Source: an uncultured Acetatifactor sp. | GTDB taxonomy: Bacteria; Bacillota; Clostridia; Lachnospirales; Lachnospiraceae | Length of the DNA: 64,000 bases | Direction of reading: 5' to 3' | NCBI GenBank assembly: GCA_947625675.1 | Contig: CANQPH010000001.1 | Location: 1 to 64,000 of the forward strand | Shown here: positions 1-64,000 of the stretch, one piece after another | How the letters are laid out: each line of letters begins with the position of its first letter | Position numbering within the stretch: the first letter of the stretch is position 1 | Notes under the pieces: model-generated | The model's input: the letters and a program-made list of their open reading frames with translations, nothing else | Told to the model about the DNA's origin: nothing | The model's database searches: none | Translations under genes and position numbers: made by a program

Positions 1-894
1 GATGGCGCCAAGTATCCGGATCTGCGGGACGCTCTGGAGAAGCTGAAGCTGAATGACGCTTCCCTGAATTACGAGCCGGAGACTTCCATCGCCCTGGGAT
101 TCGGATTCCGCTGCGGTTTCCTGGGACTTCTGCACCTGGAGATCATCCAGGAGAGATTGGAACGGGAGTACAATTTGGATCTGGTGACCACCGCCCCCGG
201 CGTGGTGTACAGGATCCACAAGACCAACGGAGAGGTGCTGGAGCTGACCAATCCGGCCAACATGCCGGATCCTTCCGAAATCGAATACATGGAGGAACCC
301 ATCGTCAGTGCGGAGATCATGGTGACCAGCGAATACATCGGCTCCATCATGGAGCTTTGCCAGGAGAGGCGGGGCCGCTACCTGGGCATGGAATATATCG
401 AGGGCACCAGGGCCCTGCTGAAATACGAACTGCCCTTGAACGAGATCATTTATGATTTCTTTGACGCTCTGAAATCTCGGTCCCGGGGTTACGCTTCCTT
501 TGATTATGATTTGAAGGGGTATGAGCAGTCCCGGCTGGTGAAGCTGGACATCCTGATCAACAAGGAGTCGGTGGACGCCCTTTCCTTCATTCTTCATGCG
601 GATTCCGCCTATGAGCGGGGCCGGAAGATGTGTGAAAAGCTGAAGGACGAGATCCCCAGGCACCTGTTTGAAATCCCCATCCAGGCGGCGGTGGGGGGCA
701 AGGTCATCGCCAGGGAGACGGTGAAGGCCATGCGCAAGGACGTGCTGGCCAAGTGCTACGGCGGCGACATCACCCGTAAGAAGAAGCTTTTGGAGAAGCA
801 GAAGGAAGGCAAGAAGCGGATGCGCCAGATCGGCAACGTGGAGGTGCCCCAGAAGGCCTTCATGAGCGTGCTGAAGCTGGACGACAGAAAATAA
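1..894 (+). CDS. lepA: Elongation factor 4 (LepA), 3' part
   Basis: This is the C-terminal 297 residues of the ribosome back-translocating GTPase LepA/EF4; the gene runs in frame from the first base, so the GTPase domain lies to the left of the window. The visible part starts with a stretch rich in LxxAL-type helices, then the conserved [19 protein letters not shown] segment of the EF-G-like domain V. It ends with the family's own C-terminal domain, including the very conserved [20 protein letters not shown] and the [11 protein letters not shown] tail. LepA acts on stalled ribosomes in the cytoplasm. The family is about 600 residues, so roughly half is present. hemW follows about 90 bases downstream, the common lepA-hemW arrangement in Firmicutes. 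Confidence 0.97.
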
Positions 895-950
895 GTATGA
901 AAGTTCAAACCTTGGGATTTGTGCTGCTGCACAAAGTCCCCTAAATCCGA

Positions 951-987
951 ATGCCGCCTGAACGGCGGCCGAATGAGAGGAAAAATG
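951..987 (+). repeat. Hairpin-RBS cassette, copy 1 (hemW)
   Basis: A 37-nt element ends exactly at the hemW start codon. It has a GCCGCC / GGCGGC inverted repeat around a short TGAA-type loop, then GAATGAGAGGAAAA and the ATG. The same layout recurs upstream of spoIIIAB, spoIIIAD, spoIIIAE, the Asp23 gene and ispA. The AGAGGAAA part serves as Shine-Dalgarno sequence. Confidence 0.8.
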
Positions 988-2109
988 CAGCTGGAGCTTT
1001 ATATTCATATTCCCTTCTGCGTCCGGAAATGCGGGTACTGTGATTTCCTGTCCGCTCCGGCCCCTTCCCAGGTGCAGGAGCGGTACATAAGGGCTCTTTT
1101 GCAGGAAATCAAAGGGAGGGGGCCGAAGACGGAGGACTGCGAAGTGGTCTCCGTGTTTTTCGGGGGAGGGACGCCTTCCGCAGTGCGAGCGGAGTGGATC
1201 GCAGAATTGATGGAGGAGATCCGCCGAAGCTATACCTTGTCGCCGGAGGCGGAGGTCACCGTGGAATGCAATCCCGGCACCCTGGACCGGCACAAGCTCT
1301 CCTGTTATCGGCAGGCCGGCGTCAACCGGCTGAGCATCGGGCTGCAGTCGGCGGATGACGGGGAGCTGGCCAGGCTGGGGCGGATCCATACCTACGGACA
1401 ATTCCTGGAAAGCTTCCGGCTGGCCAGGGAGGCGGGTTTTACCAATCTCAACGTGGATCTCATGAGCGCCCTTCCAGGTCAGAGTCTGACTTCCTATGAG
1501 GAGACCCTGCGAAAGGTGCTGGCCCTTGGGCCGGAGCACATTTCCGCCTACAGTCTGATCGTGGAGGAGGGCACCCCCTTCGCTTCCCTGGCGGAACAGG
1601 GGCGGCTGGATCTGCCGTCGGAGGAAGAGGAACGCCGCATGTATGAGCGGACCAGGGAGCTTCTGGGAGAAAAGGGATATCGCCGCTACGAGATTTCCAA
1701 CTATGCGCTTCCCGGCCGGGAATGCGTCCACAACAGGGGTTACTGGATCCGCAGGGCTTATCTGGGCTTCGGGATCGGAGCCGCTTCCCTTTGGAAGGAA
1801 GTTCGGTTTCGCAATACTTCCGATTTGGAAACATATATCGCCCGTCCCCTGGAATGTCGGGAGGAAATCCAGGTCCTTTCAACGGAGGAACAGATGGAGG
1901 AGTTTCTTTTTCTGGGGCTTCGGCTGACGGAAGGGATCGCCGATGGGGATTTTCGCCGAAAATTTCATAAAAGTCTGTCCGAGGTCTATGGCGGGGTGAT
2001 CCGCCGGAACATCCGGGACGGACTCCTGTCCTGGGAAGGGGAACGCCTGCGTCTGACGGACAGGGGCGTTGACGTGAGCAATTACGTGATGGCCCAGTTT
2101 TTGTTTTGA
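985..2109 (+). CDS. hemW: Heme chaperone HemW (radical SAM, formerly HemN-like)
   Basis: A 374-residue radical SAM protein. The iron-sulfur motif CxxxCxxC is at Cys12, Cys16 and Cys19 (IPFCVRKCGYCDF), followed by the FFGGGTPS glycine motif near residue 75 and SIGLQS near residue 125. The sequence around CGYCDF and the C-terminal HemN_C region fit HemW, which inserts heme into target proteins, rather than true coproporphyrinogen dehydrogenase. The start chosen is the ATG at 985, five bases after GAGAGG. An in-frame ATG at 919 would add 22 residues that merely translate the upstream hairpin cassette, and another at 973 lies inside it. The gene lies directly after lepA, as in many Firmicutes. 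Confidence 0.93.
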   Translation: MQLELYIHIPFCVRKCGYCDFLSAPAPSQVQERYIRALLQEIKGRGPKTEDCEVVSVFFGGGTPSAVRAEWIAELMEEIRRSYTLSPEAEVTVECNPGTLDRHKLSCYRQAGVNRLSIGLQSADDGELARLGRIHTYGQFLESFRLAREAGFTNLNVDLMSALPGQSLTSYEETLRKVLALGPEHISAYSLIVEEGTPFASLAEQGRLDLPSEEEERRMYERTRELLGEKGYRRYEISNYALPGRECVHNRGYWIRRAYLGFGIGAASLWKEVRFRNTSDLETYIARPLECREEIQVLSTEEQMEEFLFLGLRLTEGIADGDFRRKFHKSLSEVYGGVIRRNIRDGLLSWEGERLRLTDRGVDVSNYVMAQFLF

Positions 2110-2146
2110 ACCGCTTCGGGGATTCCCATATTTTCTGGAAAGGCAC

Positions 2147-2176
2147 TTGACAAGATCTTTCTTCATAGACTATGGT
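2147..2176 (+). promoter_or_regulatory. Candidate promoter of sigK
   Basis: TTGACA at 2147-2152 and TATGGT at 2171-2176 are 18 bases apart and lie 26 bases before the proposed TTG start. The -10 hexamer covers an in-frame ATG at 2172, which argues that this ATG is not the real start. This resembles a vegetative (sigma-A) promoter, whereas sigK is classically sigma-E dependent; the use of this site is inferred. Confidence 0.45.
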
Positions 2177-2201
2177 AAGAGTAATTCTACGGAGGTTATT
2201 T

Positions 2202-2834
2202 TTGAAGACATTTCAAAAACCCTTAACCTCTCGAGAAGAGACAGAATACATTCGTCTGTTGAAGGAAGGCACTCCGCAGGAGGCTGCACAGGCCAAAAGA
2301 ATCTTGATCGAGCGCAACTTGCGCCTGGTAGCCCATATCGCTCATAAATATACCAATTCCGGCGAAGAGCTGGAGGATTTGATTTCCATCGGCTGCATCG
2401 GCCTGATCAAGGCCGTGGATACTTTTGATTCCGGAAAGGGCAGGCTGGCCACTTATGCCTGCCGCTGCATTGACAACGAGCTTTTGATGCTGCTTCGTTC
2501 CAAAAAGAAGACATCGAAGGAGGTTTCTCTCTTTCAGTCCATCGGTCAGGACAAGGAGGGCAATGAAATCCGGCTTATGGACGTGATCGAGCAGCAGCAG
2601 ACAGACGTGGTGGAACGCATGGAGCTGGAGAATAACGTCCAACGGCTGTTTCGGCTGATGGATGATTGTCTTACGCCCAGGGAAAAGCAGATCATCGTTC
2701 TCCGTTACGGCCTGTACGGCCGGAAGGAGATCACCCAGAACGAAATCGGGGCCATGCTGGGGATATCCCGCAGCTATGTCTCCAGGATCGAGAAAAAGGC
2801 ATTGAACAAACTAAAGGAGAAATTTGCATGCTAA
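2202..2834 (+). CDS. sigK: RNA polymerase sporulation sigma factor SigK
   Basis: A 210-residue sigma-70 family factor that directs late mother-cell transcription (coat and cortex genes). Region 2 includes RNLRLVAHIAHKY, the DLISIGCIGLIKAVDTFD core-binding motif and a Y-A-C-R-C-I-D-N-E region; region 4 ends in a helix-turn-helix (ITQNEIGAMLGISRSYVSRIEKKAL). The N terminus KTFQKPLTSREE is typical of SigK. The start chosen is TTG at 2202, six bases after GGAGG at 2191-2195; an in-frame ATG at 2172 lies inside the -10 box. No obvious pro-sequence of 20 residues is visible: the protein starts almost at the mature conserved region. The gene is continuous and carries no skin-like intervening element. 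It overlaps pilT by 7 bases. Confidence 0.9.
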   Translation: MKTFQKPLTSREETEYIRLLKEGTPQEAAQAKRILIERNLRLVAHIAHKYTNSGEELEDLISIGCIGLIKAVDTFDSGKGRLATYACRCIDNELLMLLRSKKKTSKEVSLFQSIGQDKEGNEIRLMDVIEQQQTDVVERMELENNVQRLFRLMDDCLTPREKQIIVLRYGLYGRKEITQNEIGAMLGISRSYVSRIEKKALNKLKEKFAC

Positions 2835-3880
2835 ACATTGAAGAGGCTTTGATCAAGGCCAAGGAGGCCGGGGCCAGCGACGTGCACCTGACCGTGGGCA
2901 TCCCGCCCAGGATGCGGGTAAATGGGACGTTGTATCCCATGGAATATGACAGGATGCTTCCCAATGACACGCTGGAGGTGGCCAGGCACGTCATGAACGA
3001 GGTTCAGTGGGCGAGGTTCGAAGAGCGGGGGGAATATGACATGTCCTTTGCCATTCCCAGCTGCGGAAGGTTTCGGGTGAACGCCTATAAGCAAAGGGGT
3101 TCCGTGGCCATGGCTTTCCGCCTGGTGGGCACCAAGGTGCCTTCTCCTGAAGAATTGGGATTGCCGGAATCGGTGGTAAATCTGTATCAGAGAAAGAGGG
3201 GCCTGGTCCTGGTGACCGGCCCTACCGGCAGCGGCAAGTCCACCACCCTGGCGGCCATCATCGACAAGGTCAACAACAATCGGGACGCTCACGTGATCAC
3301 CCTAGAAGACCCCATCGAATATCTGCATTCCCACAGGAAATCCATGGTGAACCAACGGGAGATCGGCCTGGATTCCACCAATTACGCCACGGCCCTGCGG
3401 GCGGCCCTGCGGGAGGATCCGGACGTGATTTTGGTAGGGGAGATGAGGGATTACGAGACCATCAGCGTGGCCATCACGGCGGCGGAAACGGGGCATCTGG
3501 TTCTTTCCACCCTGCACACCATCGGAGCGGCCAGCACGGTGGACCGAATGATCGATGTTTTCCCGCCCCATCAGCAGCAGCAGATCCGGGTGCAACTTTC
3601 CAACGTCCTGGAGGCGGTGGTTTCCCAGCAGCTGCTTCCCAAAAAGGATGGGACAGGCCGGGTGGCCGCCTTCGAGGTGATGCACGTGAATCCGGCGGTG
3701 CGGAATCTGATTCGAGAGGGAAAGTCCCATCAGCTGGTCAGCGTCATGCAGACCAACCGGAAGCTGGGGATGATCACCATGGATGAGGCCATTGCCCAGC
3801 TGTATCGGGAAGGGTGCATCGAGAGGGATGTCGCCCTGCAGTTCGCCCAGGATCCCGACAACATGAAAAACAGAATCTGA
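2828..3880 (+). CDS. pilT: PilT-like type IV pilus retraction ATPase
   Basis: A 350-residue GspE/PilT-family secretion ATPase. After an N-terminal PAS-like domain (residues about 1-100) come Walker A GPTGSGKSTT near residue 131, the Asp box region ITLEDPIEY, Walker B DPDVILVGEMRD near 198 and the His box LVLSTLHT near 225. The AAETGHL and GEMRD forms match PilT rather than PilB. It would power pilus retraction at the cytoplasmic membrane, but no pilin or assembly genes are visible here. The start is ATG 2828 with AAAGGAG at 2813-2819; the stop codon of sigK is overlapped, so translational coupling is likely. A longer in-frame ORF begins upstream at 2666 within sigK and is rejected for lack of a ribosome-binding site. 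Confidence 0.88.
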   Translation: MLNIEEALIKAKEAGASDVHLTVGIPPRMRVNGTLYPMEYDRMLPNDTLEVARHVMNEVQWARFEERGEYDMSFAIPSCGRFRVNAYKQRGSVAMAFRLVGTKVPSPEELGLPESVVNLYQRKRGLVLVTGPTGSGKSTTLAAIIDKVNNNRDAHVITLEDPIEYLHSHRKSMVNQREIGLDSTNYATALRAALREDPDVILVGEMRDYETISVAITAAETGHLVLSTLHTIGAASTVDRMIDVFPPHQQQQIRVQLSNVLEAVVSQQLLPKKDGTGRVAAFEVMHVNPAVRNLIREGKSHQLVSVMQTNRKLGMITMDEAIAQLYREGCIERDVALQFAQDPDNMKNRI

Positions 3881-4094
3881 GTATCTATGGCTTTTCCCGC
3901 CGCAGGCCTTCCCTTTGGGGCAGGCGGCGGGGGAGGCTTCCAGGAAAATCTCCAGTTTTCCCGTATTTTTACCAAAGATAAGCGAAGAGAAAAAATGAAC
4001 CGTAAACAGGACTTTCCATGCGGCTTTTTTGGCGTAGGAAAAAAGTGCAGGAAAGAGCAGAAATGAGCAGAAAAAAAGAAGGAGGGATGGACGT

Positions 4095-5669
4095 ATGATC
4101 AGCACGATCATTGCCGGAGGCCTGCACGGGGTGGAGGCTTGTCTGGTGGAAGTGGAGGTGGATATTTCCACTGGGCTCCCGGGATTTTGCATGGTGGGCT
4201 CTCTGGGAGGAGAGGTGAAGGAGGCCAGGGAAAGGGTGCAGGTGGCCCTCAAAAACACGGGGATAGAGCTGCCGCCCCGGAAGATCACGGTGAACCTGGC
4301 CCCGGCCAATATTCGGAAGGAAGGGACGGCCTACGATCTGCCCATCGCCGTGGGCGTCATGACGTCTTCCGGTTATCTGACGGCGGCCCATGCGGAGGGC
4401 ACCCTGTTTCTCGGGGAGCTGGGTCTGGACGGGGAGATCAAGGGCGTTCGGGGAGTGCTGCCCATCGTGCGGGAGGCGGCGAGGCAGGGGCTCCATACTT
4501 GTATCGTTCCGGCGGAAAATGCTTTGGAAGGGGCCATGATCCCCGGCGTGAAGGTGAGGGGAGCGGAACGCTTCGGGCAGGTTCTGCGTTTCCTGAAGGC
4601 GGAGGAAAAAGAGAAGGACCTGATCCTGCCTGCGACGGAGGTGGACGGAGAAGAGTATTTAAGGATCCGGGGAGAAATGGACGGCCTGGATTTTGCGGAA
4701 GTGTGCGGACAGGAGGGGGCCAAACGGGCGGCGGAGATCGCTGCGGCGGGGTTTCACAGTTTATTGATGATCGGGCCGCCGGGGACGGGCAAAAGCATGA
4801 TCGCCAAGCGGATTCCGGGAATTCTGCCCCCGTTGTCCATGGAGGAAAGTCTGGAGGTTTCTTCCATATATAGCGTGGCGGGAAAATTGACCGGACAAGT
4901 TCCTTTGATCGTCAGCCGACCTTTTCAAAATCCTCATCATAGCATTTCCCAGGCTGCCTTGACCGGCGGGACGAGCCTGGCCCGGCCCGGCGTGATTTCC
5001 CTGGCCCATCGGGGCGTGCTGTTCCTGGACGAGCTCCCGGAATTCGACCGGACGGTTCTGGACAGCCTGCGGCAGCCCCTGGAGGATCGCAAAATCCACC
5101 TGGCCAGGGTACACAGCAACGTGACTTATCCGGCGGATTTCATGCTGGTGTGCGCCATGAATCCCTGTCCCTGCGGCTATTTTCCGGATCGGAACCGGTG
5201 CTCCTGTTCGGAAAGCCAGGTTCGCAGATATCTGGGCAGGGTGTCCGGCCCCATTTTGGACCGGATCGATCTCTGTGTGGAAATTTTACCCTTGAATATC
5301 TCTAAATATGCGGGCGGCGGGGGAGAATCCAGCGCAGATATCCGCAGCCGGGTCCTGGCCGCCAGGATGCGGCAGGAGGAGCGGTTCAAGCAGTCTCATT
5401 ATCGTTTCAATGCGGAAATCCGGGAGAAGGACATGGAGCGTTATTGTCCGTTGGGAGAGAAGCAGCGCAGGCTGATGGAGCGGGCCTATGACGCCATGGG
5501 GTTAAGCGCCAGAGGATATCACAGGACGCTGCGGGTGGCCAGGACCATTGCGGATCTGGCGGGCGAGGAGCAGATTCTGGAGGAACACCTGATGGAGGCC
5601 TTGAGCTTTCGGATGGCGGACAAGGCGTATTGGGGAAGGAGGGAAGACCTTGAAGCCACAGGTCTATGA
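4095..5669 (+). CDS. comM: YifB/ComM family Mg-chelatase-like AAA ATPase
   Basis: A 524-residue protein. The N-terminal ChlI-like domain (about residues 1-165, starting ISTIIAGGLHGVEACLVEVEVDISTGLP) is followed by an AAA core with Walker A GPPGTGKS at about 227-234, FRNPHHS-like FQNPHHSISQAALTGG, Walker B GVLFLDELPEF and a C-terminal Mg_chelatase_C domain. In Haemophilus ComM is a branch-migration helicase in transformation; in clostridia the role is inferred. The start ATG 4095 has GGAGGG at 4081-4086. It overlaps dprA by 20 bases, the usual pairing of two transformation or recombination genes. The preceding 214 bases hold GC-rich inverted repeats but no clear terminator. Confidence 0.9.
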   Translation: MISTIIAGGLHGVEACLVEVEVDISTGLPGFCMVGSLGGEVKEARERVQVALKNTGIELPPRKITVNLAPANIRKEGTAYDLPIAVGVMTSSGYLTAAHAEGTLFLGELGLDGEIKGVRGVLPIVREAARQGLHTCIVPAENALEGAMIPGVKVRGAERFGQVLRFLKAEEKEKDLILPATEVDGEEYLRIRGEMDGLDFAEVCGQEGAKRAAEIAAAGFHSLLMIGPPGTGKSMIAKRIPGILPPLSMEESLEVSSIYSVAGKLTGQVPLIVSRPFQNPHHSISQAALTGGTSLARPGVISLAHRGVLFLDELPEFDRTVLDSLRQPLEDRKIHLARVHSNVTYPADFMLVCAMNPCPCGYFPDRNRCSCSESQVRRYLGRVSGPILDRIDLCVEILPLNISKYAGGGGESSADIRSRVLAARMRQEERFKQSHYRFNAEIREKDMERYCPLGEKQRRLMERAYDAMGLSARGYHRTLRVARTIADLAGEEQILEEHLMEALSFRMADKAYWGRREDLEATGL

Positions 5670-6918
5670 GTATTGGCTGTACAGCATCCCCGGGGTGGGC
5701 TGGAAAACGGCGTCGAAGCTGCTGGAGGCCTTTGGTTCGGCGGAGGAAATCTATCGGGCGAAGGAGCAAAGGGTGGAGAGCCTTCTGAACGCTGCCCAGG
5801 CGGAAGGGTACCGGAAGCTGAAAAAAACCTGGAACCCTGGGGAGGAATATCATAAGCTCCAGGAAAAAGGGATTTTTTTCACTTCCTTCTGGGCGGAGGA
5901 TTATCCCGGAAACCTGAAACACATCCCGGATCCGCCCCTCGGCATTTTTTGGAAGGGAAGGCTGCCCCGGGAGGACGTTCCGGCGGTGGCCGTGATCGGT
6001 GCCAGGGAATGCTCGGAATATGGCAGATATGTGGCCCAGTCCCTGGGAAAAGCCCTGGCGGAGGCCGGGGTCCAGGTGGTCAGCGGGATGGCCCGGGGGA
6101 TTGACGGGATCAGCCAGGAGGCGGCCCTTTCGGAGGGCGGCGCATCCTTCGGTATCTTGGGAAGCGGCGTGGATATCTGTTATCCGGCCCAGAACCGGCC
6201 CCTGTATGAGCGGTTGCTGCAAAAGGGCGGGGTGCTCTCCCCTTATCCGCCCGGGACAAAGCCCGCCCCTTCTCTTTTCCCTCCCAGGAACCGCATTGTC
6301 AGCGGCCTGGCGGATGTGCTGGTGGTGGTGGAGGCCCGTTTAAAGAGCGGCACCTTGATCACCGTGGACATGGCCCTGGAACAGGGAAGGGAGGTCTACG
6401 TGGTGCCGGGCCGCCTGACGGATCGATTGAGCGATGGCTGCAACCGGCTATTGAAGCAAGGGGCGGGGATCTTGCTGTCGCCCCAGGATTTCTTGCAGGA
6501 GATCTGGCAGCTGTTCCCCGGGAAATGCGGGAGTGAACGGCGCACCGAAGATCCTGAAGGCGGCGGGAATGCGGGAAGAAGAGATACTACAGGAAGAGGA
6601 AAGAATTCCGAAAGAGCCAGGGACGTAGAAGAAGGCGAGAACGCAGGCAGAGACAAAATTGCCGAAGGAGGAGATGCCGCAGAGCCTGCAGAAATCGAGA
6701 GTTTCCGAAATGGAAAACGCTTCACTCCTCTGGAAGCCCGGGTGCTGGAGGCCCTGGACTTCTACCCCCGTTCCGTGGAACAGATCCGCACCCTGGTTCC
6801 GGGAGTCCCGGAATACCGCCAGACCCAGCAGATCCTGATGAAGTTGTGCCTGGAAGGGGAGGCGGTGCAGGCCGGTGCTGGGTATTTCTGTAAAAAGGCC
6901 CCATCCCGCCATCTGTGA
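5650..6918 (+). CDS. dprA: DNA processing protein DprA (Smf)
   Basis: A 422-residue single-strand DNA binding protein that loads RecA during natural transformation. An N-terminal helix-hairpin region (GVGWKTASKLLEAFGSAEEIY) leads to the Rossmann-like core: AVIGAREC, SGMARGIDGISQEAAL, FGILGSGVDICYP, FPPRNRIVSGLADVLVVVEA and SGTLITVDMALEQGREVYVVPG. A C-terminal winged-helix domain (about residues 358-415) closes the protein. Between them, residues about 296-355, lies a charged low-complexity linker rich in Gly, Arg, Glu and Asp, longer than in most DprA proteins. In the ARGID motif the usual A-H is S-Q. The start is TTG 5650 after AAGGAGGG; the gene overlaps comM and would be translationally coupled. 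Confidence 0.93.
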   Translation: MKPQVYEYWLYSIPGVGWKTASKLLEAFGSAEEIYRAKEQRVESLLNAAQAEGYRKLKKTWNPGEEYHKLQEKGIFFTSFWAEDYPGNLKHIPDPPLGIFWKGRLPREDVPAVAVIGARECSEYGRYVAQSLGKALAEAGVQVVSGMARGIDGISQEAALSEGGASFGILGSGVDICYPAQNRPLYERLLQKGGVLSPYPPGTKPAPSLFPPRNRIVSGLADVLVVVEARLKSGTLITVDMALEQGREVYVVPGRLTDRLSDGCNRLLKQGAGILLSPQDFLQEIWQLFPGKCGSERRTEDPEGGGNAGRRDTTGRGKNSERARDVEEGENAGRDKIAEGGDAAEPAEIESFRNGKRFTPLEARVLEALDFYPRSVEQIRTLVPGVPEYRQTQQILMKLCLEGEAVQAGAGYFCKKAPSRHL

Positions 6919-6954
6919 AGGTTGCTCAGGCTCCCAGGTTGCACCAGGATGCTT

Positions 6955-6970
6955 GTTACCATTCACGGTC
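6955..6970 (+). repeat. Left arm of palindromic intergenic element, cut off by the IS
   Basis: GTTACCATTCACGGTC lies immediately left of the insertion sequence. Its near-perfect reverse complement ggccGTGAATGGTAAC lies at 8857-8872, so the IS has split one palindrome. The last ten bases (6961-6970) are also the left copy of the target duplication. Confidence 0.75.
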
Positions 6971-7082
6971 CAATGTCATTAAGTTAACAGTGAGCAACTT
7001 GAAATGGTTAGATCCTTTTTATAGGGTGTAACCATTTTCGCTTTTTTAAAAAAAAGGGGTTGACAAATCCCCTATAATGTGC

Positions 7083-7167
7083 GGCCGCTCTCGCTACTGA
7101 TTGGATTTGAGAGGTGGCGAGAGCGGCCCTTGGATTAGGACGTATCAACATTCTTAATCCAAGGAGG
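7083..7167 (+). promoter_or_regulatory. Tandem hairpins, second hides the transposase RBS
   Basis: Stem 1 pairs 7083-7094 with 7117-7128 (12 perfect base pairs). Stem 2 pairs CCTTGGATTA at 7128-7137 with TAATCCAAGG at 7155-7164; its right arm covers most of the AAGGAGG ribosome-binding site at 7161-7167, ten bases before the ATG. Transcripts reading in from dprA would fold this stem. Insertion sequences of the IS4 group such as IS10 are known to use such RBS-masking structures against external transcription. Confidence 0.7.
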
Positions 7168-7177
7168 TAACTGCCAT

Positions 7178-8517
7178 ATGCCGCACAACAAAATCAAAAA
7201 CACCTTTCTATCTGCCGTGGGTTCCGTTATCGCAAATCCGGAGCAGTTTGCTGTCAACCCGGAAAAGGATTTCACCAGACGGCGGAAAATCACGCCGGAC
7301 GCCCTTATTTCCTTTCTTGTCTCTAAAGGCTCTTCTTCTGCCAGGGTGGAGATGCTCGACTTTTGGGACCTGGACCAGAAAATGCCATCCCTCCCCGCAC
7401 TGAACCAGCAGCGTGCGAAACTCAAGCCCGAAGCCCTGGAAGTCGTCCTTGCGGGGTTCAACGATTCCGTCAGCAGGCAGGCGGGATTCCCCTTCACAGA
7501 CAACGGATACCGCTACCTTGCCGCCGATGGCTCCACAACCACTTTCTTCAGCAGACCGGAACTGGCTCCCCCGGAGTACTTCTGCTCCCCCGGGCACTCC
7601 GCCAGCGGGGTCTACAGCATACATATCAATGCCCTCTTTGACCTTGACGCTCACATCTATACAGACGCCGTCCTCCAGCCCGTGCATGAAACAAACGAAT
7701 TTGGCGCATTCTGCAGCATCGTGGACCGGCACGGAACGCTCCCCGGCAGGAAGAACGTCTACATCGGAGACAGGGGGTACTGTTCCTACAACAACATGGC
7801 GCACGTGGTGGAACGGGGACAGTGCTTTTCTTCCGCACAAAGGACATCCATTCCAAAGGCCTGGTCGGTAATTTTAAATTCCCGGAAACGGAATCCTTTG
7901 ATGTTGACGTGTCCGTCACCCTGACGCGAAGCCATTCCGGGAAAATCCACGTCCCTCCGGGAACCTACAGGCGTTTCATTGACCAGGCGTCCGCCTTTGA
8001 CTTTATCGAGTATGGCTCCCTTGACACCTATGCGCTTGCCTTTCGTGTCGCCAGGTTCCCCGTCGGCGGTGATTCCTACGAATGCATCGTGACGAATCTT
8101 CCAAGGGACGACTTCCCTCCCGAAAGGCTCAAGATCCTCTATGGGCGGAGATGGGACGTTGAATCCTCCTTTCGCAAGCTGAAATACACGATCGGCCTGA
8201 GTAATTACCATTCCTGCAAACCCGAGTACGTCAAACAGGAAATATGGGCAAACCTTATCGCATACAACATAACGGAAATGCTGGTCAACAGCGCCGTCAT
8301 CGAAAAGAAGGAGACAAAATTTGAGTACAAAGTGAATTTCACCAGGGCCGCACACATTTGCAGGGTCTTTCTCCGTCTGACCACGGAGAAAGACCGGTAC
8401 AACGTGATGCTCTTACTGCAGAAAGAACTAATCCCCATACGGAATGAACGCCAATACCCAAGACTGCAGACGGCCCATTTCCGCAGGCCACGCTACTTTA
8501 TCTATAGGGCAGCTTAA
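7178..8517 (+). pseudogene. IS4-family DDE transposase, frameshifted
   Basis: The reading frame starts at ATG 7178 with AAGGAGG at 7161-7167 and runs to about 7820. The protein then continues in the -1 frame to 8517; together they give about 445 residues. The first part carries the catalytic Asp regions YLAADGS and YIGDRGYCSYNN; the second has LYGRRWDVESSFRKLK, which fits the IS4 Y-(2)-R-(3)-E-(6)-K signature exactly. The break lies around 7818-7832 in a T-rich run (GTGCTTTTCTTCC), where loss of one base relative to a reading such as CFLFRTKD explains the shift. The local heptamer is not a good -1 slippery site, so a mutation or sequencing error is more likely than programmed frameshifting. 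The element is otherwise intact. Confidence 0.85.
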
Positions 8518-8688
8518 GCATCTTTGTCATTATAACATTTTTTTAGGCAGATGGCAAATCTGTCTATTCTGTGCGCCTTAAATGTGTCTGCGATCTCCAG
8601 TATTGGGCTATGGGAAGGCCTGGCATCTCGTTTTTGCCTTATCTCCTGCGGTAAGCCTTATGCTGCTAACGCTAACTTAATGACATTG

Positions 8689-8872
8689 ATTCACGGTCAC
8701 TTCCCCGCATGCGCAAAACCAGCCGGCTTGCGCCGTCTGTCGTGGCTTACGCCACTTTACGTTTTGCTTATTTGGGTGAAGTGACCAATTACAGCCACAT
8801 AAAAAGCCGGCAAGGCATTTGCAAGCAAGCTTGCCCTGCCTTGCCAGTTTTTATGTGGCCGTGAATGGTAAC
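8689..8872 (+). repeat. Palindromic intergenic element, copy 1 (right portion)
   Basis: About 184 bases from ATTCACGGTCACTT to GTGAATGGTAAC. It has an outer palindrome shared with 6955-6970, an inner GGTCACTT / GAAGTGACC pair, and a long hairpin of about 70 bases near 8790-8860 with arms CCACATAAAAA and TTTTTATGTGG and a loop containing TTTGCAAGCAAGCTTGC. The same loop and arms recur at 29100-29163. No coding content is apparent. Confidence 0.75.
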
Positions 8873-8902
8873 GGTTGTTTACAAAAAAGCCCCGCCCCGA
8901 TA

Positions 8903-8931
8903 TTGAGTTTTGGAAGGAGAAATAGTATAAT
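8903..8931 (+). promoter_or_regulatory. Promoter of ispG
   Basis: TTGAGT at 8903-8908 and TATAAT at 8926-8931 are 17 bases apart, 38 bases before the ispG ATG. The site is just outside the palindromic element, so the IS insertion should not have removed it. Confidence 0.65.
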
Positions 8932-8968
8932 AAAATGGTATGAAAAAATAGAGGAGAGGACTTTTTCC

Positions 8969-10027
8969 ATGACACATAGAGAGCAGACGAAGGTGGTTCG
9001 GATCGGGGAGCGCCTGATCGGGGGAGGCAATCCGATTCTGATTCAATCCATGACCAACACCAGGACAGAGGACGTGGAGGCCACCGTGGCCCAGATTCTG
9101 GCCCTGGAGAAAGCGGGCTGCGAGATCATCCGCTGTACCGTCCCCACCATGGAGGCGGCCCGGGCCCTGCCCCGGATCAAAGAGAGGATCCACATTCCCC
9201 TGGTGGCCGACATCCATTTCGATTACAAGCTGGCCATCGCCGCCCTGGAGAACGGTGCGGACAAAATACGGATCAATCCGGGCAACATCGGTTCCCCGGA
9301 GCGGGTGAAGGCCGTGGTGGAGGCGGCGAAGGAGAGAGGGATTCCCATCCGGGTGGGGGTCAACAGCGGTTCCCTGGAAAAAGAGTTTCTGGAAAAATAT
9401 CACGGTGTCACTGCGGAGGGGATCGTGGAGAGCGCCCTGGGGAAGGTGCGCATGATAGAGGATCTGGGGTATGACAACCTGGTCATCAGCATCAAATCTT
9501 CCCACGTGCTCCTGTGCGTGAAGGCCCATGAACTGCTGGCCGGGCAGACCGACCATCCTCTTCACGTGGGGATCACGGAGGCGGGCACCCTTTCTGGCGG
9601 CAACATCAAGTCCGCCATCGGCCTGAGCTTAATCCTGCATCAGGGCATCGGCGACACAGTTCGGGTATCCCTCACCGGGGATCCGGTGGAAGAGGTGAAA
9701 TCCGCCCGGCTGATCTTACGAACCCTGGGCCTGCGGAAGGGCGGGATCGAGGTGATTTCCTGCCCCACCTGCGGCCGGACCCAGATCGATCTCATCGGGC
9801 TGGCATCCCAGGTGGAGCGGATGGCGGAGGATTATCCCCTGGATATCAAGCTGGCCGTCATGGGCTGTGCGGTGAACGGGCCGGGGGAGGCCAGAGAGGC
9901 GGATCTGGGAATCGCCGGAGGAAAAGGGGAAGGACTGCTGATCCGCAAGGGACAGATCCTTCGCAAGGTTCCGGAGGCGGAGCTGCTTTCCGCCCTTCGG
10001 GAGGAATTAGAGCATTGGCAGGAGTAA
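8969..10027 (+). CDS. ispG: 4-hydroxy-3-methylbut-2-en-1-yl diphosphate synthase (IspG)
   Basis: A 352-residue [4Fe-4S] enzyme of the MEP pathway that reduces ME-cPP to HMBPP. The N-terminal TIM barrel has GGGNPILIQSMTNT, AGCEIIRCTVP and VADIHFDYKLA. The C-terminal cluster-binding part has SCPTCGR near residues 263-268 and VMGCAVNGPGEA near 297-308. The length is normal. The start ATG 8969 follows GAGGAGAGGA at 8951-8960; a longer frame from 8819 would translate the palindromic repeat and is rejected. polC begins ten bases after the stop, so the two are probably co-transcribed. dxs and ispA of the same pathway lie 40 kb downstream. Confidence 0.95.
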   Translation: MTHREQTKVVRIGERLIGGGNPILIQSMTNTRTEDVEATVAQILALEKAGCEIIRCTVPTMEAARALPRIKERIHIPLVADIHFDYKLAIAALENGADKIRINPGNIGSPERVKAVVEAAKERGIPIRVGVNSGSLEKEFLEKYHGVTAEGIVESALGKVRMIEDLGYDNLVISIKSSHVLLCVKAHELLAGQTDHPLHVGITEAGTLSGGNIKSAIGLSLILHQGIGDTVRVSLTGDPVEEVKSARLILRTLGLRKGGIEVISCPTCGRTQIDLIGLASQVERMAEDYPLDIKLAVMGCAVNGPGEAREADLGIAGGKGEGLLIRKGQILRKVPEAELLSALREELEHWQE

Positions 10028-10037
10028 GCGTGGAGAT

Positions 10038-13000
10038 ATGAGCAAGCCATTTTTTGAAGTGTTCCCTTCCCTGCAGCTGGAGGGTTCCGTACATGACATT
10101 ATGGAGCAGGCCAGCATAGAGAAGGTTTCCGCCACGAGGCGAAGGGATTTTCTGCGGATTTATCTGACCAGCGCCAGACTGATTCTGAAGAAAGACATCT
10201 GGAAGACCGAGCGGCAGATCAAGAAGCAGTTTTTTTCCCAGACCCCTTTGACGGTGAAAATATATGAGCGGTTCCAGCTGTCCGCCCAATACACTCCCAG
10301 GAAGCTGATGGACGTCTACGGGGAGAGCATTTTGGAGGAACTGAAGGAATATAATCATATTTTGTACAACTCTTTCCGCACGGCCAGGATCGATTATCCG
10401 GAGGAAGACCGGATGGTGCTGACCATGAAGGACAATGTGATCGCCAGGAGCACGGAAGAGGAGCTGCTGCGGGTCCTGGACAAGGTCCTAGGGGAGCGGT
10501 GCGGCTTTACGGTGCATGTGAACGTGGAATACGAGGAGCCAAAAGAAGAATCGGAGGAGGCCGCCGGAGGATCCGCAGGACAGGGAGAGAGCCCTGCAAA
10601 GGAATCCGCAGAACAAAGGCACAAGGCCGTCGGGAATCCCTCCGGTTCCAAGGGAACGGAGAAAAAGAAACCGGCCCTGGGCAATGGTTTTCAGGGAAAA
10701 AGCGCCTGGAAGAGCGGAAACGGCGGGACGGATGGCGGCAGGAAGGCGGATGGCAGCAGCGGGGAACCCAGGGTGCGGGAGTTCCGCAGGGGCAATTATG
10801 ACAGGAACAGCATCAAGCGTTCCGACAATCCTGACGTGCTGTATGGCCGGGACTTTGACGGAGAGGCCATGAAGATCGAGGAACTCATCGGAGAGATGGG
10901 GGAAGTGATCCTTCGGGGCAAGATCATTCGTTATGAGACCAGGGAGCTGCGCAATGAAAAGACGCTGGTGACCTTTGACGTCACGGACTTCACGGATACC
11001 ATCACGGCCAAGATTTTCGTTGGCACGGAGCAGGTGCCCCAGGTGGAGACGAGTCTCCAGGTGGGAACCTTTATCAAGCTGAAGGGCATGTGTGTCATGG
11101 ACAAGTTCGACCATGACCTGGCCATCGGCTCTTTGGTGGGAATCAAGAAGATCCCGGATTTCACCACGGGAAGAATGGACAAGGCTCCCCAGAAAAGGGT
11201 GGAGCTTCATTGTCATACCAAGATGAGCGACATGGACGGAGTGTCCGAGGCCAAGGACATCGTGAAGCGGGCCTACAAATGGGGACACAGGGCCATCGCC
11301 ATCACGGACCACGGGGTGGTGCAGGCCTTTACCGACGCCAACCACGTCTGGGAGGATCTGTGGAAGGAAGAGAAAGGGAAACGGAAGGAAGCCGGAGATC
11401 CGAATCCGGACAAGCAGGACTTCTTCAAGATCATCTATGGGGTGGAAGCCTATCTGGTGGATGACCTGAAGGAGATCGTCACGGGGGACAAGGGACAGGA
11501 TCTGGGGGCGGATTTCGTGGTGTTCGACCTGGAGACCACGGGTTTTTCTCCGGTGAACAATCGCATCATCGAGATCGGCGCCGTGAAGGTGCAGGGAGGG
11601 AAGATCACGGATCGTTTTTCCACCTTCCTCAATCCCGGAGTGCCCATTCCCTTCCGGATCGAGCAGCTCACCGGCATAAACGACGACATGGTGCTGGAGG
11701 CCCCTTCTGTGGAGGAGGCGCTGCCCAAGTTCCTGGAATTCTGCCGGGACGCGGTGCTGGTGGCCCACAATGCGGAGTTTGACATGAGCTTCCTTCGGGA
11801 AAACGCCAGGAGGCTGGGGCTTTCGGCGGACCATACCTCGGTGGACACGCTGCCCTTGGCCAGGGTCCTGCTGCCGGGGCAGTCCAAGCACACCCTGGAT
11901 GCGGTGGCCAAAACCCTGGGAGTTTCTCTGGAGAACCACCATCGAGCCGTGGATGATGCGGAGGCCACGGCGGAAATTTTCCTGAAGTTCTTTCCCATGC
12001 TGCATGAAAAGGGAGCGGCGACCCTGTCCCAGGTGAACGCCCTGGGGTCTTCCAGCGTGGAAGCGGTGCGCAAGCTTCCTTCTTATCATGCCATTATTTT
12101 GGCCAAAAATGATTTGGGACGGATCAATCTGTACCGCTTGATTTCCATGTCCCATCTGGATTATTACAGCAAGCGCCCCAAGATTCCCAAGAGTCAGGTG
12201 GAGAAATACCGGGACGGCCTGCTGCTGGGCAGCGCCTGTGAGGCCGGGGAGCTGTACCGAGCCCTGTTGGAGGAAAAGTCCGAGGAAGAGATCGCCAGGC
12301 TGGTGCGGTTTTACGATTATTTGGAGATCCAGCCGGGAGGCAACAACCGGTTCATGATCGATTCCGAGAAAATAGAGAACATTCATTCCATGGAGGATAT
12401 TTACGAGGTCAACCGCCGCATCGTCCGGCTGGGGGAGCAGTTCCACAAGCCGGTGGTGGCCACCTGCGACGTGCATTTCCTGGACCCGGAGGACGAGGTG
12501 TACCGGCGGATCATCATGGCGGGCAAGGGCTTTGAGGATGCGGACAACCAGGCCCCTCTTTTCCTGCATACCACGGAGGAGATGCTGGAAGAGTTCTCCT
12601 ATCTGGGAGAGGAAAAGGCCAGAGAGGTGGTGATCACCAACACCAACCGGATCGCTGACATGATCGAGACCATTTCTCCGGTGCGGCCGGACAAGTGTCC
12701 CCCGGTGATCCCAGACAGCGACAAGACCCTGACCCAGATCTGCTACAACAAAGCCCATGAGATGTACGGGGACGAGCTGCCCAAGATTGTGGAGGACCGG
12801 CTGAAAAAGGAACTGGACTCCATTATCCGGAACGGTTTCGCCGTGATGTACATCATCGCCCAGAAGCTGGTATGGAAATCCGTGGAGGACGGGTACCTGG
12901 TGGGGAGCCGGGGCTCCGTGGGCAGTTCCTTCGTGGCCACCATGGCCGGGATCACGGAGGTGAACCCCCTAAGCCCCCATTATTATTGCCCAAAGTGTCG

Positions 13001-14591
13001 GTACACGGATTTTTATTCCGACGAGGTGAAGTCCTATGCGGGCAGGGCCGGCATCGACATGCCGGACAAGAACTGTCCCGTCTGCGGCACCAAGCTGAAA
13101 AAGGACGGATTCGACATTCCTTTTGAGACCTTCCTGGGCTTCAAGGGGGACAAGGAGCCGGATATCGACCTGAACTTTTCCGGGGAGTACCAGTCCAAGG
13201 CCCATAAATACACGGAAGTGATCTTCGGGGCGGGTCAGACCTTCCGGGCCGGGACCATCGCCACCCTGGCGGACAAGACCGCCTTCGGCTATGTGAAAAA
13301 TTATTATGAGGAAAGGGGACAGCATAAGAGGACCAGCGAGATCAACCGCCTGACGGCGGGATGCACCGGAGTGCGGCGGAGCACGGGACAGCATCCCGGC
13401 GGCATCGTGGTGCTGCCTTTCGGCCAGGACATCAATTCCTTTACGCCGGTGCAGCATCCTGCCAACGACATGACCACGGATACTGTCACCACTCATTTTG
13501 ATTACCATTCCATCGACCATAACCTGTTAAAGCTGGACATCCTGGGCCATGATGATCCCACCATGATCCGGATGCTGCAGGATCTGACGGGGCTGGACCT
13601 GACCCAGGTGCCCCTGGACGATCCCAAGATCCTGTCCCTATTCCAGAGCACGGAGGCCCTGGGCATCACTCCGGAACAGATCGGGGGATGTAAGCTGGGA
13701 GCCTTGGGCATCCCGGAGTTCGGCACGGATTTCGCCATGCAGTTGGTCATGGAAGCCAAGCCCACCTGCTTCGCCGACCTGGTGCGTATTTCCGGCCTGT
13801 CCCACGGCACGGACGTGTGGCAGGGCAACACCCAGACCCTGATCCAGGAGGGCAAGGCCACCCTGTCCACCGCCATCTGTACCAGGGAAGACATCATGCT
13901 GGGCCTGATCCAGAGGGGGCTGGAGTCTTCTCTGGCCTTCACCATCATGGAGAGCGTGCGGAAGGGCAAGGGCCTGAAGCCGGAGTGGAAGGAGATCATG
14001 ATCGAGAAGGGGGTGCCGGACTGGTACATCTGGTCCTGCGAGAAGATCAAATACATGTTCCCCAAGGCTCATGCGGCGGCCTACGTGATGATGGGCTGCC
14101 GGATCGGCTACTGCAAGATTTATTATCCGCTGGCCTATTATGCGGCCTTTTTCAGCATCCGGGCCAAGGCCTTTTCCTACGAGATCATGTGCCAGGGCCA
14201 GAAGCACCTGGAGACCGTGATGGAGGACTACAGGAAGCGGTCGGACTCCCTTTCCAACAAGGAAAAGGACGCCTACAACGATATGCGGGTGGTGCAGGAA
14301 ATGTATGTGCGGGGCTTTGAATTCCTGTCCATCGACATTTTCGAGGCCCAGTCCCGTTCCTTTCAGATCATCGACGGCAAGATCATGCCTTCCCTGACCA
14401 GCATTGACGGCATGGGCGAAAAAGCCGCCGACTCCATCGTGGAAGCGGCGAAGGACGGCCCCTTCCTGTCCAAGGAGGATTTCCGGGAAAGGGGCAAGGT
14501 GTCCAAGACCGTGGCGGATCTCATGGCCCAGCTGGGCCTCCTGGGAGATTTGCCGGAATCCAACCAGATCAGTTTGTTTGACTTTATGTAA
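10038..14591 (+). CDS. polC: DNA polymerase III alpha subunit, Gram-positive PolC type
   Basis: A 1517-residue replicative polymerase. In order: N-terminal domain (about 1-160), OB-fold (about 275-375), PHP domain (VELHCHTKMSDMDG, near 388), an inserted DnaQ-type 3'-5' exonuclease (FVVFDLETTGF near 493, ending with HRAVDDAEAT), the rest of PHP, then the polymerase core. The core holds a zinc-binding CPKC...CPVC pair near 983-1018 and the catalytic PDIDLNFSGE near 1039. The insert of the exonuclease into PHP is the hallmark of PolC. Residues about 165-255 form a low-complexity Gly/Lys/Glu-rich linker. The start ATG 10038 has GTGGAGA just upstream. Confidence 0.97.
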   Translation: MSKPFFEVFPSLQLEGSVHDIMEQASIEKVSATRRRDFLRIYLTSARLILKKDIWKTERQIKKQFFSQTPLTVKIYERFQLSAQYTPRKLMDVYGESILEELKEYNHILYNSFRTARIDYPEEDRMVLTMKDNVIARSTEEELLRVLDKVLGERCGFTVHVNVEYEEPKEESEEAAGGSAGQGESPAKESAEQRHKAVGNPSGSKGTEKKKPALGNGFQGKSAWKSGNGGTDGGRKADGSSGEPRVREFRRGNYDRNSIKRSDNPDVLYGRDFDGEAMKIEELIGEMGEVILRGKIIRYETRELRNEKTLVTFDVTDFTDTITAKIFVGTEQVPQVETSLQVGTFIKLKGMCVMDKFDHDLAIGSLVGIKKIPDFTTGRMDKAPQKRVELHCHTKMSDMDGVSEAKDIVKRAYKWGHRAIAITDHGVVQAFTDANHVWEDLWKEEKGKRKEAGDPNPDKQDFFKIIYGVEAYLVDDLKEIVTGDKGQDLGADFVVFDLETTGFSPVNNRIIEIGAVKVQGGKITDRFSTFLNPGVPIPFRIEQLTGINDDMVLEAPSVEEALPKFLEFCRDAVLVAHNAEFDMSFLRENARRLGLSADHTSVDTLPLARVLLPGQSKHTLDAVAKTLGVSLENHHRAVDDAEATAEIFLKFFPMLHEKGAATLSQVNALGSSSVEAVRKLPSYHAIILAKNDLGRINLYRLISMSHLDYYSKRPKIPKSQVEKYRDGLLLGSACEAGELYRALLEEKSEEEIARLVRFYDYLEIQPGGNNRFMIDSEKIENIHSMEDIYEVNRRIVRLGEQFHKPVVATCDVHFLDPEDEVYRRIIMAGKGFEDADNQAPLFLHTTEEMLEEFSYLGEEKAREVVITNTNRIADMIETISPVRPDKCPPVIPDSDKTLTQICYNKAHEMYGDELPKIVEDRLKKELDSIIRNGFAVMYIIAQKLVWKSVEDGYLVGSRGSVGSSFVATMAGITEVNPLSPHYYCPKCRYTDFYSDEVKSYAGRAGIDMPDKNCPVCGTKLKKDGFDIPFETFLGFKGDKEPDIDLNFSGEYQSKAHKYTEVIFGAGQTFRAGTIATLADKTAFGYVKNYYEERGQHKRTSEINRLTAGCTGVRRSTGQHPGGIVVLPFGQDINSFTPVQHPANDMTTDTVTTHFDYHSIDHNLLKLDILGHDDPTMIRMLQDLTGLDLTQVPLDDPKILSLFQSTEALGITPEQIGGCKLGALGIPEFGTDFAMQLVMEAKPTCFADLVRISGLSHGTDVWQGNTQTLIQEGKATLSTAICTREDIMLGLIQRGLESSLAFTIMESVRKGKGLKPEWKEIMIEKGVPDWYIWSCEKIKYMFPKAHAAAYVMMGCRIGYCKIYYPLAYYAAFFSIRAKAFSYEIMCQGQKHLETVMEDYRKRSDSLSNKEKDAYNDMRVVQEMYVRGFEFLSIDIFEAQSRSFQIIDGKIMPSLTSIDGMGEKAADSIVEAAKDGPFLSKEDFRERGKVSKTVADLMAQLGLLGDLPESNQISLFDFM

Positions 14592-14620
14592 AAATATTTT
14601 TCAAATTTTCAAAAAAATGC

Positions 14621-14649
14621 TTGCAATTTTTGGCTTTCTGTATTATGAT
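14621..14649 (+). promoter_or_regulatory. Promoter of tRNA-Glu
   Basis: TTGCAA at 14621-14626 and TATGAT at 14644-14649 are 17 bases apart, 31 bases before the tRNA, right after an AT-rich stretch following polC. Confidence 0.6.
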
Positions 14650-14680
14650 GGACAAGTACCGCAGTTGCGGGGAGCAAGCT

Positions 14681-14752
14681 GGCTCGTTGGTCAAGCGGTT
14701 AAGACGCCGCCCTCTCACGGCGGAAACAGGGGTTCGATTCCCCTACGAGCTG
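14681..14752 (+). tRNA. tRNA-Glu (anticodon CTC)
   Basis: The cloverleaf folds with acceptor arms GGCTCGT / ACGAGCT (a G-U pair at the end), a D arm around GGTCAAGCGGTTAAGAC, and an anticodon stem CCGCC / GGCGG around the loop CTCTCAC giving anticodon CTC. The T arm is AGGGG-TTCGATT-CCCCT. No CCA is encoded. It is a single-copy unit with its own promoter and terminator. Confidence 0.93.
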
Positions 14753-14757
14753 TTTCG

Positions 14758-14804
14758 AGAAAACTCTGGAATCCAGTAGGTGCGCTGGTTTCGAGAGTTT
14801 TTTC
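14758..14804 (+). terminator. Terminator after tRNA-Glu
   Basis: AAAACTCT pairs with AGAGTTTT at 14760-14767 and 14794-14801, with an inner CTGG / CCAG pairing, followed by a T run. It would end the tRNA transcript. Confidence 0.65.
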
Positions 14805-14956
14805 TTTGGAAAAAAGTTCCTCACAATAGGAATTATTCCACATTTTCATCAGGGGGATCCTCCCGCATCTTTTATCATAATTTTATGGAAATTTTATTGT
14901 GTAATTTCGTCAGCGGGTATATAATCAAGCTATCAATACGGAAAGGAGAAATGATA

Positions 14957-15517
14957 ATGGCATTTCTGGAGAAGGTAACGGAGGTATTCAACACCACCAG
15001 CAAGGACGTGGTGGATAAGGCAAAAGAGATTAAAGACGTGGTGGCTTTGAACAGTCAGCTTTCCGCACAAGAGAATTTGGTGAAAAAGTACTTTGCGGAA
15101 ATGGGGCAGTGTCTGTATGAGCATAGGGATCAGGACGTGTCCGCCATGATGAGCGAGAGGTACGCTTTGGTGGATGCGGCTTACGAGGAGATCGCCCGGC
15201 TGAAGAAGGAACTGTTGGACAAGAAGGGCCTGAAGGCTTGCCCCGTCTGCGGCAGCGAGCTGGACAAAGGTGCGGCTTATTGTTCCAAGTGCGGAGCTCC
15301 CGTCCCTGTGGAGGAACCTGCGGAACCGGCGGCAGAAGCGCCCGAGACGGCAGAGCAGCCTGAGACGGAATGTTGCTGCAAGGAAGAAACTGCGGAGGCG
15401 GAGTGCTGCTGTAAGGAAGAGGCTGCGGAAGAAGCGGAGTGTTGCTGCAAGGAAGAGGCTGCGGAAGAGTGCTGCTGTAAGGAAGAGCCCGAGCCTGCGG
15501 AGATGCTGCTGCGGTGA
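14957..15517 (+). CDS. Zinc-ribbon protein with C-terminal CCCKEE repeats
   Basis: A 186-residue protein not assigned to a named family. Residues 1-90 are helical and charged, resembling coiled-coil accessory proteins. A zinc ribbon CPVCG...CSKCG is at about 94-112. After an acidic Ala/Glu/Pro stretch come four copies of CCCKEE separated by Ala/Glu runs, an unusual cysteine-triplet array that could bind metal; that role is inference. The start ATG 14957 is eight bases after AAAGGAG; an ATG at 14951 is too close to it. The reading ends PAEMLLR. Removing one A at about 15512 would restore a fifth Cys triplet and a tail CCCGETPKAEE ending at 15539, so the 3' end looks frameshifted. Own transcription unit between tRNA-Glu and topA. 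Confidence 0.75.
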   Translation: MAFLEKVTEVFNTTSKDVVDKAKEIKDVVALNSQLSAQENLVKKYFAEMGQCLYEHRDQDVSAMMSERYALVDAAYEEIARLKKELLDKKGLKACPVCGSELDKGAAYCSKCGAPVPVEEPAEPAAEAPETAEQPETECCCKEETAEAECCCKEEAAEEAECCCKEEAAEECCCKEEPEPAEMLLR

Positions 15518-15620
15518 AACTCCCAAGGCGGAGGAATAACGGAGCGGCCTGATGCGGGGTGCTGCTGCGAAGAAACTCCCAAGGCGGAGGAATAACGGAG
15601 CGGCCTGATGCGGGGTGCTG
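15518..15620 (+). repeat. 56-bp tandem duplication of the gene's 3' tail
   Basis: The segment AACTCCCAAGGCGGAGGAA...GCGGGGTGCTGC repeats with a 56-bp period, 15518-15573 and 15574-15620 (the second copy partial). Each copy can encode CCC-x-E-TPKAEE plus stop, the tail of the preceding zinc-ribbon protein. The following bases to about 15720 still read as Ala/Glu/Gly-rich coding-like sequence. The gap from 15540 to 15936 contains no other gene. Confidence 0.75.
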
Positions 15621-15753
15621 CGGCAGGGAAGAAGCCTGCGGCGGAAGAGACGGAAGGTGGCTGCGCAGCGGAGCCTGAGGGCGGAATTCTGTTGGGAGAA
15701 AGCCCGAGAGGAAGCATACGAGAGGCTGTCGCAAATAACGAGGAAAGAAACGG

Positions 15754-15793
15754 ACTGCCCGGAAGCGTGGATCGCTCCCGGGCAGTTTTTTTG
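15754..15793 (+). terminator. Terminator upstream of topA
   Basis: ACTGCCCGGAAGCG pairs with CGCTCCCGGGCAGT around a five-base loop, followed by TTTTTTT. A strong Rho-independent terminator closing the zinc-ribbon protein unit. Confidence 0.85.
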
Positions 15794-15936
15794 AAATTTG
15801 CTTGCATCCTTCAAAAATATGGTGTATAGTGTTTCACGATTGGATAAAACGGAAGAAAAAATTGGGGCGTACCGGAGGGGTGGGATCCTCCGCAAGATGA
15901 GAAGGAGAGAGAAGGCAGGAAGGTTGAGGTAAGAGC

Positions 15937-17904
15937 ATGGCAAACAATTTAGTGATATTGGAGTCACCGGCCAAGGTAAAGACGGTGAAAAAGATTCTGG
16001 GCGCAAATTACACGGTGGCGGCCAGCAACGGCCACGTCAGGGATTTGCCCAAGAGTCAGCTGGGTATCGACGTGGAACATGATTATGAACCGAAATACAT
16101 CACGATCCGGGGAAAGGGCGACATTCTGGCCAATCTTCGGAAGGAAGTGAAAAAAGCGGATAAAATCTATCTGGCTACCGACCCGGATAGAGAGGGGGAG
16201 GCCATTTCCTGGCATCTGTATTATGCGCTGAAGCTGGAAGGCAAGAAGGTGTATCGGATCACCTTTAACGAGATCACCAAGAATGCGGTGAAGGAGTCCT
16301 TCAAGCACGCCCGGGGGATCGACATGGATTTGGTGGACGCCCAGCAGGCCCGGCGGATCCTGGATCGGATGGTGGGATATCGGATTTCCCCCCTTCTGTG
16401 GGCCAAGGTCAAACGGGGCCTGAGCGCCGGGAGGGTGCAGTCCGTGGCCCTGCGGATCATTTGCGACAGGGAGGAGGAGATCGACGCCTTCGTCCCGGAG
16501 GAATATTGGACCTTGGACGTGAATTTGAAGGCGGCGGGAGAAAAGAAGCCCCTGACCGCCAGATATTATGGCACTGCGGAAGGGAAAAAAGAGATTTCCT
16601 GCAAGGAAGAAGCGGATGCGGTCATGGCCGCCCTGGAGGGTGCGGAATATCATGTGACGGATGTGAAAAAAGGAGAGCGGACCAAGAAGGCGCCCCTTCC
16701 CTTCACCACCTCCACCCTGCAGCAGGAAGCCAGCAAGGTGCTGAATTTTTCCACCCAGAAAACCATGCGCCTGGCCCAGCAGCTCTATGAGGGCGTGGAT
16801 CTGGAAGGAGAGGGGACGGTGGGTCTGATCACCTACCTCAGGACGGATTCCACCAGGGTTTCCGAAGAAGCGGAGAATGCGGCCCGTTCCTACATCAAGG
16901 CCCAATACGGGGAGGAATATGCCGCAGGAGAAGTGAGAGAAAAAAAGAACGGCCAGAAGATCCAGGACGCCCATGAGGCCATACGTCCCACGGACGTGAA
17001 CCGGGCTCCTCTGAAGCTGAAGGAACAGCTTCCTAGGGATCTGTTCCGGCTGTACCAGCTGATCTGGAAGCGTTTCGTGGCCAGCCGCATGGAGGAAGCC
17101 AGGTACGGGACCACCACAGTGAAGATCGGGGCCGGAGACCAGATTTTCACGGTGTCAGCTTCTCACCTGATTTTTGACGGCTTTATGAGCGTATATGTGC
17201 AGGAAGAGGACAAAGAAGAGAGCAACCGCCTGTCGGCGGCTCTGGACCAGGACAGCGAGCTGGAGTTCCAGGCCTTTGACGCCAGGCAGCATTTCACCCA
17301 GCCCCCGGCCCATTTCACGGAGGCTTCCCTGGTGAAGGCCCTGGAGGAACTGGGGATCGGCAGGCCCAGCACCTATGCCCCCACCATCACCACGATTCTG
17401 GGCAGACGTTATGTGACCAAGGAAAACAAGAACCTCTATGTGACGGAGCTGGGAGAAGTGGTCAACCGCATCATGAAGGAAGCCTTTCCTTCCATCGTGG
17501 ACGTGAATTTCACGGCCAACATGGAAGCCCTCCTGGACGGCGTGGAGGAGGGAACGGTGAAGTGGAAGACCGTGGTGTCCAATTTCTATCCGGATCTGGA
17601 GGAAGCGGTGAACAATGCCCAGAAAGAGCTGGAGGAGGTCACCATTGCGGACGAGGTGACGGACGAGATCTGCGAAGTGTGCGGCAGACACATGGTCATC
17701 AAATACGGGCCTCACGGCCGTTTCCTGGCCTGTCCCGGTTTCCCGGAATGCCGCAATACCAGGCCGTACTTTGAAAAAATCGGGGTGCCCTGCCCCAAGT
17801 GCGGCAAGGACATCGTGATTCGGAAAACCAAAAAAGGCAGAAGATATTACGGCTGCATCGACAACCCGGACTGCGACTTCATGACGTGGCAGAAACCCGT
17901 TTAG
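15937..17904 (+). CDS. topA: DNA topoisomerase I (type IA)
   Basis: A 655-residue enzyme that relaxes negative supercoils. The N-terminal TOPRIM domain has VILESPAKVKTVKK and the DPDREGEAISWHL acidic motif; SAGRVQSVALR and the active-site GLITYLRTDSTRV follow, with catalytic Tyr at about residue 300. Two C-terminal zinc-finger modules (CEVCG...CPGFPEC and CPKCG...CIDNPDC) end the protein. It is slightly shorter than the Bacillus enzyme (about 690). In many Firmicutes topA directly follows dprA; here ispG-polC lies between. The start ATG 15937 has a modest GAGGT signal 7 to 12 bases upstream. Confidence 0.97.
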   Translation: MANNLVILESPAKVKTVKKILGANYTVAASNGHVRDLPKSQLGIDVEHDYEPKYITIRGKGDILANLRKEVKKADKIYLATDPDREGEAISWHLYYALKLEGKKVYRITFNEITKNAVKESFKHARGIDMDLVDAQQARRILDRMVGYRISPLLWAKVKRGLSAGRVQSVALRIICDREEEIDAFVPEEYWTLDVNLKAAGEKKPLTARYYGTAEGKKEISCKEEADAVMAALEGAEYHVTDVKKGERTKKAPLPFTTSTLQQEASKVLNFSTQKTMRLAQQLYEGVDLEGEGTVGLITYLRTDSTRVSEEAENAARSYIKAQYGEEYAAGEVREKKNGQKIQDAHEAIRPTDVNRAPLKLKEQLPRDLFRLYQLIWKRFVASRMEEARYGTTTVKIGAGDQIFTVSASHLIFDGFMSVYVQEEDKEESNRLSAALDQDSELEFQAFDARQHFTQPPAHFTEASLVKALEELGIGRPSTYAPTITTILGRRYVTKENKNLYVTELGEVVNRIMKEAFPSIVDVNFTANMEALLDGVEEGTVKWKTVVSNFYPDLEEAVNNAQKELEEVTIADEVTDEICEVCGRHMVIKYGPHGRFLACPGFPECRNTRPYFEKIGVPCPKCGKDIVIRKTKKGRRYYGCIDNPDCDFMTWQKPV

Positions 17905-18064
17905 TAACAGTTCAGCCGCACCATTCGCAAAGCCGCACTACGTGCTTTCCGTCGCTTTGCGACTACCTTTGCTCATAAAATGGTGCTCCCTCAGCCGCCA
18001 GACATGATGGAAAACTCGTGCAAGCACGATTTTCCATAAATCAGGCGGCTGGCTGAACTGTTGC
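17904..18064 (+). repeat. Palindromic intergenic element between topA and codY
   Basis: AACAGTTCAGCC at 17906-17917 pairs perfectly with GGCTGAACTGTT at 18051-18062. Inside are two further stems: GCACCAT / ATGGTGC (17918-17924 with 17980-17986), and a CAGCCGCC...GGCGGCTG pair enclosing GATGGAAAA / TTTTCCAT. The right arm recurs alone after deoB at 42078-42091. It may act as the topA terminator, but there is no T run. It fills most of the 285-base gap. Confidence 0.75.
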
Positions 18065-18189
18065 AAAATTTTTAAATTTTTCGATAAAATTGAAAAAGTA
18101 CGCATTGTAATCTGAATTTATTTGTGATAGAATGATAATGTATTTGCAGATGTAACGGATGACCCGGCCACATTTTTGGAGGAATGTGT

Positions 18190-18972
18190 ATGAGCAGTGT
18201 ACAGTTGTTGGATAAAACGAGAAAAATCGGTAAATTGTTGCACAATAACAACTCTAGCAAGGTAGTCTTCAACGATATCTGTAAAGTGATGCGGGAGATC
18301 CTGGGCTCCAACGTCCTGGTGATCAGCCGCAAGGGAAAGGTTTTGGGCATTGGCAAGACGGATAAGATTGAAAGTATCACGGAGCTGCTGGCGGATTCGG
18401 TGGGCGGTTTTATCGATTCCATGCTGAACGAGCGGCTTCTGGCGGTGCTTTCCACCAAGGAAAACGTGAACCTGGAGACTCTGGGGTTCGAGCATACGGA
18501 CGTGAAGAAGTTCCAGGCCATCATTTCCCCCATAGAGATTGCGGGAGAGCGCCTTGGCACCTTGTTCATCTACAAATGCGACGAGCAGTACGACATTGAC
18601 GACATCATTCTATGCGAATACGGGAGCACGGTGGTGGGGCTGGAAATGCTCCGGGCCGTTCATGAGGAGAATGCGGAGGAGAGCCGCAAGATCGCAGTGG
18701 TGAAATCCGCCATCAGCACCCTGTCCTTTTCCGAAATGGAGGCCATCACCCACATTTTCGACGAGCTGGGGGGCATGGAGGGCATCCTGGTGGCCAGCAA
18801 GATTGCGGACCGAGTGGGGATCACCCGCTCCGTGATCGTCAACGCCCTGCGCAAGTTCGAGAGCGCCGGCGTGATCGAGTCCCGTTCCTCCGGCATGAAG
18901 GGCACTTACATCAAGGTGCTCAACGACGTGGTGTTCGATGAGATCGAGGAGCTGAAGAGGCAGAAGAACTGA
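18190..18972 (+). CDS. codY: GTP/branched-chain amino acid-sensing repressor CodY
   Basis: A 260-residue global regulator, matching the family length of about 259. The N-terminal GAF domain (MSSVQLLDKTRKIGKLL to about 155) senses isoleucine, leucine and valine, and the C-terminal winged helix-turn-helix reads ASKIADRVGITRSVIVNALRKFESAGVIESRSSGMKGTYIKV, typical of CodY. It represses amino acid and nutrient uptake genes in rich conditions. The start is the ATG at 18190, spaced six to seven bases from GGAGGA at 18178-18183; an ATG at 18184 overlaps the ribosome site. The clpQY and xerC genes that often precede codY are absent. Confidence 0.96.
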   Translation: MSSVQLLDKTRKIGKLLHNNNSSKVVFNDICKVMREILGSNVLVISRKGKVLGIGKTDKIESITELLADSVGGFIDSMLNERLLAVLSTKENVNLETLGFEHTDVKKFQAIISPIEIAGERLGTLFIYKCDEQYDIDDIILCEYGSTVVGLEMLRAVHEENAEESRKIAVVKSAISTLSFSEMEAITHIFDELGGMEGILVASKIADRVGITRSVIVNALRKFESAGVIESRSSGMKGTYIKVLNDVVFDEIEELKRQKN

Positions 18973-18980
18973 AGGAATTA

Positions 18981-19020
18981 TAAAAAACTCCTTGCAAGAG
19001 GGGTTTTCTTATGTTATAAT
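18981..19020 (+). promoter_or_regulatory. codY terminator overlapping the rpsB promoter
   Basis: AAAACTCC pairs (with one wobble) with AGGGGTTTT around TTGCA, a terminator-like hairpin just after codY. The same stretch contains TTGCAA at 18992-18997 and TATAAT at 19015-19020, 17 bases apart, an excellent promoter for rpsB-tsf. The -35 box lies in the hairpin loop. Confidence 0.7.
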
Positions 19021-19201
19021 TCCGTTGTTGTGACTATAAATCACGCATCCCGATTCGCCATCGGTGTTGTCGGGGACAGACGGGCCGACCGGAACCCTGC
19101 TATGGGCGGGCGGCGCCTGGTCCACCGGGAATAGGCGGCGGAGCTAACCGGATCTTTGACGCAGGTCCGGCAGAAAAGGAATGCGGAAGAAAAAACCAAA
19201 T
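19021..19201 (+). promoter_or_regulatory. Long GC-rich leader of rpsB
   Basis: About 180 bases of untranslated leader separate the promoter from the rpsB ribosome-binding site. It is far more GC-rich than the promoter and contains several complementary segments (GATTCGCCATCGG, GGGACAGACGGGCCGACC, GGATCTTTGACGCAGGTCCGG). Ribosomal protein leaders often bind their own product; this one is not one I can assign to a described class, so the function is inference. Confidence 0.45.
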
Positions 19202-19213
19202 GGAGGGATTGAC

Positions 19214-20002
19214 ATGAGCGTTATTTCTATGAAACAGCTGTTGGAAGCGGGCGTCCATTTCGGACACCAGACCAGAAGATGGAACCCCAAGATGGCTCCT
19301 TACATCTTCACCGAGAGAAACGGGATCCACATCATCGACCTGCAGAAATCCGTGGGCAAGGTGGACGAGGCTTACCGGGCGATCTCCGAGATCGTGGCCC
19401 AGGGCGGCACGATCCTGTTCGTGGGCACCAAGAAGCAGGCCCAGGACGCCGTGAAGACGGAAGCGGAGCGTTGCGGCATGTATTATGTAAATGAGAGATG
19501 GCTGGGCGGCATGCTCACCAACTTCAAGACCATCCGTTCCCGTATCGACAGACTCCGCAAGATCGAGACCATGTCCGAGGACGGAACCTTTGACGTGCTT
19601 CCCAAGAAGGAAGTCATCGCCCTGAAGAAGGAGTGGGATAAGCTGGAGAAGAACCTGGGCGGCATCAAGGAGATGACCAGGATTCCCGATGCGATCTTCG
19701 TGGTAGATCCCAAGAAGGAGAGGATCTGCGTGCAGGAGGCCCATGCCCTGGGCATCACCCTCATCGGTATCGGCGATACCAACTGCGATCCGGAAGAACT
19801 GGATTATATCATTCCCGGCAACGATGACGCCATCAGAGCCGTGAAGCTGATCGTTTCCAAAATGGCGGACGCCGTAATCGAAGCCAACCAGGGCGAGACC
19901 GCCGAGAGCGAAGAGCAGCTGGATGCGGAGATGGAAGCTTCTGCAGAGGATAAGCCTGCGGAGGACATCGAGGAAGTGGCCGCCGAGGCTGTGGAAGAGT
20001 AA
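19214..20002 (+). CDS. rpsB: 30S ribosomal protein S2
   Basis: A 262-residue S2 protein of the small subunit. Conserved segments include [44 protein letters not shown] and [26 protein letters not shown]. About 30 acidic, Ala/Glu-rich residues after position 230 extend the C terminus, as seen in some Clostridia. The start ATG 19214 is six bases after GGAGGG at 19202-19207; an upstream in-frame ATG at 19181 is rejected. tsf follows 53 bases later, the universal rpsB-tsf pair. Confidence 0.97.
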
Positions 20003-20055
20003 GCGGACGTCAATAGGACAGGATATTGGACAGATAACAGAAGGAGAGAAAATAT

Positions 20056-20991
20056 ATGGCTATTACAGCAGCAATGGTGAAGGAACTGCGGGAAATGACC
20101 GGCGCAGGCATGATGGATTGCAAGAAGGCTTTGACGGAGACCAACGGCAACATGGACGAGGCCGTGGAATATCTGAGGAAGAACGGCCAGGCCAAGGCGG
20201 AGAAGAAGGCCGGAAGGATTGCGGCGGAAGGAATTTGCCGCATCGCCCGCAAGGGCGAGAAGACCGCAGCGGTGGTGGAGGTGAACTCCGAGACCGATTT
20301 TGTGGCCAAGAATGAAGATTTCCAGAAATACGTGGAAGCCGTGGCCGCCCAGGCGGTGAATTCCGATGCGGCGGACATCGACGCCTTCCTGGCGGAGAGC
20401 TGGGCTCAGGATGCCTCCAAGACCGTGAAGGAAGCCCTGGTGGACAAGATCGCCGTGATTGGCGAGAACCTGAACATCAGGAGATTTGCCAAGGTGGTGG
20501 CGGAGGACGGCTTCGTGTCCACTTACGTCCATGGCGGCGGCAGGATCGGCGTTATCGTGGAAGCCGCTTCCGACGTGGTGAACGATGCCCTGAAGGAGGC
20601 CATGACCAACATCGCAATGCAGGTGGCGGCCCTGAATCCCAAGTACGTGGCTACTTCCGACGTGCCCGAAGACTATAAGGAGCATGAGAAGGAGATTTTG
20701 ATGGCCCAGGTGGCCCAGGATCCCAAGATGGCCGGCAAGCCCGAGAAGGTGATCGAGGGCGCCGTGATGGGCAGACTGAACAAGGAGCTGAAAGAGGTTT
20801 GCCTGTTGGAGCAGATTTACGTGAAGGCCGAGGACGGCAAGCAGACCGTGGCCCAGTATATCGCCCAGGTGGGCAAGGAGAACGGAGCCAATCTGAGCGT
20901 GAAGAGCTTCGTCCGTTTCGAGACCGGCGAAGGCATCGAGAAGAAGAACGAGGACTTTGCGGCAGAGGTTGCCAAGCAGATGGGCATGTAA
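20056..20991 (+). CDS. tsf: Elongation factor Ts
   Basis: A 311-residue nucleotide exchange factor for EF-Tu. The N-terminal UBA-like domain (VKELREMTGAGMMDCKKALTETNGNMDEAVEYLR) and the EF-Tu contact motif TDFVAKNEDF near residues 79-88 are clear, followed by the core and dimerisation regions. The start ATG 20056 follows AGAAGGAGAG. A terminator closes the operon; pyrH and frr, frequent followers, are not here. Confidence 0.97.
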   Translation: MAITAAMVKELREMTGAGMMDCKKALTETNGNMDEAVEYLRKNGQAKAEKKAGRIAAEGICRIARKGEKTAAVVEVNSETDFVAKNEDFQKYVEAVAAQAVNSDAADIDAFLAESWAQDASKTVKEALVDKIAVIGENLNIRRFAKVVAEDGFVSTYVHGGGRIGVIVEAASDVVNDALKEAMTNIAMQVAALNPKYVATSDVPEDYKEHEKEILMAQVAQDPKMAGKPEKVIEGAVMGRLNKELKEVCLLEQIYVKAEDGKQTVAQYIAQVGKENGANLSVKSFVRFETGEGIEKKNEDFAAEVAKQMGM

Positions 20992-21041
20992 GCTCCAAAA
21001 CAAAAAACGGCTGACATAACTTATCAGAACTTGTCAAAATG

Positions 21042-21080
21042 CGCTGGAAGCCAGGAATATCAAGGCTTCCAGCGTTTTTT
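21042..21080 (+). terminator. Terminator of rpsB-tsf
   Basis: CGCTGGAAGCC pairs perfectly with GGCTTCCAGCG (21042-21052 and 21064-21074), followed by six T. A strong Rho-independent terminator. Confidence 0.9.
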
Positions 21081-21147
21081 CCAGGGGAATCTGATACTGT
21101 TGATGAGAAGCGATTTCTAAAAAAAAGAGGAAAGCGAGGAACGGAAC

Positions 21148-22170
21148 ATGAGAGAAGCGATTTATCTGTGGAAAAAGGAAGAGTATCCTTATCCCTATGC
21201 CGGGGAGTTCCTGCCCAATCTGCGGGCTTATCTGCATGAGGACGGGGAAGAGCGCCCCGCCATGCTGGTGATCCCGGGCGGCGGTTACGCTGTGGTCAGC
21301 CCTACGGAAGGGGAGATCGTGGCCAAGAAATTTTTCGAGGCGGGTTATCAGGCCTTCGTGCTGACCTATACCACCAACATGTTTCAGCAGGTTCCTCTGG
21401 GAAAGCTGCCCCTTCGGGACGCCTCCAGAGGGCTCCGTTACATTCGGAAAAATGCGGAACAGTTTCATATTCGGCCCAATCAGATCGCCTGCTGCGGGTT
21501 TTCCGCAGGGGGACATCTGGCGGCCAGCCTGGCGGTGCACTTCGACGATCCCGCACTGGCCGGTGAGCCGGACGGGGAGGTTTCCAACCGTCCCGATGCG
21601 GTGGTCTTAAGCTACCCCGTGATCACCAGCGGGGAACTGGCCCACAGAGGCAGCTTCGATCAGCTTCTGGGCAGAGACGCTTCGGAGGAAGAGCTGGATT
21701 GGGCCAGCCTGGAAAAGCACGTTACGGCCCATACCCCGCCCGCTTTCCTGTGGCAGACCTTCACGGACGAGACGGTGCCGGTGGAGAACAGCATCCTCTT
21801 TGCCAAGGCCTGCCGGGAGGCCGGGGTGCCCTGCGAACTCCATCTGTTTATGGAAGGGGCCCACGGATTGAGCCTGGCCGACGAGGACTGGGCGGAAGGC
21901 CGTTACGGGGAAGACAGCATCTACAACATGGAGCAGCACTGGCAGAGCCTGAAGTGTATGTATGCCCAGAAACCCGAAGCGATTCCGGAGATTCTGGCGG
22001 CGGCCGCCCGGGCGGAAACCTTGAAAGAATTTGCGGAAGAGTGGGGCAAGGCCCTGTCCGCCGGGGCTCCTCATACGAAGCCTTCCGCCGACCCTTCCGC
22101 CAGACAGTGGCCGGATCTGGCGAAAGCCTGGCTGGACAAGATTTGGGAGAAAGCTTATGTTTCCTTATGA
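21148..22170 (+). CDS. Alpha/beta hydrolase, acetyl-esterase-like
   Basis: A 340-residue cytoplasmic hydrolase with no visible signal peptide. The oxyanion-hole motif GGGYAVVSPTEG near residue 40 is followed by the nucleophile elbow GFSAGGH with Ser about 119. The acid is probably in TDETVP near residue 208 and the base His in EGAHGLS near 234. This resembles the BD-FAE/Aes esterases that remove acetyl or feruloyl groups from plant polysaccharides; the substrate is inferred. Residues 275-330 form a helical tail not needed by the core fold. Its stop overlaps the start of the AraC regulator by 14 bases, so the two form an operon, followed by a sugar symporter. Confidence 0.8.
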   Translation: MREAIYLWKKEEYPYPYAGEFLPNLRAYLHEDGEERPAMLVIPGGGYAVVSPTEGEIVAKKFFEAGYQAFVLTYTTNMFQQVPLGKLPLRDASRGLRYIRKNAEQFHIRPNQIACCGFSAGGHLAASLAVHFDDPALAGEPDGEVSNRPDAVVLSYPVITSGELAHRGSFDQLLGRDASEEELDWASLEKHVTAHTPPAFLWQTFTDETVPVENSILFAKACREAGVPCELHLFMEGAHGLSLADEDWAEGRYGEDSIYNMEQHWQSLKCMYAQKPEAIPEILAAAARAETLKEFAEEWGKALSAGAPHTKPSADPSARQWPDLAKAWLDKIWEKAYVSL

Positions 22171-23557
22171 TTTTCAGCTTCTGTACGATATTTTCGAGGT
22201 CCCCATGGTGTCCTGGGGCAAAGAGGTCTCTCAGATTCCAAGGCAGGGAAGGTTCCCTTCTCCGGTCTTGGCGGATGAAGGACTCCGAAAAAGGCTGGAG
22301 CAGGCCTGCGGAAAGGGTGCGGATTCCTTGCCCGTCATTTTGCGGGAGCCCGGCGGGATCCTATATGGAACTTTCGCCCTGGAAGAGGGGCAGTATTTCG
22401 CCCTGGGCGGGATCCTGAGTTCCCCCTTGTCCTCTACCCTGGATTCTCTCCTGGGCTCTGTCCAAACCCCTGCCCCGGGTTCCGCTCCAGTTTCTGCCCT
22501 GGACTCCGCCCTTACCATATGTTCCGCTCAGGTTCCTGTCCTGGGTTCCGCCCAAACCCCTGCCCCGGGTTCCATCCCGGACTCCATCCCTGTCCCGGAG
22601 TTCGCTCGGGTTTCCGCCCGGGCTTCCGCCTTGGATTCTCTCTCGGATTCTGTCTTTGATCCGGATGCGGGGCCTTCTTCCGCAGCTTTGAAAATGGAGC
22701 GGTTCAAAAAGCTTTTGGTCCTGTGCTGTTTTCGGCTGACGGGACGGAAGCTCTCCTGCTCCAGGGTGGAGGTGCGCAGTGCGGATGCGGTTCCTGCGGA
22801 GACTTCCTCGGAAAGGGAAGTGGAGGCTTATCTGGACAAACAGTGGGAGAACGAACGGCATCACGGACGGGGGATCGAACTGGAGAACAAGTTCATGGAG
22901 ATGATCCGCCAGGGGGACGTGGAGGGCATTAAGAAAATATCCCAGACGGATCTTCTGGACATCCGGGAGATTTCGGAAGTGTCGGAGGATTTTGTCAGGC
23001 AGATCGAATATAACCTGGTGGCCATGGACGCTTTGGCCACCAGGGCGGCGGTGGAAGGGGGCATGAACCCGGAGGAAGCTTATGTCCTGGGGGACGTCTA
23101 TCTGCGGCAGGTGGAGGTCAACCGGCGGAAGCTGGACGCCTTGCATCTGCTCGGGTTCAGGATGATGCTGGATTTTGCGGACAAGGTGAGAAAGGCGAGG
23201 CAGCGGAAGAGTCAGTCGCCCTACCTGGAGAAGTGCAAAGATTATATTTTTAAAAATCTGCGGAAGCAGATCCGGGTCAGCGACATCGCCCCGGTCCTGG
23301 GAATCAGCCAGAGCCATCTGACCCACCTTTTCTCGGAGCTGGAAGGGATGACGATCCAGCAGTACATCATGAAGCTGCGCTGCGAGCATGCGGCCAATCT
23401 GCTGAAATATTCCGATTATTCCATCGCCCAGATCTCGGAATATTTCTGCTTCGCCTCCCAGAGTCACTTCGGTTCCTGCTTTAAACGGCTCTATGGGATG
23501 TCTCCGAAGGAATATCGAATGAAACACGGAAGGAAAGATGTGATTGAAAAAATGTAA
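22157..23557 (+). CDS. AraC-family transcriptional regulator
   Basis: A 466-residue protein. The C-terminal 100 residues are the double helix-turn-helix AraC domain (IRVSDIAPVLGISQSHLTHLFSELEGMTIQQYIMKLR and ISEYFCFASQSHFGSCFKRLYGMSPKEYR). The N-terminal part is not a clear cupin. Residues about 88-175 are a low-complexity Ser/Pro/Ala stretch with repeats like TPAPGS and SALDSL, coded by degenerate 15-18 bp DNA repeats. A central helical segment separates this from the DNA-binding part. The start ATG 22157, with GGGAGAA upstream, overlaps the hydrolase gene; an earlier in-frame ATG at 22031 lies within it. It likely controls the adjacent hydrolase and symporter. Confidence 0.85.
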   Translation: MFPYDFQLLYDIFEVPMVSWGKEVSQIPRQGRFPSPVLADEGLRKRLEQACGKGADSLPVILREPGGILYGTFALEEGQYFALGGILSSPLSSTLDSLLGSVQTPAPGSAPVSALDSALTICSAQVPVLGSAQTPAPGSIPDSIPVPEFARVSARASALDSLSDSVFDPDAGPSSAALKMERFKKLLVLCCFRLTGRKLSCSRVEVRSADAVPAETSSEREVEAYLDKQWENERHHGRGIELENKFMEMIRQGDVEGIKKISQTDLLDIREISEVSEDFVRQIEYNLVAMDALATRAAVEGGMNPEEAYVLGDVYLRQVEVNRRKLDALHLLGFRMMLDFADKVRKARQRKSQSPYLEKCKDYIFKNLRKQIRVSDIAPVLGISQSHLTHLFSELEGMTIQQYIMKLRCEHAANLLKYSDYSIAQISEYFCFASQSHFGSCFKRLYGMSPKEYRMKHGRKDVIEKM

Positions 23558-23655
23558 CAGATTTTCGACAATAAGTGCGTATTAATGATAGTGCGCTTCC
23601 TTTTGATGGGTTATAATCTTAAATCATAGAAAATTCCATCGGAGGAGAGAAAGCT

Positions 23656-25134
23656 ATGTCGAACAAAAACAAAATCAAAAATCCCGAGCACATGGGGCCC
23701 AAGGAGGTCTTCGGCGTCACCGCCTTGTCCACCATGACATCCATCGGGGCCATCTTCATGTCCAGCATGTTCATGTCCTTCATGACGGACTATGCGGGCC
23801 TGGGAGCCTGGGGTGCTACCCTGGCCACCGTGCTTCTGCTGGCCGCCCGTCTGATCGATGCGGTGGATGATCCTATCCAGGGCTTCATCATGGACAACGG
23901 CAAGGTGGGCAAATACGGAAAGTATAAGCCCTTCTTCATGATCAGTATCATCATGATCACCGTGGGCGTCATCGCCCTTTACGCCCTGCCGAGGCCCCTC
24001 ACCAGCATCCCCGTGGCGGTGGGGATCTGGGTGATCTTCTTCTACTTCGTGTATGACATCGGCACGTCCTTCTGCAACATGAATCTGATGTACCGCACCA
24101 TGACCAATGACGCCAATGAGAGGGCCAAGCTCCTGGTGGGACCCAGGATCTGGACCATGGTCTTAAGCATGATCGGCGCCGGCATGACGGCAGTGGCTGT
24201 GAGCCTGTACGCCGTCTTCGGAAGCTACAACACGGCCTTTATGGTGATGGCCACGGTGTTCACTCTGATAGGGGCCGTGATCTCCGTCATCGGCTGGTTC
24301 ATGGTCAAGGAGCGCCACGTGGTGCAGCAGGAAGAAGGGGAGAAGGTGAAGATCTCCGATTTCTTCGATTTGATCAAGACCAACAAGCCCATGATGATCA
24401 ATTTCTGCAAATGTATTTTCACGGGCTTCATCTGGACCTTTTTGTTCGCCGCCCCTTCTTACTATGTGAAATGGGCTTTTTGTGCAGATCTCACCACGGG
24501 GCAGGTGGACATGGGGCTATTCGCCACCTATTCCCTTATCATCTCCATGATGATGATGATGCCCCTTTTGCTGGGCGTGGTGATCGCCGCACCGGTTCTG
24601 AAGCTTTTCAAGGGCGACTTCGTGAAGATGCACAAGGTTGACCTCCTGTGCCAGGGCCTGGGCGGCCTGATCATTTTCCTGGGGCAGGTGCTGGGCGTCC
24701 TGCGCAGTGTGCCGGCCATCTTCTTCATCGCCATGTTCGTCATTGCCATGGCCATCGGCATTGACTTCGTGCCCGGTTCCACGATCTCCATGGAAGTCAT
24801 GGACTACACCATCTACAGTACCGGCAAGGATCGTTCCGCCCTGACCGGCGTGCTGGAGAAATTCCTCGAGAAGGCCCAGACGGCGGTTTCTTCTGCCCTG
24901 GTGGGCGTGATCCTCATCGCCGTGGGCTATCAGGTGGACAGCGTCACGGGAGACTATGCCGGCAGCCTGGAATCCATTCCTACCATGCTCAACGGCCTGG
25001 CCTTCGTCATTGGCCTGCTTCCCGCCATCCTGGCCGTCATCGGGGTGCTGATCATCAGAAAATACCCCATCGATCAGGATCTGCGGAAGAAGATGCATGA
25101 ATACATCGACGCTCATCAGGCAACGAAAGAGTGA
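23656..25134 (+). CDS. GPH-family sugar:cation symporter (MFS)
   Basis: A 492-residue integral membrane protein with about 12 hydrophobic segments. The N-terminal region (FGVTALSTMTSIGAIFMSSMFMSFMTDYAGLG) and the motif LIDAVDDPIQGFIMDNGKVGKYGKYKPF match the glycoside-pentoside-hexuronide family signature D-x-x-x-D-P-x-x-G. It would import a sugar or glycoside with sodium or protons; the neighbouring AraC regulator, esterase and GH2 enzyme suggest a plant-derived glycoside. The start ATG 23656 follows GGAGGAGAG at 23641-23649. The 98 bases upstream contain TATAAT near 23610 but no convincing -35 box. A terminator follows. Confidence 0.88.
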   Translation: MSNKNKIKNPEHMGPKEVFGVTALSTMTSIGAIFMSSMFMSFMTDYAGLGAWGATLATVLLLAARLIDAVDDPIQGFIMDNGKVGKYGKYKPFFMISIIMITVGVIALYALPRPLTSIPVAVGIWVIFFYFVYDIGTSFCNMNLMYRTMTNDANERAKLLVGPRIWTMVLSMIGAGMTAVAVSLYAVFGSYNTAFMVMATVFTLIGAVISVIGWFMVKERHVVQQEEGEKVKISDFFDLIKTNKPMMINFCKCIFTGFIWTFLFAAPSYYVKWAFCADLTTGQVDMGLFATYSLIISMMMMMPLLLGVVIAAPVLKLFKGDFVKMHKVDLLCQGLGGLIIFLGQVLGVLRSVPAIFFIAMFVIAMAIGIDFVPGSTISMEVMDYTIYSTGKDRSALTGVLEKFLEKAQTAVSSALVGVILIAVGYQVDSVTGDYAGSLESIPTMLNGLAFVIGLLPAILAVIGVLIIRKYPIDQDLRKKMHEYIDAHQATKE

Positions 25135-25192
25135 TAAGCTCGAAGCGCCGAACCGTGAATCCGTACTGGTGTAAACCGTTATGGCGATGAAA

Positions 25193-25220
25193 GGGAGAAG
25201 GATCGTCCTTCTCCCTTTTT
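25193..25220 (+). terminator. Terminator of the GPH symporter gene
   Basis: GGGAGAAGGA pairs with TCCTTCTCCC around a three-base centre, followed by TTTTT. Confidence 0.88.
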
Positions 25221-25250
25221 GGGTATTTTTGGGAGAAGTGTGAAAGTAAA

Positions 25251-25370
25251 CTATTTGTGCCGGAGCGTCACAAATAGCTCTGATGGCAGATTAGAAATTG
25301 CATTCGCAATTTCTTAAGAGGAGGCGAAGTCTCCTCTTGCCCTGATCGCATAAACGCTCCGGAATGAGGA
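25251..25370 (+). promoter_or_regulatory. Structured, pseudoknot-like leader of the YczE-like gene
   Basis: Hairpin 1 pairs CTATTTGTG (25251-25259) with CACAAATAG (25269-25277). Its nine-base loop CCGGAGCGT (25260-25268) is perfectly complementary to ACGCTCCGG at 25354-25362, just before the GAGGA ribosome site. Between them lie hairpin 2, GAAATTGC / GCAATTTC (25294-25301 with 25306-25313), and hairpin 3, AAGAGGAG / CTCCTCTT (25316-25323 with 25331-25338). A GGCA / TGCC pair may enclose both. The layout is that of a cis-regulatory RNA; I do not recognise a known class. Confidence 0.55.
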
Positions 25371-25375
25371 ATAGA

Positions 25376-26050
25376 ATGATGAATCAACGTACAAAACGGA
25401 TTCTGATGACGGTATTCGGGATCTTTTTCAACGGTATCAGCGTGGGGTTTTTCAAAGTGGCGGCCTTCGGGGTGGATCCCTTTCAGGCCTTCATGAGCGG
25501 TCTGGATGCGCTGGTCCCCATCGACTTCGGCACCCTGTACGTTATCGCCAATGCGGTGCTTTTGCTGTTCGCCCTTTTCCTGGAGAAGAAGTACATCGGT
25601 TTGGGGACCCTGTTTAATCTGTTTTTCCAGGGATATGTGGTGGAGTTTTCCCGGAAGACACTGCAGGGCCTGGTGGGATCGGAGCCCGCCCTGGGGCTGC
25701 GGATCTCGTTCCTGTTCGTGGGGATCCTGGTGATCTGCGTCAGTTCGGCCTTTTATTTCACGGCGGATCTGGGGGTGTCCACTTATGACGCCGTGGCTCT
25801 GATCCTGTCCAACAAGCTGCACGTGGCTCCCTTCCGCTATTGCCGCATCGCCTGCGACGTGACCTGCGTGGCGGCGGGCTGCGCCCTGTTTCTGCTGGCG
25901 GGAGGAGAGGCCGGCGCACTGCCTGCCATCGCCGGGATCGGCACCATCATCACCGCCTTTTTCATGGGCCCTCTGGTGGAATTTTTCAATCACCATCTGG
26001 CCCAGCCCTTCCTGGAGGGGAAAGAAGTTTCCCAGAAAACCAGCCTGTAA
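25376..26050 (+). CDS. YczE/YitT-like integral membrane protein
   Basis: A 224-residue protein with five or six hydrophobic segments. The pattern RILMTVFGIFFNGISVGFFKVAAFGVDPFQAFMSGL and FTADLGVSTYDAVALILSNK, where an AxxGVxPxxA/D-like motif occurs twice, is that of the YczE family (COG2364) related to YitT. Its transported substrate, if any, is unknown. The start could be ATG 25376 or the adjacent ATG 25379; GAGGA at 25366-25370 gives spacing of five or eight bases. An ATG at 25364 overlaps the ribosome site. The gene stands alone between two terminator-bounded units and has the structured leader described above. Confidence 0.75.
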   Translation: MMNQRTKRILMTVFGIFFNGISVGFFKVAAFGVDPFQAFMSGLDALVPIDFGTLYVIANAVLLLFALFLEKKYIGLGTLFNLFFQGYVVEFSRKTLQGLVGSEPALGLRISFLFVGILVICVSSAFYFTADLGVSTYDAVALILSNKLHVAPFRYCRIACDVTCVAAGCALFLLAGGEAGALPAIAGIGTIITAFFMGPLVEFFNHHLAQPFLEGKEVSQKTSL

Positions 26051-26072
26051 AAAGCTTTGGAACCGTTCATTT

Positions 26073-26126
26073 CTGGAATGCAAAAAGTTTCCGGAATGTA
26101 AAAAGTTTTTGGAATGCAAAAAGATT
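26073..26126 (+). repeat. Three 18-bp tandem repeats before degV
   Basis: The unit CTGGAATGCAAAAAGTTT occurs at 26073-26090, 26091-26108 and 26109-26126 with one to three changes per copy, then decays. The rest of the 26051-26304 gap is AT-rich and carries a possible promoter (TTTACG near 26220, TATTAT 17 bases on). No gene is seen there. Confidence 0.7.
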
Positions 26127-26304
26127 TAGAAGTTTAAAAAAGCTGCTAAGAAGTTTCAGAATAGAAATGGTTTTCAAAACTATATTTCATGGATTTTAGA
26201 AACAAATCTCGCAAAAACTATTTACGATATGAGATTTTTGTTGTATTATGATATAGAGACCAATGCGACGATACAACGAGACTTATGTCGGGAGGATAGT
26301 TAAG

Positions 26305-27144
26305 ATGAGTTGGATGATTGTTTCGGACAGTTCCTGCGAGATTCGTGCCCTGGAAAACTGCGCCCCGGGCGTGGCCTTTGCGGTGGTTCCCTTCAAGATC
26401 ACCATCGATGGGAAGGAATACGTGGATCTGCCTCCTCTGGATGTGCCGGAGATGATGCGGGCCATGACGGAATACGACGGGGTCAGCACCAGCGCCTGCC
26501 CCAGCCCGGAGGAATGGGCGGAGTGCTATCGGAAGGCGGACCGGGTCATCGCCCTGACCATCAGCAGCAACCTTTCCGGAAGCTATAATGCGGCCATGGC
26601 GGCCCGCCACATGGTGCTGGAGGAAAGCCCGGAGAAGGAGATCTTCGTGCTGGATACCCTGAGCGATGCCGGTGCCCTGGCGGGTGCGGCCCGGCTGGCG
26701 AACCGGCTGATCGGAGAGGGGAAGGGGTTTGAGGCGGTATGCGCCGCCATCAAAGAATTTAATGACAAGGGGCATATCATGTTCGCCCTTTCCAGCTTCG
26801 AGAACCTGGTCAAGAACGGACGGGTGAACCGGGTGGTGGGCTTTATCGCCGGCAAGCTTCATATGCGGGTGCTGGGGCGGCGCACTTCGGACGGGCGGAT
26901 CGATTTCTTCTATAAGACCAGGGGAGAAGGCAAGGTGATGGCCAGGATCCTGGAAGAAATGACGGTCACGGGATTTGACGGCAGCCGTCCGGTGATGATC
27001 AGCCATTGCCTGAATCCGGAGGGGGCCGAGAAGCTGAAGGCGGACATCCTGGCGAAATGGCCCGGGGCGGAGGTGACTGCGGTGCCCTGTGCGGGCCTGT
27101 GCAGCTTTTATGCTCAGGAGCGGGGGATCATTATTACCTATTGA
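26305..27144 (+). CDS. DegV family fatty-acid-binding protein
   Basis: A 279-residue cytoplasmic protein of the DegV family, which binds fatty acids (FakB-like) for phosphorylation by the FakA kinase and their use in phospholipid synthesis. Seen are WMIVSDSSCEI at the N terminus, VPFKITIDGKEYVD, the lipid-contact loop STSACPSPEEW near residue 60, and TISSNLSGSYNAA near 85, all characteristic. Length is typical (about 280). The start is ATG 26305 with GGAGG at 26291-26295; an in-frame ATG at 26263 lies upstream of that site and is rejected. A FakA homologue is not in this window; note that the Asp23-like gene at 45.1 kb is a different paralogue class from the DAK-linked one. Confidence 0.88.
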   Translation: MSWMIVSDSSCEIRALENCAPGVAFAVVPFKITIDGKEYVDLPPLDVPEMMRAMTEYDGVSTSACPSPEEWAECYRKADRVIALTISSNLSGSYNAAMAARHMVLEESPEKEIFVLDTLSDAGALAGAARLANRLIGEGKGFEAVCAAIKEFNDKGHIMFALSSFENLVKNGRVNRVVGFIAGKLHMRVLGRRTSDGRIDFFYKTRGEGKVMARILEEMTVTGFDGSRPVMISHCLNPEGAEKLKADILAKWPGAEVTAVPCAGLCSFYAQERGIIITY

Positions 27145-27190
27145 TCGCCAGGCTGCCCAAAGCGGCCGGACTATGGATGCAATGCAGCCC

Positions 27191-27250
27191 GATCATGGAT
27201 GCAAAACGGTTCAATCATGGGTGAAAAACGGTTCGATCATGGATGAAGAG
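27191..27250 (+). repeat. 22-bp tandem repeats upstream of the GH2 gene
   Basis: GATCATGGATGCAAAACGGTTC at 27191-27212 (22 bases, given here as its parts GATCATGGATGC and AAAACGGTTC) repeats at 27213-27234 with three changes and again in part at 27235-27250, where it runs into the GH2 ribosome-binding region. Confidence 0.65.
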
Positions 27251-27260
27251 GAGTGGAAAA

Positions 27261-28976
27261 ATGGATGCAATTCCCAGAAAGGAATATCCCAGACCCCAGC
27301 TGCGGCGCAGGGACTGGATGAACCTGAACGGAACGTGGGATTTCGCTTTTGATTTCGGAAAGAGCGGGATCGACCGGGGATTTCAGGACAGAACGGAACT
27401 GGATCGGAAAATATTGGTTCCCTTCTGCCCGGAAAGCGAACTTGGCGGGATCGGTTACAAGGACTTCATTCCGGCGGTCTGGTACCTGCGGACCTTTTCC
27501 CTGACCGAGGAGCAGAGGAGGGGACGAGTCCTCCTGCATTTCGGGGCGGTGGATTACGGCTGCCAGGTATGGATCAACGGGCAAAAGGCCGGGGGCCACG
27601 AGGGCGGCTACGCTTCCTTTACCCTGGATATCACGGCCCAGGCGGTGACGGGAGAGAACCGGATCACCGTGTATGCCTGGGATGATGGCAGGAGCGGGAA
27701 GCAGTGCCGGGGGAAGCAAAGCGGGTTTTTTCAGTCCGTGGGCTGCGACTATACCCGCACCACGGGCATCTGGCAGACGGTGTGGCTGGAGTTCGTGCCG
27801 GAGGCCTATCTGGAAAAACTCTGGTATTACCCCAATATAGCGGAGAAGACCCTGACCATCAAGGTCAAGACTCGGGGAAGCGGGCTGCTGCAGGCGGAAA
27901 GCTTCTATGAGGGAAGGTCCTGCGGGAGCGGCCAGACCAGGATCACGGCGGGAAACGGCCTCCTGACCCTGTCCCTTTCGGAACTGCATCTGTGGGAGAC
28001 GGGCTGCGGCCGCCTGTATGACCTGAAGCTGCGCTTCGGGGAGGACGAGGCGGAGAGCTACTTCGGGATGCGGGAAGTCTGCATCCAGGGAGAAAAGGTG
28101 CTGCTCAACGGGAAGAGCGTTTTTCAGCGGCTGGTGCTGGACCAGGGCTTCTACCCGGAGGGCGTCTACACGGCCCCTTCCGACGACGCCCTGCTGCGGG
28201 ATATCGAGCTGTCCCTGGCCGCCGGGTTTAACGGGGCCAGGCTGCACCAGAAGGTGTTCGAGGAGCGATTCCTGTATCATTGCGACAGGATGGGCTACCT
28301 GGTCTGGGGAGAGCAGGGGAACTGGGGCCTGGATCACAGCCGGCCGGACGGGCTGAAGCGCTTCCTTCCGGAGTGGATGGAGGTGCTGGAGCGGGACTTC
28401 AACCATCCCGCCATCGTGGGTTGGTGTCCCTTCAATGAGACCTGGGATTATGAGGGGAGAAAACAGGACGATGATCTGCTTGGCATCGTCTATGACATGA
28501 CCAGGCGGTATGACACCACCCGTCCCTGCATCGACACCAGCGGCAACTATCACGTGCGGACGGACATCTATGATGTCCACGATTACGAACAGGATCCGGA
28601 GGTTTTCCGCAGCCATTATCAGCCCTTCGGGGAGGGAGGCCCTCTGTGGGAAAGGCTTGCGCCGAGACAGTCTCCCGTGGAAGGGGTGCCGGTCTTCGTT
28701 AGCGAATACGGGGGCATCAAGTGGGATGCGGAAGGAAGAAGAGAGGACGGCTGGGGCTATGGAGAGGGGCCGGAAACCCCGGAGGAATATTTGGAGCGCT
28801 ACCGGAAGCTGACGGACGCCCTGTTGGACAATCCCCGGATGTTCGGCTTCTGCTATACCCAGCTCTATGACGTGGAGCAGGAGCTCAACGGGTTGTACAC
28901 CTATGACAGGAAGCCCAAGTTCGATATGGAACAGATCCGCAGGATCAACAGCCGGAAGGCGGCAGTGGAAGACTAG
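27261..28976 (+). CDS. Glycoside hydrolase family 2 (beta-glucuronidase/galactosidase type)
   Basis: A 571-residue cytoplasmic enzyme without signal peptide. The N-terminal sugar-binding jelly roll begins RRDWMNLNGTWDFAFD and holds FGAVDYGCQVWINGQ and GHEGGYASFTLDIT. An immunoglobulin-like domain (about 175-265) precedes the TIM barrel. The acid/base Glu is at about 393 in GWCPFNETWDY and the nucleophile Glu at about 482 in VFVSEYGG. The compact size fits small GH2 enzymes; the exact sugar cannot be read from the sequence. ATG 27261 has AGGAG nine to thirteen bases upstream and was preferred to an ATG at 27243. It probably works on sugars imported by the nearby symporter. Confidence 0.88.
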   Translation: MDAIPRKEYPRPQLRRRDWMNLNGTWDFAFDFGKSGIDRGFQDRTELDRKILVPFCPESELGGIGYKDFIPAVWYLRTFSLTEEQRRGRVLLHFGAVDYGCQVWINGQKAGGHEGGYASFTLDITAQAVTGENRITVYAWDDGRSGKQCRGKQSGFFQSVGCDYTRTTGIWQTVWLEFVPEAYLEKLWYYPNIAEKTLTIKVKTRGSGLLQAESFYEGRSCGSGQTRITAGNGLLTLSLSELHLWETGCGRLYDLKLRFGEDEAESYFGMREVCIQGEKVLLNGKSVFQRLVLDQGFYPEGVYTAPSDDALLRDIELSLAAGFNGARLHQKVFEERFLYHCDRMGYLVWGEQGNWGLDHSRPDGLKRFLPEWMEVLERDFNHPAIVGWCPFNETWDYEGRKQDDDLLGIVYDMTRRYDTTRPCIDTSGNYHVRTDIYDVHDYEQDPEVFRSHYQPFGEGGPLWERLAPRQSPVEGVPVFVSEYGGIKWDAEGRREDGWGYGEGPETPEEYLERYRKLTDALLDNPRMFGFCYTQLYDVEQELNGLYTYDRKPKFDMEQIRRINSRKAAVED

Positions 28977-29025
28977 ACTTTCCTGGGGATTGGCCGTCTG
29001 TATTGGCCTTCTTCCGGTTCCGTTT

Positions 29026-29171
29026 CCATTCACAGTCACTTCATCCCTGCATATGTAAAACCAGCCGTCTTGTACTTGCAGGGTGAAGAGACCAAATAAG
29101 GTCACATAAAAAGAGGACAAGATATTTGCAAGCAAGCTTGCCTTGTCCTTCTTTTATGTGACCGTGAAGGG
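29026..29171 (+). repeat. Palindromic intergenic element, copy 2
   Basis: This copy resembles the element at 8689-8872: it opens with CCATTCACAGTCACTT, includes AAAACCAGCCG, then GAAGAGACCAAAT, and ends TATGTGACCGTGAAGGG. The long hairpin at 29100-29163 pairs GGTCACATAAAA with TTTTATGTGACC and GGACAAG with CTTGTCC, with the same TTTGCAAGCAAGCTTGC loop. It lies between the convergent GH2 gene and the tRNA-Val gene and could act as a bidirectional transcription end. Confidence 0.75.
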
Positions 29172-29218
29172 CAAACAAAATCCGAACATCGACAACCGCC
29201 AATGTTCGGACTATACAA

Positions 29219-29292
29219 TGGGATTAACGGGGCTCGAACCCATGACCTTTCGCGTGTGAGGCGAACGCTCATCCCAGCTGAGCTATAATCCC
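29219..29292 (-). tRNA. tRNA-Val (anticodon CAC)
   Basis: Read on the minus strand, the acceptor arms GGGATTA / TAATCCC pair perfectly. The D arm is AGCTCAGCTGGGATGAGC, the anticodon stem TTCGC / GCGAA encloses CTCACAC giving anticodon CAC, and the T arm is GTGGG-like around TTCGAGC. CCA is not encoded; the discriminator base is A. Confidence 0.92.
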
Positions 29293-29421
29293 ATGATGAG
29301 GAATCTCTTGGAAGAACCTCAACAAAGAACATTATAGCACGAATTCCGGAAAAAGCAAGCCCTATTTTAAAAAAATTAGAAAAACCGGTTACCGTGAAAT
29401 GGTAACCGGTTTTGATCCCCG

Positions 29422-30183
29422 TCACAGCCCCGCCTTGACAAGGAGATAAGCCAGCCCGTACAGCACCGGTTGGTGCAGCATGTAGATCCAGATGGTGCGC
29501 CGGCCTAACGGGGAAAGGAGGGGGATCCTGACCCGGCAGAGGGTGAGGCATTTTTCATAGGGGCGGATCAGCTTCCAGAACCAATAACCGCAGACGGGTA
29601 CCAGGCTCCAGGGAAGGATGGGGAAATAGTCGCTGGAGACGAAGCCCGGAAAGGGGAACCCCAGGATCGTCATGAATTTGGGACGGTAGAGCCAGGAGGG
29701 AAGGGCGAGGACGTGGAAACCGCCGAAGCCCAGGTATCCTTCCGATACGTCCCGCAGCAGCAGGAACAACAAGAAGCTTATGATGAGGCCCCAGAGGCTG
29801 CCGGCCGGGGAAGCGATGCGCCGGCCCAGGCGATTCAGCAGGCACAGGAGCAGGGCGGCGCAGCCGATGCCGTTCAGGATGCCGAACCAGACGGTTTCGG
29901 AAGGCAAAAAGACATAGGTGACGGCCGTGATGACCAGTCCGTAGAGGTTCAGCAGCAGGCCTTTTTTCAGGTTGTTGTGCCCGAAGTGCCAGGCGACGCC
30001 GGAGAGGAAGAGGAAAGTGAGACAGATCCCCTGCTGCCAGATATGGCTCCAGGGCTGGAAATACCAGCTCCGGTCCCGGGCGAACACCATATAATAATCA
30101 TAACAAAAATGGAACAGAAGCATGTTGAGCAGGGCCAGGCCCCGGATCCCGTCTATCAGGTGGTAGTGTTCTCTGGCGGTCAT
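29422..30183 (-). CDS. DUF1624 / heparan-alpha-glucosaminide N-acetyltransferase-like membrane protein
   Basis: A 253-residue integral membrane protein with about seven hydrophobic segments. The N terminus HYHLIDGIRGLALLNMLLFHFCYDY is the hallmark of the DUF1624 (COG3503) acyltransferase group, related to the lysosomal heparan glucosaminide acetyltransferase and to acyltransferase-3 proteins. It probably moves an acetyl group across the membrane onto a cell-surface sugar; the substrate is unknown. The C terminus has the RRTIWIYMLHQPVLYGL motif common to these proteins. It starts two bases after the trkH stop, so it is in one operon with trkA-trkH, though no functional link is obvious. Confidence 0.8.
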   Translation of the reverse strand: MTAREHYHLIDGIRGLALLNMLLFHFCYDYYMVFARDRSWYFQPWSHIWQQGICLTFLFLSGVAWHFGHNNLKKGLLLNLYGLVITAVTYVFLPSETVWFGILNGIGCAALLLCLLNRLGRRIASPAGSLWGLIISFLLFLLLRDVSEGYLGFGGFHVLALPSWLYRPKFMTILGFPFPGFVSSDYFPILPWSLVPVCGYWFWKLIRPYEKCLTLCRVRIPLLSPLGRRTIWIYMLHQPVLYGLAYLLVKAGL

Positions 30184-30184
30184 A

Positions 30185-31627
30185 TCAGTATTTCCTCCAG
30201 TTGGAAGGCACCAGCAGGATCAGCATGGGGAACAGCTCCAGCCTTCCGGCCAGCATGTCGAACATCAGCACGAACTTGGAAAAAGAGGAGTAGACGGAAT
30301 AGTTCCGGGTCGGCCCTACCAGCTCCAGGCCGGGCCCGATGTTGTTCAGGGTGGCGGCCACCGCCGTGAAATTCGTGGTAAAATCCAGTTCGTCCACGCC
30401 GATCAGGAGCAGGGAGACGAAGAGGATCGCGCTGTAGATGGCGATGAACACGTTGGTGGAACGGATCACCTCGTCAGGCACGTTGCGCTGGTCCATTTTG
30501 ATTTTTTTCACAAGGCGGGGATGGATCATGGTGGACAATTCCTTCCGGATCGTCTTGAACAGGAGCAGGATCCGGGAGACCTTGATGCCGCCGCCGGTGC
30601 TGCCTGCGCAGGCTCCGATGAACATGAGAATCACCAGGACCGTCTTGGAAAGCTGGGGCCACAGGTCGAAATCCACCGTGGAGAAGCCCGTGGTGGTGAT
30701 GATGGAGGCCACCTGGAAAAAGGCGTGCCGGGAAGATTCTTCCAGACCGCTGTACATGTCATGGGTGTCGATCAGGATGATGGCCACGGCCCCGAAGATG
30801 ATGGCCAGGTACCAGCGGACCTCCTCGATGGAGAAGGCATTTTTAAACTGTCTCATCAACAGGCAGAAATAGAAGGAATAGTTGATGCCGCTTAAGATCA
30901 TGAACAGAGTTACCACGTTCTGGGCTGCGGGAGAGAAGCTTCCCAGGCTGTCATTGTAGGTGCCGAAGCCCCCGGTGCCCACGGTGCCGAAGGTGGTGGT
31001 CATGGAGTCGAAAAGGTTCAGGCCGCAGAGGCAGAGCAGGATGATCTCCGCCAGGGTGATGCCGATATACAGCTCATAAAGGATCTTGGCCGTATCCTTG
31101 GCCCTGGGGACCAGTTTGGACACGGAAGGCCCGGGGCTTTCCGCCCGCATCAGGTTCATGGTGGAACCTCCCATCAGGGGCAGGATGGCCATGATGAATA
31201 CGAAGACGCCCATGCCGCCGATCCAGTGGGTGAAGCTGCGCCAGAAGAGACTGGCGTGGGACAGGGCCTCTACATCGCTTAAGATGCTGGCTCCGGTGGT
31301 GGTGAAGCCGGAAATGGTCTCAAACAGGGCATCCACATAGTTGGGGATGTCTCCGGCGATCACGAAAGGGAGGGCGCCCATGAGACTGATGACGATCCAG
31401 CCCAGGGCCACGCTGGTGAAGCCTTCCCTGGCGTAGAGCTGGAAGTTTTTGGACTTGCGGCGCCCCAGAAGCACTCCCAGGACCAGACAGGCGAGGGCGG
31501 TGATCAGGTAGGAGACCGCTTCCCGCCTTTCCGTATAACAAAATCCCACGACGGTCGGCAGCAGAAGAAAGGCCGCTTCAAACCGCAGGATCCATCCGAG
31601 TATGTAAAACACGATTGAGAAATTCAT
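30185..31627 (-). CDS. trkH: Potassium uptake channel subunit TrkH/KtrB
   Basis: A 480-residue membrane protein with four membrane-pore-membrane repeats. The filter loops are seen as ISGFTTTGASILSD, GTVGTGGFGTYNDS, ITTTGFSTVDFDLWP and LNNIGPGLELVGP; ACAGSTGGGIKVSRILLLFKTI follows the third. The length and the C-terminal region fit TrkH of the Trk system in clostridia. It works with TrkA, whose gene lies immediately upstream (19 bases apart), to import potassium. The start is ATG at 31627 on the minus strand. Confidence 0.93.
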   Translation of the reverse strand: MNFSIVFYILGWILRFEAAFLLLPTVVGFCYTERREAVSYLITALACLVLGVLLGRRKSKNFQLYAREGFTSVALGWIVISLMGALPFVIAGDIPNYVDALFETISGFTTTGASILSDVEALSHASLFWRSFTHWIGGMGVFVFIMAILPLMGGSTMNLMRAESPGPSVSKLVPRAKDTAKILYELYIGITLAEIILLCLCGLNLFDSMTTTFGTVGTGGFGTYNDSLGSFSPAAQNVVTLFMILSGINYSFYFCLLMRQFKNAFSIEEVRWYLAIIFGAVAIILIDTHDMYSGLEESSRHAFFQVASIITTTGFSTVDFDLWPQLSKTVLVILMFIGACAGSTGGGIKVSRILLLFKTIRKELSTMIHPRLVKKIKMDQRNVPDEVIRSTNVFIAIYSAILFVSLLLIGVDELDFTTNFTAVAATLNNIGPGLELVGPTRNYSVYSSFSKFVLMFDMLAGRLELFPMLILLVPSNWRKY

Positions 31628-31646
31628 ATCCGGTACCCTCCAGCCT

Positions 31647-33008
31647 CTATCCTTCCAGAATGTCCTTGATGTTGTGGAGCCTGGCGTTGGTGAGCACCAC
31701 CACCACGGAATCCCCTACCCGCAGCTCGTCCTGCCCGCCGGGAATGATGAGCTGGTTCCCTCTGGCGATGGAACAGATCAGGATGTTTTTGCGGACGGGC
31801 AGCTTGGCCAGGGGGATGCCGGTCACGGCGGATTCTTCTTTAATATAGAATTCCAGGGCTTCCGCCTTGCCATCCTCCAGCTTGTAGAGATTTTCCACGT
31901 TGCTGTCCAGAGAGGCGTTGTTCAGGGAACGGGCGTATTTGATGATGGTTTCCGCCGTCAGCAGCCTGGGATAGCTGATGCTGTCCAGGTTCAGGTCGTT
32001 TAGGACGCCGCTGAAATTGATCCGGTTGACCTTGGTCACCACCTTGGCCCTGGAAGCTTTCTTGGCATACAGGGACAGCAAAATATTTTCCTCGTCCAGC
32101 CCGGTGAGGGCCGCAAACCCTTCCACCTTGTCCAGCCCTTCCTCCAGCAGCAGGTTCTCGTTGGTGCCGTCGCCGCAGATGACGGTGGCCTTGGGAAGCA
32201 TTTCGCTCAAAAATTCACAGCGGTCCGGATCCCTTTCTATGATCTTGGTGGAAATGCCCACGGACAGCAGACGCCTGGCCAGGTAAAAGGCGATGGTCCC
32301 GCCGCCCACGATCATGGCGGTGTGTACGGAAGAGGAGCCGATGCCGATCTTGCGGAAGAAATCATTGGCCGCCTTGTGGGAGGCCACGATAGCAACCTTG
32401 TCCCCTTCCCGGAAGTCGAAATCCGCACCTCTGGGAATGATCACTTCTTCTCCCCGCTTGACCATGCAGACCAGCACCTCGCATTTCAGGGTGGTCCGGA
32501 TGTGGATCAGCTTGTATTCCTTCAGGCGGCAGTCCTTGGTCACCCGGAAGTGCAGCATTTCGATGCGCCCCTTGGAAAAGGTGTCCACTTCCACGGCGGT
32601 GGGGAACTGGAAGTTCCGGGAGATTTCCATGGCGGAAGCCATTTCCGGGTTGATGATCATGGTCACGCCCAGTTCCTTCCGCAGGAAATCGATGTCCCTG
32701 CTGTAAACGGGATTGCGCACCCGGGCGATGGTCTGACACTTGGCCCGCTTGGCCAGGGCGCAGCAGAGAAGGTTCTGCTCGTCGGAACCGGTCACGGCGA
32801 TGAGCAGATGGGCCTTTTCGATGCCGGCCTCCTGCAGGGTCTGATAGCTGACCCCGTTGCCGATGATCCCCATGGCGTCCAGCTCGTCGGTGATGGAGTG
32901 AACTTTGTTCTCCTTTTCATCGATCACGGTGATGTCATGATTTTCCCCGCCCAACTGTTCCACAAGAGTATATCCCACTTTTCCGCAGCCTACGATGATA
33001 ATGTTCAT
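31647..33008 (-). CDS. trkA: Trk system peripheral NAD-binding regulator TrkA
   Basis: A 453-residue cytoplasmic gating protein with two RCK units. Each has a Rossmann fold (MNIIIVGCGKVGYTLVEQLG at residue 1 and HTAMIVGGGTIAFYLARRLL near 227) followed by a TrkA_C ligand-binding domain. The double arrangement is that of TrkA rather than single-unit KtrA. Binding of nucleotides controls the TrkH pore. It leads the minus-strand operon trkA-trkH-DUF1624 and is transcribed divergently from the O-antigen-ligase-like gene. Confidence 0.94.
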   Translation of the reverse strand: MNIIIVGCGKVGYTLVEQLGGENHDITVIDEKENKVHSITDELDAMGIIGNGVSYQTLQEAGIEKAHLLIAVTGSDEQNLLCCALAKRAKCQTIARVRNPVYSRDIDFLRKELGVTMIINPEMASAMEISRNFQFPTAVEVDTFSKGRIEMLHFRVTKDCRLKEYKLIHIRTTLKCEVLVCMVKRGEEVIIPRGADFDFREGDKVAIVASHKAANDFFRKIGIGSSSVHTAMIVGGGTIAFYLARRLLSVGISTKIIERDPDRCEFLSEMLPKATVICGDGTNENLLLEEGLDKVEGFAALTGLDEENILLSLYAKKASRAKVVTKVNRINFSGVLNDLNLDSISYPRLLTAETIIKYARSLNNASLDSNVENLYKLEDGKAEALEFYIKEESAVTGIPLAKLPVRKNILICSIARGNQLIIPGGQDELRVGDSVVVVLTNARLHNIKDILEG

Positions 33009-33135
33009 AATTACATGTCCTTTTCGGAGTTTATTCTACCACCACTTGACCGGGAAGCGCTGCGAAGCAGCATTTACTCGGCTGTGCCGTGCAAGCGGTG
33101 GATTGCCGGTTTATTCTGCGATAGCAGAATTATTA

Positions 33136-33214
33136 TACCATGTCAGCAGGAAATCAAGCGCCCACTCAGTGGGCGTGCTCACGCAGTGGGCATTTGATTT
33201 CACCTGACATGGTA
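33136..33214 (+). repeat. Palindrome in the trkA / ligase divergent gap
   Basis: TACCATGTCAG at 33136-33146 pairs with CTGACATGGTA at 33204-33214; within it GAAATCAA pairs with TTTGATTTC and CGCCCACT with AGTGGGC. The gap from 33009 to 33403 holds this element, smaller hairpins (TTCTGCGATAGCAGAA) and the promoter listed next, and no gene. Confidence 0.75.
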
Positions 33215-33319
33215 ACGACAGAATCAGACAGTGTGGCAGCACTGCGCCTGCGCAGCAGGCAGATTCTGGAGTTCATTATACCACACCTTGCAGAAAAAGA
33301 GAAGGGAAAAGTGCGGCAG

Positions 33320-33349
33320 TTGACAGAAGAGAAGAGAACATTGTATAAT
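33320..33349 (+). promoter_or_regulatory. Promoter of the O-antigen-ligase-like gene
   Basis: TTGACA at 33320-33325 and TATAAT at 33344-33349 are both consensus, 18 bases apart, 55 bases before the chosen ATG. Confidence 0.75.
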
Positions 33350-33403
33350 ATTAAAAATAATTTTTGTCGAAAAGCATTCGACCGCAAAAGCGAGGGGTGG
33401 AGG

Positions 33404-35083
33404 ATGTCTGGCAAGAAAAAGAGAAAATCCGAAACATATGGGAAAGAGAAAAGTTTTTTGGATGCGGCCCTGTCTTATGGGGCCCGGGCATTGGATCTGG
33501 CGGCCTGCCTGTACCTTTTTTTTGCCACCGTCATGATTCCCTTGTATAATCGGTGGGATTATCTCCACATCGGTTCCGAAAAGATCGCTTTCTTTTGGAA
33601 GGGCTGCCGGGTCGCTTTCGGCGCATTTTTATTCCTTTGGACGATTTGGCTGCTATTATCCCTGGCGGAGCGGTGCCGGGACGGCGGGTTTGCCCTCTCG
33701 GCATTGGGCAAAGATCTGCGGCGGGAGTTTTCTGTTACGGACTGGTTCGTCTTGGGATACGGTTTGGCGGTATTGTTGTCCTACCTGGCGACGGATTACA
33801 GGGAGGAGGCCCTCATGGGGAAATCCACCTGGGGCATGGGGATGCTGGTACAGGAGGTTTTCGTATTGTCCTATTTCAGCCTGTCCAGGATGTGGAAAAA
33901 AAGGGGCTGGCTGGTCGGACTGGCCCTGCCCGCTTCCGCCCTTTTGTTCGTATTGGGAATTTTCAATCGGTTCGGCATTTATCCCATTCCCATGAAGACG
34001 GCCACCAGCCCCCAATTCATTTCCCTGGCCGGGAATATCAACTGGTACTGCGGCTATATGGTGATGCCGGTTCTGGCCAGCGCCGGTTTCGTCTGGAGCT
34101 ATCGGAGCGGTAAGCGCTGGATTCGCTGGCTCCTGGACGTCTATTTGCTTCTCGCTTTTTGTGCCCAGGTGACCAACGGGAGCGCCAGCGGGCTGGTGGC
34201 CCTGAGCGGAGTTTTTTTCGTGCTGCTGTTGTTGTCCCTGGGGGAGGCGGAGCGGCTGCTGGAGTTCGGCAGACTTTGTCTTTTGCTGGCAGTCTCCTGT
34301 CTGTTCATCATGGCGGTGCGGCTGCTTTTCCCGGGAGCCATCAACTATCGGGACGGTCTCATGGATCTGTTCACTTTCAGCGCACTGCCGCCTTTCTTGG
34401 CTGCGGCTGCGGTGCTTGTCTGGCTGCTGGCCGGACGTTGGAGGAAAAAAGGAACTTATCCCGCAGGAGCGCTTTTGACTCTGGGCAAGGTCCTGGCGTG
34501 GGGAGCGGCTGCGATGGGCGTCCTGTTCGTGGGGATGATCGTCCTGAACACACTTCGGCCCGGCAGCCTCGGGCCCTTGTCCCGCATCCCCGCCCTGACC
34601 TTTTCCGCCGAATGGGGGAGTCGCAGGGGCGCCACCTGGAAGGCCGGCGTCTGGCTCTGGGGGGAGCTGTCTCCCTGGAAAAAGCTGGTGGGCGTGGGGC
34701 CTGACTGCATGGGAGAGTATTTGAAGACCGATGCCAGTCAGGAATTGAAGGACTATCTGCGAAACGTATGGCCGGACAATAACTTGACCAACGCCCATTG
34801 CGAACTGCTGACCATGCTGGATCAGCTGGGGCTTTTGGGGGCGGTTTCCTTCGGCGGCCTTTTGTTTACGGCCATATACCGCTACATCAGAAGGCTCGCA
34901 TGGGGGGAGGCTTCTCCCTGTTTCGTGACGGCCTGCGGCCTGGGGCTCCTGGCATATGCCATCAACAGCGTGTTCAGCTTCCAGCAGGTGCTGAACGGTC
35001 CCTTCATGTTCGTGCTCCTGGGAGTGGGGGAGGCCTATTGCAGGGCCCTGCCGGAAGGAAGGGTGCGGGAATGGCCTAAATAG
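33404..35083 (+). CDS. O-antigen ligase-like polytopic membrane protein
   Basis: A 559-residue protein with about 12 hydrophobic segments. The large extracellular loop between the last segments (about residues 400-470: LTFSAEWGSRRGATWKAGVWLWGELSPWKKLVGVGPDCMGEYL...NLTNAHCELLTMLDQLG) has the R-x-x-x-W...G-x-G...H-N/C-x-x-L pattern of Wzy_C/RfaL-type enzymes, which join or polymerise lipid-linked glycans. Its role in this organism, perhaps surface polysaccharide, is inferred; no glycan genes are adjacent. The start ATG 33404 is preceded by GAGGGGTGGAGG; an in-frame ATG at 33140 would translate the palindromic repeat and lies upstream of the promoter. Confidence 0.8.
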   Translation: MSGKKKRKSETYGKEKSFLDAALSYGARALDLAACLYLFFATVMIPLYNRWDYLHIGSEKIAFFWKGCRVAFGAFLFLWTIWLLLSLAERCRDGGFALSALGKDLRREFSVTDWFVLGYGLAVLLSYLATDYREEALMGKSTWGMGMLVQEVFVLSYFSLSRMWKKRGWLVGLALPASALLFVLGIFNRFGIYPIPMKTATSPQFISLAGNINWYCGYMVMPVLASAGFVWSYRSGKRWIRWLLDVYLLLAFCAQVTNGSASGLVALSGVFFVLLLLSLGEAERLLEFGRLCLLLAVSCLFIMAVRLLFPGAINYRDGLMDLFTFSALPPFLAAAAVLVWLLAGRWRKKGTYPAGALLTLGKVLAWGAAAMGVLFVGMIVLNTLRPGSLGPLSRIPALTFSAEWGSRRGATWKAGVWLWGELSPWKKLVGVGPDCMGEYLKTDASQELKDYLRNVWPDNNLTNAHCELLTMLDQLGLLGAVSFGGLLFTAIYRYIRRLAWGEASPCFVTACGLGLLAYAINSVFSFQQVLNGPFMFVLLGVGEAYCRALPEGRVREWPK

Positions 35084-35097
35084 CGGGCTTTTTAGCA

Positions 35098-35133
35098 CCA
35101 TAAAAGTATCCATAAAAGTGTCCATAAAAGTGT
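35098..35133 (+). repeat. Three 12-bp tandem repeats
   Basis: CCATAAAAGTAT at 35098-35109, then CCATAAAAGTGT twice at 35110-35121 and 35122-35133. They lie between the ligase-like gene and the spoIIIA promoter and could be a regulator-binding array, but the identity of any regulator is unknown. Confidence 0.7.
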
Positions 35134-35180
35134 AGTTGTCGGGGTGTGATTCCCACTGACATCTGCACTTATTTTTTATG

Positions 35181-35208
35181 GAATAAATTGGACGTGTCCT
35201 CATATATT
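35181..35208 (+). promoter_or_regulatory. Candidate sigma-E promoter of the spoIIIA operon
   Basis: GAATAA at 35181-35186 and CATATATT at 35201-35208 are 14 bases apart. They resemble the sigma-E consensus (ATA-rich -35, CATACAnT -10, 13-15 spacing). In Bacillus the spoIIIA operon is sigma-E controlled, which supports the reading. Confidence 0.6.
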
Positions 35209-35228
35209 GAGTTAAGGAGATGGTGGGA

Positions 35229-36161
35229 ATGGGATTGCTGCAGCTGTTTCCCAGGGAGCAGAGAGGCTTTTGGGAGAGGGTGGCCGGGGACGAGGAATCG
35301 ATTCAGGAGATACGCCTGCGAGTGGGGAAGCCGGTGCTGGTATGCCGAAACGGACGAGAGTATTTTCTGGACGGGACAGGAGCCTATACGGGGGAACGGG
35401 GAAAGGCCAGGAGGATGGAGGGCGGCGAGCTGGAGGCCCTGATTCAGCATATCTGTCATTATTCCCTGTACGCTTTTGAAGATGAACTGCGGCAGGGATT
35501 TATCACGGTGCCGGGAGGGCACAGGATCGGGCTGGCGGGACAGGCCGTGCTGGAAGAGGAAGGCAGGCTGCGGACGGTGAAGCACATCACTTGTCTGAAC
35601 ATACGGCTTTCCCATGAGGTGAAGGGTGCGGCGGACGGCGTCCTGCCGAAGCTCTATGAGAACGGAACCCTTCTGAACACTCTGATCGTCTCACCGCCGG
35701 GCTGTGGCAAGACCACCCTGCTGCGGGATCTGGTGCGGCAGATCTCCGACGGCAATCCCTGGGGAAAGGGAATGTGCGTGGGGGTGGTGGACGAGAGGTC
35801 GGAGATCGCCGGGTGCTGTCAGGGTCTGCCCCAGAACGACGTGGGAATACGGACGGATGTGCTGGACGCCTGCCCCAAGGCTCTGGGGATGATGCTCCTT
35901 TTGAGGTCCATGTCGCCCCAGGTCCTGGCCATCGACGAACTGGGAGGGGTGAAGGATATGGAGGCGGTGCGCACGGCTTCCTCCTGCGGCTGCAGACTGT
36001 TGGCCACCCTGCACGGGAACAGTCTGGAGGACATTCGCAGAAAGGCTGGGATGGAGGATATTTTCCGGGAGAGGATTTTTGAACGTTTCCTGCTCCTGGG
36101 AAAGCGGGAGGGGCGCTGTCAGCTGATAGACATGCAGGGAAAAGAGTTTTATGAGAAATAA
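35229..36161 (+). CDS. spoIIIAA: Stage III sporulation protein AA (ATPase)
   Basis: A 310-residue AAA/secretion-type ATPase that powers the SpoIIIA-SpoIIQ channel between mother cell and forespore. The N-terminal region has IRLRVGKPVLV; Walker A is SPPGCGKTTLLRDLVRQI near residues 157-174, with VVDERSEIAG and VLAIDELGG as the acidic motif. The start ATG 35229 is nine bases after AAGGAG at 35214-35219; an ATG at 35220 touches the ribosome site. It heads the eight-gene operon. Confidence 0.95.
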   Translation: MGLLQLFPREQRGFWERVAGDEESIQEIRLRVGKPVLVCRNGREYFLDGTGAYTGERGKARRMEGGELEALIQHICHYSLYAFEDELRQGFITVPGGHRIGLAGQAVLEEEGRLRTVKHITCLNIRLSHEVKGAADGVLPKLYENGTLLNTLIVSPPGCGKTTLLRDLVRQISDGNPWGKGMCVGVVDERSEIAGCCQGLPQNDVGIRTDVLDACPKALGMMLLLRSMSPQVLAIDELGGVKDMEAVRTASSCGCRLLATLHGNSLEDIRRKAGMEDIFRERIFERFLLLGKREGRCQLIDMQGKEFYEK

Positions 36162-36198
36162 ATGCCGCCTGATCGGCGGCGGAATGCGAGGAAACATG
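36162..36198 (+). repeat. Hairpin-RBS cassette, copy 2 (spoIIIAB)
   Basis: GCCGCC / GGCGGC around TGAT, then GGAATGCGAGGAAAC and the spoIIIAB ATG. Same length (37) as the copy before hemW, to which it is nearly identical. Confidence 0.85.
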
Positions 36199-36717
36199 AT
36201 ATTTCGGTGGATCGGAGGGGGCCTGGTGGCGGGCGGATGCCTGGGACTGGGCGGCTGGTACGGGGAACAGCTGCGTCTGCGCCTTCAGGGACTGCAGCTG
36301 CTGTGCCGTATTTTGGAAATGATGATGAGCGAGGTCCGGTACAGCAAGGCCACGCTGCCAGAATGCTGCCTGAAGCTGGGGAAGCGGTTGGAAGAGCCTT
36401 TTGCCGGGGCATTTTTGAGGGTGTATGGAGAAATGGGAAAAAATGAAGGAAGAGGCTTCGGGGAGATTTTTCGGGGAGAAATGGAAGATATTTTGGAACG
36501 GTTTCCCCTGCGGAAGGAGGAAAAAGATCTGTTCTGGCAATTTGGGGAGGGCTTGGGCTATGAGGAACCCAGGATGCAGCTGGACGCCATGGAACAGTGT
36601 CGGGACGGGCTGAAGCTTCTGGCGGACCGGTTGGAACCGGAAACCGTGGAAAAGGGCCGCATGGCCCTGCGTCTGGGCGGGATGGGCGGCCTGCTGCTGG
36701 TGATTCTGCTGCTGTAG
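36196..36717 (+). CDS. spoIIIAB: Stage III sporulation protein AB
   Basis: A 173-residue protein with an N-terminal hydrophobic anchor (GGGLVAGGCLGLGGWYG), a soluble GspF-like central part (LCRILEMMMSEVRYSKATLPECC and FGEGLGY) and a hydrophobic C terminus GGLLLVILLL, as in the SpoIIIAB family. It is a membrane component of the SpoIIIA complex. The start ATG 36196 lies at the end of the hairpin-RBS cassette; an in-frame ATG at 36151 would only translate that cassette. Its 3' end is included in a tandem duplication with the spoIIIAC start. Confidence 0.93.
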   Translation: MIFRWIGGGLVAGGCLGLGGWYGEQLRLRLQGLQLLCRILEMMMSEVRYSKATLPECCLKLGKRLEEPFAGAFLRVYGEMGKNEGRGFGEIFRGEMEDILERFPLRKEEKDLFWQFGEGLGYEEPRMQLDAMEQCRDGLKLLADRLEPETVEKGRMALRLGGMGGLLLVILLL

Positions 36718-36826
36718 CATGAGGAAGAAGAGGGGATTCAGTCTGATATGGCGGGATGGGCGGTCTGCTGCCGGTGATTCTGCCGCTATGATGGGAGGAA
36801 GAGGAAAATGGGAATCAGTCTGATAT
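36676..36826 (+). repeat. Tandem duplication across the spoIIIAB-spoIIIAC junction
   Basis: A unit of about 74-77 bp starting GGCGGGATGGGCGG and ending GGAATCAGTCTGATAT occurs at 36676-36749 and 36750-36826. The first copy holds the true 3' end of spoIIIAB and a remnant spoIIIAC start (GGATTCAGTCTGATAT). The second holds a remnant spoIIIAB end (CTGCCGGTGATTCTGCCGCT) and the true spoIIIAC start. Confidence 0.85.
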
Positions 36827-37002
36827 TTCGGATAGCGGCGGTGGGAATCCTGGTCACCATCCTGGGCCAGCTCTTGAAGCACAGCGGGAGGGAAGAGCAT
36901 GCCTTTCTGATCAGCCTGGCGGCGCTGATCCTGGTGTTGTCCTGGATCGTGCCGTATATTTACGATCTTTTCAACACGATAGAGACCCTGTTCGCTTTCT
37001 GA
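36808..37002 (+). CDS. spoIIIAC: Stage III sporulation protein AC
   Basis: A 64-residue membrane protein with two hydrophobic helices, the usual size. IFRIAAVGILVTILGQLLKHSGREEHAFLI is the conserved SpoIIIAC part. It shares a fold with the N-terminal part of SpoIIIAD. The start ATG 36808 has GGGAGGAAGAGG upstream. The first residues come from the duplicated segment, so the duplication did not destroy the gene. Confidence 0.95.
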   Translation: MGISLIFRIAAVGILVTILGQLLKHSGREEHAFLISLAALILVLSWIVPYIYDLFNTIETLFAF

Positions 37003-37023
37003 AGGGGTTGGGAGGGCAAAGAG

Positions 37024-37060
37024 AGGCCGCCCGACCGGCGGCAGAATGCGAGGGAACATG
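37024..37060 (+). repeat. Hairpin-RBS cassette, copy 3 (spoIIIAD)
   Basis: GCCGCC CGAC CGGCGGC, then AGAATGCGAGGGAAC and the spoIIIAD ATG; 37 bases, aligning without gaps to copies 1 and 2. Confidence 0.85.
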
Positions 37061-37447
37061 TCGGAAATCGTCAGGGTGGGGCTTTTGGGAATTGCGGGAA
37101 TTCTCATCGCCATACAGCTTCGGTCCCACAGGCCGGAGTACAGCGCATATATCGGATTGGCGGTAGGGATCCTCATCCTGGGATATGCGCTCCGGGAATT
37201 CGAAGCGGTTCTGGGACAGCTGCGTCAGATTCAAGGATATCTTGGGGCGGGGGAGAATTATCTCGCCATATTGATGAAGGTCATCGGCATTACCTATATC
37301 TGTGAATTCAGCTCCGGCATCTGCAAGGACGCAGGTTACGGAACCGTGGCGGAGCAGATCGAGGTGTTGGGGAAGCTGTCGGTCATGGTGGCGGGCCTTC
37401 CCATTCTTTTTGCGGTAATCGAGCAGATTCAGTCGTTTATGAGGTAA
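37058..37447 (+). CDS. spoIIIAD: Stage III sporulation protein AD
   Basis: A 129-residue membrane protein. GLLGIAGILIAIQLRSHRPEYSAYIGLAVGILILGYAL and FSSGICKDAGYGTVAEQIEVLGKLSVM are conserved SpoIIIAD segments; four hydrophobic stretches are seen. It belongs to the mother-cell membrane part of the SpoIIIA channel. ATG 37058 lies at the cassette end; the in-frame ATG at 37046 is in the cassette itself. Confidence 0.94.
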   Translation: MSEIVRVGLLGIAGILIAIQLRSHRPEYSAYIGLAVGILILGYALREFEAVLGQLRQIQGYLGAGENYLAILMKVIGITYICEFSSGICKDAGYGTVAEQIEVLGKLSVMVAGLPILFAVIEQIQSFMR

Positions 37448-37448
37448 A

Positions 37449-37482
37449 AGACTGAAAATAGCCGTTCGGCTATTTCCAGTCT
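37449..37482 (+). other. Intercistronic hairpin between spoIIIAD and spoIIIAE
   Basis: AGACTG-AAAATAGCCG and CGGCTATTT-CCAGTCT form a stem of about 15 base pairs around a tight TT-type loop. There is no T run, so a role in mRNA stability or processing is more likely than termination. Confidence 0.6.
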
Positions 37483-37488
37483 ATTCAT

Positions 37489-37525
37489 ATGCCGCCCGAA
37501 GGGCGGCAGGATGAGAGGAAGGGTG
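37489..37525 (+). repeat. Hairpin-RBS cassette, copy 4 (spoIIIAE)
   Basis: GCCGCC CGAA GGGCGGC, then AGGATGAGAGGAAGG and GTG. By position the GTG at 37523-37525 corresponds to the start codon in the other copies; ATG 37529 follows six bases later in the same frame. Confidence 0.75.
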
Positions 37526-37528
37526 ACT

Positions 37529-38593
37529 ATGGCTTTTGATCTTGAAGGGGTGTGGAAGCAATACGGCCTGGATCAGCTGCAGGAGGGGCTGCGCACTCTG
37601 TTTCCGGATTATTCCATTTCTTTGCGGGAATTGTTGGACAAGGTTCTGGCGGGGGATGTGGCGGGACTGCTTCGAGGCTGCCTGCAGGCCGCCTTTGGGG
37701 AAGGCTTTTCCTGGTTCCTCGGTATGCGCAACGTCCTGATCTGGCTGTTGGTGCTGGGAATCGTGTCCGCAGTCATGACCCGTTTCATAGAGATTTTCGA
37801 CAAGCATCAGATTGCGGACATGGGCTTTTATTTCATGTACCTTTTGCTGACGGCGGTGCTTTTGCAGTGCTTCGGACAAGCGGCGGAGCTGACTAAGACA
37901 GCCATCGGAAGCGCCTGTGATTTTATTCGTCTCTTGATTCCCGCTTATCTGATGATCGTGGGGCTCTCCGGCGGCGCAGCGTCTGCGGGAATTGCGTATC
38001 AGTTGATTTTGCTCGCCATTTACGGCGTGGAGCATGTCCTGCTTTCCGTTTTGGTCCCCTTTGTCTACAGCTATTGCCTGCTGGCGGTGGTGAATGAACT
38101 TTGGACGGGGGGAAAGCTGGGGCTTCTCATGGATCTCCTGGGAAAGGGGATCAAAGCGGTGCTGAAGGCGGCGGTGGGGATCGTGACAGGATTGGGCGTC
38201 ATCCAGGCCGTCATCGCTCCCGTTCTGGACACCGTGAGAACCTCCGTCCTGCGGAAGACCATTTCCGTTATTCCGGGCCTGGGGGATGCGGCGGATGGAG
38301 TGGTGGAGCTGGTGCTGGGATCCGCCCTGGTGATCAAGAACAGCGTGGGAGTGGTGCTCCTGGCCTTGTTGTTGACGCTGTGCGCCGCACCCCTTCTGCA
38401 GATTTTTGGCACCGCCTGCCTGTTGAAAATGGCTGCGGCCTTGATGGGGATTGTCAGCGACCATAGGATCTCTTCCGTGACGGATCGAGTGGGGGAAGGC
38501 GGTTTCCTTTTGTTCCGTACTGCTGGGACGGCCTTGCTTCTTTTTCTGATTGCCATTGCCATGACGGCTGCGGCGGCGGGCAGGGGAGGATAA
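37529..38593 (+). CDS. spoIIIAE: Stage III sporulation protein AE
   Basis: A 354-residue polytopic protein of the SpoIIIA complex. About eight hydrophobic segments follow an amphipathic N terminus; LLRGCLQAAFGEGFSW, MGFYFMYLLLTAVLLQCF and GAASAGIAYQLILLAIYGVEHVLLSVLVP are family features. The start is uncertain: ATG 37529 is listed, but GTG 37523 sits where other copies of the hairpin-RBS cassette place their start codon. No long cleaved signal peptide is evident. It ends one base before spoIIIAF begins. Confidence 0.92.
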   Translation: MAFDLEGVWKQYGLDQLQEGLRTLFPDYSISLRELLDKVLAGDVAGLLRGCLQAAFGEGFSWFLGMRNVLIWLLVLGIVSAVMTRFIEIFDKHQIADMGFYFMYLLLTAVLLQCFGQAAELTKTAIGSACDFIRLLIPAYLMIVGLSGGAASAGIAYQLILLAIYGVEHVLLSVLVPFVYSYCLLAVVNELWTGGKLGLLMDLLGKGIKAVLKAAVGIVTGLGVIQAVIAPVLDTVRTSVLRKTISVIPGLGDAADGVVELVLGSALVIKNSVGVVLLALLLTLCAAPLLQIFGTACLLKMAAALMGIVSDHRISSVTDRVGEGGFLLFRTAGTALLLFLIAIAMTAAAAGRGG

Positions 38594-38594
38594 G

Positions 38595-38990
38595 ATGATG
38601 AAGGAATTGTTTCAGGCGATTATGCAGGTGGGAATTTTTTCCATATGCAGTCAGGCTTTTTTACATCTGGGGCCGAATGGGTCTTATGAAAAATATTTGA
38701 AAATCCTGGTAGGGGTCATGATTTTGATTCAGATCTTCCTGCCGATTTTCCGACTGTTTCCGGAAGCGGCGGGCGATGTCGAAGAGCGGATGGCGTATTT
38801 TCAGGAACAACTGGAGGAAGCGATGGGGGAGGCCCGGGAAATCGCAGACCGGGCGGAAGAGCGTCTGGAGAAGGAAGTTCTGGAAGAAGCCGAAAAGGAG
38901 ACGGAAGATCTTTCCATTGAAATCGAGAAGATCGAGATAGAACTGGAGGGGAGGGGCGGAGATGAAGGAAATCCGAAAGAAATGGAATGA
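38595..38990 (+). CDS. spoIIIAF: Stage III sporulation protein AF
   Basis: A 131-residue protein. Two N-terminal membrane helices (LFQAIMQVGIFSICSQAFLHL and YLKILVGVMILIQIFLPIF) precede a strongly charged, helical C-terminal half rich in Glu and Lys. The layout fits SpoIIIAF; the extracellular domain is less like the ring-building-motif fold of Bacillus and is more charged. It overlaps spoIIIAG by 29 bases. Confidence 0.88.
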   Translation: MMKELFQAIMQVGIFSICSQAFLHLGPNGSYEKYLKILVGVMILIQIFLPIFRLFPEAAGDVEERMAYFQEQLEEAMGEAREIADRAEERLEKEVLEEAEKETEDLSIEIEKIEIELEGRGGDEGNPKEME

Positions 38991-39666
38991 ATGGAAGGAA
39001 AAAGAGAAGGTGCGCAAATGGTTTACCAGGGACAATCTCCTGATTCTGATCCTGTCAGGCGTGCTTTTGATGATCATCGCAGCTCCTTCCGGGAAGAAGA
39101 ATCAGGGGGAAGATTCCTCATCATCGGATTTGGACAAAGCGGGTTCGCTTTTTGACGGGGATTTCTGGGGAGGGACGGGAGCGGAAAAGGAATCGGAGCA
39201 GGAAGAGACTTTCGCCCGGGAGCGTCAGGGGGAAGCTGTTTGGGAGGGGAATTTTGCCGCGGAGAGTTATGCGGAATATCTGGAGAATCGCCTGACGGCG
39301 CTTTTGGAGAGCATGGACGGGGTGGGGCGGGTGAGTGTCATGATCACCCTATGTTCCTCTGAGGAAGTGGTTCTGGAAAAGGATCGGGAAACGCTTCAGT
39401 CCGGCACCTCGGAGGAGGACGGAGAGGGAGGAAGCCGCAGCATCCGGGAGACGGAAAACCGGGAGACTACGGTCTATGATACAAGCGGGGACGGCCAGAG
39501 CCCCTATGTGGTTAAGACTTTGACCCCGCAGGTGGAAGGAGTGGTGGTGGCGGCCCAGGGGGCCGGTACGAAACGGGTTGCGGCGGACATCACGGAGGCC
39601 GTGCAGGCCCTTTTCGGCATAGAGGCCCACAAGGTCAAGGTGCTCCGGAGAAAGACGGGGGAGTGA
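38962..39666 (+). CDS. spoIIIAG: Stage III sporulation protein AG
   Basis: A 234-residue protein with one N-terminal membrane anchor (NLLILILSGVLLMIIAAPSG), a charged linker, then a ring-building domain (YAEYLENRLTALLESMDGVGRVSVMITL...VVVAAQGAGTKRVAADITEAVQALFGIEAHKVKVL). SpoIIIAG forms the large ring of the channel in the intermembrane space. ATG 38962 overlaps the end of spoIIIAF, suggesting coupled translation. Confidence 0.93.
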   Translation: MKEIRKKWNEWKEKEKVRKWFTRDNLLILILSGVLLMIIAAPSGKKNQGEDSSSSDLDKAGSLFDGDFWGGTGAEKESEQEETFARERQGEAVWEGNFAAESYAEYLENRLTALLESMDGVGRVSVMITLCSSEEVVLEKDRETLQSGTSEEDGEGGSRSIRETENRETTVYDTSGDGQSPYVVKTLTPQVEGVVVAAQGAGTKRVAADITEAVQALFGIEAHKVKVLRRKTGE

Positions 39667-39756
39667 GGCATATATCCGAGGGCCTATTCATAGAATGAAG
39701 TAGTAAAAAGATACAAGCGGGGAGGAAGTCCCGCTTGGAGGAAAAGGGAGAATGCC

Positions 39757-40620
39757 GTGAGAAATTTATTCAAAAAGAACCAGCTCATGATCACCGCACT
39801 TGCCATTATGATAGCCATAGCGGGCTATCTGCAGTTTGCGGGAACCAATCTGGAGGAGGATTATCTGAACGATACCAATGACGTGAACGTGGATTCGACG
39901 GGAGTCATTACGGAAAACCTGGAAGCGGACGGCCTGCTGGACCTGTCGGAGGAGGATTTGATGGGCCTGGAAGGAGATCTGTCAACGGATATTGAGAGCC
40001 TGGATTCCGATGTGGATGTACTGATGGAAGATTACCTGGAAGAGGACATGGAACTGATCGATGGCACGGGAGAAGATCTTTCCCAGACTGCGGCCCTGGC
40101 GGGAGATGGCTCTCAAGGGACCCTTCCGGAGGAAGGGGTTCAGGTTTCCGCCCTGCCGGAGGAAGGAACCCAGGGAGAGAATTTGCCGGGTGACGGCTCC
40201 CAGGCGGCTTTGCCGGAAGAAGGGGAAATCCCGGGAGAAGCGGTGTTCACGGCTTCGGACGGGGTGACAATCCTCTCGGAAGCGAAGCTTTTGAAGGAAC
40301 AGACCAGGGCCAGGAACAAGGAAACCCTGCTGGAGATCATCAACAGCACGGGCTTGACCGAGGAACAGAAGCAGCAGGCGGTGAACGACATGGTGGCCAT
40401 GACGGACATTGCGGAAAAGGAAGCGGCGGCGGAGATCCTGCTGGAGGCCAAGGGCTTTTCCGACGTGGTGGTCAGCATCAATGACGGCGCCGCAGACGTG
40501 GTGGTGAACGCCGTGGAGCTCACCGAAGCCCAGCGGGCCCAGATCGAGGACATCGTGAGACGCAAGACGGAGATCCCGGCGGAGAACATCGTCATCAGCA
40601 CCGTAGTGACCCAGGAGTAA
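39757..40620 (+). CDS. spoIIIAH: Stage III sporulation protein AH
   Basis: A 287-residue protein with an N-terminal anchor (LMITALAIMIAIAGYLQFAG) and a C-terminal ring-building domain (about 180-285: RARNKETLLEIINSTGLTEEQKQQAVNDM...AENIVISTVVTQE) that binds forespore SpoIIQ. Residues about 100-165 are a low-complexity linker with repeated PEEG and DGSQ units, longer than in Bacillus. The start is GTG 39757 with AAGGGAG six bases upstream. A SpoIIQ gene is not in the window. This is the last gene of the operon. Confidence 0.94.
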   Translation: MRNLFKKNQLMITALAIMIAIAGYLQFAGTNLEEDYLNDTNDVNVDSTGVITENLEADGLLDLSEEDLMGLEGDLSTDIESLDSDVDVLMEDYLEEDMELIDGTGEDLSQTAALAGDGSQGTLPEEGVQVSALPEEGTQGENLPGDGSQAALPEEGEIPGEAVFTASDGVTILSEAKLLKEQTRARNKETLLEIINSTGLTEEQKQQAVNDMVAMTDIAEKEAAAEILLEAKGFSDVVVSINDGAADVVVNAVELTEAQRAQIEDIVRRKTEIPAENIVISTVVTQE

Positions 40621-40672
40621 GCCCCGCACCGCATAATTTTTGGAAAAAATATGTACAATACATAAAAATGTG

Positions 40673-40900
40673 GTATAATGTCCACGTTGGCAATGAGCAG
40701 TGCGAAAAAAGGTGTACGAAAATATGCGTCGTACCCGAAGGGCACGTAAGCATATTTTTGCACGCCTTTTTTCATAGGGCGAAGCCCGGTGAGCGAGGAA
40801 GCCGAAGGCTTGCGAGCTCGCACTGCGAGTTGATGGGGCAAAGCCTAGTGAGCAGCTCGCACTGCGAACGGAGAGAGAGCTTGCACTGCGAACGATAAAG
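40673..40900 (+). promoter_or_regulatory. Leader region of deoB: long hairpin and triple repeat
   Basis: TATAAT occurs near 40673 with a weak -35 box. A long hairpin follows: 40704-40727 (GAAAAAAGGTGT...AATATGC) pairs with 40750-40773 over 24 positions with three imperfect pairs, and inner CGT...CCC / GGG...ACG pairs cap it. Then three copies of AGCTYGCACTGCGA occur at 40815, 40854 and 40878. These fill most of the 298-base gap before deoB. No gene is seen. Confidence 0.6.
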
Positions 40901-40918
40901 GTTTTTGGAGGAAGAAAA

Positions 40919-42070
40919 ATGAAGCGGGTATTTTTGATCGTGCTGGACAGTTTCGGCATCGGCGCCATGCCGGATGCGGCTTCCTATGGGGACGGGGACG
41001 TCAATACCCTGAGGAGCGTGTCGGGAAGCCCTTATTTTCACGTGCCGAATCTGGGCAGGCTGGGACTGTTTCACATTGACGGGGTGACCGCAGGAGAGAG
41101 GACAGGAGAGCCCGCCGGAGCCTATGCCCGTATGACGGAGGCCTCCAAAGGAAAAGATACCACCATCGGACACTGGGAGATTGCCGGAATTTATTCCGGC
41201 AGTCCCCTTCCCGTATATCCGGAAGGATTCCCGGAAGAGGTGCTGGCGGAGTTCACCCGGCAGACCGGCAGGGGCGTGCTGTGCAACAAACCCTATTCCG
41301 GCACGGAGGTGATCAAGGACTATGGGGACGCCCATCTCGCCACCGGGGATTTGATCGTGTATACCTCTGCGGACAGCGTCTTCCAGATCGCCGCCCACGA
41401 GGAAAAGGTGCCGGTGGAGGAGTTATACCGCTATTGCCGGATCGCCAGGAACATCCTGCAGGGAGAGCATGGAGTGGGCCGGGTGATCGCCAGGCCTTTT
41501 ACAGGGGAAAGCGGTCATTTCGTGAGAACTTCCAGAAGGCATGATTTTTCCCTGCTGCCGCCTTCCGTCACCATGCTGGATCAGCTGGCGGAGTCGGGGA
41601 AGGACGTGATCGCCGTGGGGAAGATCCGGGACATCTTTGCCGAGAAGGGGATCACGGAATCCGTCTCCACCGCAGGCAACGAGGACGGGATCAACCGCAC
41701 CCTGGAATATCTGGACAAGGATTTCGAGGGCTTGTGCTTCGTCAATCTGGTGGATTATGACATGCTGTACGGCCATCGCAATGACGTGGACGGCTATGCC
41801 AGGGCCCTGACTTATTTTGACGGACGTCTCCCGGAGATCCTGGCGAAGCTGGGGCCCGAGGACATCCTGATGCTCACGGCGGATCACGGCTGCGACCCGG
41901 GATATACCGTGTCCACCGATCATTCCCGGGAATACACGCCCTTTTTGATGGTCGGCGCAGGCGTGCGCCCGGGCAACCTGGGAACGAGGAAGACCTTTGC
42001 GGATATCGGCGCCACCGTGCTGCAATATTTTGGAATACAGCCTGCCTTCCGGGGAACGGGAATGCTGTGA
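40919..42070 (+). CDS. deoB: Phosphopentomutase
   Basis: A 383-residue alkaline-phosphatase-superfamily enzyme that converts (deoxy)ribose 1-phosphate to the 5-phosphate in nucleoside salvage. Metal and substrate motifs are LDSFGIGAMPDAASYGD at residue 8, GKDTTIGHWEIAG near 79-91 with the activated Thr, VDYDMLYGHRNDV and LTADHGCDPGY. Length is typical. ATG 40919 follows TTTTTGGAGGAAGA. The gene is an insertion relative to the usual spoIIIA-to-asp23 order. Confidence 0.96.
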   Translation: MKRVFLIVLDSFGIGAMPDAASYGDGDVNTLRSVSGSPYFHVPNLGRLGLFHIDGVTAGERTGEPAGAYARMTEASKGKDTTIGHWEIAGIYSGSPLPVYPEGFPEEVLAEFTRQTGRGVLCNKPYSGTEVIKDYGDAHLATGDLIVYTSADSVFQIAAHEEKVPVEELYRYCRIARNILQGEHGVGRVIARPFTGESGHFVRTSRRHDFSLLPPSVTMLDQLAESGKDVIAVGKIRDIFAEKGITESVSTAGNEDGINRTLEYLDKDFEGLCFVNLVDYDMLYGHRNDVDGYARALTYFDGRLPEILAKLGPEDILMLTADHGCDPGYTVSTDHSREYTPFLMVGAGVRPGNLGTRKTFADIGATVLQYFGIQPAFRGTGML

Positions 42071-42071
42071 G

Positions 42072-42091
42072 GCCGCTGGCTGAACTGTTAC
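42072..42091 (+). repeat. Half copy of the topA-codY palindrome
   Basis: GCCGCTGGCTGAACTGTTAC matches the right arm of the 17904-18064 element (GGCGGCTGGCTGAACTGTTGC) with few changes, but no left arm is present here. Confidence 0.65.
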
Positions 42092-42118
42092 AAAACAATA
42101 GATTCGGAGGAGAGATTC

Positions 42119-43714
42119 GTGCCAAATTACACAGAAGAAATCAGGCGGAGAAGGACCTTCGCCATCATATCTCATCCCGATGCGGGGAAGACGACCCTGA
42201 CGGAAAAATTCCTGCTGTACGGGGGAGCCATCAACCTGGCGGGGAGCGTGAAGGGCAAGGCCACGGCCCGGCATGCGGTTTCCGACTGGATGGAGATCGA
42301 GAAGGAGAGAGGTATTTCCGTAACTTCCTCCGTGCTGCAGTTTGAATATGACGGATACTGTATCAATATTCTGGACACTCCCGGACACCAGGATTTCTCG
42401 GAGGATACTTACCGGACCCTGATGGCGGCGGATTCCGCCGTCATGGTCATCGACGCCTCCAAGGGGGTGGAGGCCCAGACCAGGAAGCTGTTCAAGGTCT
42501 GCGTCATGCGCCGGATCCCCATTTTCACCTTTATCAACAAGCTGGACCGGGACGCCAACGACACCTTTGATTTGTTGGACGAGATTGAGAAGGAGCTTGG
42601 GATCGCCACTTGTCCGGTGAACTGGCCCATCGGTTCCGGCAAGGGCTTCCGGGGCGTGTATGATCGGAACCGGAAATGCGTCATCACGTATTCCGACACG
42701 GAGAAGGGAACCAAAGAGGGACATGCCCAGGAGATTCCCATCGAGGAGGAAGCCGCTCTGCGGACGGCCTTGGGAGATCCGGCGGTGGACAAGCTCCTGG
42801 AGGAAACGGAACTTCTGGACGGGGCCAGTGCGGAATTCGATTTGGAATTGGTGCGGGCCGGTATGCTGACTCCCGTTTTCTTCGGCTCCGCCCTGACCAA
42901 CTTCGGCGTGGAAATTTTCCTGAAATATTTCCTGGAAATGGCCACCACGCCCCTGCCCAGGAAGGCGGATATCGGCATGGTGGATCCCATGACGGCGGAT
43001 TTCAGCGCCTTCGTGTTCAAAATCCAGGCCAACATGAACAAGGCCCACAGGGACAGGATCGCCTTTATGCGGATCTGTTCCGGCAAATATGACGCCAGCA
43101 TGGAGGTGCGCCATGTCCAGGGGGGCAAGGTGATGCGTCTGTCCCAGCCCCAGCAGATCATGGCGGACGAGAGGAAGATCCTGAGCGAGGCTTATGCCGG
43201 GGATATTATCGGTGTTTTTGACCCGGGGATCTTTTCCATCGGCGACACCCTCTGCGCCCCCAAGGATAAAATTTGCTATGAGGGGATCCCCACCTTTGCG
43301 CCGGAGCATTTCGCCCGGGTGCGCCAGATGGACACCATGAAGCGGAAACAGTTCGTGAAGGGGATCCAGCAGATCGCCCAGGAGGGCGCCATCCAGATCT
43401 TCCAGGAGTTCAACACCGGCATGGAGGAGATCATCGTGGGCGTGGTGGGGGTTCTGCAGTTCGACGTGCTGAAATATCGTCTGGAAAACGAGTATAACGT
43501 GGAGATCCGGCTGGAGAACCTGCCCTATGAGCACATCCGCTGGATCGAGAACAAGGACGAGGTGGATTTGGAACGGCTGACGGGCACCTCGGACATGAAA
43601 AAGGTGAAGGACATGAAGGGGAATCCGCTGCTCTTGTTCGTCAATCCCTGGAGCATCGGCATGACCCTGGACCGCAACAAGGGGCTGGTGCTTGCGGAAT
43701 TCGGCCGGAATTAA
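42119..43714 (+). CDS. prfC: Peptide chain release factor 3
   Basis: A 531-residue translational GTPase that removes RF1/RF2 after termination. G1 is SHPDAGKTTLTEKFLLYGGAI near residue 18, G2 covers ERGISVTSSVLQF, G3 is DTPGHQDFSEDTYRTL and G4 FINKLDRD. C-terminal motifs such as FAPEHFARVRQMD and GVVGVLQFDVLKYRLENEYNV separate it from EF-G. The start is GTG 42119 with GGAGGAGA at 42107-42114. Confidence 0.96.
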   Translation: MPNYTEEIRRRRTFAIISHPDAGKTTLTEKFLLYGGAINLAGSVKGKATARHAVSDWMEIEKERGISVTSSVLQFEYDGYCINILDTPGHQDFSEDTYRTLMAADSAVMVIDASKGVEAQTRKLFKVCVMRRIPIFTFINKLDRDANDTFDLLDEIEKELGIATCPVNWPIGSGKGFRGVYDRNRKCVITYSDTEKGTKEGHAQEIPIEEEAALRTALGDPAVDKLLEETELLDGASAEFDLELVRAGMLTPVFFGSALTNFGVEIFLKYFLEMATTPLPRKADIGMVDPMTADFSAFVFKIQANMNKAHRDRIAFMRICSGKYDASMEVRHVQGGKVMRLSQPQQIMADERKILSEAYAGDIIGVFDPGIFSIGDTLCAPKDKICYEGIPTFAPEHFARVRQMDTMKRKQFVKGIQQIAQEGAIQIFQEFNTGMEEIIVGVVGVLQFDVLKYRLENEYNVEIRLENLPYEHIRWIENKDEVDLERLTGTSDMKKVKDMKGNPLLLFVNPWSIGMTLDRNKGLVLAEFGRN

Positions 43715-43729
43715 GCGATTGGGAGTTTT

Positions 43730-45043
43730 ATGGGGAAAAAAGTATCTTGGAAGCTGAAACGAGCGTTGTTTTTGGCGGTTCTGCTGGTTGGGACGTGCCT
43801 GTTGACAAGCTGCGGAGAAGGGGAGCTGAAGGATGCGGGCGCGGCTTCCCAGCAGCCGGAAACGGGGACGGAGAGCTTGGCCGAAAGCCTGGAAAAGGCA
43901 GAGCGGGGAACCGAGAGAGCGGAAGGAGAGCAGCCAAGCCTTGGAGAATCCGTCACCGCAGAATCGGACTCCGGGGAGACTGCGGCAGAGGAAGGGCCTC
44001 CTTATTTTGAAGAAGAGGGAGACACCCTTTATGCCTATGGCACTTTGTCCGAAACGGAGCAGCTTTGGTACCAGGATGTCAACAGAATCCTGGGAAACAT
44101 GCTGACGGAGCAGGCGCTGGGGCAGGAGGGCCTGGAGCAGGGGCTGACGGAGGAAAATCTGGATAAAATTTTTCAGTGCGTGCTCAATGACCATCCGGAG
44201 TATTTCTACGTGGAGGGCTATACTTATACCAAATTCACCCGTTTGAATGGTCTGGTGAAGCTGACTTTTTCCGGGGTATACAGCTGCAGCCGCACGCAGG
44301 CGGAGGTTCGGATGCGGCAGATCCGTCTGGCGGCGGAGCAAATCCTTGGCGGAGCGCCGGAAGGAATGGACGATTATGAGAAAGTGAAGTTCGTCTATGA
44401 AACCCTGGTCGCCAACACGGAATACGACCTGGAGGCTTCGGACAATCAGAATATATATTCCGTGTTCGTAAACAGGGCCTCGGTCTGTCAGGGTTATGCC
44501 AAGGCCACCCAATATCTTTTGAACAGGATGGGAATTCCCTGTACCATGGTGTTGGGAACGGTGGAGACCGGGGAAGGGCACGCCTGGAACCTGGTGCAGG
44601 TGGACGAAGAGTATTATTACGTGGATACTACCTGGGGAGACGCTTCCTATCGGACGGAAGGAGAGCTTTCGGAATACATGCCCGAGATCAATTATGATTA
44701 TCTGTGCGTGAACACGGAACAGCTGCTCCGTACCCATGTGCCGGACGACCTGATCCCGCTGCCGGACTGCGAGAGTCTGGAGGCCAATTATTATGTCCGG
44801 GAGGGCACCTATTTTACGTCCTGGGACGAAGAAAAGCTTCAGCAGGCGTTTGAAGGGGCGAAGGAACGGGGGATGAAGGACGTGACCCTGAAATGTTCGG
44901 ACGATGCGGTCTATGAAGAAATGGAAGGGAAACTGATAGAGGACCAGGGGATTTTTCAATATTTGGAAAATGCGGAGGGAAAAATCGCCTATGTCAGAAA
45001 TGAGAAACAGTTATCCTTGACTTTCTGGGTGACAAATCGCTGA
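43730..45043 (+). CDS. Transglutaminase-like lipoprotein
   Basis: A 437-residue exported protein. The N terminus has a Lys/Arg-rich start, a hydrophobic core and a lipobox LLTSC with Cys at about 28, so it is probably anchored to the membrane exterior. A Ser/Glu-rich linker (about 30-95) follows. The transglutaminase-like core has Cys in ASVCQGYAKATQYLL (about 255), His in GHAWNLVQVDEEYYYVDTTWGD (about 284) and the third residue Asp nearby, the complete Cys-His-Asp triad. Such proteins often act as wall-associated peptidases or crosslinkers; the substrate is unknown. ATG 43730 lies 15 bases after prfC. Confidence 0.85.
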   Translation: MGKKVSWKLKRALFLAVLLVGTCLLTSCGEGELKDAGAASQQPETGTESLAESLEKAERGTERAEGEQPSLGESVTAESDSGETAAEEGPPYFEEEGDTLYAYGTLSETEQLWYQDVNRILGNMLTEQALGQEGLEQGLTEENLDKIFQCVLNDHPEYFYVEGYTYTKFTRLNGLVKLTFSGVYSCSRTQAEVRMRQIRLAAEQILGGAPEGMDDYEKVKFVYETLVANTEYDLEASDNQNIYSVFVNRASVCQGYAKATQYLLNRMGIPCTMVLGTVETGEGHAWNLVQVDEEYYYVDTTWGDASYRTEGELSEYMPEINYDYLCVNTEQLLRTHVPDDLIPLPDCESLEANYYVREGTYFTSWDEEKLQQAFEGAKERGMKDVTLKCSDDAVYEEMEGKLIEDQGIFQYLENAEGKIAYVRNEKQLSLTFWVTNR

Positions 45044-45079
45044 ATTAGTGGTATACTATGCAAAAGGATTGCAGATTAA

Positions 45080-45117
45080 ATACCGCTTGATGGGCGGAAG
45101 AATGCGAGGAAAGAATG
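45080..45117 (+). repeat. Hairpin-RBS cassette, copy 5 (Asp23 gene)
   Basis: ACCGC TTGATG GGCGG, then AAGAATGCGAGGAAAGA and the ATG. It has one extra base near the end and a weaker stem than the other copies, but the AATGCGAGGAAA core is the same. Confidence 0.7.
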
Positions 45118-45501
45118 GAAAAAGAGATGGAAAATGGCACGACGGTGCTGGAGGGAGAAGAAAGCATCGGTACGGTGAAGATTGCGGACGACGTGGTGGC
45201 CCTGATCGCCGCCCTGGCTGCCACCGAGGTGAAGGGCGTGTCTTCTTTGGCAGGAAATCTGACCAATGAATTGATGAGCAAGGTGGGCGCCAAGAATTTG
45301 ACCAAAGGAGTCAAGGTAGAGGTGCAGGAAGGAAACGTGACGGTGGACCTGGCCCTTACCATGGAGTATGGCTTCCACATCCCGGAGACCTGCCAGAAGG
45401 TGCAGTCCAAGGTGAAGGCCGCCGTGGAAAACATGACGGGGCTCACCTGCAGCGACGTGAATATCCGCATCGCCGGCGTGAATATGAAAAAGGATGAATA
45501 A
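45115..45501 (+). CDS. Asp23/Gls24 family envelope protein
   Basis: A 128-residue small protein. The Asp23 fold is clear in [52 protein letters not shown] and [27 protein letters not shown]. This is the YqhY-type member found before nusB in most Firmicutes, where it influences acetyl-CoA carboxylase activity in Bacillus; the role here is inferred. ATG 45115 ends the cassette; a second ATG at 45124 is possible. nusB follows two bases later. Confidence 0.92.
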
Positions 45502-45503
45502 AG

Positions 45504-45914
45504 ATGAAGTCTATGAATAGGCACGAGCAGAGAGAGCAGATTTTCCGGCTTTTGTTCCGAGTGGATTTTTTCCCCCTGGAAGAGCTTCCGGAACAGGTGA
45601 AGCTGTTCTTTGAAGAGGAAGAATTGGCGGACATTTCCCAGAAGGATATGGACTACATCGTTCACAAATACGAAGCGATTTTGGAAAAGCTTCCGGAAAT
45701 CGACGCCAGGCTGAGCGAGAAGGCGGAGGGCTGGAAGCTGGATCGCATGGGCAAGGCGGAGCTGACGGTGCTGCGCCTCGGCCTGTATGAGATGCTGTAT
45801 GACGATCAGATCCCGGTGGGCGTGGCCATTAACGAGGCGGTGGAGATTGCCAAGACCTTCGGACAGGATAATTCCGGTGGGTTCGTGAATGCGGTTCTGG
45901 CAAAATTCGTGTAG
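45504..45914 (+). CDS. nusB: Transcription antitermination protein NusB
   Basis: A 136-residue all-helical protein that binds boxA RNA with NusE/S10 for rRNA antitermination. [18 protein letters not shown] at the start and [54 protein letters not shown] at the end are diagnostic. Start ATG 45504 (or 45513) has AAGGATGA upstream. The folD gene that usually comes next is missing. Confidence 0.95.
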
Positions 45915-45923
45915 GGTTTGGTG

Positions 45924-47150
45924 ATGGCGATTCGTAAAAATGTATATACGGTTTCACAAGTGAATGCTTATGTCAAAAATATGTTCACGCAGGATTATAT
46001 CTGCCGGTCTCTTCTCGTAAAGGGGGAAGTCAGCAACTGCAAATATCATTCTTCTGGACATATTTATTTTACTTTGAAGGATGCCGGGGGAGCCATTAAC
46101 TGCGTGATGTTCGCCGGTTACCGCAGCGGCCTTTCCTTCCGGTTGTTGGAAGGGCAGCAGGTGATTGCGGGCGGAACTCTGGACGTCTATGAAAGGGATG
46201 GAAAATACCAGCTCTATGTCAAACAGATCCTTCTGGACGGGGCAGGGCGGCTCTACGAGCAGTTCGAACAGTTGAAACGGGAGCTGGAGGAAATGGGCAT
46301 GTTTTCTCCGGAGTACAAGCGGCCCATTCCCAAGTATATCAGGACTTTGGGCGTGGTGACTGCGGATACCGGGGCGGCGGTGCGGGACATCATTCAGATC
46401 ACCAGGCGGCGGAATCCTTATGTGCAGATCCTTTTGTACCCGGCCATCGTCCAGGGAGAGACTGCGGCGGAAAGTATCGTGAAGGGAAGCCATGCCCTGG
46501 AACGGAAGGGCGTGGACGTGATGATCGTGGGCCGGGGCGGCGGCTCCATGGAGGATCTCTGGGCCTTCAATGAGCGGATCGTGGCCCAGGCCGCCTTTGA
46601 CTGCAGCGTCCCCATCATATCCGCCGTGGGGCATGAGACGGACACCACCATCCTGGATTACGTGGCGGATCTGAGGGCTCCTACCCCGTCTGCGGCGGCG
46701 GAGCTGGCGGTGGCGGACATCCGGCTGGTTTTTGAACGGTTCCAGGGTTATGGAGAGCATCTGCGGAGACTCATGAACCGGCAGATTTCCGTCCAGAGAG
46801 GTCGTCTCGCCCAATGCGAGAGACATCTTAAGCTGTTAAGTCCCTCGGGCAGGATCCGGGAGCAGAAAATGCGTTGTGCGCAGATGGAGGACAGGCTATC
46901 CCTCTTGATGGAGCGGATTCTGGAGGACAGGCGGCACAGGCTGGATCTTTATATTGAGAAGATGAAGGGATTGTCCCCTCTGGAAAAATTGAGCAGCGGG
47001 TATTCCTACGTGGAGGATGACGCCGGGCGGAATATTCGTTCCATAGAACAGGTGTGCCCCGGAGATCGTCTGAAAATCCGGGTGCGGGACGGAAGGATCG
47101 ATGCGGTGGCGACCGGTACCGGAAAAGTGGAGGACGCAGGAAATGAGTGA
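45924..47150 (+). CDS. xseA: Exodeoxyribonuclease VII large subunit
   Basis: A 408-residue nuclease subunit. The N-terminal OB fold (LLVKGEVSNCKYHSSGHIYFTLKD) is followed by the catalytic domain with LGVVTADTGAAVRDI, GRGGGSMEDLWAFNE near 200 and ISAVGHETDTTILDYVADLRAPTPSAAAELA. ATG 45924 is seven bases past AGGG; TTG 45918 and GTG 45921 in frame are alternatives. It overlaps xseB by eight bases. Confidence 0.95.
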   Translation: MAIRKNVYTVSQVNAYVKNMFTQDYICRSLLVKGEVSNCKYHSSGHIYFTLKDAGGAINCVMFAGYRSGLSFRLLEGQQVIAGGTLDVYERDGKYQLYVKQILLDGAGRLYEQFEQLKRELEEMGMFSPEYKRPIPKYIRTLGVVTADTGAAVRDIIQITRRRNPYVQILLYPAIVQGETAAESIVKGSHALERKGVDVMIVGRGGGSMEDLWAFNERIVAQAAFDCSVPIISAVGHETDTTILDYVADLRAPTPSAAAELAVADIRLVFERFQGYGEHLRRLMNRQISVQRGRLAQCERHLKLLSPSGRIREQKMRCAQMEDRLSLLMERILEDRRHRLDLYIEKMKGLSPLEKLSSGYSYVEDDAGRNIRSIEQVCPGDRLKIRVRDGRIDAVATGTGKVEDAGNE

Positions 47151-47412
47151 ATTGAGAGAGAACGAGACGAGGATGCGGGAAACCGGACAGGCGGATGAAA
47201 TGCGGGAGACCGGAAAGCTGACCCTGGAGGATCATTTTGAAAAGCTGGAGCAGACCATCGGACGCCTGGAGGAAGAGGATATTTCCCTGGAGGAAGCCTT
47301 TCGGGCCTATAGCGAGGGGATGAGGCTGCTGAAGGAATGCAATGACCAGATCGACCGGGTGGAAAAGAAGGTGCTGAAGCTGACGGAAGAGGGAACACTG
47401 GAAGAACTATAG
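47143..47412 (+). CDS. xseB: Exodeoxyribonuclease VII small subunit
   Basis: An 89-residue helical subunit. LTLEDHFEKLEQTIGRLEEEDISLEEAFRAYSEGMRLLKECNDQIDRVEKKVLKL is the canonical XseB core; about 28 additional hydrophilic residues lie at its N terminus. ATG 47143 overlaps the xseA stop and follows GGAGGACGCAGGAA. It completes ExoVII. Confidence 0.93.
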   Translation: MSELRENETRMRETGQADEMRETGKLTLEDHFEKLEQTIGRLEEEDISLEEAFRAYSEGMRLLKECNDQIDRVEKKVLKLTEEGTLEEL

Positions 47413-47470
47413 CCATAAAACACATTGGAAGAGATCCGGAGGAAAGTCCTGAAAAGTCTCTTTGAGTCAG

Positions 47471-47507
47471 GTGCCGTCCGAGCGGCGGCGGAATGCGAGG
47501 AAACATG
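47471..47507 (+). repeat. Hairpin-RBS cassette, copy 6 (ispA)
   Basis: GTGCCGTCCGAGCGGCGGCG followed by GAATGCGAGGAAAC and the ispA ATG; 37 bases, aligned without gaps to copy 2. Confidence 0.82.
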
Positions 47508-48404
47508 GAAGAAAAAGAATTTCGGCAGGAAATGCAGAAGAAGGTGGAAGGCATCGAAGGGATACTTCGGAAATATCTGCCGGAAGAAAAAGGGTTCCAG
47601 AAGACGGTGCTGGAGGCCATGAACTACAGCGTGCTGGCCGGAGGGAAGCGGCTGCGTCCCTTGCTGATGCAGGAGACTTACCGTCTTTTTGGAGGAAAAG
47701 ACAAAGTGGTGGAGCCTTTCATGGCGGCCATCGAGATGATTCACACCTATTCCCTGGTCCATGACGATCTGCCCGCCATGGACGACGATGAATACAGGAG
47801 AGGCCGGAAGACCACCCATGCGGTGTATGGGGAGGCCATGGGGATCCTGGCCGGGGACGGTCTTTTGAATTTCGCTTTTGAGACGGCTCTGAAGGCTTTT
47901 TCCGAGACGGATTCCTGCGGAGCTGCGGCCAGGGCCCTGACCGTTCTGGCGGCCAAGGCGGGGGTCTACGGGATGATCGGGGGCCAGACGGCGGACGTGG
48001 AGGCGGAAGGGCTGGAAGAGGTCAGCCTGGAGCGGCTTCTTTTCATCCATGCCCACAAGACGGCGGCCCTGATCCAGGCCGCCATGATGGTGGGAGCCAT
48101 CCTGGCCGGGGCGGCCGGGGAAGAAGTGGCCCGGGTGGAAAAGTGCGCCTATGACGTGGGCATCGCCTTTCAGATTCAGGATGATATCCTGGACGTGACC
48201 GGAAGCCTGGAGGAACTTGGGAAGCCCGTGGGCAGCGATGCGAAAAACCGCAAGCAGACCTATGTGACCATAAAGGGACTGGAGGAATCCGCAAAAGAAG
48301 TGGATCGGCTTTCCAGGGAGGCCGCAGACATCCTGGATGGATTCGGGGGGGATGGAGAATTTTTGAAACAGTTGGTGCTTTCGCTGATAAATCGCCGGAA
48401 TTAA
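47505..48404 (+). CDS. ispA: Farnesyl/geranyl diphosphate synthase
   Basis: A 299-residue short-chain polyprenyl synthase that condenses IPP with DMAPP and GPP. First Asp-rich motif DDLPAMDDD near residue 84 and second DDILD near 224 are intact; GGKRLRPLLM near 44 binds IPP. The two-residue insert in the first motif and length fit farnesyl diphosphate synthase of bacterial type. ATG 47505 is at the cassette end; ATG 47493 in frame is in the cassette. dxs follows. Confidence 0.94.
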   Translation: MEEKEFRQEMQKKVEGIEGILRKYLPEEKGFQKTVLEAMNYSVLAGGKRLRPLLMQETYRLFGGKDKVVEPFMAAIEMIHTYSLVHDDLPAMDDDEYRRGRKTTHAVYGEAMGILAGDGLLNFAFETALKAFSETDSCGAAARALTVLAAKAGVYGMIGGQTADVEAEGLEEVSLERLLFIHAHKTAALIQAAMMVGAILAGAAGEEVARVEKCAYDVGIAFQIQDDILDVTGSLEELGKPVGSDAKNRKQTYVTIKGLEESAKEVDRLSREAADILDGFGGDGEFLKQLVLSLINRRN

Positions 48405-48419
48405 GGTGAGGAAAAATAC

Positions 48420-50273
48420 ATGCTTTTGGACGAAATCAATCAGGTGAATGATATTAAGAAAATAGACAAATCGGACTGGAACGCCCTGGCGGAGGAAATC
48501 CGGCAGTTCCTGATCGAGAAGATCAGCGTGACCGGGGGGCATCTGGGCTCCAATCTGGGGGTGGTGGAACTGACCATGGCCCTGCATCTGGCGTTGGATC
48601 TGCCGGAAGACAAGATCATCTGGGACGTGGGGCATCAGTCTTATACCCATAAGCTTTTGACGGGCCGGAAGGAAGGCTTTGACAATCTGCGCAAATGGGG
48701 CGGCATGAGCGGGTTCCCCAAGAGGAAGGAGAGCGATTGCGACACCTTTGACACGGGGCACAGCTCCACCTCCATTTCCGCCGGGCTGGGTCTGGTGAAG
48801 GCCCGGGATCTGCTGGGAGAAAAGCGTACCATCGTGGCGGTGATCGGGGACGGCTCCCTGACCGGAGGTATGGCCTATGAGGCCATGAACAATGCGGCCA
48901 AGCTGGAGACGAATTTTATCATTATCCTGAATGACAACAACATGTCCATATCGGAGAACGTGGGAGGCGTGTCCAAATACCTGAACAATATCCGGACGGC
49001 GGCGGGGTATCTGGGCTTGAAGGAAAGCATCTACAACGCTCTGATGAGCACGCCCGGAGGGGACAACGTGGTGTCCAAGATCCGCCGGGCCAAAAGCAGC
49101 TTTAAGCAGCTGGTGATCCCGGGGATGTTTTTTGAGGACATGGGCCTCACCTATCTGGGACCGGTGGACGGCCATGACATAGGGGCCCTGGTACGGGTGC
49201 TGCGGGACGCCAAGCGGGTGAAGGGCGCCGTGCTGATCCACGCTCTGACCCAGAAGGGAAAGGGTTACGGTCCTGCGGAGCGGCATCCCGCCCGGTTCCA
49301 TGGGGCGGAGCCTTTTGATATTGAGACGGGAATTCCTTCCCATCCCAGGTCCGTGGCCAATTATACGGATGTTTTTTCCACGGTGATGTGCAAGCTGGGG
49401 GCCAGGGACGGGAAGGTGGTGGCCATTACGGCGGCCATGGCGGACGGCACGGGACTGAAGCGCTTCCGCAACATGTACCCGGATCGTTTCTTCGACGTGG
49501 GCATTGCGGAGCAGCATGCGGTCACCTTTGCCGCCGGACTGGCGGTGGGGGGACTGAAGCCCATCGTGGCCATTTATTCTTCTTTTCTGCAGAGGGCCTA
49601 CGACCAGATCCTCCATGACGTCTGTATCCAGAATCTTCCGGTGGTCTTTGCCATTGACCGGGCTGGTCTGGTGGGCAGCGACGGGGAGACGCACCAGGGC
49701 AACTTCGATCTGTCCTATCTTTCCCAGATGCCCAACATGCATGTCCTTGCGCCGAAGAACAAGTGGGAACTGTCGGATATGCTGAAATTCGCCCTTTCCC
49801 TGGGCGTTCCCGTGGCCGTGCGTTATCCCCGGGGCGAAGCCTATGCGGGCCTTCGGGATTTCAGGGCCCCCATGGAATTGGGGAAGGCGGAGTGGATTTA
49901 CGAGGAAGAAGAGATCGCCCTGTTCGCCGTGGGCAGCATGGTGAAGACGGCGGAAGAGGTGCGGGACAGGCTCCATGAGAAGGGCCATTGGGCCAGCCTG
50001 ATCAATGCCCGTTTCGTCAAACCCATGGACGAGGAAGCGGTCCTGACAGCCTGCGGGAATCACCGTCTGATCGTCACCCTGGAAGAAAACGTGGCCTGCG
50101 GCGGCTACGGGGAGCGGGTCCTGGACTGCATGAAGTCCCATGGGAAGGACAACCTGTACATGAACATTTCCATCCCGGACGCCTTCGTGGCCCACGGAAA
50201 CGTGGAAAAGCTGAAGCAGGAGCTGGGCATGGATGCGGACAGCGTTGTGGCGAGGATATTGGAACGCTTGTAA
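48420..50273 (+). CDS. dxs: 1-deoxy-D-xylulose-5-phosphate synthase
   Basis: A 617-residue thiamine-diphosphate enzyme that makes the first MEP-pathway intermediate from pyruvate and glyceraldehyde 3-phosphate. GGHLGSNLGVVELTMALH near 38, the ThDP-binding GDGSLTGGMAYEAMNNAA near 143 and DRAGLVGSDGETHQGNFDLSYLS near 415 are conserved. The start ATG 48420 follows AAGGTGAGG. It lies between ispA and tlyA, the order common to Firmicutes. Confidence 0.97.
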   Translation: MLLDEINQVNDIKKIDKSDWNALAEEIRQFLIEKISVTGGHLGSNLGVVELTMALHLALDLPEDKIIWDVGHQSYTHKLLTGRKEGFDNLRKWGGMSGFPKRKESDCDTFDTGHSSTSISAGLGLVKARDLLGEKRTIVAVIGDGSLTGGMAYEAMNNAAKLETNFIIILNDNNMSISENVGGVSKYLNNIRTAAGYLGLKESIYNALMSTPGGDNVVSKIRRAKSSFKQLVIPGMFFEDMGLTYLGPVDGHDIGALVRVLRDAKRVKGAVLIHALTQKGKGYGPAERHPARFHGAEPFDIETGIPSHPRSVANYTDVFSTVMCKLGARDGKVVAITAAMADGTGLKRFRNMYPDRFFDVGIAEQHAVTFAAGLAVGGLKPIVAIYSSFLQRAYDQILHDVCIQNLPVVFAIDRAGLVGSDGETHQGNFDLSYLSQMPNMHVLAPKNKWELSDMLKFALSLGVPVAVRYPRGEAYAGLRDFRAPMELGKAEWIYEEEEIALFAVGSMVKTAEEVRDRLHEKGHWASLINARFVKPMDEEAVLTACGNHRLIVTLEENVACGGYGERVLDCMKSHGKDNLYMNISIPDAFVAHGNVEKLKQELGMDADSVVARILERL

Positions 50274-50295
50274 AAGGGACTGGGAAGGAAGATCA

Positions 50296-51150
50296 ATGAA
50301 GGAACGCTTGGATAATCTGCTGGTGGCGCAGGGTTATGCCCCGTCCCGGGAGAAGGCGAAGGCCATCATCATGTCCGGCATCGTCTACGTGAACGGGCAG
50401 AAAGAAGACAAGGCCGGAAGCGGTTTTGATCCCCAGAAAACCAGGATCGAGGTGAGGGGAAGCACCCTCAAATACGTGAGTCGGGGCGGACTGAAGCTGG
50501 AGAAGGCTTGTGAGTGCTGGCAGATCGCTCTGGAAGGCAAAATCTGCATGGATATCGGCGCATCCACCGGGGGCTTCACGGACTGTATGCTCCAAAACGG
50601 TGCGGCGAAGGTGTATTCCGTGGATGTGGGGCAGGGACAGCTGGCCTGGAAGCTGCGCAATGATCCCCGTGTGGTCAACATGGAGAAGACCAATTTCCGT
50701 TACATGAAACGAGAAGATATAGGGGAAAAACTGGATTTTGCCAGCGTGGACGTGTCCTTTATTTCTTTGGACAAAATTCTGCCCCCGGCCTGGGACTTGC
50801 TGAAGGAAGGGGCCCAGATGGTCTGTCTGATCAAACCCCAATTCGAGGCGGGAAGGGAAAAGGTGGGCAAAAAGGGTGTCGTCCGGGAAGCCTCCACGCA
50901 CCGGGAAGTGATCGCCAGAGTGCTGGAGTTCGCAGTGGAGACGGGTTTTGAGATCCTGCATCTGGAATTTTCCCCCATCAAGGGACCGGAGGGTAATATC
51001 GAATATCTGCTGCATCTCCAAAAAAGAAAAACGGGGGAGCCGAAAGGCTTCCGACAGACCTGCCAGGCAGCCGAAGGGGAGGATTGGCAGGGTGAGATCG
51101 CACAGGTGGTGGACAGGGCCCATGAGAGCTTGAGCGCAGGAAGCGCATAG
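50296..51150 (+). CDS. tlyA: TlyA family rRNA 2'-O-methyltransferase
   Basis: A 284-residue protein. The S4 RNA-binding domain (ERLDNLLVAQGYAPSREKAKAIIMSGIVYVNG) precedes an FtsJ-type SAM methyltransferase with DIGASTGGFTDCMLQNGAAKVYSVDVG near residue 85. In Mycobacterium TlyA methylates 16S and 23S rRNA and sets capreomycin sensitivity; the name hemolysin is historical. ATG 50296 follows GGGAAGGAAG; an upstream frame from 50233 overlaps dxs. The C-terminal 25 residues are extra. Confidence 0.94.
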   Translation: MKERLDNLLVAQGYAPSREKAKAIIMSGIVYVNGQKEDKAGSGFDPQKTRIEVRGSTLKYVSRGGLKLEKACECWQIALEGKICMDIGASTGGFTDCMLQNGAAKVYSVDVGQGQLAWKLRNDPRVVNMEKTNFRYMKREDIGEKLDFASVDVSFISLDKILPPAWDLLKEGAQMVCLIKPQFEAGREKVGKKGVVREASTHREVIARVLEFAVETGFEILHLEFSPIKGPEGNIEYLLHLQKRKTGEPKGFRQTCQAAEGEDWQGEIAQVVDRAHESLSAGSA

Positions 51151-51184
51151 GGGAAGGAACATAGAACCGGAGGCACGATTGTGC

Positions 51185-52150
51185 ATGAAACATTTTGTGA
51201 TATATGCCAATTCCTATAAGGATAAAGGTCTGGCGGTAACGGAACGGGTCAGACGATATCTGCTGGATCGAGGGCAGGAGTGTAGTCTGGTGCTCATCGG
51301 AGGCGGGCAGAGCGGAAGCTTTGTGGCGAACCACGCTTCCGGCGGAGAATCGGCGTCGGATGACCGCCTGGGCGGGCAGAAACCGGGGGAAGCAGTCATC
51401 CCGGATGGAACCTCCTGCGTGATCGTGCTGGGGGGAGACGGCACCATGCTGCAGGCGGCGGGAGAAGTCAGCCCCAACGTTCCTCTGGCAGGGGTGAATC
51501 TGGGCAACCTGGGCTATATGGCGGAGATCGAGCCGTCCGGCCTGGAAGAGGCCCTGGATCGTCTGATTTCGGGAGATTACGAGGTGGAAAGCCGGATGAT
51601 GCTCCAGGGGCAGGTGCTGTCTCGGGGCCAGGAGTTATCCCATGGCCAGAATCTGGTTCAGGATCAGTCCGTGGCTCTGGGAGAAGAGACGTCTCCATGC
51701 TGCGCCCTGAATGATATCGTGCTTTCCAGGCGGGGGCCGCTGCAAATCCTGGAATTCAATATTTATGTCAACGGGCAATTCCTGCATGATTATCATGCGG
51801 ACGGCGTGATCGTCACCACCGCTACCGGCTCCACGGGCTACAATCTGTCGGCGGGCGGACCGATTGTGGAACCCAGGGCGGAACTGATGATGCTCACCCC
51901 CATTTGTCCCCATTCCCTGAACCATAGAAGCATCGTTCTTTCTCCGGAGGATGAGATCCTGATCGAGATTCCGGCGGGACGGGACGGCGGAGAACAGGTC
52001 ATGGAGGTCAGCTTTGACGGAGGCCACGGCATCGAGCTGCATACAGGGGACAGGCTGCGGATCGTGAGGGCCGGTCGCACCGTGAAATTTGTACGGCTGA
52101 ACCAGGTGAGTTTCCTGGAAGTCCTGCACAGAAAGCTGAGCGAGAGCTGA
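51185..52150 (+). CDS. nadK: NAD kinase
   Basis: A 321-residue NAD(+) kinase (ATP-NAD/polyphosphate). The GGDGTMLQAA motif is at about residue 84, NLGNLGYMAE near 105 and ATGSTGYNLSAGGPIVEP near 215. Two inserts make it longer than the usual 270-290: a Gly/Ser-rich stretch near 45-70 and a Gln/Gly-rich one near 138-165 (QGQVLSRGQELSHGQNLVQD), the latter coded by degenerate repeats. Start ATG 51185 lies 11 bases past GGAGG; TTG 51179 is five bases past it and is an alternative. Confidence 0.9.
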   Translation: MKHFVIYANSYKDKGLAVTERVRRYLLDRGQECSLVLIGGGQSGSFVANHASGGESASDDRLGGQKPGEAVIPDGTSCVIVLGGDGTMLQAAGEVSPNVPLAGVNLGNLGYMAEIEPSGLEEALDRLISGDYEVESRMMLQGQVLSRGQELSHGQNLVQDQSVALGEETSPCCALNDIVLSRRGPLQILEFNIYVNGQFLHDYHADGVIVTTATGSTGYNLSAGGPIVEPRAELMMLTPICPHSLNHRSIVLSPEDEILIEIPAGRDGGEQVMEVSFDGGHGIELHTGDRLRIVRAGRTVKFVRLNQVSFLEVLHRKLSES

Positions 52151-52171
52151 GAAGCCGATGCGAGAGCCGGG

Positions 52172-52280
52172 AGCCATCGTGATATACGAAGGTAAATGGT
52201 GCAAAAGCTGAGAAGCATCGTGATATACGAGGGTAAATGGTGCAAAAGCCGGGAAGCATCGTGATATGCAGGGGTATAAG
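52172..52280 (+). repeat. 41-42 bp tandem repeats between nadK and argR
   Basis: The unit AGCATCGTGATATACGA + GGTAAATGGTGCAAAAGC + CGGGA starts at 52172, 52214 and 52255 (third copy partial). Copies differ at few positions. The 208-base gap has no gene. Confidence 0.85.
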
Positions 52281-52358
52281 TTGAAGACCGGTGAAAAGGC
52301 TGGAATTGCAGACGGCGGGAAGAAAAGACGGTGAAAAACCATCGAAGGAATCCTGCCC

Positions 52359-52826
52359 GTGGGAAGAGGTGGCGGTACGAAAAAGGACAGACAGGAAAAG
52401 ATCATCGAGATCGTGCAAAGCAGGGAAATAGATACTCAGGAAGCTTTGGCGGCGGCCTTGGAGGGAGAGGGGTATTCCGTAACCCAGGCCACCGTTTCCA
52501 GAGACATCCGGCTGCTGGGCCTGGTCAAGATGTCTCTGGGCGACGGCAGGCAGAAGTATATGTTGCCGGAGAGAAAAGAAGGCCCCATGGAGGAAAAATA
52601 TGTCCGTGTTTTAAAGGAAGGTTTCCTCTCCATGGACAAAGCGGGCAACATCCTGGTGGTTAAGACCGTTTCCGGCATGGCCATGGCGGTGGCGGCGGCC
52701 CTGGACGCCCTGCAGCTTCCGGAAATCGTGGGCTGCATCGCCGGGGACGATACCATCATGGCGGCGCTTCGCACGCCGGAGGACACCAGCCGGGTGATGA
52801 AGAGACTTCAAGAGATGCTGGCGTAA
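52359..52826 (+). CDS. argR: Arginine repressor ArgR/AhrC
   Basis: A 155-residue regulator. The N-terminal winged helix (RQEKIIEIVQSREIDTQEALAAALEGEGYSVTQATVSRDIRLLGLVKM) and the C-terminal hexamerisation and arginine-binding part (GNILVVKTVSGMAMAVAAALDALQLPEIVGCIAGDDTIMAALR, with the GDDT motif) are complete. GTG 52359 is used as start, as no ATG is available before the conserved part; AAGGA lies 11 bases before. It precedes recN, as in other Firmicutes. Confidence 0.93.
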   Translation: MGRGGGTKKDRQEKIIEIVQSREIDTQEALAAALEGEGYSVTQATVSRDIRLLGLVKMSLGDGRQKYMLPERKEGPMEEKYVRVLKEGFLSMDKAGNILVVKTVSGMAMAVAAALDALQLPEIVGCIAGDDTIMAALRTPEDTSRVMKRLQEMLA

Positions 52827-52874
52827 ATTGGGGGAATTTGTTACTGATCGGAGAAGGTAAACGGGGTTAAAACT

Positions 52875-54563
52875 ATGCTGCAAAGCCTACATGTGAAAAA
52901 CCTGGCCTTGATCGCAGAGGCCGAAATAGAATTTGAACGGGGATTGAACATTTTGACCGGTGAGACAGGGGCTGGCAAATCCGTGCTCATCGGTTCCGTC
53001 AATCTGGCCCTGGGAGGGAAGTTTGACAAGGACATGCTCCGCCGGGGAGCGGAATACGGGTTGGTGGAACTGGTCTTTCAGACGGAGGATCCCAAGGTCT
53101 CGGCAAAACTGGCCGAAATGGATTTGCCCCAGGAGGAAGAGGGCACGGTGATCATCAGCAGAAGGCTCCAGACCGGGAGAAACACTTGCAAGGTCAACGG
53201 GGAGACCGTGACGGCCAGACAGGTGAAGGAACTGGCGGAGCTTCTCATCGATATTCATGGGCAGCATGAGCACCAGTCCCTGCTTCACAAGAAAAAGCAT
53301 ATGGAGATTCTGGACGCCTATTGCGGGGAAGATTTTTTGCGGCCGGCGGAAGAGGTGCGCAGACTCTATGGGGAGTGCAGGGAGCTCCGCCGCAGGATCG
53401 AGGAGGAATCTCTGGACGAGGAAGCCAAGGCCAGGGAGCAGGCCATGGCGGAATATGAGTGCCGGGAGATCGAAGAGGCCCGCCTGACCGCAGGCGAGGA
53501 CGAGGAGCTGGAACAGCGGTACCGTAAGATGTCCAACGGCAGGAAGATCACGGAAAACCTGGGAGAATGTTATCAATACACAGGAAATGATTCCTCGGAA
53601 GGGGCGGGAAACTCCCTGAGCCGCGCTCTCAGAGCCCTGCGCACGGTCACCGCTTATGATCCGGCCCTGTCCCAGATGGAGGAGCAGCTCCAGGAGATCG
53701 AGGGCCTGCTGTCGGATTTTAACAGAGAGGCTTCAGAATATCTGGAGGATTGTGAATTCGAGGAAGAGGACTTCCGGCAGGTGGAGGATCGCCTCAACGA
53801 ACTGAACCGGCTGAAGGGAAAATACGGCAAGACCCTGGAAGAGGTTCTGCAGTACGGGGAAAAATGCCGGCGCACCCTGGAAAAACTGCAGGATTACGAC
53901 GGTTATATGAACGGCCTGAAGGCGGAACTGGCGAGGAAGGAAGAAGCGCTTTTGAAGGCCTGCGAGAAGTTGTCTGAGATCCGCAGGAGAAACGGGGCGG
54001 AGCTGACTATCCGCCTGACGGAAGCTTTGGTGAATCTGAATTTCTTAAGCGTGGACTTCGAGATCGAGGTGCGCCCTGGACAGGCGGTCACGGAAAAAGG
54101 ATATGACGACGTGGAATTCCTGATTTCCACCAATCCGGGAGAGAGCCTTAAGCCCCTGGCCCAGGTGGCCAGCGGCGGAGAATTGTCCCGGGTGATGCTG
54201 GCCATCAAGACGGTGCTGGCGGAAAAGGATTCTATCGACACCCTGATCTTTGATGAAATCGACGCCGGGATCAGCGGCAGGACCGCCTGGAAGGTGTCCG
54301 AGCAGCTGGACACGGCCGCCAGGGCCCATCAAGTGATCTGCATCACCCACCTGCCTCAGATTGCCGCCATGGCGGACGCCCATTTTGTCATTGAAAAAAG
54401 CAGCACGGAAGACGCCACTATCACGGATATCTGCCGTACCGGGGAGGAAGGGAGTCTTCGGGAGCTGGCCAGACTTTTGGGCGGCGACACCCTGACGGAG
54501 GCGGCCCTGACCAATGCCAGGGAAATGCGGGAAATGGCGCTGGCTCACAAAGAAAAGGTATAA
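52875..54563 (+). CDS. recN: DNA repair protein RecN
   Basis: A 562-residue SMC-like ATPase for double-strand break repair. Walker A GETGAGKSVLIGS near 31, coiled-coil arms about 150-370, ABC signature ASGGELSRVMLAIK near 433 and Walker B TLIFDEIDAGISGRTAWKV near 456. Q-loop HGQHEHQSLL is present. The start ATG 52875 follows GAGAAGG and a 48-base gap after argR. Confidence 0.96.
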   Translation: MLQSLHVKNLALIAEAEIEFERGLNILTGETGAGKSVLIGSVNLALGGKFDKDMLRRGAEYGLVELVFQTEDPKVSAKLAEMDLPQEEEGTVIISRRLQTGRNTCKVNGETVTARQVKELAELLIDIHGQHEHQSLLHKKKHMEILDAYCGEDFLRPAEEVRRLYGECRELRRRIEEESLDEEAKAREQAMAEYECREIEEARLTAGEDEELEQRYRKMSNGRKITENLGECYQYTGNDSSEGAGNSLSRALRALRTVTAYDPALSQMEEQLQEIEGLLSDFNREASEYLEDCEFEEEDFRQVEDRLNELNRLKGKYGKTLEEVLQYGEKCRRTLEKLQDYDGYMNGLKAELARKEEALLKACEKLSEIRRRNGAELTIRLTEALVNLNFLSVDFEIEVRPGQAVTEKGYDDVEFLISTNPGESLKPLAQVASGGELSRVMLAIKTVLAEKDSIDTLIFDEIDAGISGRTAWKVSEQLDTAARAHQVICITHLPQIAAMADAHFVIEKSSTEDATITDICRTGEEGSLRELARLLGGDTLTEAALTNAREMREMALAHKEKV

Positions 54564-54656
54564 TTTTCCAGATTTTTTCCTGTTAAAAAGCGAAAAACCT
54601 CACATACTAGATTGCAGAGAAGATCATTGGATGCAAAATGGGAAGTGAGTGAGCGG

Positions 54657-55991
54657 ATGGAAAAGGATATCAAAAAAGAGGCGGGACAGGATATCGTCAT
54701 CCTGTTGAGTCAATGGAAAAAACGCAAAAAAAGGCTGAAAATCTATCGCATCAGCCTGTGTCTGGCCATTTTGGCCGGTTGTCTCACATTGGCGGGGATG
54801 GGGTATCAGAAGTTATATGAGCGGATCCCTTCCGTTATCCGGATTCGGGCGGGTGCGGAGCAGTCCCTGGATTTGCACTTGCCCTTGAGCGGCGCCATCG
54901 TCAGCGTCAGTGAACAGGGACAGTCCAACATTCCCAGGGAGGCCATCACCATCGACCTGAACCGGCAGGTGACCATCAAGCCGGGCAGCCAGGAAGAATA
55001 TCGGATGAAGGTAAAGCTCTTCGGCTTTCTTCCCATGAAACAGGTGGGCATTCAGGTCATTCAGGATCAAGAGCTGGTGCCTGTGGGAGTGCCCGTGGGC
55101 ATTTATGTGAAAACCGACGGGATTCTGGTCATCGGGACCGGCGAGTTTACCGGCTCCGACGGCGTTACTTATTCTCCTTCCCAATATATACTGCGATCCG
55201 GTGACTACATCCTGGCCCTGAATGGAGAACCGGTTTCCGACAAGGATGATTTTATGGCGAGGATACGAGCATGTGACGGCTCGGAGCAGGTTCTCACCAT
55301 AGAACGGGATGGGGAGAACATGGATCTCAAGGTCATCCCCCGAAAAAATGAAAATGGCGAATATAAGCTTGGCGTCTGGATCCGGGACAATGCCCAGGGC
55401 GTGGGCACCATGACCTTCATTGACGGGGACGGCAACTTCGGCGCTCTGGGGCACGGCATCACCGACGTGGACACCAGCACCCTGATGGACACCGACGAGG
55501 GAGCCCTTTATCAGACCGAGATCATTGCCATCAAGAAGGGAACCAGCGGGGATCCCGGGGAAATGACCGGCATGATCATCTATTCCGAAGATCGGGTTTT
55601 GGGAGAAATCACGGACAACAGCGTCCAGGGAATTTTTGGAAGCTGCAACCGGAAGGCCCTGGAACTCACCGAGGCGGATCCCCTTCCCATCGCCCTCAAG
55701 CAGGAGATCGCCCTGGGGCCCGCCCAGATCCTCTGCACCGTGGAGGAAGAGCCGGAATACTACGATGTTGAGATCACGGCCGTCCACCTGGATCACGACA
55801 ACGTCAACCGGGGCATTGAACTCAAGGTCACCGATCCGGAACTCCTGGGTCTGACGGGCGGCATCATCCAGGGGATGAGCGGCGCCCCCATCATCCAGAA
55901 TGACAAATTCGTGGGTGCCGTGACCCACGTCCTCGTCAACAGCCCCGAAAAAGGCTACGGAATATTTATTGAAAACATGATCGAGCATTAA
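54657..55991 (+). CDS. spoIVB: SpoIVB peptidase (S55 family)
   Basis: A 444-residue signalling protease made in the forespore; it cuts SpoIVFA and so starts SigK activation. One N-terminal membrane segment (YRISLCLAILAGCLTLAGMGYQKLY), a PDZ domain near residues 175-245 (SGDYILALNGEPVSDKDDF) and the S55 domain with His in FGALGHGITD and Ser in GMSGAPII near 408 are visible. ATG 54657 is chosen; TTG 54612 in frame adds 15 residues and neither has a strong ribosome site. Normally spo0A comes next; here it does not. Confidence 0.94.
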   Translation: MEKDIKKEAGQDIVILLSQWKKRKKRLKIYRISLCLAILAGCLTLAGMGYQKLYERIPSVIRIRAGAEQSLDLHLPLSGAIVSVSEQGQSNIPREAITIDLNRQVTIKPGSQEEYRMKVKLFGFLPMKQVGIQVIQDQELVPVGVPVGIYVKTDGILVIGTGEFTGSDGVTYSPSQYILRSGDYILALNGEPVSDKDDFMARIRACDGSEQVLTIERDGENMDLKVIPRKNENGEYKLGVWIRDNAQGVGTMTFIDGDGNFGALGHGITDVDTSTLMDTDEGALYQTEIIAIKKGTSGDPGEMTGMIIYSEDRVLGEITDNSVQGIFGSCNRKALELTEADPLPIALKQEIALGPAQILCTVEEEPEYYDVEITAVHLDHDNVNRGIELKVTDPELLGLTGGIIQGMSGAPIIQNDKFVGAVTHVLVNSPEKGYGIFIENMIEH

Positions 55992-56004
55992 GTCCGGGCA
56001 GGAG

Positions 56005-56059
56005 GCCCGTAAAAAGAAAGCGCTGCAAGCTCGCTTGAAAGCGCTTTCCTTTTACGGGC
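56005..56059 (+). terminator. Large hairpin after spoIVB
   Basis: GCCCGTAAAA (56005-56014) pairs with TTTTACGGGC (56050-56059), with an inner GAAAGCGCT / AGCGCTTTC pairing. It lacks a T run after the stem, so efficiency is uncertain; it abuts the 184-bp array. Confidence 0.6.
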
Positions 56060-56490
56060 GTCATATCCGGCGCAAGCCGGACACCAGGCGGAAGGCGAAG
56101 CCTTCCGCCTGGTGCTGCCCGGAGGCACGGTAATTTCCTCGGGAGCTTGCGCACGAAGAAAATTCTTCCCGCCTTCTGATATAGGGCGCAAGCCCTGCAT
56201 GAGCGAAGCGTAAGCGTAGCGAATGCTGCATGGCGCAGCGGGCGTCATATCCGGCGCAAGCCGGACACCAGGCGGAAGGCTTAGCCTTCCGCCTGGTGCT
56301 GCCCGGAGGTATGGAAATTTCCTCGGGAGCTTGCGCACGAAGAAAATTCTTCCCGCCTTCTGATATAGGGCGCAAGCCCTGCATGAGCGAAGCGTAAGCG
56401 TAGTGAATGCTGCATGGCGCTGTGGGCCTGGTATCCGGCGAAAGCCGGACACCAGGCGGAAGGCGAAGCATTCCGCCTGGTGCTGCCCGA
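56056..56490 (+). repeat. Tandem array of a 184-bp unit (about 2.4 copies)
   Basis: Units lie at 56056-56239, 56240-56423 and, in part, 56424-56490. Each unit contains the stems CCGGC..GCCGG, CCAGGCGGAAGG / CCTTCCGCCTGG, GGGAGCTTGCGCACGAAG and GGGCGCAAGCCC. Copies 1 and 2 are nearly identical. No ORF is conserved on a biological basis; minus-strand frames through it are repeats only. It fills the 55992-56524 gap. Confidence 0.9.
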
Positions 56491-56524
56491 GACAATAAGC
56501 TTGGTGATTACACAAAAGTTATTG

Positions 56525-57412
56525 TTATTCCCAATAGCCAGTATCCGGGTTCCAGTTGGCTCCTCCTGAGGATGTATCGTCAAGCAGAGGACGAACAAAG
56601 ACCTTTATGCGTCCTATAGCCTCATCCATTGAGATCGGGATGATGGCTTTCTTTTTTCTCAGAAAAGATTTCCATCTGGTCTGGTGTATTGGATCGTTTA
56701 AGAATTCATCCTTGAAAGCGGCTGTGTCCATAGACATAAGTGTTTTTCGATTTTCAAATGTTTCGGAAACTGCTTTTTTCAGATTTTCAAATGAGAAAGC
56801 ATATTTTGTAGAGAGCACATAGATATCATAAAAATCCTTATATCTGCTGTTCGGATATCCGTTACAAATAATGGTTTCCAGTTTCTCTGCTATGGAGGAT
56901 TCAAGGGAATAGGCATTTATCCTCGGTGCTGCCATGTCAAGGATGACGGGGAAGTCCATTTTCACTGTATCAGGATAGACCACGTCTCCAAAACCAATAT
57001 CAATCCCGACGGGGATTCTGGTGCGGTCAAGATATCCGACAGCAGAGATATGGAGGCCATGATATTCTTTGAATTCCGTAATGTCTTCCACTTTAATGGA
57101 ATCAGTATCAAATATAAGAGCATCGTCAATTTTCTGCGACAGGATGCTCTGAAATATGATTTTCATTTCTTCTTTGCTGTTTGATATCATCCGTGCAAGG
57201 AGATCAACATCGGAGGTCGCCCGTTCGTAGTTCCGATCAAATATTGCATATAGAAAAATGCCGCCCTTTAATATAAAGTGTTCTTTATACTTTGAAACGG
57301 AGATGCGGTAGATTGTTCTTTCCAGTCCATAGTAAGTTAGAGCCTCCTGAAATGTATGACCGGTATCTTTCGCAAAATTTTTTAATCTTGCTTTTACTGA
57401 CTCTGCATTCAT
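56525..57412 (-). CDS. AbiEii-type nucleotidyltransferase toxin
   Basis: A 295-residue protein of the AbiEii/AbiGii nucleotidyltransferase family, the toxin of type IV toxin-antitoxin systems that can abort phage infection. Motif I is seen in HFILKGGIFLYAIF near residue 45 and the acidic motif in ATSDVDLLAR near 65; SSIAEKLETIICNG and NSRYKDFYDIYVL near 190-210 are later family motifs. ATG 57412 overlaps the antitoxin stop (TGATG). Base composition is AT-richer than neighbours, which suggests transfer. Confidence 0.88.
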   Translation of the reverse strand: MNAESVKARLKNFAKDTGHTFQEALTYYGLERTIYRISVSKYKEHFILKGGIFLYAIFDRNYERATSDVDLLARMISNSKEEMKIIFQSILSQKIDDALIFDTDSIKVEDITEFKEYHGLHISAVGYLDRTRIPVGIDIGFGDVVYPDTVKMDFPVILDMAAPRINAYSLESSIAEKLETIICNGYPNSRYKDFYDIYVLSTKYAFSFENLKKAVSETFENRKTLMSMDTAAFKDEFLNDPIHQTRWKSFLRKKKAIIPISMDEAIGRIKVFVRPLLDDTSSGGANWNPDTGYWE

Positions 57413-57990
57413 CACATGAGCACCTCCAGATATGTTCTGACGATTTTTTCGCATCTAAGCCGTTGGGCATAGGCATACAGACGGTCAATCTGCCTGTCCC
57501 CTCGCTTCAGGTAGTTTTTAAGCACCTGGGATGTTTCTTCAATGCCGATTTTATTCCGGTAGTAGATGACGTCAACTACAGTTTTTTCAATATCAAAGAT
57601 ATGAAAAACATTATCGTTATCCTTGACTTCAGTAACACCAAGAGCCATTCGGACGGGATCAAAGTAGAATATTTTGATTTCCGGCCAGTCCGGAAGGGTG
57701 ATAACCTTCTTTTTTCTCTCAATTGCCACATCAACGGCATCTGGCAGAAAGTTGGTCAGATCATAATACCTGGCGGCACTCATAAGGCATATGACTCCAT
57801 TCGGCACGAAAGCTTCTGCACTGAAGAAATCATTCTCGTCGCCCTTATAAGTAAGATTTTCGTAAGTGCTGCGATTAACCCGGCGGAGAAGACCGTCTTT
57901 TTCAAGCTTGTCTATCTTGTAATAGGAGTATCCCATATCTTTTAGTTCAGCGGTAGTGATGAATTTTTTGTTTTCGGTAAGTCTTGTCAT
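57412..57990 (-). CDS. AbiEi-type antitoxin / transcriptional regulator
   Basis: A 192-residue protein. An N-terminal winged helix (KKFITTAELKDMGYSYYKIDKLEKDGLLRRVNRSTYEN) represses the operon; the C-terminal AbiEi_1-like antitoxin part (YDLTNFLPDAVDVAIERKKKVITLP, KDNDNVFHIFDIEKTVVDVIYYRNKIG) fits the family. ATG 57990 on the minus strand has AGAGGTGAT six bases upstream. Overlap with the toxin implies coupled translation. The 255 bases upstream to 58245 are AT-rich with no other gene. Confidence 0.87.
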   Translation of the reverse strand: MTRLTENKKFITTAELKDMGYSYYKIDKLEKDGLLRRVNRSTYENLTYKGDENDFFSAEAFVPNGVICLMSAARYYDLTNFLPDAVDVAIERKKKVITLPDWPEIKIFYFDPVRMALGVTEVKDNDNVFHIFDIEKTVVDVIYYRNKIGIEETSQVLKNYLKRGDRQIDRLYAYAQRLRCEKIVRTYLEVLM

Positions 57991-58245
57991 GTAAATCACC
58001 TCTTCCTATATCATATAACAATGGAAAGAAAATTTCAACTAATTTCGGCAACTAAATTTATAAGCCGAATTTTATAAAAATTCAAGTATGAATGATAATA
58101 GCGGGACGTAAAAGTGCAAGAAATATTTTATTGTGAAATGTTTCTTTTGGTGTACAATAAAATAATAGGGAATATTTAATTATTGGTAACAAAATAGTGT
58201 GTACAGCAGATGAAAGATTATTTAGTATTAGAAAGGCGGTGCTTT

Positions 58246-58437
58246 ATGCAACTTGATGACTTGGAAAAAGAATCGATAACAACTGCAAATAGGATAGGAA
58301 TTGTAAAAGGACAACATTTATATGATGATGGATATGATTTCGATGAAATGAATCCTGAAATTGCAAAAATGTTTGGGATGATAAAAGGCGAAAGAGATAT
58401 TGAAAATATATCGAATTTTGATGATATGAGGAGGTAG
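58246..58437 (+). CDS. Small acidic protein of unknown function
   Basis: A 63-residue protein, acidic and AT-rich. The part RIGIVKGQHLYDDGYDFDEMNPEIAKMFG resembles C-terminal tails of small proteins that often accompany toxin genes, but I cannot assign a family. ATG 58246 follows AAAGGCGGTG. It is on the opposite strand to the AbiE pair in the same low-GC island and might be another addiction-module remnant. Confidence 0.5.
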   Translation: MQLDDLEKESITTANRIGIVKGQHLYDDGYDFDEMNPEIAKMFGMIKGERDIENISNFDDMRR

Positions 58438-58459
58438 AAAAGGTTAAGCTTATCTTATG

Positions 58460-58489
58460 TTGACTGCGGACGAACCGCCATCCTATAAT
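58460..58489 (+). promoter_or_regulatory. Promoter of the first YD-repeat protein
   Basis: TTGACT (58460-58465) and TATAAT (58484-58489) with 18-base spacing. The same sequence with few changes lies before the second paralogue, and both leaders carry a GTTAA...CTTAACC pair and TATGAAGGAGG. Confidence 0.8.
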
Positions 58490-58549
58490 ATGGGAGAAGC
58501 GACCTGTCTTATCAGGCGCAATCTTAACCTATGAAGGAGGATGCAAAAA

Positions 58550-60313
58550 ATGAGAAAAGAACGAATGGAAGCCCTGTTCAAGCATTTTGCAGGGAAATCC
58601 AGGAAAGTCATGGCGTTTGTCATTGCCGGAAGCATGTTGGCGGCGGGCGGGATCGCCAATGCGGCAACCTTGGCGGACGTGTTCGATGCAGAGCGGTATG
58701 CTGATGAGTATGGGGACTTGAAGGCGGCCTTTGGGTATGATGAGAAAGCATTGCTAAAGCATTACCTGACCTATGGGATTTCGGAGGGAAGATCCTCCGG
58801 CGGCTTGCTGGACGTGGTGAAATACCGGGAAGCTTATCCCGATCTGGATGCGGCTTTCGGGGATGATTGGGACGCTTATGTGGATCATTACCTGACCTAT
58901 GGTTTCGCGGAAGGCAGGGATAATTTTACGGATTTTGATGCCAAGGCCTATGCGGAGAGGTATGGAGATCTAAAGGAAGCCTTTGGGGATGATGTATTGG
59001 CTCTGTATACCCATTATGAGACCTATGGAAAAGCGGAAGGGCGGGATCCGAAGCCGGAACCTCCTGCACCCGCACCCGCACCGGTCAGTGCGCCATCCGA
59101 TTCTGAGAGCGAGGTACCTGACGCGGGCGGTTCCGGGAGCGAGACGCCCGGTGAAAGTGGCTCTGGGAATGAGACGTCTGACGTTGGAGTAAGCGAAAAC
59201 GAGGTACCTGATGTAGGAGGGACTGAAAGCGAAACGCCTGGTGAAAGTGGCTCTGGGAGCGAGGCGCCTGGTGAAAGCGGTTCTGGGAGCGAGACGTCCG
59301 GTGAAAGCGGCTCTGGGAGCGGGGCGCCTGACGTGGGAGGTTCTGGGAGTGAAGAGCCTGACGTAGGAGGTTCTGGAAGCGAGGAAGGGGATCAGCCGGG
59401 CGGTGATGTGTCGGAGCCGGACAGCGGTTCCGCTGGTGAGACTGCCCAGGGCTGGACGGAAACATCCCAAAGTCATGGAGCCTATTGGTATTGGAGCGTG
59501 GATGAATTTGACAGTGCTGGAAACCATATTAAACAGACAAGGTATGACGTTTCTTGGAATGTGTTAGAATGGAAAATCTTTGAATATGATAGTGCTGGAG
59601 ACGAGGTTAAGCAAACGTGGTATGATGCTTCTGGGAATGTGACATTGCGACAAGTCTCTGAGTATTATAGGACTGGATTTCCAATGAAAGTGACCACAAC
59701 GTCATATAGCGATTCTGGTAATGTGACATATGAGATTGTTTTGGAATATGACAGTGATGGAACTCTAACTAAGGATACAGAGAAGTATTATGACGATTTT
59801 GGTGTATTGTGGATATGGGAAGAAACCGAGTATGAGGTTGTTGGCGACTTAAAGCCGGTTAAGAAAACGAGTTATGATGCTTCTGGGAATGCATTAGAGT
59901 GGAATATCTATGAGTATGATAGTGTTGGATATCTGATTAAGCTTACGTATTATGACGGTTCCGGGAATGTGTCAAAGTGGGAAACCTATGAGCGTGACAG
60001 TGCGGGGAACATGGTTAAGCATACGTATTATGACGGTTCCGGGAATGTGTCAAAGTGGGAAGCCTATGAGTATGACAGTGCAGGGAATCTGATCAAGCTC
60101 ATCTATTATAATTCTTCTGGGACTGTGTTGGAGTGGGAAACCTATGAGTATGACAGTGCCGGGGACCTAGTTAAGATGATGCAAACGTCATATGATTATG
60201 ACGTCTCCGGAAATGTGTCAGGGTGGTATGTTACTGAGTATAACAGCGAAATCCCTGTTAAGTTGACGTATTATGACGCTTCCGGGAATGTGATATACGA
60301 AACTGTGTATTAA
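58550..60313 (+). CDS. Secreted YD-repeat protein A
   Basis: A 587-residue exported protein. A signal peptide (to about residue 38, ending ANA) is followed by three 45-50-residue repeats with the pattern Y-x-D-L-x-AFG-x-D...HY-x-x-YG-x-x-EGR (about 42-175). A Pro-rich hinge (PEPPAPAPAPVSAPS) and a Gly/Ser/Glu linker with about nine SGSE-x-P units (to 295) come next. The last half holds RHS-like YDASGN / YEYDSAGN repeats of 25-30 residues, ending without an RHS core or toxin domain. No LPxTG anchor is seen. ATG 58550 is nine bases past GGAGG; ATG 58541 touches it. Probably a surface adhesin or binding protein; function unknown. Confidence 0.8.
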   Translation: MRKERMEALFKHFAGKSRKVMAFVIAGSMLAAGGIANAATLADVFDAERYADEYGDLKAAFGYDEKALLKHYLTYGISEGRSSGGLLDVVKYREAYPDLDAAFGDDWDAYVDHYLTYGFAEGRDNFTDFDAKAYAERYGDLKEAFGDDVLALYTHYETYGKAEGRDPKPEPPAPAPAPVSAPSDSESEVPDAGGSGSETPGESGSGNETSDVGVSENEVPDVGGTESETPGESGSGSEAPGESGSGSETSGESGSGSGAPDVGGSGSEEPDVGGSGSEEGDQPGGDVSEPDSGSAGETAQGWTETSQSHGAYWYWSVDEFDSAGNHIKQTRYDVSWNVLEWKIFEYDSAGDEVKQTWYDASGNVTLRQVSEYYRTGFPMKVTTTSYSDSGNVTYEIVLEYDSDGTLTKDTEKYYDDFGVLWIWEETEYEVVGDLKPVKKTSYDASGNALEWNIYEYDSVGYLIKLTYYDGSGNVSKWETYERDSAGNMVKHTYYDGSGNVSKWEAYEYDSAGNLIKLIYYNSSGTVLEWETYEYDSAGDLVKMMQTSYDYDVSGNVSGWYVTEYNSEIPVKLTYYDASGNVIYETVY

Positions 60314-60354
60314 TAAACAGGAGATTTGATTTTATTATTATTTTATAAAAGGTG

Positions 60355-60416
60355 ACAGCGGGCCGCCGCGCCGGAGATGCAAAATTCTTTGGTGCAGCGG
60401 TCCTGTTTTTTTCATT
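60355..60416 (+). terminator. Terminator of YD-repeat protein A gene
   Basis: ACAGCGGGCCGCCGC...GGAGA pairs with TCTTTGG...GCAGCGGTCCTGT around TGCAAAAT, then TTTTTTT. It is nearly identical to the terminator of the paralogue. The rest of the 60314-60625 gap has a purine-rich AAGGAGGGGG stretch but no gene that I can support. Confidence 0.8.
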
Positions 60417-60625
60417 GTTAAAATAGTAGGTGCGAACTTAATGTACCTGCAAGGAAAGAAATTCCCAGATGAAAAGGCCTTGCATATGAGATGAATTTTG
60501 AATATACTGGAGGTATAAGTCGAGAAGGAGGGGGCAGACCTACACAAACGGCTTTTTGATCGCCGAGAAGTAGATGCCAAATCGAAAATTCACCCTGATT
60601 TTCTCATTATTAGGTTTTTTGCCCC

Positions 60626-61939
60626 ATGATGCGTGAAATGAACAACCCATTTAAGGAACTGAAAACTTTTTTGATCCTTTGGTCCACCCAGTCCCTGTCA
60701 CAGCTGGGCAGCGCGATGACCAATTTTGCGCTGACGATCTGGCTGTATGAAGAGACCGGTTCAGCGCTGCAAACGGCGCTTTTGTCAGTGTGCTCCTATG
60801 CGCCTTATGTGCTGATGAGCATTTTTGCAGGGGCCCTCAGCGACAGATGGGACAAAAAGAAGACCCTGCTTTGCTGCGATACCTTTGCGGCATGCTGTAC
60901 GGTTGCGGTGCTGCTTTTGATGAAAACGGGAACTCTGCGTCCCGTTCATTTGTATGCGCTGAATGCGGTGAACGGTTTGATGAACACGGTACAGCAGCCC
61001 GCCGGCGACGTGGCGATGACGCTGATCACCCTGAAAGCCCAATATCAACGGACAAGCGGACTTCGCTCCTTTTCCAATTCCCTTGTGACGATCCTCCATC
61101 CGGTTCTGGCGGCCTCCTTCTATGCGGTTTGGGGAATGGAGGGCGTGATCGGCATAGATCTGGCGACTTTTGCCATCGCCTTTTTATCGCTTTTATTTTT
61201 GGTACATATTCCGGCTTTGGAAGAAGAGACTGCGCCCAAGGAGCCGCTCTGGAGGAGCATGAAGGGAGGGCTTCTTTATTTGCGTGAAAACGGCCTCGTC
61301 CTTTGGCTGATTTTGTTCCTGGCGGGAGTGAATTTTGTGGCATCCGCTTTCGATGCGGTGCTGCCGCCTTATGTGCTTTCCAATAAAAACGGCAGCGAGG
61401 CGGTGTTGGGTCTGGTCACTTCCTGCGCCGGAATTGCGGCCCTGGCAGGAAGCCTCCTGGTGACGGTTCTCCCTGCGCCCAGAAACCGTATTCGAGTGAT
61501 CTGCCTGACCATGCTGATTTCTCTCGGAACGGAAAATTTCATCCTGGCCTTTGCCCGCACCCCGGCCTGGTGGTGCCTGGCCCAGATCGCAGGATGGCTT
61601 CCGGTGCCGCTGATGAATGCCAATCTCGATGTCATCCTGCGCAGCACGATCCCGCCCAAAATACAGGGGAGAATCTATTCCTGCCGAAACACCCTGCAAT
61701 TTTTCACGATTCCCCTGGGAACCTTCGCCGGCGGCTTCTTGGTGGACAAAGTCTGCGAACCCTGGATGGCCCGGAGAGACCCGGGAGGGCGTTGGGCAAG
61801 GATGTTCGGGACCGGTCTGGGCTCCGGCGCAGCCCTGGTCATGTTCCTGCTGGGCGTTCTGGGGGTCGCCGTATGCCTTGTATTTGGGCGAATTCTCAGA
61901 AAATATGATTTTGCGGAAGCGGTTGCAGAGCGGGGATAG
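60626..61939 (+). CDS. MFS transporter, macrolide-efflux-like
   Basis: A 437-residue membrane protein with about 12 hydrophobic segments. QSLSQLGSAMTNFALTIWLYEETGSALQTALL and the loop GALSDRWDKKKTLL (motif A) match MefA/Mef-type and related drug exporters. Substrate unknown. ATG 60626 lacks a clear ribosome-binding site (TTTTTTGCCCC before it); ATG 60635 in frame is another option. It sits between two paralogous secreted proteins, transcribed in the same direction. Confidence 0.8.
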   Translation: MMREMNNPFKELKTFLILWSTQSLSQLGSAMTNFALTIWLYEETGSALQTALLSVCSYAPYVLMSIFAGALSDRWDKKKTLLCCDTFAACCTVAVLLLMKTGTLRPVHLYALNAVNGLMNTVQQPAGDVAMTLITLKAQYQRTSGLRSFSNSLVTILHPVLAASFYAVWGMEGVIGIDLATFAIAFLSLLFLVHIPALEEETAPKEPLWRSMKGGLLYLRENGLVLWLILFLAGVNFVASAFDAVLPPYVLSNKNGSEAVLGLVTSCAGIAALAGSLLVTVLPAPRNRIRVICLTMLISLGTENFILAFARTPAWWCLAQIAGWLPVPLMNANLDVILRSTIPPKIQGRIYSCRNTLQFFTIPLGTFAGGFLVDKVCEPWMARRDPGGRWARMFGTGLGSGAALVMFLLGVLGVAVCLVFGRILRKYDFAEAVAERG

Positions 61940-61988
61940 GTGAATTTTTGATGGGGAAACGATTTAAAAAGTTAAAGATTATCTTATG

Positions 61989-62018
61989 TTGACTACGGAC
62001 AAACGGCTATCCTATAAT
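61989..62018 (+). promoter_or_regulatory. Promoter of the second YD-repeat protein
   Basis: TTGACT (61989-61994), TATAAT (62013-62018), 18-base spacing. Nearly identical to 58460-58489 including flanks ATCTTATG upstream. Confidence 0.8.
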
Positions 62019-62072
62019 AGGGGGAAAGAGGTCTGTTTAATTTGATCTTAACCTATGAAGGAGGAAGCAAAA

Positions 62073-63512
62073 ATGAGGAAAGAACGAATGGAAGCCCTGT
62101 TTCGGCAGTTTGCAGGGAAGTCCAGGAAAGTCATGGCGGTTGCTGTTGCCGGAAGCATGCTGGCGGTGGGTGTGATCGCCAATGCGACTACTTTGGCGGA
62201 TGTGTTTGATGCCAAGCAGTATGCCGATGAGTATGCGGATCTGAAGGCGGCCTTTGGATATGACGAAGAAGCCCTGCTGAAGCATTATCTGACCTATGGG
62301 ATTTCGGAGGGAAGGAACCCCGGCGGCTTGCTGGACGTGGTGAAGTACCGGGAAGCTTATCCCGATCTGGATGCGGCTTTCGGGGATGACTGGGACGCTT
62401 ACGTGGAACATTATCTGACCTATGGTTTTGCGGAAGGCCGGGACAATTTCACGGATTTTGACGCCAAGGCCTATGCGGAGAGATATGGGGATCTGAAAAA
62501 GGCTTTTGGGGACGATGTGCTTGCTTTGTATAATCATTATGAAACCTATGGCAAAGCGGAAGGCCGGGATCCGAAGCCGGAGCCTCCCGCACCGGCGCCC
62601 GCACCGGTCAGCGCACCGTCCGATTCCGGGAGCGAGACACCTGACGCAGGGGGAGCTGGAAGCGAGACGCCGGATGTAGGAGTAAGCGAAAATGAGGTAC
62701 CCGGTGCTGGAGAAACCGGAAGCGAGACGCCGGGAGAAGGCGAGACCGCCCAGGGCTGGACGGAAACAAGACAGTCTGGTGATCGCTGGTATGTGTACGA
62801 ATATGACAGCAATGGAGATATGGTTAAGACTACAGAATACGACCTGTCCTGGAATGCGCTGCAGTGGTTCATCTATGAAAATAACAGTGCCGGCAATCCT
62901 TTGAAGACGACCTCGTATGATGCTTCCGGAAACGTGACCGGCTGGGAAACGAATGAATATGATGCTGCCGGAAACTGTTTGAATTGGACCACCTATGACG
63001 CTTCCGGAAATGTGACCCTGGTGGAAGTCAGGGAATATGACGGTGCCGGGAACAATTTGAAAAATACGGGTTATGATGGCCCCGGCAATATGATATATCG
63101 GGATGAGTATGAGCACGACAGCGATGGATACTGGGTCAGCTGGATCAGTTATAGTATTTCCAACGGTTCCGAGAGTATCGTAGCGTGGCAAACCTTTGAG
63201 TATGACGAGGCTGGAAATGAAACGAAGCAAATTGAGCATGATGCTTCCGGAAATGTGATATCTTGGATCGAGTTTCAGTATGATGCCGCTGGATACCGGA
63301 TCAGCCGTACCTTTTATGACGCTCCCGGAAATGTGATATCTTGGGAAACCTATGAGCGCAGCAGTGACGGGAAACAGATCAAGGAAACACAGTATGATGC
63401 TTCCGGAAATGTGAAATCCTGGGACGTACTTGAGTATAACGAGCATGGAAATCTGGAAAAAGTCACCTGGTATGACGCTTCCGGGAATGTGGTGGACGTA
63501 ATGACTCCCTAA
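62073..63512 (+). CDS. Secreted YD-repeat protein B
   Basis: A 479-residue paralogue of the protein at 58550, with the same order: signal peptide, three Y-x-D-L-AFG-HY-YG-EGR repeats (about 42-175), Pro-rich hinge, a shorter Gly/Ser/Glu linker (about four units) and YDASGN/YEYD repeats. The first 190 residues are almost identical; the linker and YD repeats differ in length and detail, so this part evolves faster. ATG 62073 follows AAGGAGGAAGC; ATG 62055 in frame overlaps it. Ends with VVDVMTP and no anchor motif. Confidence 0.8.
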   Translation: MRKERMEALFRQFAGKSRKVMAVAVAGSMLAVGVIANATTLADVFDAKQYADEYADLKAAFGYDEEALLKHYLTYGISEGRNPGGLLDVVKYREAYPDLDAAFGDDWDAYVEHYLTYGFAEGRDNFTDFDAKAYAERYGDLKKAFGDDVLALYNHYETYGKAEGRDPKPEPPAPAPAPVSAPSDSGSETPDAGGAGSETPDVGVSENEVPGAGETGSETPGEGETAQGWTETRQSGDRWYVYEYDSNGDMVKTTEYDLSWNALQWFIYENNSAGNPLKTTSYDASGNVTGWETNEYDAAGNCLNWTTYDASGNVTLVEVREYDGAGNNLKNTGYDGPGNMIYRDEYEHDSDGYWVSWISYSISNGSESIVAWQTFEYDEAGNETKQIEHDASGNVISWIEFQYDAAGYRISRTFYDAPGNVISWETYERSSDGKQIKETQYDASGNVKSWDVLEYNEHGNLEKVTWYDASGNVVDVMTP

Positions 63513-63526
63513 AAAAAGATGACGGC

Positions 63527-63576
63527 GGGCCGCCCCATCGGAGATGCAAAATTCTCCGGTGCGGCGGTCCTTTTTT
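63527..63576 (+). terminator. Terminator of YD-repeat protein B gene
   Basis: GGGCCGCC..ATCGGAGA pairs with TCTCCGGTGCGGCGGTCC around TGCAAAAT, then TTTTTT. Same loop and stem as the other paralogue. Confidence 0.85.
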
Positions 63577-63600
63577 GTTTCCTTCCAAACCGTTCTGACC

Positions 63601-63629
63601 TTGCGGAATTTCCTTCCATCCTTTATAAT
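63601..63629 (+). promoter_or_regulatory. Promoter of the GH51 gene
   Basis: TTGCGG (63601-63606) and TATAAT (63624-63629), 17 bases apart, 81 bases before the ATG. Confidence 0.6.
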
Positions 63630-63710
63630 AGAAATTAAGAAATTTGACCGAAATTTTGACACGAAGATAAGGAAGCAGTTTTTTTAAAACGAGTAAAGGA
63701 GGAGCGCAGC

Positions 63711-64000
63711 ATGGCTCAAAAAGCGAAGATAACCGTTCACCCGTCCTTCCGGATCGGGGAGATTTCTCCGAGGCTCTACAGTTCCTTCCTGGAGCCCATC
63801 GGCACCATGGTCAACGGCACCATGTACAATCCCAAGCATCCCACTGCCGACAGTCAGGGATTCCGGCGGGATATCATTGAAGCTCTGAGGCAGACGCCGA
63901 ACCCGGCGGTCAGGCTTCCCGGCGGGAATTTCGTTTCGGGCTGGGACTGGAAGGACTCCATCGGCCCCGTCAGCCAGCGCAAGGCCCATCTGGATCTGGC
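63711..64000 (+). CDS. Alpha-L-arabinofuranosidase, GH51, 5' part
   Basis: The first 96 residues are in the window; the gene runs off the right end. ITVHPSFRIGEISPRLYSSFLEPIG, MYNPKHPTADSQGFRRDIIEALR and VRLPGGNFVSGWDWKDSIGP are hallmarks of GH51, which removes arabinose from arabinoxylan or arabinan. No signal peptide, so cytoplasmic. ATG 63711 follows AAAGGAGGAG. The catalytic Glu residues lie beyond the window. Confidence 0.93.
   Translation, partial: MAQKAKITVHPSFRIGEISPRLYSSFLEPIGTMVNGTMYNPKHPTADSQGFRRDIIEALRQTPNPAVRLPGGNFVSGWDWKDSIGPVSQRKAHLDL

Follow-up and report, generated by a model that had tools for sequence, protein, structure and literature searches.

Why should six genes that have nothing evident in common be preceded, exactly at their start codons, by nearly the same short hairpin and ribosome-binding site (RBS)? 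This question is raised by a window of 64,000 nucleotides, the whole stretch of DNA that was analyzed, which forms the beginning of contig 1 of the source assembly (3.1 Mb, 101 contigs, 94% complete).

Six Cassettes Ahead of Unrelated Genes

All six sites reported in an earlier, sequence-only reading of the window are present on the forward strand, with starts at positions 951, 36162, 37024, 37489, 45080 and 47471. A hairpin (H3) followed by a Shine-Dalgarno (SD) tail and an ATG lies ahead of hemW (951–987), spoIIIAB (36162–36198, directly 3' of the spoIIIAA stop codon), spoIIIAD (37024–37060) and ispA (47471–47507), each of these four copies being 37 nt long with its ATG included. The copy ahead of spoIIIAE (37489–37525) terminates in a GTG, and that ahead of an Asp23-family gene (45080–45117) carries one additional base before its ATG; the annotation of all six draws on the covariance model R1 described below. 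The Pfam domains of the encoded proteins (Radical_SAM plus HemN_C for HemW, then Spore_III_AB, SpoIIIAC/AD, Spore_III_AE, Asp23 and polyprenyl_synt) confirm the gene assignments and agree with the view that these genes are functionally unrelated.

The sequence of the cassette is less uniform than had been described. The stem GCCGCC...GGCGGC is exact in four of the six copies, and is replaced by ACCGCT...GGGCGGA in the Asp23 copy and by GCCGTC...GGCGGC in the ispA copy; the tail GAATGCGAGGAAAC, taken to be common to all six, is exact in just two of them (at 36182 and 47491). Stem and tail hence vary as well as the loop, to which variation was said to be confined, and the compensating bases claimed for the stem are not convincing among the six copies. 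Given that the H3 core pattern GCCGCCYGANCGGCGGC has 29 exact copies in the source genome, the sixfold repetition is not chance; when up to three mismatches are allowed, the counts (140 + 142) are little above those of the reversed control (97 + 114).

A Longer Repeat With Three Hairpins

The six cassettes correspond to the 3' end of a repeat of about 105 nt, which in its full-length form consists of the hairpins H1 and H2, a linker, H3 (GCCG-loop-CGGC) and the tail RGAATGNGAGGAA. H1 is an inverted repeat beginning with AGATTG, with the arms AGATTGGAAATAGCC and GGCTATTTCCAATCT or in an AT-only form, and the H2 pattern (GGGATTTGTGC–GCACAAAGTCCC) occurs at 24 places in the source genome and at none in the reversed control. 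In three copies the region from H1 through the linker is identical to the consensus over all 71 positions; one of them precedes hisD, and the frames that follow the other two comprise 30 and 2 codons. Two further copies, ahead of recJ and of an aldo/keto reductase gene, match at 70 of 71 positions. Such long identical copies at five loci contradict the idea that the cassettes represent a shared native style of RBS, arisen by selection without any spreading element, and make it a strongly disfavored reading, even though the tail would by itself be a plausible strong SD, as its duplex energies given below indicate.

Three of the six window copies retain pieces of the longer element, likewise on the forward strand and unremarked in the sequence-only reading. 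Ahead of the hemW cassette lies the H2 hairpin (914–940; H2 pattern match at 916–940 with one mismatch, and fold); the spoIIIAE copy has kept H1 and lacks H2 (37449–37482; consensus alignment, and fold of 37440–37555); and the ispA copy is preceded by what remains of the 3' arm of H2 and of the linker (47453–47470), with a local alignment to the element consensus that scores 30, where shuffled sequence reached at most 26. For the other three copies, the upstream match to the consensus is not above that of shuffled sequence. Further copies are truncated from the 5' side and retain H3 and the tail, and five contigs terminate inside the element, as is expected of a repeat.

H1, H2 and H3 are local hairpins, each pairing within itself. 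Terminal inverted repeats linking the two ends were not found in the full-length copies that we read, the 5' end (AGATTG...) and the 3' end (...GAGGAA) being non-complementary. As regards a target-site duplication, both junctions of the element, as read, usually end in AA, and the flanking SD-like sequences differ in most copies. A search against Rfam returned only tRNAs from the window, with no family matching the element, and gave three matches at seven loci with long copies, all of them far below the gathering score.

Copies Across the Source Genome

Model R1 comprises H3 and the tail without the start codon and was built from 31 copies, the six window sites included; as it was used to score 150 of 3874 first-look candidates, the copy number that it yields is a lower bound. 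At least 69 distinct copies reach 25 bits in the source genome. An ATG follows 0–2 nt past the end of the model in 66 of them and a GTG in one, compared with a rate of 9% in a same-size window farther downstream, so that the genome-wide search proposed in the sequence-only reading places 67 of 69 copies at start codons. In the remaining two, either the tail is altered (L081) or ATA replaces ATG (L121). Five of the 66 cassette ATGs open frames of fewer than 40 codons; in four of these five cases a longer frame begins 5–40 nt further on, and at locus L063 that longer frame begins past a second cassette.

Selection by the 13-nt tail pattern alone, which occurs 73 times in the source genome versus 11 times for its reversed control, leads to a similar result. 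Among 71 distinct sites, for which loci with identical upstream sequence were merged and identical copies therefore counted once, 49 have both the hairpin and an ATG, three a hairpin only (weak), six an ATG only and 13 neither; five of the six ATG-only sites resemble decayed cassettes. The corresponding numbers, merged in the same way, are 7/3/3/8 in genome G016 and 15/3/5/0 in G012, whose sets also include R1-chosen loci, and 10/4/5/1 in G013.

Shine-Dalgarno Motifs Ahead of the Element and in Its Tail

An SD 4-mer is present within 12 nt ahead of H1 in 14 of the 16 long copies with a readable H1 start and absent from the other two, at a control rate of 51/256 (20%); the mean energy of the anti-SD duplex in this region is -8.0 kcal/mol against -3.9 kcal/mol in the control (p = 2.5e-6). 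By eye, an SD 4-mer is also present upstream of all eight full-length copies listed for the genomes G016, G182 and G248, and the motif precedes 31 of 35 H1 repeats that are followed by an SD, an ATG and an ORF versus 33 of 86 other H1 readings, counts that pool loci retrieved by different searches. The motif found ahead of H1 in 14 of 16 long copies is most simply explained by insertion: an element with an SD of its own would have come to lie between the ATG and an older SD. The upstream motif would then be the native SD of the gene, an assignment that may also hold within the window for the SD-like stretch TTGGGAGGGCAAAGAG abutting the spoIIIAD cassette (37008–37023, forward strand, as are the next two), for GAGGTAAA, which lies over the spoIIIAD stop codon, abuts H1 (37441–37448) and is read as the native SD of spoIIIAE, and for GGAGGAAAG upstream of the ispA copy (47438–47446). 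In two mutually similar relatives free of the element (L201 and L202), the SD TAGGAGGG overlaps the spoIIIAD stop codon. The flanking SD might conceivably belong to the element itself, although the flank sequence varies; at one source-genome copy (L011), the upstream SD is part of another unit.

The claim that the cassette is the RBS fits the sequence, in that the SD nearest to the ATG lies in the tail. The orthologous Asp23 and IspA proteins align from the ATG directly after the cassette tail, which is consistent with the tail SD being the one used for translation. The calculated anti-SD duplex of the tail is -8.4 to -9.7 kcal/mol, versus -5.6 kcal/mol for GAGGAAA in a T context. The GAATG within the tail was considered as a start and rejected, as it is out of frame in the Asp23 copy and as the alignments with orthologous proteins begin at the second ATG for both Asp23 and IspA.

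Folding and Covariation

Folded in context, three full-length copies gave z values of -6.2, -6.3 and -4.5, with strong folding of H1 and H2, and four of the window copies gave -3.9 (spoIIIAE), -2.4 (hemW), -1.5 (spoIIIAB) and -0.2 (ispA). For H3, the sequence-only reading had asked whether stem changes are compensatory, and the signal is weak. Among the 59 ungapped copies of the 69, 16 changes preserve pairing and nine disrupt it; 5-bp stems occur in 17 of 40 tail-selected sites where 13.0 would be expected (p = 0.02); and covariation in 68 strings listed by the core-pattern search of Lachnospiraceae genomes, all of which hold GCCG/CGGC by pattern so that inner pairs alone were tested, is not significant (p = 0.13). 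The first two of these counts would speak for H3 and the tail as a conserved RNA-level control site, at which a protein or a regulatory RNA tunes the translation of a regulon, and the third speaks against it. Because its covariation is weak, we describe H3 as a conserved inverted repeat and do not claim an RNA structure as proven; covariation as proof of such a structure was rejected on the same ground.

Orthologous Genes and Distribution

The cassette is absent from all orthologous loci compared for five of the window genes: spoIIIAB (0/10), spoIIIAD (0/10), spoIIIAE (0/11), asp23 (0/38) and ispA (0/34). Eleven of the relative loci were found by SpoIIIAE at 45–58% identity, two ortholog loci (L197 and L222) share sequence, and the nearest relatives compared have about 70% XseA identity; within this sample, the absence marks the cassettes at the five genes as an apparently lineage-specific gain. 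A conserved cis-regulatory leader would be present at orthologous genes in relatives, and at these five genes it was not found there. Of 20 target proteins compared with NCBIfam, those with a match above the curated cut-off include members of the RecJ, HisD, NagA, Dxr, TsaB-RimI, PknB-type kinase, TrmB, DeoC, YfcE and PatB families, and the targets identified by NCBIfam and Pfam have no common function. A conserved regulon is thereby left unsupported, its targets being unrelated and the orthologues of the five window genes being devoid of the cassette.

Some sites are nevertheless common to different species and differ in their loops. When the comparison was limited to sites that have a start codon and a hairpin score of 6 or more, and genes were named from their translated starts, shared sites were found at prfA (G012, G013 and G248), an etf-like gene (G015 and G017) and an unnamed gene with a TTG start (G005, G012 and G013), and gyrB, prmA and other sites were each common to two or three genomes. 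Since such sites are shared between species, old insertions can be retained at some genes; the shared sites fit such kept insertions and also the regulatory reading, which would explain why stem and tail persist where loops change. Regulation alone leaves the near-identical full-length copies unexplained, however, and a common control by an RNA-binding protein, as envisaged in the sequence-only reading, finds no direct support in targets without shared function, orthologues without a cassette and weak covariation of H3. We consider RNA-level control improbable.

R1 matches are present in 22 of 24 other genomes of the genus (E up to 0.1) and lacking in two; weak matches (E 0.004 to 0.1) occur in five of 16 genomes from other genera. 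The core pattern was found in 16 of 299 Lachnospiraceae genomes including the source, with 1 to 75 copies and one reversed-control match overall. Among 398 genomes of the phylum, five are Lachnospiraceae including the source, and the other 393 gave a single core match (G729), which is at background level, the reversed control giving two matches in the same 393 genomes. This patchiness, down to two genomes of the same genus without any R1 match, is a further point against a native RBS style, which in our view is hardly credible. H1 repeats, which are palindromic and whose places were each counted once, occur in 10 of the 299 family genomes, with the most in G182 (41) and G000 (14). In several single-copy H1 cases, the context looked unrelated.

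Stacked Units and the Search for a Possible Mover

H1 is also common to units with other hairpin-SD ends, AGATGGGAGCAA (fam2) and GAAATGAGGTGTAA (fam3), and another unit type ending in TGCAGGGGTATAA (fam5) is found upstream of H1 units; fam2, fam3 and fam5 are known solely from the retrieved loci. Units are arranged head to tail, mixed types included, each beginning after the SD of the preceding one, and the junctions occur at SD+AA. The 11 junctions listed, recognition of which required the upstream tail of a unit to fit one of four hand-written patterns, comprise fam5 to fam2 (three), fam2 to fam1 (two), fam5 to fam1 (one, in the source genome), fam2 to fam2 (two) and fam3 to fam3 (one); in the remaining two the second tail was not recognized, and three of the 11 lack a detectable hairpin ahead of the upstream tail. 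Tandem duplication of a single unit does not explain stacks of mixed types, which point to insertion instead.

A search for a mover enzyme covered Y1_Tnp (PF01797) and the reverse transcriptase model RVT_1 (PF00078). Y1_Tnp had no match in G000, G182, G012 and G013, the first two being high-copy genomes, and one match each in G016 and G248; RVT_1 had none in G000, G182, G248 and G012 and was present in G013 and G016; the source assembly, as stated, is 94% complete. Neither a Y1 transposase nor a reverse transcriptase is supported as the mover, the two Pfam models being without a match in G000 and G182. Blastn of a long copy and a fam2 array against phages and plasmids gave no match. In viral contigs the tail pattern occurs 24 times in 23 stretches, four times with an ATG within 1–5 nt. 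Two viral contigs (L292 and L298) fit the whole H3 core, one of them ahead of an ATG; these were set aside as coding chance, as a nearly stop-free frame runs through both stretches. H1 was found in four viral stretches, one with a fam3-like unit (L488) and three with a different repeat.

The two high-copy genomes without these enzymes, together with the SD-like sequence on both flanks of the element and the joining of units at SD+AA, lend themselves to another explanation, in which fragments of the type SD-element-SD spread by recombination with a target SD at short SD-like matches, without a dedicated recombinase. The shared matches are very short, however, and tail-like matches within genes are unoccupied; we judge this route rather unlikely, albeit worth considering.

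Discussion

The data reported here suggest that the cassette quite probably forms the 3' part of a small mobile repeat of Lachnospiraceae, which is non-autonomous and inserts between the SD and the start codon. Near-identical long copies at different genes, orthologues without the cassette and the 67 of 69 copies at start codons all favor the spreading translation-initiation element that the sequence-only reading had suggested, and we infer that the element moves, as opposed to being copied by homologous recombination. In the proposed course of events, the element would enter the few bases that separate the SD of a gene from its start codon, leaving the old SD stranded upstream, and its tail would provide a new SD near the ATG in place of the old one, possibly through a two-part pairing of AGAA and GAGG with the 16S rRNA, so that the gene should remain translatable. 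Each insertion would create a new SD-ATG gap, which later elements could enter behind the first, thereby building a stack. Ageing copies would shed H1 and H2, and H3 and the tail would persist as the RBS of the gene.

Several known repeats offer themselves for comparison. Neisseria REP2 reportedly includes an RBS a short distance from the start codon; REP2/CREN, which we compare by description alone, has been described as tied to host-cell contact and belongs to a different phylum, and we know of no three-hairpin build, insertion into the SD-ATG gap or stacking for REP2. REP/BIME elements are moved by RAYT (IS200-like) transposases and resemble the present element in being short DNA hairpins dispersed in high copy number; REPs are not known to be located at start codons, and the Y1_Tnp domain was not found in G000, G182, G012 and G013. 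Most sets of the TAACTGA repeats of marine Beggiatoaceae precede the start codons of genes that share no evident function; in the largest class the repeats stop 1 nt short of the start codon, and a translational role has been proposed for them (PMC4679880). They are tandem heptamers, and an SD is also present in only about 10% of the repeat regions (PMC4679880); in our element, by contrast, the SD comes with the repeat. Bacterial MITEs, BOX, RUP, SPRITE and Correia elements are small interspersed repeats able to alter expression (PMC3049150), and of these, BOX, RUP and SPRITE are enriched between genes in convergent orientation (Table 1 of the same paper). In contrast to these three, our element is found at start codons and carries an SD, and unlike in MITEs its ends are not mutual inverted repeats.

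Small dispersed repeats are already known; the proposed entry into the gap between SD and start codon, the proposed replacement of the RBS and the stacking are new within the literature searched, as the top-ranked matches in open-licence PMC literature contain no description of a repeat with these properties. Tentatively, and with somewhat more doubt than confidence, we extend our proposal to a mobile superfamily of gut Lachnospiraceae for which the RBS is the niche, whose members would recognize the gap between SD and start, bring their own SDs, form ordered stacks and depend on an undescribed mover. If this is true, a mobile element can rebuild the 5' leaders of genes step by step with gene expression retained, the stacks would record the order of insertion, and some mechanism must exist that locates translation starts in DNA or RNA.

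Other repeats in the window

Three 41-nt units stand in tandem at positions 52159-52281 of the window, and the final unit has GTGATATGCAGGGGTATAA as its 3' end in common with the fam5 unit, which elsewhere is positioned before elements carrying H1, a hairpin of the ~105-nt repeat. A hairpin-rich tandem repeat with a unit of 184 nt (56055-56489) is located between ORFs on opposite strands and consists of two copies that are 96% alike and part of a third. Two large ORFs on the + strand, 58546-60313 and 62055-63512, have 78-nt and 126-nt repeats in common and are 87% alike over their first 300 nt; they look like repeat-rich paralogues.

Repeats and cassettes at other loci

Three of the IMG/VR viral contigs (L487, L489, L490) carry a distinct repeat built on GATTGAAAATNNNNATTTTCAATC, some copies of which lie near GAATGCTCT-like sequence. 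At one locus of a Lachnospiraceae genome (L255; G328 contig 16), the H3 core, the GCCG-loop-CGGC hairpin with its SD tail, occurs three times at a spacing of about 100 nt, and an ATG directly follows only the last core. The cassette, H3 plus SD tail at a start codon, is kept in three species (L390 in G012, L158 in G013, L185 in G005) at an orthologous gene of unknown function whose start is read as TTG, with loops that differ between the species.
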